Positions 1 through 64,000 of a DNA stretch of 64,000 bases are shown here, piece by piece. Numbering within the stretch: position 1 is the first letter of the stretch; every line of letters starts with the position of its first letter. Origin of the DNA: Loxodes magnus (lineage: Eukaryota; Ciliophora; Karyorelictea; Loxodida; Loxodidae); contig CAMPDV010001298.1 of NCBI GenBank assembly GCA_946699065.1, positions 1-64,000 of the forward strand, written 5' to 3'. The position numbers were made by a program, and so were the translations under genes. The notes under the pieces were generated by a model. That model made no database searches. It saw nothing but the letters and a program-made list of their open reading frames with translations, and was not told the DNA's origin.

Positions 1-1096
1 GTTTTTTAGATTTATATATAATAACAGAATTAAGTTTTTATCTTTAAATAATCTAGAATAATTTAGGTATTATTAATTAGAAATGATAATTACAAAAATA
101 ACATAAATAATAAATATAATATTAGTTTGCTATAAAAGAGAAAGTTATCTAAATGTATTAATTATAACTAATCTAATATCTAAATTAAAGAGAAATTAAT
201 TAATAACTAATAAAGCTAAAAGGATAAAATATTAAGTATTTAATAGACATAATTAAACATATTAAAGCTTACTTTAATAATAAAATTAAATATTACTATT
301 TAATAATTGTAAGATATAATTAGTGATAAACCATTTATAGCTAGTTTAAATATTTACTTTCTACTACCTATATTTATTACATTTATATATTTTGCTTAGA
401 ATCAACATTATAATAAATTATATTAGTTTATTATTTTAAAAGAGATCTTTATAAATAAAAAGTTTTAATTAAATAGTAGTAAGAAAGTGGCCAATTAAAA
501 GAGTTTACTTTATAAATACTAAAAATAATTTGCTTTAAATAATTTGATGTTTTTTAATATATATTTAAGCTAATTAATAAGAAACTTTTTTTTTTTCATT
601 TTTTTAATTAGTAAAAAGATTAAAGAAATATATTTTTTTGATTAAATGTAAGTGAAAAATAATAATTAATAACAGTAGATTTAAAAGAATTGTAATATTT
701 TATTTATTATTTAAAAGGGTCTATAAAGAAATAAGTTATTCTTATTAAGAGTCTTTGATTTAAAGCACGAATAGGTAGTAACTAATAAATGCATATTAAA
801 GTTATTATAATAGGGATATAAATTCTTCGTTATAAAACTTTTGATACAATAAATTATCCTTTCATTTAAAAGTAAAAAGATATAAAATAATTAAAATTGT
901 AAAAGTTTGTACACTATTAGTTTAATATCTTGTCTTGTTTTAAGACAAAAATAGAAAAATCAATGTTTAAGAAATGAGATATTTATAAGTATGCTTAATA
1001 AATAATTTAATTGTTTAATTTTATTGAAATTAAGTAAGTAAAATTTATATAGTTATTTTATTTAAATATTTATTGAAATAAGTTATAAAAATTAAA

Positions 1097-2183
1097 ATGG
1101 AGAAAAAACAAACGGAGAAAAAAGAAAAGCAATTTACTAAAATTATTTTTTTAAGAAAACTCTTAAGAGCGAGAAGCCACATCCTAGGGAAAATATCTCT
1201 ACTTCATTTTAAGTATGAAATTCTTCCTAATTTATGCTACTAAAAGTTAATAAATAGGATCAGTTATGACCAAAGTAAAGGTATTTCTTTAATATTTTTT
1301 AGACTAAGCCCTCACTGGTCACTCTTCACCTATTTTATCGGTAGCCATATCAAATGATATGAATTGAATAGTATCAGGTTCAGGATATCCTGAAAATAAG
1401 ATAAAGATCTGGAATTTCCAGACAGGTGCTCTCATAAGAACTATAACAGGACATACTTCTTTTGTTAACTCGGTAGTAATCTCCCCTGACTCTAATTGTA
1501 TAGTGTTAGCATCTGGAGATTCAACTATAAAGATCTGAAACTTATAGACTGGTTCTCTCATAAGAACTTTAACGGGGCATACTTCCTCAGTTAACTCGGT
1601 AGTAATCTCCCCAGACTCGAGTTATATTATATCAGGATCTGATGACACTACTATAAAGATTTGAAATTTCCTCAATGGTGATCTCCAAAGAACTTTGACT
1701 GGGCATACTAATACAGTTATATCGGTAGTAATCTCCTATGACTCTAGATATATTATATCGGGATCTTGGGATAACACTATAAAGATTTGGAATTTCTAGA
1801 CTGGTCAGCTTGTGCGAACTCTTACTGGGCATTCAGGCGGAGTTTCATCGATAAAAGTGTCTAAGGATAATAGGTATATAATATCAGGTTCTGGTGACAG
1901 TACTATTAAGATATGGGACTTCTCTTCTGGTTAGTGTATTCGTACTCTTCAAGGTCACTCAAGTTATGTATCAAGTATTCAGTTAAGTGTCGATTCAAGT
2001 GTTATCTTTTCTGGTTCATGGGATAAAACAATCAAGATTTGGAACTTTGATAAGGGTGAGTGTATATAGACTTTATAAGGGCATACAGGATCAATAAATT
2101 CTATAGCATTGAGTGTTGATAATAGATGGTTGGTATCGGGAGGATGGGACAATACGATAAGAAAGTGGAGAGTTTCGAGTTGA
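1097..2183 (+). CDS. Seven-bladed WD40 repeat protein (copy 1)
   Basis: A complete WD40 beta-propeller read with TAA/TAG=Q and TGA=W. A basic N-terminal leader of about 55 residues is followed by seven repeats of GH..V.SV.IS.D...I.SGS.D.TIKIW, ending in KWRVSS and TGA at 2181. A 28-nt intron (1275-1302, GTAAAG..TTTTAG) splits the leader from blade 1; removing it gives 353 codons. In-frame TGA stands at the tryptophan of N-W-I-V-S in blade 1 and of two IKIW strands, where other blades have TGG. Blades 2-4 are nearly the same at DNA level and differ mainly just after GHT and around the S-D turn, the upper-surface positions of a propeller. WD40 domains of this kind bind proteins or ligands; the partner is unknown. 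Three paralogues lie in the window. Confidence 0.88.
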
Positions 2184-5100
2184 GTAACTTGCTATTTGAC
2201 TTAATTAAATTTTACGATTAAAGATATAAGATATTGGTAATGTATTTAAATGAATGTTTAATGTTAATAATGTTTTTAGTTATATGAAGTTTTTTAATTT
2301 ATTAATTAAAAATTTGTTATATTGTTAAATATTATTGGTTTAAAAAAACGGTTGAGTGATAGGTTAAAGAAATTAGTGAGGTATGTTGATTTAAAGTGGT
2401 AATGTTTAAAAATATTAAAAATATAATTTTGTTAAATGAAAGCATGAAATAAGTTAAAGTTTAAATTTATGCTATAAATTTTATGGATATATTTTTAGAT
2501 TTAGTAAAAATTTCAAGTTGAGTATAAATTTTCATTTTTTTGTGAAGTGGTTAAAATATTATTTATAAGGTTAAAGTAAGTTTATAATTTTGATTATTAA
2601 TTAAAAAATTTAATTAAGTATTTATTTTAAATTAAATTAAATTTTGTTTTTTTTATTATTTATTTTTTATGATTGATTATTATTATTTATTAATTATTAT
2701 TTATTATTTATTATTATTTATTATTTATTGATATTATAAAATTTTAACATTTAAGTTTAATATTTTTCGTTTCCGATTGGATTATAAAATTTTTTGAAAT
2801 TAAGTTATTTATTTATCATTATTTTTTCGATTTTAGAGTTTAAATTTCATGAAAATAAAAAATTTGTTTTTTTGCTCAGCGTTTTACACTACCAAAGATT
2901 TTCGGCACGGAATAAATTTAATTATTTCGGGATAAAAAATTTAAAATAGGAATAAAATTTCAAGAAAAAATTCCAAATATAAAAGATTTTTGAGAAAAAA
3001 TAGGAATTAAAAAAATTTTATATTAAAATAGAATTTGGAAATTTTTTTGTTGAAATGGTTTTTTGTAAAAATTAAAAAAAAATTTTGTTTTTAAGAAAAT
3101 TTTTTGAAAAAATTTCATCAAAACTTTTTTTCTTTTTTATTTAAAAGTATATTTTTGATAAGGTTAATTATGTTTGAAATTATAAAAAACATTTATTGTT
3201 TATGCTTTGGAAAAAATACAATTTTTAATTTTGACCATCTTTTCGAGTAAATGAAAAAAATTCGTTTTAAAAATTTTTAATATTATAAGAATTTACTTAA
3301 ATGAAAAGGATCTCAAGAAAAAAGGAGATATAATAAAATAACCATGAAATCGTGAAAAAATAATCCTTTTTTCGCTACAAAAGATTTTCGGGATGGATAA
3401 ATCCTTTTCTTAAAGGGATAGAATTTTAAAAGATTTGAAAAGTTTTTTAAATAACTTTTAAGAAGTAAATATAAAAAAATAAATTACAATTTTAGGAAGA
3501 AATAAATTAGTTAAAAAATTTTTCTATAAGAGGGCTTAAAACTACCTTTTTAATAGATATTGCGAATTTTAAAAATAACTAATCTAAAAAGAGCTAAAAA
3601 ATCTCTTTATAAAAATATGATCAATCAAGTAGAAAAAATGAGGTATAATGCATCTGTAATAATAAATTTTAGGCCAATTTACAAAGAATCTAAAAAAAAT
3701 ATTTAAACAAGGATCTAAATAATGTATCTAACCTAACTATATAAAATATAGAAACAAAAATTTATTAATCAAGTTTAAAAATATTCTGCTTTATTATAAT
3801 AATTATAAAAATATTAAAAATTTAAGATTAGTAAAAGAGTTTTGAAAAGAGCTTACTACGACTAACTATCTGTTTTTAGTTTGCGAAAAGATGTTAATTT
3901 AGAAGAGGAAAACAAGTTTTTTAAGAAAAATTGCTATATTAAGTATTTTTTCTCTTTAAAATTTTACTCATTCTATAATATTAAAAGAAAAGCTTTAAAG
4001 ATAAGCTTTCTGATTTTAAGCAACTTGAATATATCTACTATGTATATAGAAAATCGATTTTATTTATTAATCTTAAAATTTGAATTTCTAATGAAGCTAT
4101 TTTATTAAAGCTGAAAGCTTTTTAAAAAATAGATTGATTATTTATCATACAAGAAACATTTGCTAGTAAACTATATAATTTGAATATATGGAAAATGATA
4201 AAAATCTTCACTTTCTTGTAAATTATCTTATATTCCATCTAAAATAAGAATAAAATTATATTCTAATATTAAATAATAAGAATTAGCAAAATGAAAGTGT
4301 AAATAATTAAGAAATCAATATAGTTTTGATTATATCAAAAAAGGTTAAAAGCTTTAATCTTTTGTATAATTAAAATAATATACAAAGTGTAAGTTAATAA
4401 CTATTATAATTATATCTATAAAAAATGGGAAATATTTCGTACAATATAAAAAGAAACATATATAGCATAATAAAAAGCAAAGTTTCTACTAAGCCGATAA
4501 TGGTAATAGTACACAATTTCATAAAGAACCTTAATAATGAGCTAGTTTGATTCTAAATGATTAGACAACTAAATTATAATTGATAATTTAAGCATTCCTT
4601 TAATAAATGTTTGGTTTAATATACAATATAGTAATTTTTAATTTAAAATACTAAATATTCATAAATATAATAATATTTAAAGTGCTTTATTTAAAATAAA
4701 TAAAAAAAAGCAACTAATTTAAATTTAAAAGATCTTATCAAGAAATTAAATTAAAATGTTTTAATATTCATTTTCTAATTAAAAATAGTTATTATTTTTT
4801 GTTCATTGATCTATTTTATTTATGATTAAAGATTGTAATTAATGTTTTCATAATGTCTGAAAAATTGTTAGATTATTTAAAGATAAAAAATTAACTCTTA
4901 AAATCAATCCTTTTATAAGATAAACAGAAATAAGAGGAATTATAATTAAAAAAATTCTAACAAACAAATTTATAAGACAAAAAAATTAATTTTATAAGAG
5001 ATCAATTGAAGATGTGCAAGAATTTGAGAGCAAAAATATTACAGTTAATATCAAAATATTGTAATCCAAAAGCCATAGATGCAAAAATTGATGCTCAAAT

Positions 5101-5245
5101 TAAACTACAAATAGATTTATTATTTGGTAAATTAATCTAGAAATAAGAAATATGGCATTGCTTTAACAGATTTATTGAGAAGTTTAATTTATCTTCAAAC
5201 TTAATATCTTTTTTATTTATTATTAAATAATAGTAATTAAAAAAA
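2184..5245. other. AT-rich spacer within repeat copy 1
   Basis: About 3 kb between the WD40 and coiled-coil genes. It holds a TTATTATTT-type microsatellite (about 2640-2735), a GC-richer motif block (2880-2940 and 3370-3400) and otherwise A/T runs. An apparent reading frame near 3880-4108 is not kept: copies 2 and 4 differ from it by single-base indels. No gene is supported. Confidence 0.6.
2880..3400 (+). repeat. Recurrent 'AAAGATTTTCGG' motif block
   Basis: Two related GC-richer motifs: ACTACCAAAGATTTTCGG followed by CACGGAATAAA and TTATTTCGGGATAAAA (2887-2937), and a variant GCTACAAAAGATTTTCGGGA (3373-3392). The same pair follows the WD40 gene in copies 2 (25365-25415, 25855-25880) and 4 (58918-58970, 59406-59430). 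In inverted copy 3 the first motif occurs twice in antisense (38140-38190 and 38430-38480). CpG-containing words stand out in this sequence; the function is unknown (3' processing, termination or replication element are options). Confidence 0.6.
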
Positions 5246-6042
5246 ATGGATTCTTAAAATCTTGTTCCCGGCTTTTTCTTCAGCAAAGAAGAGAAAAAAG
5301 CTCTGGAGAAAAAGCAGCCATAAAAAAATTAGCAAGAGTCTTCTTCTCCCCACTTACAAAACTAATAAAAACCTAATAACTATAATAAACACCTCCTAAA
5401 GTAATGAAAAGAAAGGAATCTAATATAATAACAGGAAAAGAACTTCCATCAAAGATAATTAAAAAGGAAATCAATGTTTATTAGTTAGTATTTGAAATAT
5501 CCAATCTCTAGGAAGAGATTAAAGGGCTTAAGTAGGAAAATTAAGAACTAAGAAATTTATTATCGCTTGGATAAGATAACTTAGAGATTAGAATTATTAA
5601 TCAAGAAAGGGAACTCCAAGCATATTCGAACATTTAAACTGAACATAGATAAGAAACAGCAAGGCTTGGAAATATCGTATAAAAACAAGAGTTGGAGTTT
5701 ATTAAGCAAAAGAATATTAGCACAACATAGCTAATTAGACAAATTAGATGGAATTAGAATAAAAAGAGGTTATAAATCGAAAACCAATCAGATAAGTAAG
5801 GAAGAAATGCTACTACTGTAATAGTAAGTGACATTTGTACAAGAATTGCTAAAAATTTTAGAATTTCAAGAAAAAATTTTGGCGTAAAGAATAAGAAAAA
5901 TATTAGAGGCTCTATTGCAACTAGCATGGAGATATTTACAGAAGAAAATGATGTGAAGTACCTTTTGAAATAATAAGAATAAGAAATCAAAGAAATTGAG
6001 AAGACCTTAGTGAAGATAATTTCATTAGAAAGTCAAGAATGA
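5246..6042 (+). CDS. Coiled-coil protein, repeat copy 1
   Basis: From ATG 5246 (MDSQN..) a 20-nt GT..AG intron at 5264-5283 brings the leader into the main frame, giving 259 codons; without it the main frame starts at ATG 5404 (213 codons). The body is a heptad-rich coiled coil (EISNLQEEIKGLKQENQEL and beyond), followed by a segment reading VIVSDICTRIAKNFRISRKN, then a Q/E-rich tail ending in tandem TGA. A related block occurs at 51.4-51.96 kb. The same gene in copy 4 has identical length with only a few substitutions, which argues for coding. A zinc-knuckle-like CX2CX4HX4C appears in another frame here but sits antagonistically to the coiled-coil frame. Function unknown; resemblance to retroelement ORF1 proteins is only in being a coiled coil. 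Confidence 0.6.
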
Positions 6043-6289
6043 TGAGTAGTATTGCTGATAAAACAACTTATTTTAAACAGTGTCCAGATTGGCACTTTTG
6101 AACATTTTAATTTCATTATCATTATTAAATAATAGTAAAATTAAGAGTTTACTATGTAATTTTAAAACTTTTTATTATATGTATAGTTATATTAAAATTA
6201 TGTACGAATTATTTAAAAATTAGATAATTAAAAAGATGATGGAAGCTGAAGTTGATTCTCATAAAACCTTTTAGCATTTTGGATAAGGT

Positions 6290-6520
6290 CAAGTTCCTAT
6301 CCACTGAGAAGGTCCATGGCTAGAGTCATTCTCAGCAGGAAAACAAAATCTTTCCGATTATCCACTCTTGCTAGCAACTTGAAGACTGTCGACTCCTAGT
6401 TATGGAACACCTGACTGATGCTTATTGAATTAAGCAACAGGATATCCTCTCTATATGCATTGAGAGAGTGACCTGAGTCGTCTAGCTGGAAAGGAGTTTC
6501 CAGTCCCTCGAAAGAGAAAT
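6290..6520 (+). ncRNA. Hairpin-rich GC island, candidate structured RNA (copy 1)
   Basis: A stretch near 45% G+C in surroundings near 20%. Four perfect stems are visible: CTGAGAA 6304-6310 with TTCTCAG 6329-6335 (extended by TTCCT 6294-6298 with AGGAA 6337-6341); TGCTTA 6419-6424 with TAAGCA 6431-6436, enclosed by CCTG..CAGG; CTCTCT 6447-6452 with AGAGAG 6463-6468; CTGGAAA 6486-6492 with TTTCCAG 6497-6503 around a GGAG loop. Copy 4 keeps the arms of three stems exactly and has a one-base deletion between stems. I do not recognise an RNA family (not tRNA, 5S, U-snRNA or a hammerhead by eye). A protein-coding reading is possible in several frames, which with this genetic code proves little. Confidence 0.45.
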
Positions 6521-7117
6521 TTTAAAGTTTATAATTAATTAATTGTAAACTGCTTATTACTCCTAAGGATAATATTTAAAGATTTAAAATACTTAATTGA
6601 AAATATTTGCTTGCTATGTTTGTAGAAATCTTTATAAGTCAGTATTAATAAATATTCGAAAATAGTCCCCGTTTCAGTTAAATATCTAAATCAAAATAGG
6701 TGAAAAGAAAATAAGTAGAATTGCCATGATATAGTACAAAACTGAGGAATACTAGCGAAGTATTTAGTAAAGGAAATTATTTTCAATTACTTTAAGTATT
6801 TACCAAGGTATTATCACTATATCTCGATATTGCTATTATTATGTAGAAATATTACCAAAATATAGACATTAAAAAATATAAAATTTGAATTAATTTTTAA
6901 GATAAGACTAAAATTAAAATATTTAAATGTAAAAAATAAATAAATAAAATATAAATAAGAGCTTAATAAACTGCTTAGCTATAAGCATTAAATAATATCT
7001 ATTTTAACAAATTTATTATTTTATTAATTTCACTTTGTTTTCATTTAAACAAATTCTCTTTAATTTTAATTTATAATATAATTAATTAAAATCTATAAGC
7101 TTGTTTTAGTTTAATAA

Positions 7118-9030
7118 ATGGATTAGTAAAATTATAAAAGTCCTAAAAAATAATTTGGTTCTTAGAAAAGAATTCCTAATATACTTCAATATAGTTGCTT
7201 AATGTGTTCAAAGTGCATTAAAATTGGCCTTATGTCGCTCAATAAATATTTTGTAAAACACACTAGTAAATATTTAAAGGCTAAATATCTGAGTTAAAAG
7301 ACTAGATTTCAACTGAAAATTTGAGAAGAGCATAATGAGTTTCAATAAAAAGCAAAACTAAATGAAAATTTATAGAATTATTTGCAAATATTAAAATAAT
7401 AAAAGATATAGTAAATTAACTTCATTAAAGTTATATTGATGATCTAAAAACTCTTTTCCAATATCATCAATTAAGTATGTACTTCAAACCTTAAATAATA
7501 TTAGAGGGAATTATAAAATAATATAAGAAAAATCGAAGAAATAATTTAAAATTTAGAAAAAACATTACACTTACCATCATAAACTAGGTAGTAACAAGAA
7601 GAAATAGTAACCTTATTACATATAATTAAACATCAATACAAACAGATAAAGTTAATGATTTAGAAATATAACTAAGTTAAAAATGAAGAAGTAAATGTTA
7701 ATTAAATTTCAGATCAGTTAATTAAAATTATTTTATCGTTATGAATTTTATTGCGGAAAGGTGCAGAATTAAAATCCATAACATTATAATATTACAGATA
7801 TATTAAATAAATATTTTAAATAATAAATTAAATATGATTTTACACTATTAACAGTAGTGAATGTTGCTAAATTATTAGAAAAATTTTAAAATAAAGCTTT
7901 GAAAAATACTAATTTTCAAGAAAAACCTTTAAATTTTTCTAACATATGTAATAATTAAGATATTTTAATTAAATTCAAACAGTTATCAAGTTAAGGTTTG
8001 ATAAAAAAAATTGAATGATATCATAGAATTATCTAAGGCTGATATCAAAGTAGAATAAGCTTCTGCAAAAGCGATAGCAATCTTAAAATGTTTTAACTAT
8101 AATTTTATATAAAAAATTTTTGAGGGAATAAGAATCTAAGGTGCTAATTGAGTGAATCAAATTTTCAAGATTGTAATCTAAGAAACTCAAATTTATAAGT
8201 GGTCAATCTAAGGAATATGAAGAATGCGAAGCTAACCAAATGCAACTTAAATGGAGGAAATTTAAATAATATATAATTGAAATTGCCCTAATCTTTTGAT
8301 ACTTTGCTGAAACATATGAATTGAATTTATTCGATAGCGGTCACGAGTGACTAGAAATAATCATATCAGGAAGTAATGATTCGACTATAAAGATTTGGGA
8401 TTTTCTGAGTGATTTCTATAAGAGTACTTCGACCGAACGAGCGAATGAAGCTGTAAAGAGGGACTAGAAATAAATAGTTTCAGGAAGTTATGCTAGTACA
8501 ATATAAGTATGAGAATTTTTGAATGTGACCTTAAAAAGTACTTTGATGGGACACACGAATTATGCTAGATCAATAATGGTAACAAATGAATCGTTTCGGA
8601 AAGTTCTGATTAAACTATAAAGATATGAAATTTTTCAACTAGTTAATGTATTCGAATTCTCTAAGGATATCAAGATTCGATAAGAACAATAGAATTTAAT
8701 CATGAAAAAAACTCATAATATTTGGAGGTTATGACAAAGCAATCAAAATATGAAACTTCCAACAAAAAAAACATAAACACTTTATTGCTGCAAATTTAAT
8801 GAGAATGTTAGTAATAGCAACTGATAATAATTTTATAATATCTGGATCATATGACAACACTATAAAATATGGAATTTCTAAACAGAGGAGAGGTTAATAT
8901 TATTACGAGGACATAAGGGAGAAATTTACGAATTAGTGCTGACTGGAGATATAAAAGGAGTAATATCAGGTGGATAAGAGAAATAGATAAGAAAGTGAAA
9001 TATTCAAAATTATTACAAGATCTTAAAAAT
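7118..9030 (+). pseudogene. Decayed zinc-finger / coiled-coil / WD40 protein (copy 1)
   Basis: From ATG 7118 (MDQQNYKSP..) the reading gives a cysteine cluster SCLMCSKC, then (in another frame, about 7490-7800) a long helical region such as LQNNIRKIEEIIQNLEKTL, then WD40 strands at 8330-9030: SGSNDSTIKIWDF, a degenerate VSGSYASTIQVWEF, LMGHTNYARSI, ISGSYDNTIK. The order cysteine cluster-coiled coil-WD40 resembles ciliate TRIM-like/WD40 proteins. Frame changes between and inside blades, and missing tryptophans, indicate decay. The left part is repeated in copy 4 from 63153. It may be an older paralogue of the short WD40 genes with its N-terminal half retained. Confidence 0.5.
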
Positions 9031-9533
9031 GGTTAAGTATAAAAGAAGGTAAGTATATAATTTAAATATAAATAGGAGTGAAGTTAGAGTGAATTACAAT
9101 AGATATCTTCCATTCAAATAGTAATTTGTAGTTTAGAGAAAATAGTGGCGAGTGAAAGCATCAAGAAAATGTCGAATATGAAGTAAGTTTGAGAATATGA
9201 ATTAAAAAAACGAAATTCATTGAATTTAAATTAATACCTTAAAAGATATAATGCAATCTAAAATAATTTTAGCTTAGCAACAGTCAAATTTTTCATAATA
9301 AATAAAAAGCATAAACTTTAAATTATTTTTACTTTGATTTTTAAACATTAATTTTTTGAGTATGGATATAAAATTTTGGTACTATAAAATTATTTAAAAA
9401 ATTAAAGACAATATACTAATTTTTATTATAAACTTTACTTTTAAAAAATTTAAAAAAATAATTCTGTTTTAATTTTTGTAAATTTATAATAAAACAATAA
9501 AAATAAGGCTTGATTAAAAAAAATTATGAATTT

Positions 9534-9764
9534 ATGAAAATATAAAATGCAAAAAGCTTTGGATTTTGGACTTCCGGAGATCAGTTAGTACAAACAGCAA
9601 TATCCTCAAGTTATTTTACTATTAAAAATTTGAATAAAGAGTTATTAAAATTAAAAAAACCTAATTAAATCTGTGATTCTTTTACAATTAAAGATTAAAG
9701 GAAGTAAATTAAATTTCTTGGAAGATTTTTAAAAGATAATTCTTTTGTTAAAAACAGTATATGA
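9534..9764 (+). CDS. Possible small protein, 76 codons plus stop
   Basis: An open frame from ATG 9534 reading MKIQNAKSFGFWTSGDQ to TGA 9762. It includes a short locally GC-richer patch (9550-9600) unlike the flanks. A second frame from ATG 9548 is equally open, so the frame is not certain. No family recognised. Confidence 0.2.
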
Positions 9765-9769
9765 TAGAA

Positions 9770-12700
9770 AATTCGAGAAGCTTGACAAAATATCTAAAGA
9801 ATTAAGGATTTAAAAATTCATTGAATAAAAACAAAAAAATCTGAAAAATTACAGAATTTCATTAAATATAATAATTTTATTTCCAAAAATCTTAATATCT
9901 AGATAAAAAATAAGCAATTCTTTATATTAAAATGATTTTATTTTAATAAATTTAAAAAATGTAAGAGATATTTAATAATTATAAAAGAATAATATTTTAT
10001 TTTTATCTTTACAATAATTTTGCACTTAGTCATATATAGTTAAAAATTGTTCGTAATTTTATATTTTCCAATTCTAATTAGAGAAATTTTTTTAATCGTA
10101 AATTATAAAAGTACAATCTTTTTCATTTTATTTATTTAAATTACATTTTTTATAAGATGCTTTATTTAAGAAAATAAATGAAATATGGTCTTATAAATGA
10201 TTTTCTTTTTAATTTAGCATTTTTAATTATAAATCTGTAATTTAATAATAAAAATAATATTTTATTTTACATTACTAATTAGATTTTTTAGTTTATTTTG
10301 CATTATGATTTAATTTTTTTTATTTGAAAATAATTTGCAATTAATTTATAATTTTCAGACTTATGAATATAAACTATCTTGATATTATTTTTTAATATGT
10401 TATAAACTAAGAAAATTATATAGACTAAAAAATTAAATTCTTATAATATTTGATAAAATGTAAAGAAATATTAATTTCTTTGGGATACTATTTTTATTTT
10501 AATAAAACTTATCCTTTATAGAGATTAACGTATTAAAACATAAACTAGTTACTTTTCTTATATCTTTCTTACAGTATCAAACATTTCTTAAAATATACTT
10601 AAAGCATTTTAAATTCAAATAAATATTAGAATTACGATGAAAAATAGTAAACATTATTATATTTTAAATTTATAATTTTCGTAATTTAAACTTTTTTCTG
10701 ATTTAGGAAATAAATAATTTTATTGTTTAAACTAAAGAAAATAATTTTATTTTCTTTTGTAAACTAATTTTTATGTATGAATAATATAAAATTTGAATTT
10801 TAAGTTGTTTTTAAGATTTGAACTTTAAAATATTGAAATCATCAAATTATTTTATTTTATTTGCTGTAAGTTTCAAAGTTTTTGCTCAATTTCTTTAAAT
10901 TAAAAACATTTTTAATTGTTTTTTTTAATTAGCATTTAGTTTTTTTAAATAATTAACAAATCTGTATTAAATCTAAAAATTTAAGCATCAATAACCTAAT
11001 AATTCTAAATTACTATTACTTCTAAATATTTTTTCATTCATTCGAAAAATTTTTCCAATTATCCGTAGTTTATTAAAAACATTACTATCAACATCTAATT
11101 ATAAAAATGCAAAATAAGTCTTTAGCTATAATCCTAATATATTAAATAATTTGGAATTTTAGTAAGATAGTAAGTAAAAGGTGATTAAAAAATAAACTAT
11201 TAAATTAATTTTTAAATTTTATGATTAAAGATATGATATACGAGTTATTATTATTATATTATAAAAATACTTAAGCAAATTTAGGATATCTATACATAAT
11301 TATAGTTAAAGAAAATAAAATAAGTTATTTTCGAAAACCTTAAAAAGTTTAATTATTTCTTAATAGGTTGCATATAAATAAGAAAAATGGTAAAAATTTA
11401 ATTAAAAATTAAAAAATTAATAGAATAAAAAAATCTTTAAAATTAAAGAATTTCATTAAATATAATATTTTTAATGCCAAAATATTAGTATTTTAGTTAA
11501 AAAAGTAAGCATTTCTTTATATTAAAATGATTTTACTTAAATAATTGAATTATTTAAAAAAAACTTAATTTAATAATGATAATAATTTATCTAATTTAAG
11601 GTAATCAAAATAATTAAAGCATAAATTTAGTATAATTAGCCAAAATAAAAATAAAATTTAAGCATTTAAAATTCTTAAGAAACTTCAATTTATTAATAAT
11701 TTTTTTAATTAATTCAGATGGAAAAATAAATATGTATAATTTAAAAAATATATAATTTTTAGATTATGAAATTTGAAAAGCATAACTATTAATCGTTATA
11801 TTTTTAACATGTCTCTTAATAATTTAACAAGGATATATTACAAGGCATTTAACACGAATACAAATTTCTATGTAAAATTCATATTATAAAATTTAAATTC
11901 CACTTGCAGTTTTTTGGATGCGTTCTCTTCAAGATATTAATTCTAATTAGGAATTACTTTAATTTTATGAATTATAAGAAAATACTTAATATTTTTGCTA
12001 ATTACGATTTTGTTTATATGATAAAAAAACTAATGGAAAACTTGAGAAACTTTTACCAAAAATCTTGAAGTGAATCTGTATCATTTACAGATAATTTCAA
12101 GACTTAAGGAAAATTGATTTCTAAACTTAAACTTTAAACACAATAAGTTTAACTTTTGTTTGCACAAAAATTTTATTGTAAAATAAGCAAAGGATCAAAT
12201 CTAAATTATCGAGAAATAAACTATCTAAAGAAAAATTCGCAAAAGAGACTTCCTTAAAGAAAATATTTTTCTCTTTAAGATTAAAACTTAATTCTCTCAG
12301 GAATTGTCATTTTACAATTAAGGTTGAATTATTCTATTTTTGTAGTACTTTTGATTAATTGAATAAATTTATATTTAAATAAAAATAAAAATTAATTCTT
12401 TTTTTAATATTCTTTGAAGAGTGCTTATATCTCTTTCTGTTGCTTATAAGAATTGATTTACTTTTTTAGATTATTTAAATTCCAATTTTTAATTTGATTT
12501 TATATAGTACAACTGTTGATCATAGTTAATTAATTTTACAAGTTATTTGCTTTATTATTATTTTGATATTTTTATAAAGATTATAATCTATTTATTAATC
12601 TTGCTCATTCATAAAAGTTTTAGTTTCTGTATAATGTTTAATTTTAAATAATGTCAGTAAATATATCAAACTTATTATTTTAGATTTTTTACTTATGCTA

Positions 12701-14515
12701 TATGCTTTAAATCTTAATCCTCAAAAGATCTATTTTTTAATTCTAACAATGTGCAGAATAAACTTAATGAAAAACTAACTTTTTTATTTAATTCTTATAA
12801 GTAACAAAACTATCTATATTTATACTAATAAATATTTAACTAATGAAACTATACATTCTCTCCATTTAGTAAAGTATCTGTTTAAATAATAATTTTAAAT
12901 AATTATAATTTATAGTAAACATACTATTTTAAACTATAAAAAGTAATAAAATTTATAAATTTATAGTAAGTAATTTAAACATAGCAAAGATATTCTAGAT
13001 AATAGAATATTAATAGATAATATATTAATCTTTTACTAATAAAATCATTATTTACTATAGGAAAAATAGGTATTAGCATAAGAATAAACATTTGGTAAAC
13101 TTAAATATGATAAATAAATTAATAAATAAAGTGGCAGTATACTTAAGATTAAAGTAAATCAAAATTAAAGATATTTTAACATCAAAATAAACACTTAATT
13201 TGAAAATTGAAATAATTACTTATAAGTCATAGTAAACAGTCTTACTAAGTTTTAGATATGAAACTTAATAATAGTATCGAAGTTAGAAAAATGTTTTAAA
13301 TGCTCACAAATTAATAATATCTTATGCCATTTAGATAATTCTCTTATCATAGTAAAGTATCATATATTGATTCTCACTTTTATAAAAATAATAAGAATAT
13401 AAAAACTCATAAAGAAGGATATTGCTTATAAATTACTTCAAAAACAAGTAAAATTTAGAATGCTTTGAAAGGGCTATCTAGATAATTGAAAAACGAAAAA
13501 CTTAAACCAATTAAGTGTTTTATTTGAAATCTTTGAAATATCCGGAAAAAACAATTGAAAATTAAAGGCAATAATTAAGTTTTAATTTGATATCAAGTTA
13601 AAGAAAGAAAAAATTGTTTCTATAATTTAAAAATAAAGAGAAAATGAATTACCGCTGAAGTTTCTTATTTAGAGATCATAAGGATGAAAAAGCCTTAAAA
13701 ATTTAAGAAGGGTTATTATAACTAAGATAATTTGCTAAGTAGCTGAAAGATTTATCAAGTGAATAAATTATTTTAATTAAAGGACTGATTGTTGATATAA
13801 CTATACTTGAATATCTTTAAGTTAAATTATAATTATTTATTATCTGATAAATCTTAATCCACTTAATGTGTTTATTTTAACTATATGCTTTTTAAGTAAA
13901 ATATTATATTACATGGTTTATTATTGGATAATTAAGTGAATATATGAGAATACTATTATTTCTCTTTGTTATTATTATTTTACCTAAGATATTATAAACT
14001 CTAATGTTAATAGCTTACTTTATAAAGTGTTAAATTAATTTTATAGACTTTAGTATATATTGTTTTGATAATTTTCTATTTAGAACTAATTATCTAGACC
14101 CAAAAAATTATTCTTGATGCCTTAATTTAAGCCTGGCTTATTATTATATTGGTTAAACTTATGTAAGATGAATGGTAATAGAAAATAAATGAAAAGTATG
14201 ATAGATTGAGTATAATTATATGGTTTACTAATAATAACTGGAAGTATTATTATTATATCATACAATTACTTATTATAATCTCTAAAATTAATTTTAATTA
14301 CTATATCCTTTTATAAACTGGATACTATTTCTATTTTTAATTCCTATATCATTTAACATTTGTAACAGCATTCTAAAATTATTTAGTTAAAAGTATTAGG
14401 GATTTCAATAGCTCTAAGTTTCATTATAACTTAGATTATTAAAAAGAATATTCAATTACAAAGAAAATTTAAAAAATGCTTAAGTATAAAATAAAAAGTC
14501 TGTAGGAGTATCATT
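9770..14515. other. AT-rich stretch without supported genes
   Basis: About 4.7 kb of A/T-rich sequence with long homopolymer runs. Around 13230-13360 a reading resembling a worn WD40 strand is visible but too weak to call. Nothing else is supported. Confidence 0.5.
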
Positions 14516-15250
14516 ATGTGCTTCTCTCAATCTTAGTATACTAAATAATCTCCTAAAATCCTTAAAAATATTAAATTCATACCTAGGAGGAAATAAACTT
14601 ATGCTCTAAGAGAGATTCTTAATATGATTGTCTTGAGGTCTGTAGCTATGTTTACTTTATGCTTTAATGAAACTTACTCAAAGTTAATATAGTAACGTAA
14701 GGCAAGACTTATAATGGAATATTTCTTGTACTAATGAGATTTCAATTATCTTTCCGAATTAAATTAATTTAGCAATAAATAAAAAATTAATGCTTATATC
14801 TAATCTATTATATCCTTAATAGGTAATTTTCCTTTCTTATCTAGCAAAGTTTAAGGTTTTAAAGTATTGTAATTTAATAATAGTTTAAAAGTAATAAATT
14901 ATAGAAGCTATTCTATTAATTTTAGCTTTAGTAGATTTATTTTATTTTTAGTTATTTAGTTTAAAAATAACTAAAAATAGATGAAAATATCTAGATTATG
15001 TAAAAGGGATATGTAATAAATTAAGTAGCAGTTAGTAAAATAGCAAAACTAGTTACTTTAATAGAGAATTATAGGGAACTTTCTCTTCACTAAATTATAA
15101 TAAAGATTAATTTAGATTTGAATTATAAGTATGAAGCATATATTACATAATACATTTTATATCATTAATCATATTAATTATATATAAGTATAAACAGCAA
15201 CATTAGAGAATAATACTTTAATTTTAGCTAAAATAAAACATCATTATTGA
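14516..15250 (+). CDS. Possible protein of unknown function
   Basis: One frame from ATG 14516 (MCFSQSQYTKQSPKILKN..) stays readable for 245 codons to TGA 15248, using TGA twice internally (QWDF, IWII). Composition is ordinary in the first third (ALREILNMIVLRSVAMFTL) and becomes AT-driven later. A competing frame in the first 250 bases is also protein-like. No family, no paralogue in the window; treat as a weak prediction. Confidence 0.25.
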
Positions 15251-15501
15251 TGTTATAAAATTAAATTAATCAAACTAATTACAATTATAGTTACTATCAT
15301 TTTACACTAATGCACCTAACATTAAATAAAAACTAAATAAACCAACAAATTAAAAAGGAAAGTCGATAAAAATAGCAAAAGAACTAAACCGCAAATTAAG
15401 ATTATATGTTAAGATATAAGAAATTGGCTATTTTATTAAAAGGCAATTATAAAATCCTGACGGAATTATAAATTTATATTGCCATTCATGAAACCTTAAC
15501 T

Positions 15502-15759
15502 TCAATTATGAATAACCAATTAGGATGCTTAGCTTGTATTAGATATTAATAATGTACTAAAGTATAAAATCAAAAACATTACAAAAAGTAAAATAAAAAT
15601 AATGGATTGTAAGGGATTTTGGAAATAGATATTTATTAAAACTCTTATAACGTAGAATAGTAAATTAAAATATATTTGAATTAATCCTTTTTTGAGAAAT
15701 ACAAAATTTGAGAAATACTGAGAAGTTTGGAAAGTAGAATAATTTGCAAATGTTCTCAT
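15502..15759 (-). CDS. Possible small membrane protein, 85 aa
   Basis: Reverse-strand frame from ATG 15759 (MRTFANYSTFQ..) to TGA 15502 with a hydrophobic C-terminal half (IIFILLFVMFLILYFS). TAA/TAG codons appear only near the end. Hydrophobic reading on one strand can be the antisense shadow of Lys/Glu-rich sequence, so the call is weak. Confidence 0.25.
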
Positions 15760-16279
15760 TAAATGTAAGACTAAGTTGAGGTAAATAACGAAAACTTAAA
15801 TTTAATAAAAATTAATCTAATCTAATATCTAATAATATTTACTAATTTGAAAAATATAAGAAATAAGCATTACTTTTCGAAGATGAATTATGAGATTTTT
15901 TACATATGACTAAAGCAAACTTTACTCCGAATCGTTTATTTGAGAGTAGTAGCAAAGAATTAAAAAATATAACTTGTTATGAATTGATTCTATTATTTAG
16001 TATAGGAAAAAAAGTAATTACTATAAGAACTAAAATTAAAAAAATAATAATCTAATAATTTACTTTTTAGATTCAAAAAGTATAAACAAAAATCTTTTAC
16101 CTAAAATTGCTAAAATTAACTCATTTTTATATAAACCTGTGACATTAAGAAGATACTAACTGTATATTTAAAAGAAATAATTCTACGGAAAGTTACAATG
16201 AAGATGCGTTTTAAATATTTGATACAGAATTAATAAACAATAAGCATTATCCAACAAAATTAGCTTATAAATTCAGAAA

Positions 16280-17054
16280 AAAGACTAGAAAATGAAAAAT
16301 TAAATTAAACTTAAAATATTAGAAATTTTAGATATTCAACTATAAATAAATTAAAAGTTAGCTATTTAATTTATTTAATTTTGAAAAGCAAAATATCTAA
16401 TACATACTTCTTCCATTAGAATCAACTGGAATAGGAAAATTTAAACTATTAAAAATATTTAACAATATGATACTACTAATTAAGTAAAATCCTGGAAATT
16501 ATAAGAAATTGGCATAATTCCTAAACATAATAACACTTTATTCATTACATAATTTACCAGCTTTTAGTAATTGATTAACTCTTTCAAAATAAAAATAAAG
16601 AAAGAGTGAAAATAATTAAAATGAGGTAGATTATTAATAGTAGACTAAATAAATATGTTAGCATCATATATTTGAAAAGTTATAAATAAGATTAAAAGAA
16701 ATTGCTAATAAATAGGTACCAATTGGAAATTACAATATAATATATGTTGGTGCCTTAGGATGAATACTACCAATAAATGAAATTTATTATATTGATTTAA
16801 AACAGTTAAAGATTGTTCAGATTTAATAGTTGGATTGTTATGTTCCAATTTAATAAATATAATAATTTACTTACGATAAGAAATAAGGTAATAAATTAAG
16901 AATTTTATTAGTTCATAGGATTGCTGAAAAACTAGAAATTAACAGAGATTCATTCGTTAATAAACGCATTGATAGAAAACCTTAAATCTATTGTCAGCAA
17001 TACATTAAGTAAAATAAATTTGAATGGAGTTTGATTAAATAACTTTTGATGTGA
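16280..17054 (+). CDS. Possible protein of unknown function, start unresolved
   Basis: A single frame is readable from about 16280 to TGA 17052. The most protein-like part reads LPLESTGIGKFKLLKIF, then NYNIIYVGALGWILP, then LLVHRIAEKLEINRDSF, with TGA as tryptophan in two places. First-codon-position G is enriched in 16660-16830, as in real genes here. No clear initiator ATG and no recognised domain. A second frame from ATG 16621 to TGA 17032 also looks helical at its end, so the exon structure is uncertain. Confidence 0.3.
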
Positions 17055-17507
17055 AGATGATTGTATATGGTTCCAAAATATCAGCAAAGATAAATGAAAT
17101 CATAAAGTCAGTTAGATTATGCATAACGTACTTTTAGACATTCATATCTTTCTTGTATTTTTAAATATTTAATCTTATAAATGAATCTATATATAAATTA
17201 ATATTCTAGTCTACCACTCTAGCAATTAAAAAACAGGCTTCTCATTTTAGTCTATAAAGCTAAATTTCTAGCTTTTATTATTATTGCAGTTTAATGTATT
17301 TATTTAAAGATATTCCTTCAAGAAAGATCTACTTTTTGAGCTACTTAAATCTATTTTTTAAATAAAATTAGGTTTTTTTCTTACTTTTATATAATAAAAA
17401 ATAAAGACATTGAAGATTGTAGCATATTGGCTTAATTTACTTATGATTTCATCTGTAAGAAAAATAAATAAAAATAGAAATTAAATTTTTGATTTTATCT
17501 TTGAACT

Positions 17508-18500
17508 ATGCTTATAGCAGATGTTGAGGCTTTTCTAAAAATTGGATGAGAGAATAAAAAGCTTCAAATGTAAATTTACTAACAGATATAAGAGTCTTTC
17601 GTGGAACTGTAAGCGGGTCTGAATTTTATACCAAAACGAGAAGAAAAACCAAAGGTTTCTTGGTATAATGAAGAGACAGGATAAACATGTTAGCAAGATT
17701 AAACTCAAAAAGAAGTAGCAATCGATGAAAAAATTTGTGCTCCATAGAGAATAAAACTGTAAGAGTAAACCAAAGAAAACCATTAAGTTTTGCAGTAAAA
17801 AAGCTTTTAAAGCAAAATATTATAATCCACATTAATTCAGAAAAGATTGACAATAAATAGAGTGAAGCCAAATAAGTTAGCAACAGCTAATAGAATGAAT
17901 AGCGATATTATAAATATAGATAGAAAGATATAGAAGAAATGAACATCCTTTTGAGTAAAAGCAGAGAAAGTAAGCGGGCATTTTTTACATAACTTCTAGA
18001 AGGTAATTGAAACTAACTCTGACTATTTAGAAGAGTATAAAAAATTACGGAATAACACAGAGCTTAAACAATTGTGCATATACAAGATATGAAGGAATAG
18101 GCAGAGATAGGTAAAATTTACTATTTTAAGGTGCAGATTTATAAAAAAACCTTTTCATTAGTAAATGAGAGCTAAAATAAAGAAGAGCAAAATAAATTTC
18201 TGAAAGGTTTACATATTTGTCGAGGTGATAAACACTTAGATGTTACGATTCAGGGAAAAAACAATTGCCAAATACCAGAAAAATAAAATTATCCTTATTT
18301 TAAGAAGGAAACATCATAAGAGTAAGAGAAAAGGAGCTTAATGGAATTCTATTATTTATTAATTTTTAGTAAGGAAAAAGCATGGTAAAACTACATTCTT
18401 TTAGTGATAGTAATTATTTTGCTATTACCTGGTCTAATATATGGCTTATATTAATTAATTAAGTTTATAACTAATATAAGAAGCTTAATAGCAAATAATA
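17508..18500 (+). CDS. Multi-intron coiled-coil protein with C-terminal membrane segment
   Basis: Exon 1 starts at ATG 17508 (MLIADVEAFLKIGWENKK) and shows strong G enrichment at first codon positions. Frame changes are explained by short GT..AG introns: one of several options near 17757-17785 (17, 23 or 29 nt, all restoring the same frame), and a 28-nt intron GTAATTGAAA..TTTAG around 18000 joining LLE to EEYKKLRNNTELKQL. A third change near 18050-18130 is not resolved. The later part reads GKIYYFKVQIYKKTFSLVN and then ends with a hydrophobic segment ILLVIVIILLLPGLIYGLY near 18390-18450. The stop is not certain; the frame stays open to 18886. Overall a long helical protein with a tail anchor; family not recognised. 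Confidence 0.4.
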
Positions 18501-18821
18501 AATCTTTGTTTTCTATTATTATTTTGACTTATTTAAGTTTAGCTAATTATTACTTTTAACAAAATGTTTTAATACCTTCTCTATATTATATTAAACAAAC
18601 ACTATCAAGTTTATAATTATCAAATAAATGCTATTCGATACTTATTAGTAAATAAGTATTAGAAACCCTCAAAATGGAATTGATATTTTAGCTTTATTCC
18701 TAGTTATATTATTTCTTAAGAATCTTACTAATCTTCACTTTTAATCTAACATATTATAATTATAAAGTCGTACAATATTATTCAAGTCTGTTTGCTAATA
18801 GCCTATGGATAAAAGAAATAA

Positions 18822-19076
18822 TCATTTAAGGCTCTTTAGAATTTTCCACCTATTGGGTAAATCTTTTGCGAAAATTCCAATATTGATAGAATTTGTATTC
18901 CAGGAATTTGTTTGAAGGATAAAATTTTGTATTAGTTTTTTTAAAAAAGTCTTTAGCCTTTTTAGCATTATATTGTTTAATAACCAAAAATATAATAAAT
19001 TAAGCATATTAACTATTTCCACTATAAAATTAAAAGTTCTACAATAGTATATAGATGTGCTATTACTAAGATACAT
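18822..19076 (-). CDS. Possible small protein, 84 aa
   Basis: Reverse-strand ORF from ATG 19076 (MYLSNSTSIYYC..) to TGA 18822. It uses no TAA/TAG and encodes tryptophan by TGG only, unusual for chance in this composition. The C-terminal half (LKKLIQNFILQ.. and FAKDLPNRWKILKSLK) is protein-like. It overlaps the tail region of the preceding forward gene if that gene runs to 18886, so only one of the two is right. No family recognised. Confidence 0.35.
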   Translation of the reverse strand: MYLSNSTSIYYCRTFNFIVEIVNMLNLLYFWLLNNIMLKRLKTFLKKLIQNFILQTNSWNTNSINIGIFAKDLPNRWKILKSLK

Positions 19077-19627
19077 GGTTAATAATTATTTAAATGTTAT
19101 AAGTATATCTCTTATAGTCTTTACATTAAAGCACTAAATATATAATACTAATAAGCTGCTTTGTTAAAATAAAGGGTTGCTAATAGTCTTAGTAACTGTA
19201 ATATAATAATGCTAGGCTATTAAAATTAGGATATAGTGATTAGTTAATTAAGCTAGGTTGTTAATCTTATATCCTTGCTACTTTAATATCTAATTATTTG
19301 TCTATTTAGGTTAAAATAAGTTGCTATTAAAATAACAAGCTTTTACTTCTTTTAAATATATTAAGGTTTACCATTATTTGTAGTTATAGTGAGTGAGGTG
19401 TAATTAGCTTACTACGTTTGAATACCAATCAGTTTAATAGATTCAAGATAGTGAGATCTAATAAAAACCTTAGTCTAGTCTAGTAATATGTGAAGCTTAA
19501 AAACTTACTTGAAGTTGTTTATTGGCAATTCCTTTAGATCTTTATATGGTGAATAAAGGAACATTAAAGAAAAGTCAGCAAGATGAAAATTTAATTCTAA
19601 TAAGAAACAGTGATCTAAAAGACAGAG

Positions 19628-20673
19628 TCAGATATCAATTTCTATAGTCCAAATTTTAGTAAAAAGTAGAGAATGTTGAATGAAGCAAATAATAGACACT
19701 AAGAATGAGCTTAAAATTAAGATAAAGCGAGGTATTTGGACAATCTTATATTTGTCATTAATTGCTTGACTGGTTTTGTCTATGAATTCATCTAAGAAAT
19801 ATTTAAAAGCCTCAAATACTTCCAAACGAGAGATTCTTATTAGTGATGTTAATTTCTCTAAGGATTGCTAAAAATTTTGAACTCTTTGATGAAGGCTGCG
19901 GAGAACATTAAATTGCTGTCTGATTTCTACTTAACTTCATTGCTAGAATTGCGATATTTTTGTAGTTAGAAATGCTTGATAAACAGAAAAATATATAGAA
20001 GACTAATCAAGCTTTGGAAGTTTTTTCGCTATATTTTGATATATATAATATTAAGCCTGATACCCGAATAAAATCAAAGAAACAGAAAAAGACGAAATAC
20101 CAAAAACAAAACATTCCCAGTATGAAACTTAATCTTTAAAATAAAGTCACATCTTCAAAGATAGAAACGAAATAGACGGTTAGCTTTTAATCCAGACCTC
20201 GTTGGATATAAACGGGTAGATTTGAAAGAAACTAAATATAGTTTAAAGATTATCTGATAAAACCATCAGAGGTTTAGAAGAATTATTACTATGAAAGAAT
20301 AGTTTGAACTAAAGGAATTAAAAAAAGAAAAAAGTATAGGAATATCCCATCAACGATAGATATTTAAAATTAAAGAATCTCAATGAGTCTCCTATTGTTT
20401 TTAACATGCTGAATATAACTGCCAAGTAAAGTTGACTAGTAAAAAATGTTTAAACTCCCTGCTTTCAATTTTTTAAATTGCAAGTTTAGTCTAAGAGCTA
20501 CGCTACAATGAGGAGTTTAATCTAGCAGTAAAAAGATAATAAGCAACTTTCTTTAAAAGGGAAGAAAAAAGCAAAAAAATAATAAATCTAAGCTATAATA
20601 TTTAAGGATTAAGGAACATTAATATAATTTACTTACCTAATAAGTAGAATCTAGAGTTTAAAACAAAAAACAT
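19628..20673 (-). CDS. Multi-pass membrane protein with a C-terminal helical domain
   Basis: Read from ATG 20673 (MFFVLNSRFYLLA..) with a 44-nt intron at 20593-20636 (reverse strand GTAAGT..TATAG); removing it leaves exactly 334 codons to TGA 19628. The N-terminal 200 residues hold several hydrophobic stretches (SQLYLAVIFSMLKTI, FVFGISSFSVSLILFGY). The C-terminal part is heptad-like (RQQFNVLRSLHQRVQNFQQ, LEVFEAFKYFLDEFIDK) and closes with one more membrane segment, FILILSSFLVSIICFIQ. In-frame TGA serves as Trp in KNWKQG, KMWLYF and FQQWSQVE. Opposite-strand frames in 19.58-20.45 kb are also open, but lack a consistent intron solution. No family recognised; general layout could suit an organelle or vesicle membrane protein. 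Confidence 0.5.
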
Positions 20674-21689
20674 TTGATAGATTTATTTTAAAGCTTTTCG
20701 TAAAAGAAAATAGACAACTTCATATTATTCTTTTTTAGAAGATTTACAATATTGAGGCTAGGAAGTAGATTTACCTTCAAAGTAGCTGCTTGCTTATATG
20801 AATCAATTAAGATAGTTTAATAGCTGGCTTAGTTTCTTTCAGTTTATCTTTTTAAAATTTATGTTAAAGAAAGACAAACTAAGTGTAAGAGCGAGGAACT
20901 ACATATCAATGAGCAGTAAATTGAAATGATTTGAGAAGAAAGCAAGTTCAAACTGACCAAAAAACAACTTCAAAGTACTAGCCTCAGAGTTAATAAATCC
21001 ATTAAAGTATTTAATTGATTATTTATTGGAGCATTACTAGTTAAATTAATATATTATTAAGATTACTAGACTCAGTATCTTTAATTAAAGATAGCCTAAT
21101 TCTGTATAATACTTCTTATTTATGTATCTTAATAAACTAACAAGATACATTAAACCTTTAAATATACTATATATTTCATTCTAAGCTTTTATTTACAAGA
21201 TATTTGCTAATAAGTATATTAAACTAATTTAAAAATAAAATCTAGCTTTAATGCTTTTTATGGTAGTTAATATTTTAGGTTTATTTTAGCTTAGAGATAT
21301 AAGGAAATCAATTAGAGTAGTATGGTCTAAATTAAGAAAAGGGAAGTTAAGCATATAGAGCTTTAAAGGATTAGACTGATAATGTTTTCAAGAGATTAAA
21401 GTATGAATGTTTTTGTAGTTTTGAGATTTAAATTTATGTCTATTGAATAGTGTAGTGAATGAAGCAGCAAATTCAATCTAAGATATTGCAAAGTTGGAGA
21501 AAAAAACAGCAATTTTTATATTCCTAAGAGAATAAAAAATAAACGTAACTGAAAATTTATGATTTAAGATAATCAAGAAATTGAAAAACTTAAAGAGTGT
21601 GTAAAATTATGCTACTTCGAAAATTTAGATCTCGAGCTATTGCATGAATATTTCAATCTAAATTTTATAACAGCCATTGAATATTCTAG

Positions 21690-22169
21690 TTCTAGAAGGA
21701 TTTACATTTTTTTGATTTTTTCAAAAGGACAATTCTTAGATTTATAAGTTCAAAGTAGACATTTTGGCAACCACTTTGGACATGTACATTTCTCATTTAA
21801 TCACAGCTTTTTTATTTAAGACTTTGATTAATTAAATTTTAGTGACTTTTTTTTTCTATTTAGAAGCACTGGAATTCTATAATATTTATTCTTCTATAAA
21901 ACTTTTGTTATTCTATTTTTCTTAAGAAGCACTTGTTAAACCATGCTCAATATCCAATTTGTAACTACTTGCAAACTTAAATATTTTTTAAATATCAAGC
22001 ATGCCTTTTGGTTGCAATTTATTATTTTAATTTATTCAGAAAAAAATTAAAGTTTAGCAGCTATTTCATTCTAGATAGCAAATGATATTCTTAAATCTTT
22101 TAATTAATAAATTTCAATTTAAGCTTTAAAACTCTTATCTTGTATGTTTAATTTTTTTCTCACTTTCAT
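21690..22169 (-). pseudogene. Helical protein gene, frameshifted in copy 2
   Basis: The reverse strand from ATG 22169 reads MKVRKKLNIQDKSFK.., QNEIAAKLQFF, then shifts frame to MLDIQKIFKFASSYKLDIEH and onward. In copy 4 the same two parts lie in one frame without interruption and end at TGA 55606, so the indel in the TTTTTTTCTGAATAAATT region is probably a lesion of copy 2. After the shift the frame stays protein-like (VAKMSTLNLQIQELSF). No family recognised; lysine-rich and helical. Confidence 0.4.
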
Positions 22170-23572
22170 TATGTTTATTTAAATCCTTTCTTATTACTAC
22201 TAAAGACTGTATTCTTTTTAAATTTTATGACTAAAGTCAACTAGACTAGGATTTATTGTGGCTTTAATTTTAGTTTTAAATAAATTATACTAGCTAATCT
22301 AATACTTATATTATCTCATACTACAAAGAAACATATTATGTTAAGTTTACTCTTTCTATTAATTCAGAAAATAATAATAGAATATATTATAAATATGCTT
22401 TCTTACTTAAAAGCTTATAATTTTCTAAATATCAAACAATTAATTTTAATAAATAGAGTATTAATAGTTATAACTATGTTTTTTAGATTTGTATATAATA
22501 ATAGAATTAAGTTTTTATCTTTAAATAATCTAGAATAATTTAGGTATTATTAATTAGAAATGATAATTACAAAAATAACATAAATAATAAATATAATATT
22601 AGTTTGCTATAAAAGAGAAAGTTATCTAAATGTATTAATTATAACTAATCTAATATCTAAATTAAAGAGAAATTAATTAATAACTAATAAAGCTAAAAGG
22701 ATAAAATATTAAGTATTTAATAGACATAATTAAACATATTAAAGCTTATTTTAATAATAAAATTAAATATTACTATTTAATAATTGTAAGATAAAATTAG
22801 TGATACACCATTTATAGTTAGTTTAAATATTTACTTTCTACTACTTATATTTATTACATTTATATATTTTGCTTAGAATCAACATTATAATAAATTATAT
22901 TAGTTTATTATTATAAGAGAGACCTTTATAAATAAAAAGTTTTAATGAAATAGTAGTAAGAAAGTGGACAATTAAAAGAGTTTATATTATAAATACTAAA
23001 AATGCTTTGTTTTAAATAATTTGATGTTTTTTAATATTTATTCAAACTAATTAATAAGAAACTTATTTTATTTCATTTTTTTAATTAGTAAAAAGATTAA
23101 AGAAATAATTTTTTGATTAAATGTAAGTGAAAAGCAATAATTAATAACAGTAGCTTTTAAAAGAATTGTAATATTTTATTTATCAATTAGATTAGTTTAC
23201 AAAGAAATAAGGTTTTCTTATTAAGAGTCTTTGATTTAAAGCACAAATAAGTAATAATTAATAAATGCATATTAAAGTTATTATAATAAGGATATAAATT
23301 CTTCATTATAAAACTTTTGAAATAATAAATTATCCTTATATTTAAAAGTAAAAAGATATAAAATAATTAAAATTATAAAAGCTTTTACACTATTAGTTTA
23401 ATATCTTGTATTGTTTTAAGACAAAAATAGAAAAATCAATGTTTAAGAAATGAGATATTTATAAATATGTTTAATAAATAATTTAATTGTTTAATTGTAT
23501 TGAAATTAAGTAAGTAAAACTTATTGAGTTATTTTAATTAAATATTTATTGAAGTAAGTTATAAAAATTAAA

Positions 23573-24656
23573 ATGGAGAGAAAATAAATGGAGAAAAAAG
23601 AAAAGCAATTTACTAAAGGTATTTTTTTAAGAAAACTCTTAAGAGCGAGAAGCCACATACTAGGGAAAATATCTCTACTTCATTTTAAGTATGAAATTCT
23701 GCCTAACTTATGCTACTAAAAGTTAATAAACAAGATCAGTTATGACCAAAGTAAAGGTATTTCTTTAATATTTTTTAGACTAAGTCCTTACTGACATTTA
23801 ATTTATTTACTCGGTAGCCATATCAAGTGACCTGAATTGGATTGTATCAAGTTCAGCATATCCTGAAAATTTGATAAAGATCTGGAATTTCCAGACAGGT
23901 GCTCTCATAAGAACTATAACAGGACATACTTCCTCAGTTAACTCGGTAGTAATATCCTCAGACTCTAGCTATATCGTATCAGCATCTGGAGATTCAACTA
24001 TAAAGATCTGAAATTCGAAGACTGAAACTCTCATAAGAACTATAACGGGACATACTTCCTCAGTTTACTCTGTAGTAATCTCCCCTGACTCTAACTATAT
24101 AGTATCGGGATCTTATGACAAAACCATAAAGATCTGAAATTTCCACAATGGTGCTCTCCAAAGAATTATAACGGGGCATACTAATACAGTTATATCGGTA
24201 GTAATCTCCTATGACTCTAGATATATTATATCGGGATCTTGGGATAACACTATAAAGATTTGGAATTTCTAGACAGGTCAGCTTGTGCGAACTCATAGTG
24301 GGCATTCAGGTTCTGTTTTATCGGTGATAGTGTCTAAGGATAATAGGTATATAATATCAGGTTCTGGTGACAGTACTATTAAGATATGGGACTTCTCTTC
24401 TGGTTAGTGTATTCGTACTCTTCAAGGTCACTCAAGTTATGTATCAAGTATTCAGTTAAGTGTCGATTCAAGTGTTATCTTTTCTGGTTCATGGGATAAA
24501 ACAATCAAGATTTGGAACTTTGATAAGGGTGAGTGTATATAGACTTTATAAGGGCATACAGGATCAATAAATTCTATAGCATTGAGTGTTGATAATAGAT
24601 GGTTGGTATCGGGAGGATGGGACAATACGATAAGAAAGTGGAGAGTTTCGAGTTGA
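23573..24656 (+). CDS. Seven-bladed WD40 repeat protein (copy 2)
   Basis: Paralogue of the gene at 1097. Leader [13 protein letters not shown].. then a 28-nt intron at 23751-23778, then seven blades and TGA 24654; 352 codons after splicing. Blade 1 has TGG where copy 1 has TGA (NWIVS), direct support for TGA=Trp. The GH of blade 1 is lost (TDIQF instead of TGHSS), and blade 2 ends with an unusual NSKTETL, so blade edges vary while the IKIW strands are kept. Blades 5-7 and the 3' flank are nearly identical to copy 1, whereas blades 1-4 differ more, a mosaic pattern. Expected role: scaffold or recognition domain, partner unknown. Confidence 0.87.
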
Positions 24657-27161
24657 GTAACTTGCTATTTGACTTAATTAAATTTTACGATTAAAGATAT
24701 AAGATATTGGTAATGTATTTAAATGAATGTTTAATGTTAATAATGTTTTTAGTTATATGAAGTTTTTTAATTTATTAATTAAAAATTTGTTATATTGTTA
24801 AATATTATTGGTTTAAAAAAACGGTTGAGTGATAGGTTAAAGAAATTAGTGAGGTATGTTGATTTAAAGTGGTAATGTTTAAAAATATTAAAAATATAAT
24901 TTTGTTAAATGAAAGCATGAAATAAGTTAAAGTTTAAATTTATGCTATAAAATTTTATGGATTTATTTTTAGATTTTGTAAAAATTTCAAGTTGAGTATA
25001 AATTTTCATTTTTTTTGTGAAGTGGTTAAAATATTATTTATTATGGCAAAGTAAGTTTATAATCTTGATTTTTAATTAAAAAATTTAATTAAGTATTTAT
25101 TTTATATAAAATTAAATTTTGTTTTTTTATTATTTATATTTTATGATTGATTATTATTATTTATTAATTATTATTAATTATCATTATAATTAATTATTAA
25201 TTATTTATTGATATTATAAAATTTTAATATTTAAGTTTAATATTTTTCGTTTCCGATTGGATTATAAAATTTTCTGATATTAAGTTTTTTATTTATCATT
25301 ATTTTTCAATTTTAGAGCTTAAATTTCATGAAAATAAAAAATTTGTTTTTTTACTCAGCGTTTTACACTACCAAAAATTTTCGGCACGGAATAAATTTAA
25401 TTATTTCGGGATAAAAATTTTAAAATAGGAATAAAATTTCAAGAAAAAATTCCAAATATAAAAGATTTTTGAGAAAAAAATAGGAATTAAAAAAATTTTA
25501 TATTAAAATAGAATTTGGAAATTTTTTTTGTTGAAATGGTATTTTGTAAAAATAAAAAAAAAATTTTTGTTTTTAAGAAAATTTTTTGAAAAATTTTCAT
25601 CAAAACTTTTTTTCTTTTTTATTTAAAATTATATTTTTGATAAGGTTAATTATGTTTGAAATTATAAAAAATTTATTGTTTATGTTTTGGAAAAAATACA
25701 ATTTTTAATTTTGAACATCTTTTCTAGTAAATGAAAAAATTTGTTTTAAAAATTTTTAATATTATAATAATTTACTTAAATGAAAAGGATCTCAAGAAAA
25801 AAGGAGATATAATAAAATAACCATGAAATCGTGAAAAAAATAAACTTTTTTCGCTACAAAAGATTTTCAGGATGGAAAAATCCTTTTCTTAAAGGATAGA
25901 ATTTTAAAAGATTTGAAAAGTTTTTTAAATAACTTTTAAGAAGTAAATATAAAAAAATAAATTACAATTTTAGGAAGAAATAAATTAGTTACAAAATTTT
26001 CTATAAGATGGCTTAAAACTACCTTTTTAATAGATATTGCGAATTTTAAAAATAACTAATCTAAAAAGAGCTAAAAAATCTCTTTATAAAAATATGATCA
26101 ATCAAGTAGAAAAAATGAGGTATAATGCATCTGTAATAATAAATTTTAGGCCAATTTACAAAGAATCTAAAAAAAGGAATTAAACAAGGATCTAAATAAT
26201 GTATCTAACCTAACTATATAAAATATAGAAACAAAAATTTATTAATCAAGTTTAAAAATATTCTGCTTTATTATAATAATTATAAAAATATTAAAAATTT
26301 AAGATTAGTAAAAGAGTTTTGAAAAGAGCTTACTACGACTAACTATCTGTTTTTAGTTTGCGAAAAGATGTTAATTTAGAAGAGGAAAACAAGTTTTTAA
26401 GAAAAATTGCTATATTAAGTATTTTTTCTCTTTAAAATTTTTCTCATTCTATAATATTAAAAGAAAAGCTTTAAAGATAAACTTTCTGATTTTAAGCAAC
26501 TTGAATATATCTACTATGTATATAGAAAATTGATTTTATTTATTAATCTTAAAATTTGAATTTCTAATGAAGCTATTTTATTAAAGCTGAAAGCTTTTTA
26601 AAAAATTGATTGATTATTTATCATATAAAAGCATTTGCTAGTAAACTGTATAAATAATTTGAATATATGCAAAATGATAAAAATCTTCACTTTCTTGTAA
26701 ATTATCTTATATTCCATCTAAAATAAGAATAAAATTATATTCTAATATTAAATAATAAGAATTAGCAAAATGAAAGTGTAAATAATTAAGAAATCAATAT
26801 AGTTTTGATTATATCAAAAAAGGTTAAAAGCTTTAATCTTTTGTATAATTAAAATAATATACAAAGTGTAAGTTAATAACTATTATAATTATATCTATAA
26901 AAAATGGGAAATATTTCGTACAATATAAAAAGAAACATATATAGCATAATAAAAAGCAAAGTTTCTACTAAGCCAATAATGCTAATAGTACACAATTTCA
27001 TAAACAACCTTAATAATGAACTATTTTTGTTATATGCTAAATTATTAGACAACTAAATTATAATTTTTAATTTCACATTCCTTTAATAAATGTTTGGTTA
27101 TTATACAATATAGTAATTTTTTATTTAAGATACTAAATATTCAAAACATAATAATATTTAA

Positions 27162-27995
27162 AGTGGTTTAATAAATTAAATTTAATTAAACTAAAAAAAT
27201 TTGTGGTACCTTCAATTTTCAGAATATGTTCTTCCAATTGAAGGTATTATATTGTTTTTAAATGTTATTATATATCAAGTTTATTGCTCTTCAGAACTAA
27301 TTTTCTAGTTTAGGTTTTTTTTCTTCTGAGTATCTCCTTTCTTGTTCATTTTCAAGCTAACTTTCATTTTTTTCTATTTTCTGTTGTCAATCTTCTTCTT
27401 CTTCATCTTCGCTATCGTTTTCCTCTTCGTTCCAATCTTCTTCTTCCTCATCATTTTTCATCTAATTTTGTTGGACATCTTATTCTTTGTTTTCTTGATT
27501 TTATTATTCTTCATTCTCTTCATTAAAATTTTCTATTCTTAGATTTGCTTCTTTTTATTATTTCTCGTATTGCTCTTCTTCTTTCTCTTGCTATAGAATT
27601 TCTTGCCTCCTTTTGATAAACATTTGAATGAATATTTTTATTTATTCATCCACCATTTCTATTTTTTTCTTAGGAAAAGAGTTTATATATAGTTAATCGT
27701 AATTTATTAGTTTCAAAATATCACATTAACCAATTTTGGAGACCAATCATTCTCTTATATCAATGTAATATATACATTCCATTACATGTTGGAGAGTGGC
27801 ATATTCTCCGCATATACAAAAAGGATTTTCAATAATATAATTTCGATCTTTCAGAGTCTTTCGAAATGCGTAAGACTGGCTTCTAATCTTATAGATGCAA
27901 ATTATTTCTTTCAAATATTTTTTGTTTAATTTCGTGTATGTTATTTTGGGGAATTATCTTAGGTTTTAAAATTGTTCTATAGTGGTTTAATAAAT
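27162..27995 (-). mobile_element. 5'-truncated LINE insertion (LINE-A) with 15-bp target-site duplication
   Basis: A reverse-strand fragment of a non-LTR retrotransposon in repeat copy 2, absent at the matching place in copies 1 and 4. The direct repeat AGTGGTTTAATAAAT stands at 27162-27176 and 27981-27995. The coding part reads from the RT thumb (ITYTKLNKKYLKEIICIYK) through the zinc-binding end typical of LINE proteins, FCICGEYATLQHVMEC (CX1CX7HX4C type), then WLV, and a long acidic tail (DEEEEDW, NDSEDEEEED) to TGA 27291. TAA/TAG=Q throughout; TGA stands for the W in IREW, which is TGG in LINE-C. Confidence 0.8.
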
Positions 27996-28345
27996 ATGAT
28001 TTTTAAAAGATTAAACACTTATTTTAATTTAAAATATCTTATCAAGAAATTAAATTAAAATGTTTTCATATTCATTTTCTAATTAAATAGTCATTATTTT
28101 TTGTTTATTTATCTATTTTATTAATGTTTTAAAGATTGTAATTATATTTATTCATAAAGTATGATATCAACTGAAAATTGCTAGATTATTTAAAGTTAAA
28201 AACTTAATTCTTAAAACAATTCTTTTATAAGATAAACAGTGATAAGATGATATTATAGCTTAAAAAGATAATTTTTTCTGCAAATTGATTTATAAAACAA
28301 AACTTAATTTTATATGAGATTAATTGAAAATGTGCAAGAATTTGA

Positions 28346-30680
28346 GGAAATATAAAATAAATAGGTTATAAGATGCAATAAATCGTCAAAAATATTTAGA
28401 ATCTTTCCTGCAAACTTATCTAGAATTCTTTTAGATAGATTAAGATAATCTTGAAGTTTAATATGAATTTATCAAAAATAACATCTAATAATATGCTGAT
28501 TAAACATTGGGATCCTTTATTCCAGACTCAAGTTATAACAAATTTCCTCAAGATCTTACTAAGAAATATGTAGGCCTAAAAGAGCTAACTCAGTATATAA
28601 GAAGCATACATTATATCTGGAAGAATAAACTAATAAGTAACTAATATTCATGAAAAAGTGAAACGACATTCTGAATGACTTCAATTCTAATTTGTGAAAT
28701 TTTGAAAAAACAAAGCAAAAAAGAAACTTTTACTTCTAAATGGAGATGCTAAAGAAATATTTTCAAATACTAAGAAAATTAAAAAGCCTAAAATAATAAA
28801 TTAAATGAACTTTGATTAAGAAATCAAAAATAAATCCATTGAGTCATGGAAGAATTTATTTTTAAGAAAAATTTTAATCTAACTAAATAATATAATTCTC
28901 AGTAATTAAAAAATAGATAAAATATAAGATAGTATATAGGAAATTAAAAATTATCAACTCTCATATTTATTAGGATTTTATCTTTTTACCATACAAGAAA
29001 TACAAGAAATTACGAATGGAAAATCAGCTGATTCAGACAGAATAAAAGGTGAATTTCTGAAATATTGTGGATAATATTTGATAATAATTCTTCACTCTTT
29101 TCTGAATAATATGTTAAGATTTGGAAGAATCCCTTAGGAATTAAATACATTGTCGGTAATTCCAATATTTAAAAAAGGAAATAAAGATGACTGGAAAAAC
29201 TGACTACCTATTTCTCTTATTAATATTATTATAAAACTATATGATAAAGCTTTAACAAAAAGATTATACAATCTAATTTATTAGAGAAATTTGATTCGTT
29301 CTTCATAAATGGGATTTATGAAAAACAGATAAACAACTTAATAAATTTGAATAATATAACAAATAATTGATAACTAACGGAAACGTGCTAAAGATAAGCA
29401 TTTTTACATAAAATCAATTAAAGATAAAATTTATCAAATCTGAATGCATCTAAATTTTAAAGAAACATTAGAAATAATAAAATTTAAATTTATGATTAGA
29501 TAATTAACCAATTATTTAAAAGGAACAAGTAACATATTTAGATGTAATGCTACATTAGAAGAAGAATTTTAATTCTCATTGTAGAGAAGTCGTGATCAAG
29601 TATTTAGTTGCAATGAAAAAGCTGCTTTTAACTTATGAGATATAAGAATGTTATTTCTTGACATTTTAAAACTTTATGCAGACTTTTTACATTACCTAAA
29701 GCAGAATATGGAGAGAACTAGTACCATGGTGTATTCAGAGAGGAATAACTTGAGTTTTGAATAGAATTGAATCAAATATGAGAATGATTTCAAGAAAAGC
29801 ACTTTAAGCACATAAATAAGTTATGCTTCATAGATTTAAACTGGTTATCTTTCAAACACATTATGGCAATAAAGTTTTTTTAATTCTATTATAAAATGAA
29901 ATAAGAAAATATTGATTTTCCGACGTCGACAATAGGCTCTCTTTTCATTACCAACTGAAAAAAAGGATTTCAATGCTATGATCAAGTTTAGCAATTATCA
30001 GACCTCTATAGTATCGATCAGTAGAATTCTAAGATTAGTACAAATTAAAAAATTTTTACTAAATATATAAGAGATAAAATACAATAATATTTCTATAATA
30101 CAGCTACTCAAAAGTTTAAGAGAATGAAAAAGCTAAAATATATACTAAACAATTTCGTATCTTAACCAATTCTAGTAATTACTTACACTAAATTGAACAA
30201 ATAATTTAGACAAGAAATTATCAGTATATATAAGCTTAGAACCCAATCTTATAGTTTTCGAAAATATCTTTAAGATCATTATTATCCTATTGATAATCCC
30301 TACTGTATGTATGGAGAGTATGGTAAAATTTAGCACATTTTTAGATGTATATACTATTCTAATATAAGAGATTGACTATCGTAAAAGATTGGGTATTATG
30401 ACTTAAGACGCTTTATAATATATGATTAAATACTTATAAACTTCTTTCCAAAGTCTTATTTGGGATATTTAGATTTATAAATAAAAGTATTTCACAAGTA
30501 ACTTATATCAAGAAGATTAGATTTTTAGAAATGAAAAAAGTAAAAAAGGAAGACATAAAAGAGAGACTATAACAAGAGTAATTTAAAATTTATGAAATCA
30601 AGATTATAATTAAAAAGCATTAAAAACATTTACTAATGTCTATAATTGAAGGAAGCAATTCATGCAGTTATAGATGTAAA
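28346..30680 (+). mobile_element. LINE fragment with decayed reverse transcriptase (LINE-B)
   Basis: Begins where copy 2 homology ends, in the region between endonuclease and RT (IPDSSYNKFPQDLTKKY, matched in LINE-C). The RT is clear: EITNGKSADSDRIKGEF, VIPIFKKGNKDDWKNWLPIS (29155-29215, TGA as the second W), QMGFMKNRQTTQQ, and a palm motif LYADF at 29672-29686 where active enzymes have YADD. The end has KLNKQFRQEIISIYKLRTQS, then YCMYGEYGKIQHIFRC. No endonuclease is present, the catalytic box is altered and the frame breaks before it, so the copy is dead. A 3' motif AATTGAAGGAAG (30647-30658) recurs in LINE-C and similarly in LINE-A. Confidence 0.8.
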
Positions 30681-30699
30681 AAATTATTTTAATTTAAAA

Positions 30700-32885
30700 T
30701 TTAAATAAACAGTTTCATACAATAACTCTATTATTAAATTGATATATTATTACTAAATAGCTTTAATTTATACCATTTATTTTTATAAATAAATATTAAA
30801 ATTTAAGTTCTAAAAACTAATTAAATTGCTAATTAAGCCATTTAAAGAACTCTTTATTTAACTATAATTAATAAAACATAGATAATATAAAGGAAGAAAT
30901 ATCTAAAAGGAATTTAAGTTCTAAGTAAACTAAAGAGAACTTTAGCTTTATTACTTTAATAATATAAATTCTAAATGATAGCAAAATATAGTTAAAAATA
31001 ATCCTTTATAATAGTAAGATATTAATATTAAAAATACTATATCAAAAATCTAAAATAATTAAATAATTATATGCTAGAATTAATTATCTTTGTATCAATT
31101 TAAAACTAATAAAGAGGATGCTTTTCATAATTTTGATATGAGTTTTAAATAATTGGTTAACAATAAGCATTTGATTACTAGATTATAAAAATATAAAAAT
31201 ATAAAAGTTCACATTTGATAATTAATGTCTACAATAATTAAAACAATAATTTAGTTAATTAAAAAGTAAATATAGTTAAACATATCTTTAGAGATAACTG
31301 TATAAAATAAAATTAATAAAGAATTATCAATAATTATAAATTTAAAGAATGTATAATTTTTAGTTCTAAGTAATATAAGTAATTATAATAATAATCTTAA
31401 CTAACTTTTATTATATTTTAAAGTTAAGTATAAATTATTAATTTATATATCAAAATTTAATTAAACTTAGTATAATTATGTAAAATTAATTATTTTATCA
31501 TTGTTAGTTAAAGAAATTTAAATATAAGTCATTATTATTAATTTGCTAATAATAAGAAAATTATACTTACATAAAATATTTAACTATAATTAAATTACTT
31601 TATTTCTTTTATTTAAAAACATATTTTAACTAAAACTATCCTTTAATATTATAAATGCTAAAAGATTAAATTTTATTTATCCTATCATTTTTATTATTGA
31701 TATATATCAAGAATTATATTAGAAAATTTTCATATTTTAGCTTAAAAATAATAAAATAAATGATAATTATTAAAATAATTTAAAAATCTTATTCACTATT
31801 TAAAAGTTTAAATAATAAGTAATAATAATAAACTATAAGAGTTTAAATATTTTAAATATTGAGACATAATTGTATAATTATTGGCATTTAACCATGCAAA
31901 TTAAGCTAAATTTAAAAGTTTCTATATTTCATTCATGGCTCTCTTTCACTCTCATCTTGATAAAGAATTTTTTAGCTCGTTAAATCTGTTTATGGGTTTT
32001 TAATATAATCTATTTTCTATTTACTCTAGTTCTTAAAATCTCTAATGGTCTTCTAAATATTATTAAATATTTTTATGTACTTATTTAATTTAATTATCTT
32101 ATCTTTTGAAAACGATTTCATATAGTTTAATCATATAAAAAAAGTTTTTTACACTATTTTCCATTAATTATTTTAAGTTTATTAAAAAAAAATTTAAATA
32201 TTTTTGAAAAGATTACACTTGAAAATGTACTCAAATGTATCAAATTCCTATTTACTTAAGCAAAGTTTATTAAATTGAATTTGATATATCGATGATTCAG
32301 TTCATATTAAAAATTATATGTATAAGTAATTAGTTTTTAGATTGAAATAGTTTCTTAAATTAGATATCTATTGTATTTAGCGTATATTATTAAAGAGAAA
32401 ATGTTTTATATATCTTTTATTAATTTAGCAAATCTTTTTACTGTTGACATGACTGCATTCTTTAAAGGCATTCTTAGAATAAACATTTTTATTTAAATAT
32501 TGCTATGCTTATTAAACTCTTTGAAATCATCAATTATAATATCTATTTGCAAATATTCATAAGTAAGCAAGATTTTGATTATCTTGACAACTCTTAATTT
32601 TTAATAAATAGTTATCTTACTTCAGATTTATTTCTTTGCTCTGATTTTGAGAATAAAGATTAAATGGTGTAATTTTTATCTTTTTACTAAGTAGAATTTT
32701 TTTTGTTAAATTGGAGCTAGCATTACTGATATTATAATGAAAGGCAAAAATCAACTAGTATTCCCAACACTAGTGCAATATTTAATTATAGATAGCTAAT
32801 CTAAATCCTTCTCTTACACATGTTGTTCTTAAATTCAAATTTAACTAAAAGAGTCTTGAGACATCTTTTCATTGTTGGAATTACT
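30700..32885. other. AT-rich spacer between LINE fragments
   Basis: About 2.2 kb of very AT-rich sequence between the 3' ends of the convergent LINE-B and LINE-C. A few GC-richer words (31940-31990, 32750-32800) do not assemble into a gene. Nothing is supported. Confidence 0.5.
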
Positions 32886-35800
32886 TCCTTCAATTAAAGT
32901 TGTTATAATGTTTTTTTAAAGTTTTTCAACTCAAAAACTTTCTACTTCATCTTCTTCTTCAGCTTTATTATCTTCGTTATCAGTTTATTCATTCTAATCT
33001 TCCACTTGCTCATCTTTTTCTTCTTGTTCTTCTTTTCCTTCCTTATTTTCATTATTCTCTTCATCTTTATTTTGCTCTTTCGCTTCTTTACCCTTAGTCT
33101 CAGAACTTTCTTATTATAAGTTTTTTTTCTAATTCGAATAATTCTAATCTCCTTTTAAGTAACATCCTATGAAAAATTTTAATTTGCAGATAAATGTATT
33201 CTAATTTGTTTTTTGGAAATTAATTGATATAATTTGGTCATAGGTTATTAATTTTCTAATGTCGCATTTTCCAATTTTTGCTATTAACCATTCTCGCATA
33301 TCTATATAGCAATCGCATTCCAGAATATGTTCAAATTAATCAAATCTCCACACATACAATGGGAATTCTCAACTAAATAATGTCTGTCTTAAAGATCCTT
33401 GCGAGAATTGTAACTTCAGGTTCTGAGTTTGTATATACTAATTATTTCTTTTCGATACTATTTATTTAGTTTTGGATAGGTAATTTACGGGAATTATTAT
33501 TATTATTCTAATTATTCTATAAATAACTTTACAGTGGTCATTCTTTTTAGTCTTTTAATAGTTACTTCATAAAATTAATGTTGAATCTTACTTTTAATAT
33601 ATTTTGTAAAAGTATTAAAGCTACTACTATATTCCTAATTATTAATATCTATTTCGTAACATTCAGATAGTTTTGTTACTTAATCTCTATATTAATATCC
33701 TTCTTACCAATTGTTCTTAAAAAGGGAATTACTTATTAATTAATTCTTCCAAACTACGTGTGAGTTTCTTTATATACTTGATTAGCTCTTTTAACTTCAA
33801 TATACTTCTTCATGAGGTCTTTTGTAAGTTTATTATATTTAGGGTCTGGAATAAATGACCTAATATTTCATCTGCATTATCTTAATACATAGTATTAATC
33901 CTCTAAATTATTCCTATCAATTTGAAAAATTCATTATAAGTTACAAAAAAAGATTCTTAATATTTTTATCTGTCAATAGGGTCTTTTAGCCTGCTAATTT
34001 TATATTATCTTTAGGTAATTATGTCCAAATAGAGAATTGTGTTGAAGAGAAAATTTACCATATTTGGTATGTGATCAGTAAATAGTTAGTTATAATGAAC
34101 CTAGAAGTTTTCAAATTGATTAATTTTCAGGTGATTGTTTATTACAATATGTTCCTTTATGTATGCAAGTGTTACTATTCATAATATTTACTATTTCAAG
34201 ATGCTTCTGAATAAGAAATTCCTAGAATCTGTTTGTATTATCATTGTCATTATTAGGATTATCTCCATAATCTTATAGAGGAGTATTGAAATCTCCCATT
34301 AGAATATGTGGGCTATTTGGAAATTGATTAAGTAGCAAATTAATATAGTCATATGCTTGGTCTTTTATGTTCTCGTTTTAGCTATTATCTGGCATGTAAC
34401 AGAACGTAATAAATATATTATCTAGTTTGGCTATGATGAATCGATTCTAGGATACATCAATTATATTAGTTTCTTCAGTACTACTGAATTCTTCTTTAAT
34501 AACTAGACATACACTCCTCCTTTTCCTGAATTTTTGCAATAAGTCCTATAACCTTATATTAATATTGGAGGGAAATCTTGTTTTTACCAAGTTTCATTAA
34601 TTGAAAAAATGTCAATACTATTTTCTCTTATGAATTCTTCTACTTTATATAGTTTACTTGCTAATCCATTTATGTTGACATATCCAATCTTAATTTGATT
34701 GACGCTACTTCTTTTTTGTGATTATCTTGATATAAAGTAATATACCTTCCTTGTTGATTTAGTTAAGAGCCGGCTTTCCACCCAGGTTCATAAATTAAAA
34801 TTTCTTTTTTGTCCACTGATTTCAAGATGAACCTATTTTTTTAATGTTATTTATTTAAGTCATAAAATTAAATTATAATATAGAGATATTTTCTGCTATA
34901 TATCTTTAATAATCTCTTATCAATATTAATTTTAACTACTTGACTGTCAATCTATCCTTTATCAAGTTCTTAGTCAAGTACAACGTATCTGTTTTAAATT
35001 ATAGTTTAGAAATTAGTTCTTCTTCAAAAGTTAGATAATATTAAGTCTCTTAGCTATTTTGAATTAGCATTGTAATTTTTTATAAAAGCCTAATTTTGTT
35101 CCATTTTATTGATATGCTATTTAGTAGATGGAAAATATAGATCTGGACATTTTCTCTTAAATTAATTTATAGAATCTTATTCCAAAGAATTTCTTAAGTA
35201 TCCTATTTTAGATTTTATGAATGAGAGTTGTTGAAAATCTAAAAAGATTATTCACAGAATTTTATGGATAGAAATGTTAAATTGGAAGAAATTTACTACT
35301 TAAAAATTTGGTTCTATTTCAGATTTTCCATTAAAGTACATTTTTCTGATGCAACTTTATCAAAAACTTTAATTTGATTGATTAGTTGCTCATTTATTTT
35401 ATCATATTATTTCTACAATTTTATGTATTTAGAATCAATAAAATCGCACTAGGAAATTTAATCCAAATATAGTAGGTCTGTTCCAGTAGCCGTATCTAAA
35501 TTCAAAATAATTGTTTGAATTTTTTAATCACTGGATTAAATTTCGACAAATGTGTAATCATTCTATAGTTAATGCTTATATGAAAGAATTTTTAAATTTT
35601 TGGATATACTTATTTTTTTGTAAATGTAATGAACTTAATATGCTTTAATAATCCAATTCTTTATGTTATAGATTCTATTAAAGATTATTACATAAATCCT
35701 ATTTCTAAGAATATTTCTTTTCTCATTCAAATTTAAAAATTTCAAGTTAGCTTTATAATATTTATACTTAATCAGTTACTTTTTAATTTTAAGATTTTAG

Positions 35801-37060
35801 TTATTAATTATAATTAAAAATATAGTTTAATTCAAGTTCAATATTAGTTTTTTATTATCAAACTTCTTAAAGTAGTTACCAAATGTGTTGTTATCCAGAA
35901 AATTACTATTAGTAGAATGAAATTTATTATTTTAAATATTCCTATTTTGAATATAATAATGATTCTTCAGTTTATGTTTGATCCATTTCTAATTTATCTA
36001 TTGCGTTTACGCTTCTCAATTTATAAAAACTCTATTGTTAGTTTAAGTTCTTTATTCAATATATTTTATTATAAAATCTGTTTAAACAGTTATCTCTTTA
36101 GAATTGACATAAGTTGTTTATACTGATTAGTCGTGAATTCTTATTTACTCTTTGGATTAAAATGAAAATTAGTTACTCTCAAATTTTTATTGAAAATTTT
36201 TCTAAAGTAGTTATTAATTATGTTTTACTTTAGAAAGACATAATTAGTAAGTAACATTCTCTAATGAATATTGCTCAGTTTAATCTCATATTTTAAAATT
36301 ATTAATAGGTTATTTTTTATCTGTTATAATATTTAATTATTTTTTCAATAGCTTTTCCTAATAATATTATAAGGCAAATTTTAGTAACTAATTTTATTTT
36401 TTGTATTTCTAATTAATTTTATTAATATATGTTTTATAATATGCTTTTGATGATTCTTAGTTATTTATCAAGGCTTATTTTTCTAGTTCGTATTTTGTTT
36501 CTGTACTATCTAATTTTTCATTTAATAAAAAGTTCTTATCTATTAGTCTTTATATATCCTATTTAAGTACTTTTATTTATTAAATAAACTAATTTTCATT
36601 AAATTAATTATTAATTGCTTAATTTTATATTGCATTTATTGGGTCAACATTTTATTCAAGTTGTTTATTTTAATTCTTAAGATCAGATAAATAGTGATAC
36701 TTTGAATTAACAGAATTAATATTATTGTTTTACTTTTAACTGTTTTTATTACATTCAATTTAATCGAATTACTGGTTACTATTATTCAAAAATAAATAAA
36801 ATTTTACGTACTTTTTGACTATTGTAAAAGTATATTTTTATTTAATATTTAATTCAGATTTGAAAGCATATCTTAAGAGATCGGAGTGTCTTAGATAATA
36901 TCTTAATTTTGAGAAGATTTTTTGGATGATCTTTTTGTATCTTCGGCGTAAGTATTTTAGGCGGTTAAACTAGTTTTCTACCTATAGGTTTATTTTTCTT
37001 TCAATAGATGCTAAAATTGATGTCCATGATGAAGAGAATTTCGAAGTGATTTCAGTGGAA
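32886..37060 (-). mobile_element. LINE with coiled coil and endonuclease but no RT (LINE-C)
   Basis: Read on the reverse strand from about 37030. The N-terminal portion is long and coiled-coil rich (LKQDIQRLIDKNFLLNEKLD, about 36700-36430) and runs to a conserved LIYEPGWKAGSQ (near 34770). Next is an apurinic-type endonuclease, 34720-34050: GYVNINGLASKL, FSINETW, HILMGDFNTPL (34284-34310), with one frameshift near 34500. After the linker IPDPKYNKLTKDLMKKYIEV (about 33870-33800) the sequence jumps to the C-terminal KLNKQYRKEIISIYKLR and CMCGD..EHILEC zinc region: the whole RT is deleted. An acidic tail (EGKEEQEEKDEQVED) ends at TGA 32931. Confidence 0.82.
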
Positions 37061-37249
37061 CGCGTAAGAACTCATTTTCTAGTTTTTAACTACAGATACT
37101 TAGTAATTTTCTTAATAAATCAATTATTATGTTTACTTATTTGAATTTTAGCAACTCTAATTCTTTTATTTGGAGGTTTTTATGCACCTGCCTGTGCTTT
37201 ATCTACGAGTTTGAAGCTTCTTTATAATCAATTAAAGAAGAGTCGCTAG

Positions 37250-37595
37250 TTAAAACTAGTGAATTTTAAGTATTTTCATTTATTTTACTTTAAATTGGTG
37301 CTTATAATGATATAATTATTACACCACAATTATACAGTTTCTTTGTATACATGTATTTAACTTTACTATCATTCATTATTTCAAGATCATTTTTTAGGAG
37401 AAATTCTTATAATTTATATGTATTATCAAATTATTTTCAGGATTGTATGCAAAACCTTATAAAAGAGTGTTGAAATTTCCCGTCAGTATATGTGGATTCT
37501 CATCAAACTTATTTAGCAATGTGTCAAGAAGTTCATAAGCTTAATCTTTGATATCTTAATTTAAAAACCATTGTTAAAAAATTTTATATCTATCA
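37250..37595 (-). mobile_element. LINE endonuclease fragment (LINE-D)
   Basis: The reverse strand reads DIKDQAYELLDTLLNKF, then ENPHILTGNFNTLLQG, aligning with NIKDQAYDYINLLLNQF and HILMGDFNTPLQD of LINE-C. The catalytic Asp of GDFN is Asn here (GNFN, 37468-37482). It abuts the left edge of repeat copy 3 and lies just upstream of LINE-C. It is only a fragment; no RT or tail is present. Confidence 0.65.
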
Positions 37596-37599
37596 AAAA

Positions 37600-40500
37600 T
37601 CTAACCCTTTTTTTTAATTTATCCATCCTGAAAATCTTTTGAAGTGTAAGACTCAGAGCTAAAAAATAAAAAATAATTTTTCCAAATTTCATTCTTTACT
37701 TTCTTTTCTCTCTTTTTAATTGAGATCCTTCTCAATTAAGTAAATTCTTATAAAATTAAAAAATTTTATCACTAGTTTTTCATTTACTTGAAAAGAAATT
37801 AAAATTTTTTTAATTTTAGTTCAAGTCAAAAAAGATTAATTTTTATCAAAAACATAAACAATAGCTTTTTTTTTTAATTTCAAAAAAATTAAACTTATCA
37901 AATTTTTTTTCTTGAAATAAAAAAGCAACAAAAAATTTGCTAAAATCAAAAAAAATCAAATATTTTTCCTTAAAACAAAAATAAGTGTTTTCATTTTTAC
38001 AAAATACATTTTAAAAAGAAGATTTACAAATTCTAATTATACTAAAAAATTTTTTAAATTCCTATCTTTTTCAAAAATCTTTTATATTTGCAATTTTTTT
38101 TGAAATTTTATTCCCTTTTAACTTTTTTCATCCCGAAATAATTAAATTTATTCCGTCCCAGAAATCTATGGTAGTATAAATCACTGAGCAAATAACAAAT
38201 TTGTAATTTTTCGAAAAAATTTTTAATCAAAGGAAGCTATAAAAATTCATTTTCCTAAAAAAAAACAAATTTTTTAAAAATTTTCCAACAAATATTTTCA
38301 AAAATCGCTTTCAAAAATATATTATAAAAAAATTTTTAAATTTTTTATTCCTATTTAGGTATTTTTTATTCCTTTTTAGCTTTTTTATTCCGAAATAAAA
38401 AAATTTATTCCTATTTAGGATTTTTTATCCCGAAATAATTAAATTTATTCCGTCCCAAAAATCTTTGGTAGTGTAAAACTATGAGCAAAAAAACAAATTT
38501 TTTTTTTCATGAAATTTAAGCTCTAAACCTGAAAGATAAAAACTTACCATCAGAAAAATTAATTTTCCAAATCGGAAACGAAACATATTAAACTTAAATT
38601 TTAAAATTTAATAATTATAATAAACACTAATAATTAATTATAATTAATAATAATAATAATTAATATTAAATATCAATCATAAAAAAACAAAATTAAAAAA
38701 CAAAATTTAATTTAATTTAAAATAAAATAAATACTTAATTAAATTTTTTAATTAATAATCAAAATTATAAACTAACTTTAACCTTATAAATAATATTTTA
38801 ACTACTTCACAAAAAAAACGAAAATTTTTACTCAACTTGAAATTTTTACAAAATCTAAAAATAAATCTTTAAAATTTTATAGCATAAATTTAAACTTAAA
38901 TTTATTGTACGTCTTCATTTAACAAAATTATATTTTAATACTTTTTAAACATTACCACTTTAAATCAACATACCTCACTAATTTCTATAACATATTACTC
39001 AACCTTTTTTTTAAACCAATAATATTTAAGAATATAGCAAATTTTAAATAAATTAAAAAAAATTCATAAAACTAAAAACATTATTACCATTAAACATTCA
39101 TTTAAATGAATAATCAATATCTTATATCTTTAATCGTAAAATTAAATTAAGTCAAATAGCAAGTTACTCAACTCGAAATGCTCCATTTTCTCACAGTATT
39201 GTCATGTCCTCCCGATACCAACCATCTATTATCAACACTCGATGCTATAGAAGATATTGGATCTGTATGCCCTTACAAAGTCTATATACATTCACCCTTA
39301 TCAAAGTTCCAGATCTTGATTGTTTTATCCCATGAACCAGAAAATATAACACTTGAATCAACACTTAACTGAATACTACGTACACCATCTACGTGACCTT
39401 GAAGAGTACGAATAAACTAACCAGAAGAGAAGTCCCATATCTTAATAGTCCTGTCACCAGAACCTGATATTGTATATCTATTATCCTTAGACACTATCAC
39501 CGATAAAACAGAACCTAAATGCCCAGTAAGAGTTCGCACAAGCTGGCCAGTCTAGAAATCCCAAATCTTTATTGTTGTATCCCAAGATCCCGATATAATA
39601 TATCTAGAGTCATAGGAGATTATTACCGATATAACTGTATTAGTATGCCCCGTTATAATTCTTTGGAGAACACCATTGTGGAAATTTCAGATCTTTATGG
39701 TTTTGTCATAAGATCCCGATACTATATAGTTAGAGTCAGGGGAGATTACTACCGAGTAAACTGAGGAAGTATGTCCCGTTATAGTTCTTTAGAGAGTTCC
39801 ATTGTGGTAATTTCAGATCTTTATCGTGTTATCGAAAGATCCCGATATAATATATCTAGAGTCTGGGGATATTACTACCGATAAAATATTAGAAGTATGT
39901 CCTGTTATAGTTCTTTGGAGAGCACCTGTCTGGAAATTCCAGATCTTTATCGAATTTTCAGGATATCCTGAACTTGATACTATTCAATTCAGGTCACTTG
40001 ATATAGCTACCGATAACACAGCTGAAGAATGAACAGTAAGGATTTAATCTAAAAAATATTAAAGAAATACCTTTACTTTGATCATAACTGATCTTGTTTA
40101 TTAACTTTTAGTAGCATAAGTTAGGCAGAATTTCATACTTAAAATGAAGTAGAGATATTTTCCCTAGTATGTGGCTTCTCGCTCTTAAGAGTTTTCTTAA
40201 AAAAATAATTTTAGTAAATTGCTTTTCTTTTTTCTCCATTTTAATTTTTATAACTTATTTAAATAACTATTTAATTAAAATAACTCAATAAATTTTACTT
40301 ACTTAATTTCAATACAATTAAACTATTAAATTATTTATTAAGCATACTTATAAGTATCTTCTAAAACATTGATTTTTCTATTTTTGTCTTAAAACAAGAC
40401 AATATATAAAACTAATAATGTACAAACTTTTACAATTTTAATTATTTTATATCCTTTTACTTTTAAATAAAAGGATAATTTATTATTTCAAAAGTTTATA

Positions 40501-41330
40501 ACGAAGAATTTATATCCCTATTATAATAACTTTAATATGCATTTATTAATTACAACTTATTTGTGCTTTAAATCAAAGACTCTTAATAAGAATACCTTAT
40601 TTCTTTATAGACTCTTTTAATTGGTAAATAAAATATTAGCATTTTTTAAGGCTATTGCTATTAATTATTACTTTTCACTTACATTTAATTAAAAAAAAGG
40701 ATTTCTTTAAGCTTTTTACTAATTAAAAAAAAGTAAATAAAATTGAGTTTCTTATTAATTAGTTTGAATAAATATTAAAAAACTCTAAATTATTTAAAAC
40801 AAAGTATTTTTAGAATTTATAAGATAAATCTTTTATTTGTCCACTTTCTTACTATTATTTAATTAAAACTTTTTATTTATAAAGGTCTCTCTTAAAATAA
40901 TAAACTAATATAATTTATTACCTTTAATGTTGATTCTAAGCAAAATATATAAATGTAATAAATACATTTAGATAACTTTCTCTTTTTATAGCAAACTAAT
41001 ATTATATTTATTATTTATGTTATTTTTGTAATTATCATTTCAATCTAATAATACCTTTATTCTAGATTATTTAAAGATAAAAACTTAATTCTATTATTCT
41101 ATACAAATCTATATTGTATTGCTAACACTATTAATACTCTCTTTATTAAAATTAGTTGTTTGATATTTAGAAAATTATAAGCTTTTAAGAAAGCATATTT
41201 TTAATATCTTCTATTATTATTTTCTGAATTAATAGAAAGAGTTAACTTAACATAATATGTTTCTTTGTAGTATTAGATAATATAAGTATTAGATTAGCTA
41301 ATATAAACTATTTAAAACTAATCTAATAGA
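37600..41330 (-). repeat. Long segmental repeat, copy 3 (inverted, partial)
   Basis: Reverse-oriented copy containing the WD40 gene, its upstream region (to about 41330, matching 22220-22480 of copy 2) and part of the downstream spacer with the CGG-containing motifs. Within it the ACTACCAAAGATTTTCGG-type motif is present twice, at 38140-38190 and 38430-38480, as if about 290 bp had been duplicated. The flanks diverge more from copies 1, 2 and 4 than those do from each other. Together with copy 2 it forms a widely spaced inverted repeat enclosing the LINE nest. Confidence 0.8.
39168..40239 (-). CDS. Seven-bladed WD40 repeat protein (copy 3)
   Basis: Reverse-strand paralogue: [17 protein letters not shown], intron 40049-40076 (28 nt, same sequence ends), seven blades, TGA 39168; 348 codons after splicing. 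It lacks the first five or so residues of copies 1 and 4. Blade tips differ from the others (for example GHTSNIL, GHVDGVR, GHTDPIS) while IKIW cores are unchanged. TGA again encodes Trp in blade 1 and in the IKIW of blades 2-4. Intact in spite of the more diverged surroundings, which argues that the protein is kept by selection. Confidence 0.87.
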
Positions 41331-41339
41331 TTATTATTT

Positions 41340-41965
41340 ACTCTTAATACATTTTATTAGTCTACTATTATTCTATATCTTTCGGTTCCTAATCAGCAAT
41401 ACTTCATGTTTTGCTTTATAGCACATCATAATTTGTAAATTCTGCAATATTGGGGTATAAGACGAAACTCCCATCATAAGTACATGAGAATAATATATGG
41501 AAGAAAGAGAAAGATGTAAATCTTAATTGTACAACATTTATCTCAATAGCAGGTTTAGAATTAATAGATTTACCAAACTTTGAACTAATACACATATATG
41601 AGGCAGTTAACAATTTAATTACTGAATACGTAACCAATAAGAAAAACTGAAGTAATAAATAGACTTTATAGTAAAAGATTACATTAAAGAAATATTAAAA
41701 AAAGGAAGAAAAGATACATTGAAAGAATTTTATCAAATAAAAAAGTAATTGACAAATATTTTTTTGGGATCTAATGAACATACGTTATTATATAATGAAT
41801 TAACTAAACAAAGAAAATAGAAACTAAGCAAGGGAGAGCAAGAGGAATTTTAGAGAAAAGTTGAATTTAATCTAAGGTAAGTGAAAAAAAGATTAACAGA
41901 TAGTGAAAATGAATTAAGAACTAAAATTAAGAACTAAAATTAAGCGTAAAAAAGTTTAGAATTAG
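41340..41965 (+). CDS. Protein of unknown function, probably 5'-truncated
   Basis: Immediately beyond the edge of repeat copy 3 a forward frame reads AILHVLLYSTSQFVNSAILG, KDVNLNCTTFISIAGLELID, IHIYEAVNNLITEYVTNKKN and then TGA 41648. A 20-nt GT..AG interval (41651-41670, GTAATAAATAG..TATAG) or a frameshift joins it to DYIKEILKKGRKDTLKEFYQ, TNIFLGSNEHTLLYNELTK and VEFNLRQVKKRLTDSENEL. Both parts are clearly protein-like. No ATG is apparent at the left, so the repeat junction may have removed the 5' end. The right end is not defined; the frame stays open well beyond 41965. Confidence 0.45.
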
Positions 41966-42832
41966 TTAATTATATATATTATGCTTAATTAAAAGCCAAC
42001 CATAGGCTAAAATTATATCTTATTTTAACCACTTATCTTTAATTAAATTGTATTAGATTGCATAATCTCATTTCTATTAATCAGATACTCACATCAATTA
42101 TCATTATAAAATCAATCAACTAAACTAAAGTTAACTTTCTAATTATTTTAATCAATCCATTTCAAACTAAAATTAAGTCTCTAACAACTAAAAACAGACT
42201 TCCTTATATAATAACTATGGATTAAACCTTTCAAAATTACTTATTTATACTAAATTTACTATCATCTTAATATTAAGCCTTTAGCTTTAACTTACTTTAC
42301 ATTTCTTTAACTAAGGCTAACAATCTACTCTATTAATAAGCTATTTTACTATATAATTAAGGATCTCATTTTTAATCATGCTAGGTGTTGCTGTTAAACA
42401 ATAAAATTAAAGCTAGTTAAACATTTATCAAGAAAAAGATAGCAAGTCTAATATGATAAAAGCTAAATGAAAATCTATAATCTAATAAAATAAGAACTTC
42501 ATTAAATCAACCAAAATAAATTACATCTAGAAAATTTATAACTAAGTAAATTATATTAAAGTTAAAGCTTGAATTTGAGATTGCAATTTTGATGAAAACT
42601 ACCTTCAAAAGCTGAAAAATTGTATGAAATAGCTATTGCATAAAGCAATTTTAAGAAAGATAAATAGAATAAAACAAAAGATAAAATGAGAGAAACAACA
42701 ATAATAAAAAGAAAAATTTAAGAAAAAAACTAAAATGCTATAAAATTAAAGAAGGCCTAAATCTATTGATAAAGTTATTTTGTGTAATTTTTCTGCTAGA
42801 TATCAGCGCTAAAAGAAAAAGAACTATGATGC

Positions 42833-43069
42833 ATGGTGAATATAAACATAACTATGAAAAGAAAACTAGAAAAAAAGTTGAATAACTATAAATTCAAGCA
42901 ATACTTGTTTCTAATGCGTAGAACTTACATTCAATATATCACTGTAGAAATTCGAACAAAAATTAAAAGAACAAGAATTAGAGCTCTAATTGCGATTTAT
43001 AAAGATGCTATGATAATTTTGCGTGCGTGCTTTGGCTTATTTAAGCCTTTAGAGTTCTTTCAAACCTAA
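42833..43069 (+). CDS. Possible small basic protein
   Basis: From ATG 42833 (MVNINITMKRKLEKK..) 78 codons without TAA, TAG or TGA, including IKRTRIRALIAIYKDAM. After 43069 the frame continues through TAA. A competing frame across 42785-42900 is also protein-like. Lysine/arginine-rich; family not recognised. Confidence 0.25.
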   Translation: MVNINITMKRKLEKKLNNYKFKQYLFLMRRTYIQYITVEIRTKIKRTRIRALIAIYKDAMIILRACFGLFKPLEFFQT

Positions 43070-43757
43070 ATTTTAATTTATTTTTCTGCCTTTAATTATT
43101 CTAGCAAAATCAATTGCATATTTTTTTATTTCTTAGTGTTTCTCAATTAAATTTATGCATTTTCATAGCTCTTCTATTTCTTAAATTTATAATTTTTGCA
43201 TTAAAAAATTCCATCAGCTGAGAAATATAATATCTAAGAATATATCTTAGGATATTAATTTGAAGATCAATGAAGACTAATTTATATAAGCAGGGTATTA
43301 TCTTTTAGTACCTATAGGTATTAGCTTATTTTCTTAAATTTCCCTAATAATTAATCTTCCTCTGGTTTATTATAAATTTTAGTTTCTTTATTAAAACTTT
43401 CTTCAATTGATGAACTAATTAGTCTTATTATCTTACTAATTAAGATTCTAATTAGCTTTATGCTTCTAATTTTTCTAAATTTACAAATAATTACTCTTTT
43501 ATTATTTATGCATCTTGCAATATAGATTATCTTTCATATTATTACATTTTTTATACAGTTCCGTCTTTTATAAATTTAACTTCTCATCTAATCTCCAATG
43601 AGATATATCTATAGGAATGTTTAGCTGTATAGGTAAATATTCAGGCTTTTTTTTATAATTGTAGTCTTGGACTATCTATGTTCTGTTTACTTAAAAAGCT
43701 TAAATTACTTTATTAATTTTTAATAATTTAAGACTTAACTGTAATGAAGAGTTATTA

Positions 43758-44451
43758 ATGAACTCTTTTCTTGGCTCTATTTTAATAAATAAACACTTAT
43801 ATTTTATTAATTTTTAAATTAAATTTATTAAAAAAGAAAAAAAGCTAATCCTTAATTTATTGAAGCAAGTAAATCATTATCAACTTAATAAAACTTACTA
43901 AGCGATTTTATTAGCTGTAGAGACTAAATTTTATTATAGATTAGTTATAGAATCAGCTAAACCTTCTATTTTGTGATAATATTCATAAACAAGTTGTGAA
44001 CAGTTAGCTTGCAAGATTGAGGAAGAGACTTAAATCTTAATAGAATAATATAAGCATTAGAAGTAACAAATGAAGACTAAGGTAAGAACACTTTAATACA
44101 TTAATATGTATAATTATAACTTAATAATAATAAAACTTAAAGGCGTAAATTTCAAGCTCCACTTAAAATTCTTAAATGGTACCATGCTGAGATATCAATT
44201 CTTAAAAATATTAGGATTAACTTAAAGAGACAATTTTTAAGCAGAAAAGAATATTCCAAATAAGATGTTTAAAAGCATTGAAGTTAATTGAAGAGATTAG
44301 TTGAAAGTTGTAATTTAAGATCAAGGATTTTATAGAAGTCAATTCTCGGTTGGCTGGAACATCAAGAACTCCAAAAAACAAAAATAACTAAAAGGGAATA
44401 GAAGTGGAAAAAGGAAGAGTTTAGGAACAAGTTATAGATATGAAATAATGA
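43758..44451 (+). CDS. Coiled-coil protein of unknown function, two exons
   Basis: ATG 43758 (MNSFLGSILINKH..) opens 108 codons ending ..QKQQMKTK; a canonical 61-nt intron at 44082-44142 (GTAAGA..TTAAAG) falls exactly between codons; exon 2 (AQISSSTQNSQMVPC..) runs 103 codons to TGA 44449. The product is 210 residues. The first half includes TYQAILLAVETKFYYRLVIE and a helix CKIEEETQILIEQYKHQ; the second LKALKLIEEISWKL and VNSRLAGTSRTPKNKN. TGA encodes Trp in ILWQY, PCWDI and EISWKL. Both exons independently look coding, so the model is stronger than most here. No family recognised. Confidence 0.6.
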
Positions 44452-44459
44452 TTTAAGCC

Positions 44460-46395
44460 TTCAAGTGAACTTGATTTATCTAAAATTTTAACATTCATTA
44501 GATTAAGAAGATTAAGAAGATTAGTTTGCTTGGTTATCTTTTAATAGAATTTAAATTTTAATCTTTTAGCTATAAAGCATTAGAGCAAAATCATAATATC
44601 ATCTTATTTAAAAATAAGGAATGGATTAAAATAATAATAATAAGACTCAATTTTAGATAAAGGAAATTAGTATAATTTTAAGAATAAGAAAAATAATAAT
44701 AGTAGAAGACTTCTTAACTAAAAGTATTTCTATTAATATATTAATTGAATATCTTTAATTTTATATAAATCTTTATTAAATAAAAGAAAGATTCCTATTT
44801 CATTTAAATTAAAGAAATAAAAGACTTAACTGGGAACAATAAATGTTTTAATACCTTCTAAACTTCACTAAAGTCTTAACTCCATCTAAACTGACTGAAA
44901 AATTATCCCAAAATAAGGATTTGAGACTTAGCAAGTAAATAAGAATAACAATTATAATTTGCAAATAAGAAATTTTAAGTCATAAATCAAAAAGAAATTA
45001 ATAGACATCAAAAATAAAATATTTAGATTTTAAGGTTTACTGAAGCTATTGGAAATTATTTTTATTTGAAAGTGAAAAAGGATTAATTGAGCAGAATAAG
45101 AGTAAAAAACTACAAAAAATACCTGTTAAGAATAAAATCTAAGAAGTATAAAATAAACAAATAGGAAATATTATAATCAGTTTGAATTCTGATTTTGAGA
45201 ATTAGAAAAATCTTCGCAAAACAAAAGAAATGCCTCATTAAATAATTACAAAAGTGGCAAAAATAACGAAGTAAGATAATTTTAGACCATAGAATGAGCT
45301 ACAACCTTCAGTTCAATAGATGGGAAGTGAAAAAATAGAATTTAGAGGAAGTTCTTTAATGATAGAATAAGAAAAAATTTAGGAAATAAGACTCAAATAA
45401 AAGCATCTAAAAACCAAAAGCAACCTAGAAAGCTAATTTTTATTTCTTCTAATAAAATTTTGTTATCATGTACTAATAGAAAGGAACTTAGGAATTTTTA
45501 ACAATGATTTCACAAAATTATTAAAGATATCTTAAGCTAAATTAGGAGATTATAAAACTAGCCTTTGAATTTTGCAGAGAGATAGAGAATTAAAAATAAA
45601 TGACATAATACAAGTCTTTAAGTTTACTATATTTAAATTATTATTCTTAGCATTCTTTAAAATATAAACTATATTAATAATAGATAAAGAAGCACTAACT
45701 AATATATAGATATTAATGCTTTTAATTATAAGGAAATGTATATAGCTAAAATAATAAAGTATTATAAACTAAATAAAGAAATTATAATACAAATTAAAGT
45801 TAAAAATAATAGCATTAGTAAGCTTATATAAGTAATTTAACTAAGGCTATATAACTAATATTAAGAAGCTTAGTATTTTAAAAGTAACTAATAAATTAAT
45901 TATTCCTTTCTTAAGTTAATCTTAATCAATAGGTATCTTATACTATTACTATATATTTATTAGCATTCTATTTATTTTTATTATTAAGCAATATTTCCAC
46001 TAAAATAATTAAATGAACTACATTAGATGAAAATTATCTTAAAATATTAGAAAAATACAAAAGATTTGAAAAGAAAACAAGTAAACTACTGAGCTTGATA
46101 CACAGCTAGAATAAATGAATAAAAGAAATATAGATCTAATCACTAAAATAGCAAACTATGGTAAATTTATTTACCTCAAGTATTTAAATAGCATCTTTAT
46201 TTTGGATATAAGATTGAATAATAGAATCTACAAGTTAAAACTTAATTATTTATAGTTCACATAACTAATAATTAAAATACAATTAAGTTAGACTTATAAG
46301 CTTATAATAGACAAAAGAAACTTAGAAAATTAAAACTAGAGAAGTTTATTATTTATAAAGAGCTAAAGTTTTCCTTTAATAATAATAATAATAAT
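44460..46395. other. AT-rich stretch without supported genes
   Basis: About 1.9 kb with no convincing coding pattern on either strand. A (ATA)-type run occurs near 46380-46400. Confidence 0.45.
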
Positions 46396-46409
46396 ATACT
46401 TAAAGTTAG

Positions 46410-47208
46410 TAGAGTTTTGCATTCTCTGGAATTGCAACCAGTTCCTGCGGACAGTTTTTTTAACGTGGGTGTGATTCACGACCTTTTTATTAAGTGGAAG
46501 GTTACCACTGTAACCGTTCGAGTGGTCTTGCAAAAAGCTTTTATTTGTAGATCCCTGTTGGAGTTATTCATAGTTTATTGAGTTGTCTCCATGTTCTTTT
46601 CTGCTCTTATTCGTTTATTTTCTTTCATTATCAACAGTTTTTTAAAATATGTTGATTTGATTTGCAACATAACAAAGTTTGTATTATTATCTTTATTTCG
46701 TTCTTTTTTATGATAATTTATTTTCTATATTTTCTAATCTTTTAATGAAACTTGTAGCAATCATTTCTTTTTCTGGATTCAATTCTGTTTTTAATTCTAT
46801 TGGTATTTTTTCTATTTCCATTTTTGTGTCGTATTTAAAATTTTATTATGATTAAGTTCAGAGTTATTCTTCCGTTATTAATTTGCTACAAATAAGTTAT
46901 CTTCTAAGTATTAGTAATTCGTTGTTCTAATCTTCTATGTTACTCATTAGTTCCCGTATTTTTTCGCCTAAGTTGTAAGTTGTTTCTTCATAATTTGAGA
47001 TTACTTTTTACATTTGGTCTAATTAAATTTAAAGTTTTTGATTAGTTTCGTTTTTAGGTTAACTTATCTCTATTTATCCTACCATAATTTTACCTTCTGA
47101 AGAAGAGCTTGACTCCTCCTATTGTTATTATTTTTTCTAAATTTCTTTTGCCGCTTTTCTCTTTAGGTTTCTAAGTTAATTTTTTGAGAGTCGAAGAGAT
47201 TAATCCAT
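46410..47208 (-). CDS. Coiled-coil protein with a basic C-terminal region
   Basis: Reverse-strand frame from ATG 47208: MDQSLRLSKNQLRNLKRKAA, a Q/E/S stretch, a coiled coil (IQLDQMQKVISNYEETTYNL, KIRELMSNIEDQNNELLIL), then KEMIATSFIKRLENIENKL and a GC-richer tail (YSGNLPLNKKVVNHTHVKK, RRNWLQFQRMQN). More than 250 codons in one frame with one TGA (Trp) are consistent throughout, and first-position G is enriched. The 3' end is not defined; beyond about 46410 composition turns AT-rich without a TGA. It recalls the coiled-coil gene of copies 1 and 4 in layout (short MD leader, basic patch, S/E tract, heptads) but not in clear sequence. Confidence 0.5.
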
Positions 47209-47280
47209 TTTTTTTCTTCTTAGTTTTCCTTTAATTTAAGATTATTTTTGATATTAAATGTAGTAGCTTAACTAAAGCAC

Positions 47281-47313
47281 TTTAATTATCTTTTAACTTT
47301 AACTTTAACTTTA
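47281..47313. repeat. (TTTAAC)n microsatellite
   Basis: Four tandem TTTAAC units in the 190-bp interval between two divergently read genes. No further role can be inferred. Confidence 0.8.
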
Positions 47314-47394
47314 ACTCTTTAAACGCTTTAGATGTAATCTAGCTTAATAATTTTTTTAATTTTAGTTAATCTTAAAATTTTAAAGCCAAACAAA

Positions 47395-47979
47395 ATGGAA
47401 AATATTCAGCCACAACTAAAAAACACTTATCTATATTAAAAATAAAAACTAACAAATATTTAGAAAATAAAGAAGAGATGAAAGATGAATCTTTCTATTT
47501 AAAATAATCAAATTGATAGAAGATTCTTATTCTATAGCACATTTGATTCTTTTGCTCGGAAAAACACTAGAAGGGATTTATCTGTGTAAAAAGATCTATA
47601 GCTAAAATAGAAAGAAGAAATCAAGAGATATCTTTAACGTATCTACTTCTGATTAATCAAGAATGAAATTACCTTTACATCCTAAAAAGAATATTCTTAA
47701 AAGCACGACATTTACAGTATTCAGAGCGTAAAAGAAATGGATTCTGACTACCTTTCAATCAAAAATAAGTATGGAAAAAGGTGATAAGGTCCGAATATTC
47801 AAATCCGAGCAGAACTATTTCAGTGACTTAAGTATCTTTAAATAGACATTAGAAAAGAAGATTTTCTTTTTAACAAGTTCGATTTCAAGTGTTCTTAATT
47901 CCTCACTAGTGATTCAGCTTAAATAGATTATTTTAACATAAAAATTTAATTTTTGCTATATAGAATATCTCCCTAATGA
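47395..47979 (+). CDS. Protein of unknown function, 194 aa
   Basis: ATG 47395 (MENIQPQLKNTYLYQ..) to TGA 47977, one frame, 195 codons. Codons in the middle are strongly purine-first (EEIKRYLQRIYFWLIKN, HDIYSIQSVKEMDSDYLSIK, RAELFQWLKYLQIDI). TGA stands at four likely tryptophans (KRWK, YFWL, KRWQG, FQWL). The two other frames are less purine-first. Divergent from the coiled-coil gene at 47208. No family recognised. Confidence 0.48.
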
Positions 47980-48339
47980 TTATTGTTCTAAGTTATTCTA
48001 TTTTACTAGCTATTACTTATTATTTATTTTTTATACTGTTACTCAGCTTGTACTTGTAGAAATAGGATTTAGATAAGGTTTTTAAGTATTCCAAACATTT
48101 CTTTTAAAAATAGAATATTTTATTTGCTTATTAAATAAGAACTCTTTTTAATTAAAATTAAATTTATTAATAATCTTCAAAGTATTAAATGATATAAGCA
48201 GTATAGTTAACTATGTTTAATTAAACATTATTTTACTTATTATTATTTTGCTTTATTTATAGTTCTTTGAACAATCTCTTTATTAATTATTATTATAGCT
48301 ACTTCTTACATTAACTTCTTTTCATCACTATTTTAATAA

Positions 48340-48991
48340 TCATAATACCATTTTGCTTTTAAGATTTTAAATTAAAAGAGTCAATAAACTAGCAAGAATA
48401 TTTGTAATTAAGGCTTTTAATGTGAAGAATGTTAAGATAAAATTATCTAAATACACGTAAAGCCAAAAATTGTTGTTTAATCTATAACTTGTTCCGAGAT
48501 ATTTGCCTTTCTTTGTTTCTTTTTATTTTTATTTATTTCTTTAATTGGAATTAATTCTATTTCATTGAAACTGTTTATAAATTACAGAAAGCGCTTCATG
48601 TTTAACTAAAAATTTCAAGTTATCTTCTTAATTTGATTTCAAACTTCTAATTATTATCTAATGATTTAGGTCAGAAAAATGTAAAACTTTAATTTGTTTT
48701 TATATGATCTAAAAAATGTTTCCCTAGTTTAAGGTTTATATCTTATATTTCTTATTAACAATTTTAATAACTGGACAGATGGCTTTAATCTTTTTTAGCT
48801 TAGTTGTACTTTAATTTGGACATAAATACCAAAAAAACCTCATCACTAGCACTATTACATCTATATCTTTGATAAGCCAATTTTTTAATTCATACTCAAA
48901 GTCTCTAACATTTACACTAAAAAGATAGTAAAATTAAAAATTTTTCGAAAATATAAAATTAGAACGTTTAAATCCTAAACAGAACTTTCCT
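48340..48991 (-). CDS. Protein of unknown function, start unresolved
   Basis: Reverse-strand frame readable from about 48991 (GKFCLGFKRSNFIFSK) through VRDFEYELKNWLIKDIDVIV, KLKKIKAICPVIKIVNKKYK, NLKFLVKHEALSVIYKQFQW (TGA=W) and LGTSYRLNNNFWLYVYLDNF to TGA 48340 after LKSKMVL. The frame is uninterrupted and protein-like over 210 codons. No ATG is apparent at the proposed left end; the frame continues upstream into hydrophobic AT-rich sequence, so an unseen intron or a start near 49100 is possible. No family recognised. Confidence 0.48.
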
Positions 48992-49049
48992 TTAGAAATT
49001 CTTTATATGAGCTAAATACAAAGAAAAATTTACCAAAAACAGAGCTTTT

Positions 49050-50200
49050 ACAATATAAAAGTAAAATAAAACTTAATAATTAACAAAAGATAAAAATAAT
49101 AAGAAACTATTTACTAAATTAAAAAATTAAAAAACTAAATCTTAATTGAAGTTAAGATACTTTATTAACTAAGAAAGTTTAAAAGCATGATAATAAAAAA
49201 ATCACCTATAAAGAGAATAAAAATTCTAAAAAACATTCGAAAAATGAATTTTTTTTTAAATTAAGAAAGTAAATATAAACTAAAGAATGTAAACATTTCA
49301 AACCTATTTATTAGACTTAATTATTATAATTAAAAAAAAATCCGCCACGTTTTCATATCCATTCCTTTACTTAATAAAAGCCTTTAAAATAAATTTATCT
49401 TTTATATATAAAGAGATGAAAACAAGATAGAGGTTTCAACTATGACTAATGAGAAAAGAATTGAAAATAAAGGCTGCTTAGAAAAAAGAAATTTTTGGAA
49501 GAAAAAAAAACTTGATTCGAGAAAAATATAAAAAACCTTAGAAATCAAAAAGAGCCATAACATAAAGAAAACAAATTATTTATTTTTTATTTAATTTTAA
49601 TTTTTTTATGATTTATATTCAAAAAGAATAGATTAAAAAACTTTTTTTGGATTAATAATAAAAAAATCACTTAAAATATTTTTTTAATATTAGTTAATAT
49701 GTCTTAAAACGAAAATTCATAAATTAAAGAATAAAAAATCTTACAAATCTATTTGATCAATATTTAAAAGAAAGTCAAACATAAAAAGATTTAAATTTAA
49801 AGAAAATTTACCGTTTCTTAAAAATTTGTATATAAGTTAAATATTGTATATGTAAACATAAACATCGAAAAAAAAAAAAAAGTTAAATTATAATAAAAAA
49901 TTAAAAAAAATTAATTAAAATAATTTTCGAATAAATAAAAATAAGTATCTATCATAAATCTATATATCAAATCACTTACTTTAAAAAAAATTATAATTGA
50001 AAAAATCATTATAAAGCAATTAGAAAAAAAACAGAAAAAAATATAAAACATAAATCAAAACTTTAAAAATAAGAAAAAATGAAACGAATAAAAATTGATA
50101 AAAAAATGATATAAAAGTTTAAAAAGTAAAAAAAAATGAAGTAAAAAAAAATTACAATAATAAAACAAATAAAAATTATTTAAGAAAGATGAGTTATAAA
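49050..50200. other. A-rich spacer without supported genes
   Basis: Long adenine tracts on the + strand (for example 49868-49881 and 49990-50160). No coding pattern or RNA gene is seen before the tRNA-like sequence at 50207. Confidence 0.45.
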
Positions 50201-50205
50201 GAATA

Positions 50206-50950
50206 AGCCCGGCTAGCTCAGTCAGACTCTTAATTTGGTGGGTTCGGGCCATTTTGCATATCTTATCTTCTAAAAATGTTTATTCTATTTTTTCTTAGAG
50301 TTTCTGAAAGATCGATTCTCATTCATTTTTTTAATAAACTGTTTGCTGCCTTCTTTATGTTAATAATTTCTTTGTTTATCTTGAGTTATTTTTCCTGTAT
50401 AATTTACCTTCTTATTTTCAAAAAATCCTCGAGATTGTTTCTTATTAGTTCTCTATTTTATTTTTTTTTCATTTGATATGTAAGCAGTTTCTAACTTTTG
50501 CTTAGGTTGCTTTAATTTTTAACATCTTTTTGATTTCCATTCGGGAATATAATCTTCTTTAGGCTTTCTCTTTACAATCATCGGATCATTCATCTAAATT
50601 TTTGCAGTAATATGCTTTCAGTTAGCTCTACGATTTGATTAAATTTTGTTTCTAGTTATTCTATTCTTATAATTCCTAGCTTTTCATTTTCAATGTTCTC
50701 TCTTTTGAATTACTCATCAAGTTTTCATTTTTTCTTTCAATTTCTTGTACAGTTCTTTATAGCTTAAAATTTTTTATTGCATGATTTAGAGTTTTTAAAT
50801 TATTTTTTATTACGCATAACTGTACTAAGATGATTCCTTTTTAGAAGAGATTTTTTACTAGTAATTTTCCATTTTTTTTATTATTAATAGGTCGTTTTTT
50901 CCACTTGGAAAAGCTGATGTGATTTACTGAATGAATAGAATGAATAACAT
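50206..50950 (-). pseudogene. Coiled-coil protein remnant, frames broken
   Basis: Reverse-strand readings in more than one frame: MENYQQKISSKKESSQ near 50875, TVQEIERKNENLMSNSKERT and KMKSQELQEQNNQKQNLIKS at 50760-50650, MNDPMIVKRKPKEDYIPEWK at 50600-50530, and MKKKQNRELIRNNLEDFLKI with INKEIINIKKAANSLLKK at 50475-50330. Each part is typical helical protein. Introns could explain some shifts, but in-frame TGA pairs suggest decay. Further upstream, 51040-50998 reads VEPGWYAT, like the EPGWKAGS motif before the LINE-C endonuclease, so retroelement origin is possible. Confidence 0.35.
50207..50251 (+). pseudogene. tRNA-Lys(CUU)-like remnant
   Basis: GCCCGGCTAGCTCAGTCA matches the acceptor, D-arm start and A box of eukaryotic tRNA-Lys; GACTCTTAAT matches its anticodon loop with CTT; GGTGGGTTCGGGCC resembles the T arm and B box. 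The rest of the D loop, most of the anticodon stem and the matching acceptor 3' strand are absent, so it cannot fold as a normal tRNA. It lies at the end of a reverse-strand coiled-coil reading frame. A tRNA-derived SINE head, a 5'-fragment pseudogene or a retroelement-captured tRNA are the options. Confidence 0.6.
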
Positions 50951-51439
50951 GAATAATGAGAACACTTTTATATTAATATTAATATTGAAAAAGTTGCATA
51001 CCAACCTGGTTCTACGCACTCTATAATTAAAATTCTTTATTATATAAAAAAAATAGATAAATTAACCAAATTAAATGAGATAAACATAGATTATATAAGT
51101 TTATTTTATTGTATAAATGGCAACTTTTTTTCATATTCATGTTTTTAAAGAAAGAATTTTTAAAAAAATAAATTAACTTTGTCGTTTAATTAATTTAATC
51201 TCAAATAAATTTTTTAAATTACTAAAAACTTTATTTTTACGTAAAGATATGTAGTCGATAGATGCAAAATTTTTTTAATTTAAGATTTAAACAAACTTTG
51301 GTAAATTAATTGAGAAAATTTAAATTATAGAAAAATTAGTATGTTTTTTCTTTATTTATTTAAAAATTAAAAATAGAATTTTCATATTTTTGTAAAAATT
51401 TAAATTTAAATACAGAATTGGATCAAAGGCATAAGAAAG

Positions 51440-51963
51440 AGACCTTAACGTATTTTGAAATATTTAGCAAGACTAGAACAGCTAAACTCAAAACTAGCAA
51501 TAGAAGTAGAAAGAGTTGATTCACAAGTTAGAAAAATATTAGAAAATCAGATAAAATTGCTCCGTTAAATGAAACTGAAAGAATAAGAAATAATCTAATA
51601 ATAATTGAAGACAAAAATTACTCAAGATTTCAACTAAAAGACAAGTAAAAAGATGTTAATATTGTAATTCTCAAATATATCTGTGAAAAAGCTGCTAGAA
51701 GTTTCTCAATTTCAAGAAAGAATATTAAAACTGGTAGAAGTATTTGGAAAAATAAAAGAAGAGATAGTAACAACTAAAACTATAAAGAGAAAGACTATAT
51801 AGTAACAAATATGTTAAACTTGCAAGAAAAAATGATATCTAGTATCTAGGTGATTTAAGAATTCAAGGACAACAAGCATGGGCAAGGAGAAGAGTTTTAG
51901 AGATTTTCAAACTTTTATTTTATGTTTCTAGATCAATCTAGAAGTTGGCGGGAAAAAGGTTGA
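51440..51963 (+). CDS. Coiled-coil protein related to the repeat-borne gene
   Basis: Forward reading: LKYLARLEQLNSKLAIEVER in one frame, then (another frame) APLNETERIRNNLIIIED, DVNIVILKYICEKAARSFSI followed by SRKN, and NMLNLQEKMISSIQVIQEF to TGA 51961 (..SWREKG). The block around SISRKN aligns with VIVSDICTRIAKNFRISRKN of the coiled-coil gene at 5246/61282, so this is a diverged relative outside the long repeat. A frame change near 51530-51560 is not explained by an obvious intron and may mean a pseudogene. Confidence 0.4.
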
Positions 51964-52089
51964 AATATCTCCAAGATCGCCAAACATTTAATTTTGCATT
52001 TTTATTTTTATTTATTTTTGCAAAAAGTCTTATATTATACCTTTAATTTTCTTTTCATTCATAGTTCCATTTTATATTGAAATAGAGAG

Positions 52090-52760
52090 TTATAATTACA
52101 GCTCTATAAGATAAAATTTGAATTATTTCAAAATTAAATACTAAAATTTGCTAGAAGTATTCTCAGATTTAAATTAAACAATATCTAAAGTTCAAAGATA
52201 AGAAGAAACTGGGTAATTTATGCTATAAAAATTTAGTGAATTAATAATCTACTAAAAAAGATATTCGAACATTTTTATTCCGAAACAAATAGGAAATTTA
52301 GTAAATGAAAGAGATATTAAACTAAAAAGCTTTTCATATTCAGTCATAGTTAAAAAAATTTGCACTAACAAGAAATAGTAATGAGGAGTTTTTACTTAAA
52401 ACGTTTATAATCATGCGAAAATCATAAAATAAAAGATCGATATTCAATAAGTAAGCTTACGTTGTTTGGTAATATAGAAAGCCAAGCAAAGCTAATTGAT
52501 ATAAAAATAGAAGTCAAAATAAAAATATTGTCTGAAGGAATCAATAATTTTTAGAATTAAATAATTTCAAAGGTCTCAAATCGTATACAGCTGTGAATCA
52601 AACTAAGGAAATATGAAAAAAATTATTAACAAATTTTTATGTTGCTTTAAGGAAATAAGTAGTATCTTAATCAAAAAATAAATAAGCATTCTATTTTAAA
52701 TAAGCTGATATATGTAAGATCTATTTTATATAAATTAAAAGTCAAGATATTCATAATTTA
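52090..52760 (+). CDS. Probable coding region, frames unresolved
   Basis: Readable forward segments include LKFKDKKKLGNLCYKNLVNQ, LTRNSNEEFLLKTFIIM in one frame and, from about 52380 in another, MRSFYLKRLQSCENHKIKD, SKLTLFGNIESQAKLIDI and SKVSNRIQLWIKLRKYEKN. The two overlap between 52380 and 52640, where either could be real. An intron or a frameshift would join them. No family recognised. Confidence 0.25.
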
Positions 52761-53147
52761 AGATCTCTGCTATATAGATCGAAATTACGGCTAAGATATT
52801 TAAATTATTACAGCTCTTTATTTTTTTAACTTTACCTAGCATAGAGTAGACATTTTCTTTACCTTTGTTTTCTCTGGTGTTATTTTTTAAATCTATCATT
52901 GATTTAAAAGTAACTTCTCTTTCGATTTTTTTATATCTCAGATATTTCTGATATTTAAATCATTACAATGCTTTTATAAAGTAATTCGATTATCAATCGT
53001 TCAACTCATATTAATTGCATATCACTAGCATTTTGTTCTATGTAATAATTAAATTTTAATATACTACATCTAAACAAACGTAGATTTCAGTGCTTCAGTA
53101 GTAAAACGACTAATTATAATAATATTTAAAATCTGGTCCTACTATTT

Positions 53148-53417
53148 TCAATCAAATAAAGATAAAAGTATCCATTCTTTAAATGCAAATACTTGTGTTA
53201 CCTCTTTGATATTTTTCATATCTATATCAACCTCAAGTTTTAAAATGTATTTTCTTAAACTCTTTTCCGTTTTTACCGAAATATAAATCCCAGCTGGTAT
53301 TTCTACTTTCTTTCTCTATTTTTTAAAAGAGATGACGCCTCGCTACATATCTAAAATTTCAAAACGATTCTCTTTATCTAGTTTCCCATATGAAACAGGT
53401 TTACAGAAATTTCACAT
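53148..53417 (-). CDS. Small protein of unknown function, 89 aa
   Basis: From ATG 53417 (MWNFCKPVSYGKLDKEN..) to TGA 53148, 90 codons in one frame, with KVEIPAGIYISVKTEKSLRK and LEVDIDMKNIKEVTQVFAF; very protein-like and with little glutamine by TAA/TAG. The second codon is TGA (W). It lies 87 bp beyond the stop of the hydroxylase gene on the same strand. It could be a complete small gene or the last exon of a larger one. No family recognised. Confidence 0.5.
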
Positions 53418-53503
53418 TTTAAGAGAAAAATAAAGTAAAATAAAAGTTAAAATAAAGGAAAACAAAAAGCGTTTATTTTTAAATAAGATTTTATAAAGAG
53501 TTA

Positions 53504-54318
53504 TCATTTGTCGTGCTCTTTTTTCTCTTGACTGTAATATGTTCCAAAAATTTTGTCGAAGATTGTTATTATTGTTTCATAGTTAGCTATAATCTTATAA
53601 TGATGATCGAGATGATATTTGTATGGGAACTTATCCCAATGTGACATTACAGCAACCATCATATAACTTAAAGATATAAATACTTTGGCCCAGTAGTTAA
53701 TAGGAAATATTAGTATAGGGTAGAATAAATTTGACATAGAAACATAAGTTTCTACTATGTGATCGAATGCAAAATTAGTTATTCCAATCTTATCTTCAGG
53801 TTTTTACCATTAGGGATGAAATGAATGCCCATAACGATTTAAAAATTTGATATTATGTGATGCTCTATGCTATGTATACCACCAAAGTTCAAAACCTAGC
53901 ATCCATAACATAATATACGAATGACAGACTAAAAATATGTGCGACCCGTAGTGACTTTCGTTATGTCCTATAAGATAGTCCAATCGATGAACGTTTGCAT
54001 CAAAGATAAAACCAACATATTGACTGAAATAGACTTTATCCACTTTTTGAAACTATCGTTAGACATATCTTTATCTAAAACTTTAATAATAATATATAGG
54101 AAAGTAGTGATAGACGATATTGAAGCTAAGTCAACAATCCAATAAATGAGTCACATTGCCCAAGGTGAAGTTACTTTAAAAAAGTTGATATTCTGTGCTA
54201 TCTACTTTATATCTTCTTAATTAGATATTTCTGGATTTTTATAAGTTCCAATAACATACAATGAGAGGAATACACTTGTGATCCACAGGTAATCAGTCTT
54301 CTTCTTCTGAATTTTCAT
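53504..54318 (-). CDS. Fatty-acid hydroxylase / sterol desaturase family protein
   Basis: Integral membrane di-iron oxygenase of the family that hydroxylates or desaturates lipids and sterols in the ER. From ATG 54318 (MKIQKKKTDYLWITSV..) with a 20-nt intron at 54024-54043 (reverse strand GTGGAT..TTTCAG), 265 codons remain to TGA 53504. The histidine boxes are WYTQHRASH, YGHSFHPQW and YHLDHHYKIIANY, in family order, with membrane stretches before and between them; family members are usually about 250-330 residues. TAA/TAG give Q in HPQWQKPED; TGA gives W in PWAMWLIYW. The second box has HSFHP where HxxHH is usual, so the enzyme may have a variant site. Substrate cannot be told; an extra 5' exon is possible (see 54330-54720). 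Confidence 0.78.
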
Positions 54319-54329
54319 ATTTAATTATA

Positions 54330-54720
54330 AATAGAGTTATATACCGATTTAGGTGGATCCACGCTAATAAATTTTTTTATTTTATTTCCTCGAAGCTAAA
54401 TGTAGGTGGATACTCGTTAGAGCTTTTCCTTTTTAATGAAAATAGTTAAATTAATAGTATTTAGTATTTAAAAAGTCTTCAAAATAAATATAACAAAATG
54501 ACAATTAAAAAAATAAACGGCATCATATGCATTAAAGCTATTCAATGCATAAGCATAAAAACCCTTTTTCCCATCAAATACTATATCATAAACTTATTGA
54601 TCATATTCAATCATCTTTGCTAGCCTTCTTACTGAAATTATTTTTGATAGCTTAGACCATATAGCATTCTTTATACCTTTTTAATAATCCAAGGGAAAAT
54701 TTAATTTAATTTGTTTCGTT
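54330..54720 (-). CDS. Possible upstream exons of the hydroxylase gene
   Basis: Reverse-strand reading: LDYQKGIKNAIWSKLSKIIS, RRLAKMIEYDQQVYDIVFDG, GFYAYALNSFNAYDAVYFF, then unresolved sequence and either KKFISVDPPKS or, in another frame, NEYPPTFSFEEIKQKNLLAW. A 38-nt GT..CAG interval across 54306-54343 would join DPPKS to KKKTDYLW of the hydroxylase in frame. Both parts look coding, so the hydroxylase may have an N-terminal extension or a separate small gene lies here. Confidence 0.35.
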
Positions 54721-55361
54721 TCATTTTAATTAAAGTATATATTTAAAGGATTAAAAGTAATAAAAAACTGAAAGTAGCAAGTTCAAACGAACCAAAAAAC
54801 AACTTCAAAGTACTAGCCTCAGAGTTAATAAATCCATTAAAGTATTTAATTGATTATTTATTGGAGCATTACTAGTTAAATTAATATATTATTAAGATTA
54901 CTAGACTCAGTATCTTTAATTAAAGATAGCCTAATTCTGTATAATACTTCTTATTTATGTATCTTAATAAACTAACAAGATACATTAAACCTTTAAATAT
55001 ACTATATATTTCATTCTAAGCTTTTATTTACAAGAAATTTGCTAATAAGTATATTAAACTAATTTAAAAATAAAATCTAGCTTTAATGCTTTTTATGGTA
55101 GTTAATATTTTAGATTTATTTTAGCTTAAAGATATAAGGAAAATCAAAATAGAGTAGTATGATCTAAATTAAGAAAAGGGAAGTTAAGCAGATAGAGTTT
55201 TAAAGGATTAGACTGATAATGTTTTCAAGAGACTAAAGTATGAATGCTTTTGTAATTTTGGGGTTTAAATTTATGTCTATTGAATAGTGAAGTGAATGAA
55301 GCAGCAAATTCAATCTAAGATATTGCAAAGTTGGAAAAAAGACAGCAATTTTTTATATTCC

Positions 55362-55466
55362 TTAGAAAATATTAAATTAAATTAAATAATGTTTGCCTTT
55401 CAGCTTAATAAAATAATTTTTATGATATCACTCTCATTCTGAAGCAATTAGGTTCTTTAGAAAATA
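55362..55466. repeat. About 95-bp indel flanked by a 10-bp direct repeat
   Basis: TTAGAAAATA occurs at 55362-55371 and 55457-55466, bracketing sequence absent at the matching place of copy 2 (near 21520). Either a small insertion in copy 4 with target-site duplication or a deletion between short repeats in copy 2. Confidence 0.55.
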
Positions 55467-55605
55467 AAAAATAAACGCAACTGAAAATTTTTGATTTAAG
55501 ATAATCAAGAAAATGAAAAACTTAAAGAGTGTGTACAATTATGCTACTTTGAGAATTTAAATCTCAAACTATTGCATGAATATTTCAATCTAAATTTTAT
55601 AAAAA

Positions 55606-56103
55606 TCATTGAATATTTGTAGTTCTAGAAGGATTTACACTTTTTTGTTTTTTCAAAAGGACAATTCTTAGATTTATAAGTTCAAAATAGACATTTTGGC
55701 AACCCCTTTGGATATGTACATTTCTCATTTAATAGCAACTTTTTATTTAAGACTTTGATTAATTAAATTTTAGTGACTTCTTTTTTATTCATTTAGAAAC
55801 ACTGGAATTCTATAATTATTTAATTCTTCTGTAAAACTTTTGTTACTCTATTTTATCTATAGAAACACTTGTTAAACCATGCTCAATATCCAATCTTTTA
55901 CTACTTAAAAGCTTAAATATTTTTTAAATATCAAGCATGCATTTTTGTTGTAATTTATTATTTTATTTTATTGAGAAAAATTGTAACCTAGCAGCTATTT
56001 CATTCTAGATAGCAAATGATATTCTTAAATCTTTTAATTAATAAATTTCAATTTAAGATTTAAAACTCTTATCTTGTAGGTTTAATTTTTTTCTCACTTT
56101 CAT
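55606..56103 (-). CDS. Helical protein, intact in copy 4
   Basis: ATG 56103 (MKVRKKLNLQDKSFKSQIEI..) to TGA 55606, 166 codons in one frame: SFAIQNEIAARLQFFSIKQN, CMLDIQKIFKLLSSKRLDIE, YRRIKQLQNSS, then RNVHIQRGCQNVYFELINL. Copy 2 carries the same protein in two frames. One internal TGA reads as Trp (VSKWIKKK). Opposite strand at 55460-55640 has a competing protein-like frame (LKECVQLCYFENLNL), so the C-terminal part is less certain. Lysine-rich, no recognised family. Confidence 0.45.
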
Positions 56104-57500
56104 TATGTTTATTTAAATACTTTCTTATTACTACTAAAGACTGTATTCTTTTTAAATTTTATGACTAAAACCAACTAGAATTTATTGTGACATTAATTTT
56201 AGTTTTAAATAACTTATACTAGCTAATCTAATACTTATATTATCTCATACTACAAAGAAATATATTATGTTAAGTTTACTCTTTCTATTAATTCAGAAAA
56301 TAATAATAGAAGATATTAAAAATATGCTTTCTTAAAAAAACTTATAATTTTCTTAAGAGCAAACAACTAATTTTAAGAAAGAGAGTATTAATAGTGATAA
56401 CTATGTTTTTTGGATAAGTATAGAATAATAGAATTAAGTTTTTATCTTTAAATAATCTAGAATAATTTAGGTATTATTAATTAGAAATGATAATTACAAA
56501 AATAACATAAATAATAAATATAATATTAGTTTGCTATAAAAATAGAAAGTTATCTAAATGTATTAATTATAACTAATCTAATATCTAAATTAAAGAGAAA
56601 TTAATTAATAATTAATAAAGCTAAAAGGATAAAATATTAAGTATTTAATAGACATAATTAAACATATTAAAGCTTATTTTAATAATAAAATTAAATATTA
56701 CTATTTAATAATTGTAAGATATAATTAGTGATACACCATTTATAGCTAGTTTAAATATTTACTTTCTACTACTTATATTTATTACATTTATATATTTTGC
56801 TTAGAATCAACATTATAATAAATTATATTAGTTTATTATTATAAGAGAGACCATTATAAATAAAAAGTTTTAATTAAATAGTAGTAAAAAAGTGGGCAAT
56901 TAAAAGAGTTTATCTTATAGATTCTAAAAATGCTTTTTTAAAATAATTTGATGTTTTTTAATATTTATTCAAACTAATTAATAAGAAACTTAATTTTATT
57001 TCATTTTTTAATTAGTAAAAAGATTAAAGAAATCATCTTTTTTGATTAAATGTAAGTGAAAAATAATAATTAATAACAGTAGATTTAAAAGAATTGTAAT
57101 ATTTTATTTATTATTTAAAAGAGTCTATAAAGAAATAAGGTTTTCTTATTAAAAGTCTTTGATTTAAAGCACGAATAAGTAGTAACTAATAAATGCATAT
57201 TAAAGTTATTATAATAAGGATATAAATTCTTCATTATAAAACTTTTGATATAATAAATTATCCTTATATTTAAAAGTAAAAGGATATAAAATAATTAAAA
57301 TTGTAAAAGTTTGTACACTATTAGTTTATTATATTGTCTTGTTTTAAGACAAAAATAGAAAAATTAATGTTTAAGAAATGAGATATTTATAAATATGTTT
57401 AATAAATAATTTCATTGTTTAATTTTATTGAAATTAAGTAAGTAAAATTAATTGAGTTATTTTAATTAAATAGTTATTGAATTAAGTTATAAAAATTAAA

Positions 57501-58587
57501 ATGGTGAAAAAAGAAACGGAGAAAAAAGAAAAGCAATTTACTAAAAGTATTTTTTTAAGAAAACTCTTAAGAGCGAGAAGCCACATCCTAGGGAAAATAT
57601 CTCTACTTCATTTTAAGTATGAAATTCTGCCTAACTTATGCTACTAAAAGTTAATAAACAAGATCAGTTATGACCAAAGTAAAGGTATTTCTTTAATATT
57701 TTTTAGACTAAGTCCTTACTGTTCATTCTTCAGCTGTGTTATCGTTATCCATATCAAGTGACCTGAATTGAATAGTATCAAGTTCAGGATATCCTGAAAA
57801 TTCGATAAAGATCTGGAATTTCCAGACAGGTGCTCTCCAAAGAACTATAACAGGACATACTTCTTTCATTTACTCGGTAGTAATATCCTCAGACTCTAGC
57901 TATATAGTATCAGGATCTGATGACTAAACCATAAAGATCTGAAACTTATAGACTGGTGCTCTTCAAAGAACTATAACGGGGCATATTGGCTCAGTTTACT
58001 CGGTAGTAATTTCCCCAGACTCTAGCTATATAGTATCTGGATCTTACGATGCAACCATAAAGATCTGAAATTTCCTCAATGGTGATCTCCAAAGAACTTT
58101 GTCGGGACGTACTTCTAGAGTTACCTCGGTAGTAATCTCCTATGACTCTAGATATATTATATCGGGATCTTGGGATAAAACTATAAATATTTGAGATTTC
58201 TAGACTGGTCAGCTTGTACGAACTCTTACTGGGCATTCAGGTTATGTTTCATCGGTGATTGTGTCTAAGGATAATAGGTATATAATATCGGGTTCTGGTG
58301 ACAGTACTATTAAGATATGGGACTTCTCTTCTTGCTAGTGTATTCGTACTCTTCAAGGTCACTCAAGTTATGTATCAAGTATTCAGTTAAGTGTTGATTC
58401 AAGTGTTATCTTTTCTGGTTCACGGGATAATACAATCAAGATTTGGAATTTTGATAAGGATGAGTGTATATAGACTTTGTAAGGGCATACAGATGGAATA
58501 TAATCTATAGCATTGAGTGTTGACAATAGATGGTTGGTATCGGGAGGATTTGACAGGACAATAAGAAAGTGGAGAGTTTCGAGTTGA
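57501..58587 (+). CDS. Seven-bladed WD40 repeat protein (copy 4)
   Basis: ATG 57501 (MVKKETEKKEKQF..), 28-nt intron 57679-57706, seven blades, TGA 58585; 353 codons after splicing. Blade tips are again different (GHTSFIY, GHIGSVY, GRTSRVT, GHSGYVS, GHTDGIQ), including loss of the conserved His in blade 4 (GRT) and Trp-to-Arg or Phe changes in the S-W-D turn of blades 6 and 7 (SGSRD, SGGFD). TGA encodes Trp in NWIVS and in several IKIW strands. Same gene order around it as in copy 1. Confidence 0.88.
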
Positions 58588-61281
58588 GTAACTTATGATT
58601 TGACTTAATTTAATTTTACGATTAAAGATATAAGATATTGGTAATGTATTTAAATGAATGTTTAATGTTAATAATGTTTTTAGTTATATGAAGTTTTTTA
58701 TTTATTTAAAATTTGTTATATTGTTAAATATTCTTGGTTTAAAATAAAGTTTGAGTAATATAGGTTATAGAAATTAGTGAGGTATGTTGATTTAAAGTGG
58801 TAATGTTTAAAAATATTAAAAATATTAAAAATATAATTTTGTTAAATGAAAGCATGAAATAAATTTAAGTTTAAATTTCATGAAAACAAAAAATTTGTTT
58901 TTTTTGCTCAGCGTTTTACACTACCAAAGATTTTCGGCACGGAATAAATTTAATTATTTCGGGATAAAAATTTTAAAATAGGAATAAAATTTCAAGAAAA
59001 AATTCCAAATATAAAAGATTTTTGAGAAAAAATAGGAATTAAAAAAATTTTATATTAAAATAGAATTTGGAAATTTTTTTTGTTGAAATGGTTTTTTGTA
59101 AAAATTAAAAAAAAAATTTTGTTTTTAAGAAAATTTTTTGAAAAAATTTCATCAAAACTTTTTTTCTTTTTTATTTAAAAGTATATTTTTGATAAGGTTA
59201 ATTATGTTTGAAATTATAAAAAAAATTTATTGTTTATGCTTTGGAAAAAATACAATTTTTAATTTTGAACATCTTTTCTAGTAAATGAAAATTTTTTTTT
59301 TAAAATTTTTAATATTATAAGAATTTACTTAAATGAAAAGGATCTCAAGAAAAAAGGAGATATAATAAAATAACCATGAAATCATGAAAAAATTATCTTT
59401 TTTCGCTACAAAAGATTTTCGGGATGGATAAATCCTTTTCTTAAACGGATAGAATTTTAAAAGATTTGAAAAGTTTTTTAAATAACTTTTAAGAAGTAAA
59501 TATAAAAAAATAAATTACAATTTTAGGAAGAAATAAATTAGTTAAAAAATTTTTCTATAAGAGGGCTTAAAACTACCTTTTTAATAGATATTGCGAATTT
59601 TAAAAATAACTAATCTAAAAAGAGCTAAAAAATCTCTTTATAAAAATATGATCAATCAAGTAGAAAAAATGAGGTTCAATATATCTATAATAATAAATTT
59701 TAGGCCAATTTACAAAGAATCTAAAAAAAGGAATTAAACAAGGATCTAAATAATGTATCTAACCTAACTATATAAAATATAGAAACAAAAATTTATTAAT
59801 CAAGTTTAAAAATATTCTGCTTTATTATAATAATTATAAAAATATTAAAAATTTAAGATTAGTAAAAGAGTTTTGAAAAGAGCTTACTACGACTAACTAT
59901 CTATTTTTAGTTTGCGAAAAGATGTTAATTTAGGAGAGAAAAATTAGTTTTTAAGAAAAAAATTGCTATATTAAGTATTTTTTCTCTTTAAAATTTTTCT
60001 CATTCTGTAATATTAAAAGAAAAGCTTTAAAGATAAACTTTCTGATTTTAAGCAACTTGAATATATCTACTATGTATATAGAAAATTGATTTTATTTATT
60101 AATCTTAAAATTTGAATTTCTAATGAAGCTATTTTATTAAAGTTGAAAGCTTTTTAAAAAATAGATTGATTATTTATCATATAAAAAGCATTTGCTAGTA
60201 AACTATATAAATAATTTGAATATATGGAAAATGATAAAAATCTTCACTTTCTTGTAAATTATCTTATATTCCATCTAAAATAAGAATAAAATTATATTCT
60301 AATATTAAATAATAAGAATTAGCAAAATGAAAGTGTAAATAATTAAGAAATCAATATAGTTTTGATTATATCAAAAAAGGTTAAAAGCTTTAATCTTTTG
60401 TATAATTAAAATAATATACAAAGTGTAAGTTAATAACTATTATAATTATATCTATAAAAAATGGGAAATATTTCGTACAATATAAAAAGAAACATATATA
60501 GCATAATAAAAAGCAAAGTTTCTACTAAGCCGATAATGGTAATAGTACACAATTTCATAAAGAACCTTAATAATGAGCTAGTTTGATTCTAAATGATTAG
60601 ACAACTAAATTATAATTGATAATTTAAGGATTCCTTTAATAAATGTTTGGTTTAATATACAATATAGTAATTTTTAATTTAAAATACTAAATATTCATAA
60701 ATATAATAATATTTAAAGTGCTTTATTTAAAATAAATAAAAAAAAGCAACTAATTTAAATTTAAAAGATCTTATCAAGAAATTAAATTAAAATGTTTTAA
60801 TATTCATTTTCTAATTAAAAATAGTTATTATTTTTTGTTCATTGATCTATTTTATTTATGATTAAAGATTGTAATTAATGTTTTCATAATGTCTGAAAAA
60901 TTGTTAGATTATTTAAAGATAAAAAATTAACTCTTAAAATCAATCCTTTTATAAGATAAACAGAAATAAGAGGAATTATAATTAAAAAAATTCTAACAAA
61001 CAAATTTATAAGACAAAAAAATTAATTTTATAAGAGATCAATTGAAGATGTGCAAGAATTTGAGAGCAAAAATATTACAGTTAATATCAAAATATTGTAA
61101 TCCAAAAGCCATAGATGCAAAAATTGATGCTCAAATTAAACTACAAATAGATTTATTATTTGGTAAATTAATCTAGAAATAAGAAATATGGCATTGCTTT
61201 AACAGATTTATTGAGAAGTTTAATTTATCTTCAAACTTAATATCTTTTTTATTTATTATTAAATAATAGTAATTAAAAAAA

Positions 61282-62078
61282 ATGGATTCTTAAAATCTTG
61301 TTCCCGGCTTTTTCTTCAGCAAAGAAGAGAAAAAAGCTCTGGAGAAAAAGCAGCCATAAAAAAATTAGCAAGAGTCTTCTTCTCCCCACTTACAAAACTA
61401 ATAAAAACCTAATAACTATAATAAACACCTCCTAAAGTAATGAAAAGAAAGGAATCTAATATAATAACAGGAAAAGAACTTCCATCAAAGATAATTAAAA
61501 AGGAAATCAATGTTTATTAGTTAGTATTTGAAATATCCAATCTCTAGGAAGATATTAAAGGGCTTAAGTAGGAAAATTAAGAACTAAGAAATTTATTATC
61601 GCTTGGATAAGATAACTTAGAGATTAGAATTATTAATCAAGAAAGGGAACTCCAAGCATATTCGAACATTTAAACTGAACATAGATAAGAAACAGCAAGG
61701 CTTGGAAATATCGTATAAAAACAAGAGTTGGAGTTTATTAAGCAAAAGAATATTAGCACAACATAGCTAATTAGACAAATTAGATGGAATTAGAATAAAA
61801 AGAGGTTATAAATCGAAAACCAATCAGATAAGTAAGGAAGAAATGCTACTACTGTAATAGTAAGTGACATTTGTACAAGAATTGCTAAAAATTTTAGAAT
61901 TTCAAGAAAAAATTTTGGCGTAAAGAATAAGAAAAATACTAGAGGCTCTATTGAAACTAGCATGGAGATATTTACAGAAGAAAATGATGTGAAGTACCTT
62001 TTGAAATAATAAGAATAAGAAATCAAAGAAATTGAGAAGACCTTAGTGAAGATAATTTCATTAGAAAGTCAAGAATGA
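61282..62078 (+). CDS. Coiled-coil protein, repeat copy 4
   Basis: Second copy of the gene at 5246, same length (797 bp with the putative 20-nt intron). Differences include E to D in the LQEEIKG heptads, A to E in the GSIATSM segment and a synonymous change nearby. Preservation of frame against a background with many indels supports a protein. In the zinc-knuckle-like alternative frame copy 4 shows TGA where copy 1 has TGG, which is neutral to the main frame. Confidence 0.6.
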
Positions 62079-62325
62079 TGAGTAGTATTGCTGATAAAAC
62101 AACTTATTTTAAACAGTGTCCAGATTGACACTGTTGAACATTTTAATTTCATTATCATTATTAAATAATAGTAAAATTAAGAGTTTACTATGTAATTTTA
62201 AAACTTTTTATTATATGTATAGTTATATTAAAATTATGTACGAATTATTTAAAAATTAGATAATTAAAAAGATGATGGGAGCTGAAGTTGATTCTCATAA
62301 AACCTTTTAGCATTTTGGATAAGGT

Positions 62326-62556
62326 CAAGTTCCTATCCACTGAGAAGGTCCATGGCTAGAGTCATTCTCAGCAGGAAAACAAAATCTTTCCGATTATCCA
62401 CTCTTGCTAGCAACTTGAAGACTGTCGGCTCCTAGTTATGGAAACCTGACTGAAGCTTATTGAATTAAGCAACAGGACATCCTCTCTATATGCATTGAGA
62501 GAGTGCCCTGAGTCGTCTAGCTGGAAAGGAGTTTCCAGTCCCTCGAAAGAGAAATT
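62326..62556 (+). ncRNA. Hairpin-rich GC island, candidate structured RNA (copy 4)
   Basis: Same element as at 6290. The stems CTGAGAA/TTCTCAG, CTCTCT/AGAGAG and CTGGAAA/TTTCCAG are unchanged; TGCTTA/TAAGCA is shortened by one pair (AGCTTA). Other changes (GATATCC to GACATCC, GTGACC to GTGCCC, a one-base deletion in GGAACACC) lie outside the stem arms listed. The deletion would break any long reading frame spanning the element. Confidence 0.45.
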
Positions 62557-63152
62557 TTAAAGTTTATAATTAATTAATTGTAAACTGCTTATTACTCCTA
62601 AGGATAATATTTAAAGATTTAAAATACTTAATTGAAAATATTTGCTTGCTATGTTTGTAGAAATCTTTATAAGTCAGTATTAATAAATATTCGAAAATAG
62701 TCCCCGTTTCAGTTAAATATATAAATCAAAATAGGTGAAAAGAAAATAAGTAGAATTGTCATGATATAGTATAAAACTGAGGAAGACTAGCGAAGTATTT
62801 AGTAAAGTAAATTATTTTCAATTGGTTTAAGTATTTACCAAGGTATTATCACTATATCTCGATATTGCTATTATTATGTAGAAATATTACCAAAATATAG
62901 ACATGAAAAAATATAAAATTTGAATTAATTTTTAAGATAAGACTAAAATTAAAATATTTAAATGTAAAAAATAAATAAATAAAATATAAATAAGAGCTTA
63001 ATAAACTGCTTAGCTATAAGCATTAAATAATATCTATTTTAACAAATTTATTATTTTATTAATTTTACTTTGTTTTCATTTAAACAAATTCTCTTTAATT
63101 TTAATTTATAATATAATTAATTAAAATCTATAAGCTTGTTTTAGTTTAATAA

Positions 63153-64000
63153 ATGGATTAGTAAAATTATAAAAGTCCTAAAAAATAATTTGGTTCTTAG
63201 AAAAGAATTCCTAATATACTTCAATATAGTTGCTTAATGTGTTCAAAGTGCATTAAAATTGGCCTTATGTCGCTCAATAAATATTTTGTAAAACACATTA
63301 GTAAATATTTAAAGGCTAAATATCTGAGTTAAAAGACTAGATTTAAACTGAAAATTTTAGAAGAGCATAGTGAATTTCAATAACAAGCAAAACTAAATGA
63401 AAATTTATAGAATTATTTGCAAATATTAAAATAATAAAAGATATAGTAAATTAACTTCATTAAAGTTTAGTGATGATCTAAAAACTCTTTTCTAATATCA
63501 TCAATTAAGTATGTACTTCAAACCTTAAATAATATTATAGGGCAATTATAAAATAATATAAGAAAAATCGAAGAAATAATTTAAAATTTAGAAAAAGCAT
63601 TACATTTACCATCATAAACTAGATAGTAATAAGAAAAAATAGTAGCATTATTAGATATAATTAAATATCAATACAAACAGATAAAGTTAATGATTTAGAA
63701 ATATAACTAAGTTAAAAATAAAAAAGTAAATGTTAATTAAATTTCAGATCAGTTAATTAAAATTATTTTATCCTTATGAATTTTATTGCGGAAAAGTGCA
63801 GAATTAAAATCCATAACATTATAATATTACAGATATATTAAATAAATATTTTAAATAATAAATTAAATATTATTTTACACTATTAACAGTAGTGAATGTT
63901 GCTAAATTATTAGAAAAATTTTAAAATAAAGTTTTGAAAAATGCTAATTTGCAAGAAAAGCCTTTAAATTTTTCTAACATATGTAATAATTAAAATGATT
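63153..64000 (+). pseudogene. Zinc-finger/coiled-coil/WD40 remnant (copy 4, cut by window)
   Basis: Matches the left part of the remnant at 7118: ATG 63153, the SCLMCSKC cluster, and the helical region. The WD40 part would lie beyond the window. Scattered substitutions and small indels relative to copy 1 change the frame, as expected for a decayed gene. Confidence 0.45.

Follow-up and report, generated by a model that had tools for sequence, protein, structure and literature searches.

UGA as tryptophan, as stop and apparently as selenocysteine in the karyorelict ciliate Loxodes magnus

In Loxodes magnus, UAA and UAG very probably encode glutamine, and UGA is very probably read as tryptophan inside genes, as stop at their ends and, as it seems, at one particular place before a SECIS hairpin, as selenocysteine. 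The window analysed here, taken to be nuclear DNA, is the whole stretch of 64,000 nucleotides at the beginning of contig CAMPDV010001298.1, and the search was extended to the genome. An earlier note, made from the letters of the window, had claimed that TGA serves as tryptophan and as stop with TAA and TAG as glutamine. This claim is supported by alignments to outside homologues, in which 8 of 9 alignable TGA codons fell on tryptophan, and by the paralogues, in which the alternative codon at a TGA column was TGG in 16 of 17 cases (WD40, TrxR and GPx). That UGA means both tryptophan and stop in Loxodes magnus is already known, and the window is one more example of it. No difference was observed between the window and the karyorelict nuclear code (NCBI table 27). 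The published analysis of Loxodes magnus gives the same meanings, with UGA as the sole stop, in a LINE-rich genome (PMC11441545); the words tRNA and selenocysteine are absent from its main text, which thus covers neither the selenocysteine reading nor the tRNA arrays. For Loxodes striatus, a review gives eRF1 motifs that are altered (PMC4695839). Judging from the genes recovered, UGA seems to have its third meaning, selenocysteine, elsewhere in the same genome.

The window contains four WD40 paralogues (Table 1), for which the start methionine was in each case the analyst's choice. A codon recount gave 12 internal TGA and 33 TGG codons. All 12 internal TGAs were located in four tryptophan columns, in which only TGA or TGG was present in all copies. 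The same structural tryptophan had been said to be written TGG in one copy and TGA in another; columns 34 (N-W-IVS) and 175 (IKIW) indeed alternate in this way, and columns 91 and 133 show TGA in the four copies. The same terminal TGA closes every copy, and the statement that genes end at TGA after the last conserved motif is correct for these four (4/4). The last 130 codons before the stops were devoid of internal TGA, the ten tryptophan codons of the final 20 positions were all TGG, and a GC-rich segment ended about 11 bases or less from the terminal TGA. The absence of tryptophan TGAs over these 130 codons is consistent with a stop choice made near the transcript end. The copies lie within segmental duplications, and their third-position excess is mild, which is weak evidence for purifying selection.

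Table 1. Features located in the window (positions in nucleotides; internal TGAs are given by their first base).
Feature	Position	Strand	Terminal TGA	Internal tryptophan TGA	Basis
WD40 copy 1	1266..2183	+	2181-2183	1365, 1536, 1662	Pfam WD40, E 2.6e-82
WD40 copy 2	23742..24656	+	24654-24656	24009, 24135	Pfam WD40, E 2.6e-77
WD40 copy 3	39168..40085	-	39170-39168	39986, 39815, 39689	
WD40 copy 4	57670..58587	+	58585-58587	57769, 57940, 58066, 58192	Pfam WD40, E 4.5e-76
LINE-like C-terminal motif REwL with TGA	27744..27755	-			letters
LINE RT motif NwLPIS with TGA	29198..29215	+			letters; sole match in window
LINE-like C-terminal motif RDwL with TGA	30367..30378	+			letters
LINE-like C-terminal motif REWL with TGG	33285..33296	-			letters
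Stretch with fatty acid hydroxylase domain	53200..54448	-			PF04116, E 5.2e-09
Peptide WAMwLIY, TGG and TGA together	54142..54162	-			letters; upstream of hydroxylase domain, other frame

In the outside alignments mentioned above, TGA was deliberately read as glycine before the homologues were aligned. Tryptophan was found opposite three of the four TGAs in TrxR, both in GPx and all three that aligned in WD40 copy 4, compared with a PDB homologue. The single TGA on phenylalanine was in TrxR, opposite the mouse protein, at a place written TGG in the four remaining Loxodes copies. With TGA read as tryptophan, hence not blind, a second TrxR placed 2/2 TGAs on tryptophan and SepSecS 1/1, in the segment WPRIDQK, where a TAG was aligned to glutamine. 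The evidence for glutamine differed between families: CAA was the commonest alternative to UAA and UAG in TrxR (16 cases), whereas in the WD40 copies it accounted for just 1 of 14 alternatives, which goes against the glutamine reading.

Three tRNA-Sec genes with anticodon tca were found in the genome, together with one match for SepSecS, five TrxR genes all ending in Cys-TGA-Gly-TGA, and two SPS2 genes whose selenocysteine column is occupied by a TGA, 335 codons ahead of the stop. It is conceivable, though improbable, that the TGAs of SPS2 and TrxR mean tryptophan like the others and that selenocysteine is not used, as UGA is tryptophan at other TrxR sites and the four GPx genes found all use cysteine, none selenocysteine. 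This explanation is opposed by the presence of tRNA-Sec, SepSecS and SPS2 in one genome and by the catalytic selenocysteine column itself, which is TGA in 7/7 TrxR and SPS2 genes (two of the TrxR copies being near-identical) and never TGG. Furthermore, SECIS-like hairpins were present by a strict rule at 6 of the 7 candidate selenoprotein 3' ends, as compared to none of 12 controls and 8 of 556 background tiles; SPS2_L073 misses the rule by one base. Between the start of the profile match and the stop, the SPS2 tryptophans are written TGG only, three per copy. Both copies have three in-frame TGAs at the same places, 37-43 codons upstream of the profile match, in a stretch that is putative coding sequence, the alignment starting at residue 36. 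The idea that selenocysteine is kept only near the stop, where tryptophan UGAs are rare, fitted TrxR and the cysteine-only GPx genes, and was yet rejected because the SPS2 TGA lies 335 codons away.

All 15 gene ends considered were TGA (four WD40, five TrxR, four GPx and two SPS2). This count leans towards TGA, since outside TrxR the end was set at the first TGA past the last conserved residues; TrxR alone has an independent anchor, its C-terminal Gly-Cys-Sec-Gly. A code like that of Condylostoma, in which UAA and UAG too are stops near transcript ends so that three codons are ambiguous, would have identical sense meanings, could take advantage of this presupposed placement, and would look the same in genomic DNA, where a sense codon cannot be distinguished from a stop that is not used. 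It is nevertheless very unlikely, as the conserved part of the protein is followed by TGA in every copy of the four families (WD40 4/4, TrxR 5/5, GPx 4/4, SPS2 2/2) and the published analysis of Loxodes magnus has UGA as its sole stop (PMC11441545).

The LINE sequences give weaker support for TGA as tryptophan than the earlier note had claimed. Its REW/RDW and NWLPIS motifs are present in the letters with TGA (REwL, RDwL, NwLPIS) and with TGG (REWL). In contrast, among eight RT copies taken from 150 matches, the alternatives at TGA columns were GGA (6), TTA (1) and TGT (1), with no TGG (0/8), and TGA was common to the eight copies in six of the nine columns. When the LINE protein was compared with human L1, the two TGAs in the well-aligned part stood opposite Ile and Leu, and neither opposite tryptophan. 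The four LINE stretches searched, including 27003-28169, 28202-29500 and 29500-30900 in one frame, matched no Pfam family at E 0.01. The note's hydroxylase example, WAMWLIYW, does hold TGG and TGA in one peptide, but its frame differs from that of the PF04116 domain, which makes it necessary to assume either an intron or a break in the frame. Rfam and ARAGORN gave no match over the window, and composition-based gene finding had no yield. A decay of the WD40 and LINE copies into pseudogenes with random nonsense TGAs, in a Tetrahymena-like code where TGA is only a stop, would fit the segmental duplications, the mild third-position excess and the non-tryptophan codons at some LINE columns, but is scarcely credible, and for host genes is already contradicted, given that the WD40 TGAs are 12/12 in tryptophan columns, that the conserved SepSecS (a single genome match), TrxR and GPx have TGA at tryptophan positions, and that most LINE TGA columns (6/9) are TGA in all eight copies.

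Returning to UGA as tryptophan and stop, the most likely decoder of the internal codons would be an abundant tRNA-Trp(CCA) with a short anticodon stem. A 34-base signature of this tRNA had 124 exact matches in the genome (reversed-pattern control, 0), and 99 of the 100 matches listed were in two tandem arrays. A run of T followed 25/25 exact copies in two parts of the C67 array. The anticodon stem has 4 bp: at its top, the C67 copies that were read have A.C in place of a pair, and the single C148 copy that was read has T.C. The genome search for a tRNA-Trp(UCA), as suggested in the note, with one UCA-anticodon pattern, which a deviating gene would escape, gave 50 matches, none tRNA-like by eye (50/50), and ARAGORN found 0 genes in two of them; a DNA search with a human tRNA-Trp gave no match. 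The short stem in Loxodes is already reported: two papers describe a 4-bp-stem tRNA-Trp(CCA) in Blastocrithidia, Condylostoma, Amoebophrya, Blepharisma and Loxodes (PMC13092985, PMC12005148), with the same CCA anticodon and broken top stem pair as here. The present data differ in the 124 matches and in the tandem arrangement of 99 of the 100 listed. No printed report of the size of these arrays was found in the literature searched. The arrays suggest that tRNA dosage contributes to the sorting of sense and stop.

We propose, with a slight preference over other arrangements, that the three meanings of UGA follow three separate cues. Tryptophan would be the default, driven by the more than 100 short-stem tRNA-Trp genes. 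A UGA at the gene end would be a stop, probably chosen by its distance to the transcript end, as published for relatives. A downstream SECIS hairpin, in TrxR and SPS2, would direct tRNA-Sec(UCA) to one particular UGA, even 335 codons inside the gene. With the site so deep, selenocysteine would compete with tryptophan and not with stop, and failed insertion would give a full-length, inactive protein. In TrxR, tryptophan, selenocysteine and stop UGAs would share one frame, with a single codon between the last two. A SECIS has to come after the stop, so that in TrxR and SPS2 about 63-84 bases or more would separate the stop from the poly(A). This exceeds the published 41-base median, so the stop choice would not be a simple short-distance rule. 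The seven candidate selenoprotein genes would be natural cases in which one codon must be sorted among tryptophan, selenocysteine and stop, and in the five TrxR genes with all three meanings the SECIS would force a longer 3' UTR. The choice between sense and stop in ambiguous-code ciliates becomes testable on a few transcripts.

The triality of UGA (tryptophan, stop and selenocysteine) was previously shown for TrxR in Condylostoma magnum and Parduczia sp.; C. magnum has tRNA-Sec, and no tRNA-Trp(UCA) was found in its nuclear genome (PMC4967479). Loxodes appears alike for TrxR, and differs in having SPS2 too, with its predicted selenocysteine 335 codons before the stop, and in that a whole long-read genome was searched. 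In Blastocrithidia, UGA likewise stands for tryptophan and selenocysteine, both in the one protein SelTryp, but the stop is UAA (PMC12153298), whereas Loxodes uses UGA as stop too. Two candidate loci for Rdx (SelT/SelW-like) proteins, L019 and L020, were also observed.

The four WD40 coding sequences of the window, which emerged when TAA, TAG and TGA were all translated as sense codons, contained together 12 internal TGA and 33 TGG codons. All 12 TGAs fell in columns occupied only by TGA or TGG: at column 34 one copy had TGG and the other three had TGA, at column 175 one copy had TGA and the other three had TGG, and columns 91 and 133 were TGA in all four. The claim of the earlier note, that the same structural tryptophan is written TGA or TGG, was thus borne out. 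Each copy terminated in SS-TGA, and the GC-rich segments ended within about 11 bases of this terminal codon. At least 131 codons separated the last internal TGA from the stop, and the Trp codons in the final 20 positions were TGG in 10 out of 10 cases. This lack of TGA fits, weakly because the copies are related, the depletion of coding UGA near stops described in passages of PMC11441545. Differences between the copies were nearly as many at codon positions 1 and 2 as at position 3, as would be expected of relaxed or diversifying repeats. The 180 bases 3' of the stop were identical in copies 1 and 2.

Locations of the WD40 genes and of the tRNA-Trp(CCA) arrays
Feature	Location	Strand	Loci	Support
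WD40 copy 1	about 1.3-2.2 kb (1266-2183)	+		Pfam WD40, E 2.6e-82
WD40 copy 2	about 23.7-24.7 kb (23742-24656)	+		Pfam WD40, E 2.6e-77
WD40 copy 3	about 39.2-40.1 kb (39168-40085)	-		end-to-end alignment with the other three copies
WD40 copy 4	about 57.7-58.6 kb (57670-58587)	+		Pfam WD40, E 4.5e-76
Tandem arrays, short-stem tRNA-Trp(CCA)	C67:482293-491201 and C148:155460-169425		L045-L065, L068-L070	at least 48 and at least 52 signature matches

Outside homologues were aligned blind, with TGA translated as Gly so that Trp was not favoured. The four internal TGAs of the TrxR gene L030 aligned to Trp, Trp, Trp and Phe. In the GPx gene L023 and in WD40 copy 4 all aligned TGAs (two and three, respectively) fell on Trp, with one further internal TGA outside the alignment in each gene. 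Trp was therefore found in eight of the nine columns checked, as expected from the proposed code, and Phe in one. When TGA was read as Trp, and hence not blind, the single TGA of SepSecS and both TGAs of the TrxR gene L027 were also on Trp. Where a WD40, TrxR or GPx paralogue had a different codon in a TGA column, it was TGG in 16 of 17 instances and TTC in the other. As for TAA and TAG, which had been proposed to encode Gln, a TAG of SepSecS aligned to the Gln of WPRIDQK; at TAA/TAG columns CAA was the commonest alternative in TrxR (16) but only 1 of 14 alternatives in WD40.

The other motifs named previously were all located in the window (lower-case w for TGA, capital W for TGG). The LINEs displayed REwL and RDwL versus REWL, and NwLPIS occurred once; the peptide WAMwLIYW and the hydroxylase domain were in different frames. 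No family was matched by a Pfam search of four LINE stretches from the window. The reverse transcriptase family RVT_1 gave 150 matches in the genome, the best 150 of 3,403 candidates, with TGA, TAG and TAA in frame. In eight of these copies, TGA was present in every copy at six of nine TGA columns, and the other three columns had GGA, TTA and TGT as alternatives, TGG in none. In a comparison with human L1 that translated TGA as Gly, the well-aligned part contained two TGAs, which corresponded to Ile and Leu; none of the TGAs placed fell on Trp. The LINEs thus show retention of TGA as sense, and are on their own no proof of Trp.

A search for the tRNA-Sec family gave 52 matches, three of them above the cut-off (73.9, 70.5 and 63.5 bits), all with anticodon tca; the contigs that carry them are 1.4 and 2.0 Mb long. 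Two lower-scoring matches were tRNA-Ser. SepSecS was represented by one match (357 bits). The TrxR model had ten matches, five of which were above the cut-off (L026-L030), two of these being near-identical. All five ended in Cys-TGA-Gly-TGA (TGC-TGA-GGT-TGA), and in all five a further in-frame TGA came exactly three codons after, the codons between being variable. The two SPS2 genes, L072 and L073, possessed a TGA at a column which is Thr in human SPS1 (aligned for L072) and Sec or Cys in working enzymes. From this TGA to the stop as placed there were 335 codons, and from the profile match on the Trp codons, three per copy, were all TGG. Over codons 50-330 the differences between the two copies were concentrated at position 3 (60, 19 and 133 at positions 1, 2 and 3), a pattern expected of genes under purifying selection. 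Both copies also carried three more in-frame TGAs at matching sites 37-43 codons upstream of the profile match; this stretch is only putatively coding. The four GPx genes found all had Cys, not Sec. A SelT-like gene (L020, C332:178152-178262) had a putative CxxU/C motif.

A strict SECIS-like rule applied 3' of the stop picked out six of the seven TrxR and SPS2 genes. Among the controls it picked out none of the 12 3' ends tested; among 556 window tiles it picked out 8, two of them with a stem as long as most of the six. The seventh gene had the same hairpin fold, offset by one base. The stem following the stop was long in both SPS2 genes. Measured from the start of the stop codon, the hairpin core began at 27-40 and ended at 66-87 bases; the 3' UTR of these genes must therefore be longer than about 63-84 bases. 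Passages of PMC11441545 give a median of 41 and a mean of 53 for 3' UTRs.

The tRNA-Trp(CCA) genes, reached via a pattern search (357 matches, about the first hundred listed), were of two kinds, with a 5-bp anticodon stem or with a broken top pair. Two single genes on contig C110 had the normal 5-bp stem. In the short-stem kind, the top pair was A.C in the C67 copies read and T.C in the one C148 copy read. A 34-base signature of this kind had 124 exact matches in the genome (52 forward, 72 reverse; none for the reversed pattern). Among the 100 of these 124 that were listed, C67 carried 48, at intervals of about 187 bases, and C148 carried 52, of which 51 formed an array with intervals of about 241. 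Two sampled parts of the C67 array held 25 exact full-length copies, each with a T run 3' of it. ARAGORN also reported two odd variants at the tRNA loci scanned. The counterpart pattern with a UCA anticodon gave 50 matches (16 for the reversed pattern), none tRNA-like by eye, and ARAGORN found no tRNA gene in the two of them that it scanned. Passages of PMC13092985 and PMC12005148 credit the report of the short-stem tRNA in Loxodes to Swart and colleagues. Literature searches found no published description of the tRNA-Trp array size in Loxodes, and the word "tRNA" is absent from the main text of PMC11441545.

The use of UGA as Trp and stop in Loxodes is already known, since the code is in print for karyorelicts: a portion of PMC11441545 gives table 27, with UGA as sole stop and also as Trp when far enough from the poly(A). 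Passages of PMC4967479 attribute UGA triality to Condylostoma magnum and Parduczia, and excerpts of the literature describe one codon for Trp and Sec also for Blastocrithidia and Amoebophrya. No selenoprotein use in Loxodes was found in literature searches that did not include the two most relevant papers, and the available text of PMC4695839 mentions Loxodes only in connection with UAR encoding Gln and with eRF1 motifs. Loxodes is likely a further case of UGA triality, set apart by an internal Sec site and by large tRNA arrays.

The genome searched had 705,730,643 bases in 7,843 contigs; a part of PMC11441545 describes the Loxodes magnus MAC assembly as 706 Mbp and LINE-rich. The window (C1298:1-64000) was AT-rich (GC 15-25% per 2 kb), with no tRNA genes by ARAGORN and no Rfam matches at gathering score. 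The WD40 copies were embedded in segmental duplications that extend beyond them and are about 87-98% identical. One repeat pair of 5.1 kb (2832-7961 and 58864-63996) was 98% identical at a distance of 56 kb. A degenerate WD40 gene at 8102-9000 (Pfam WDR3 propeller, E 1.4e-12), in a frame rich in TGA, is apparently a decayed relative.
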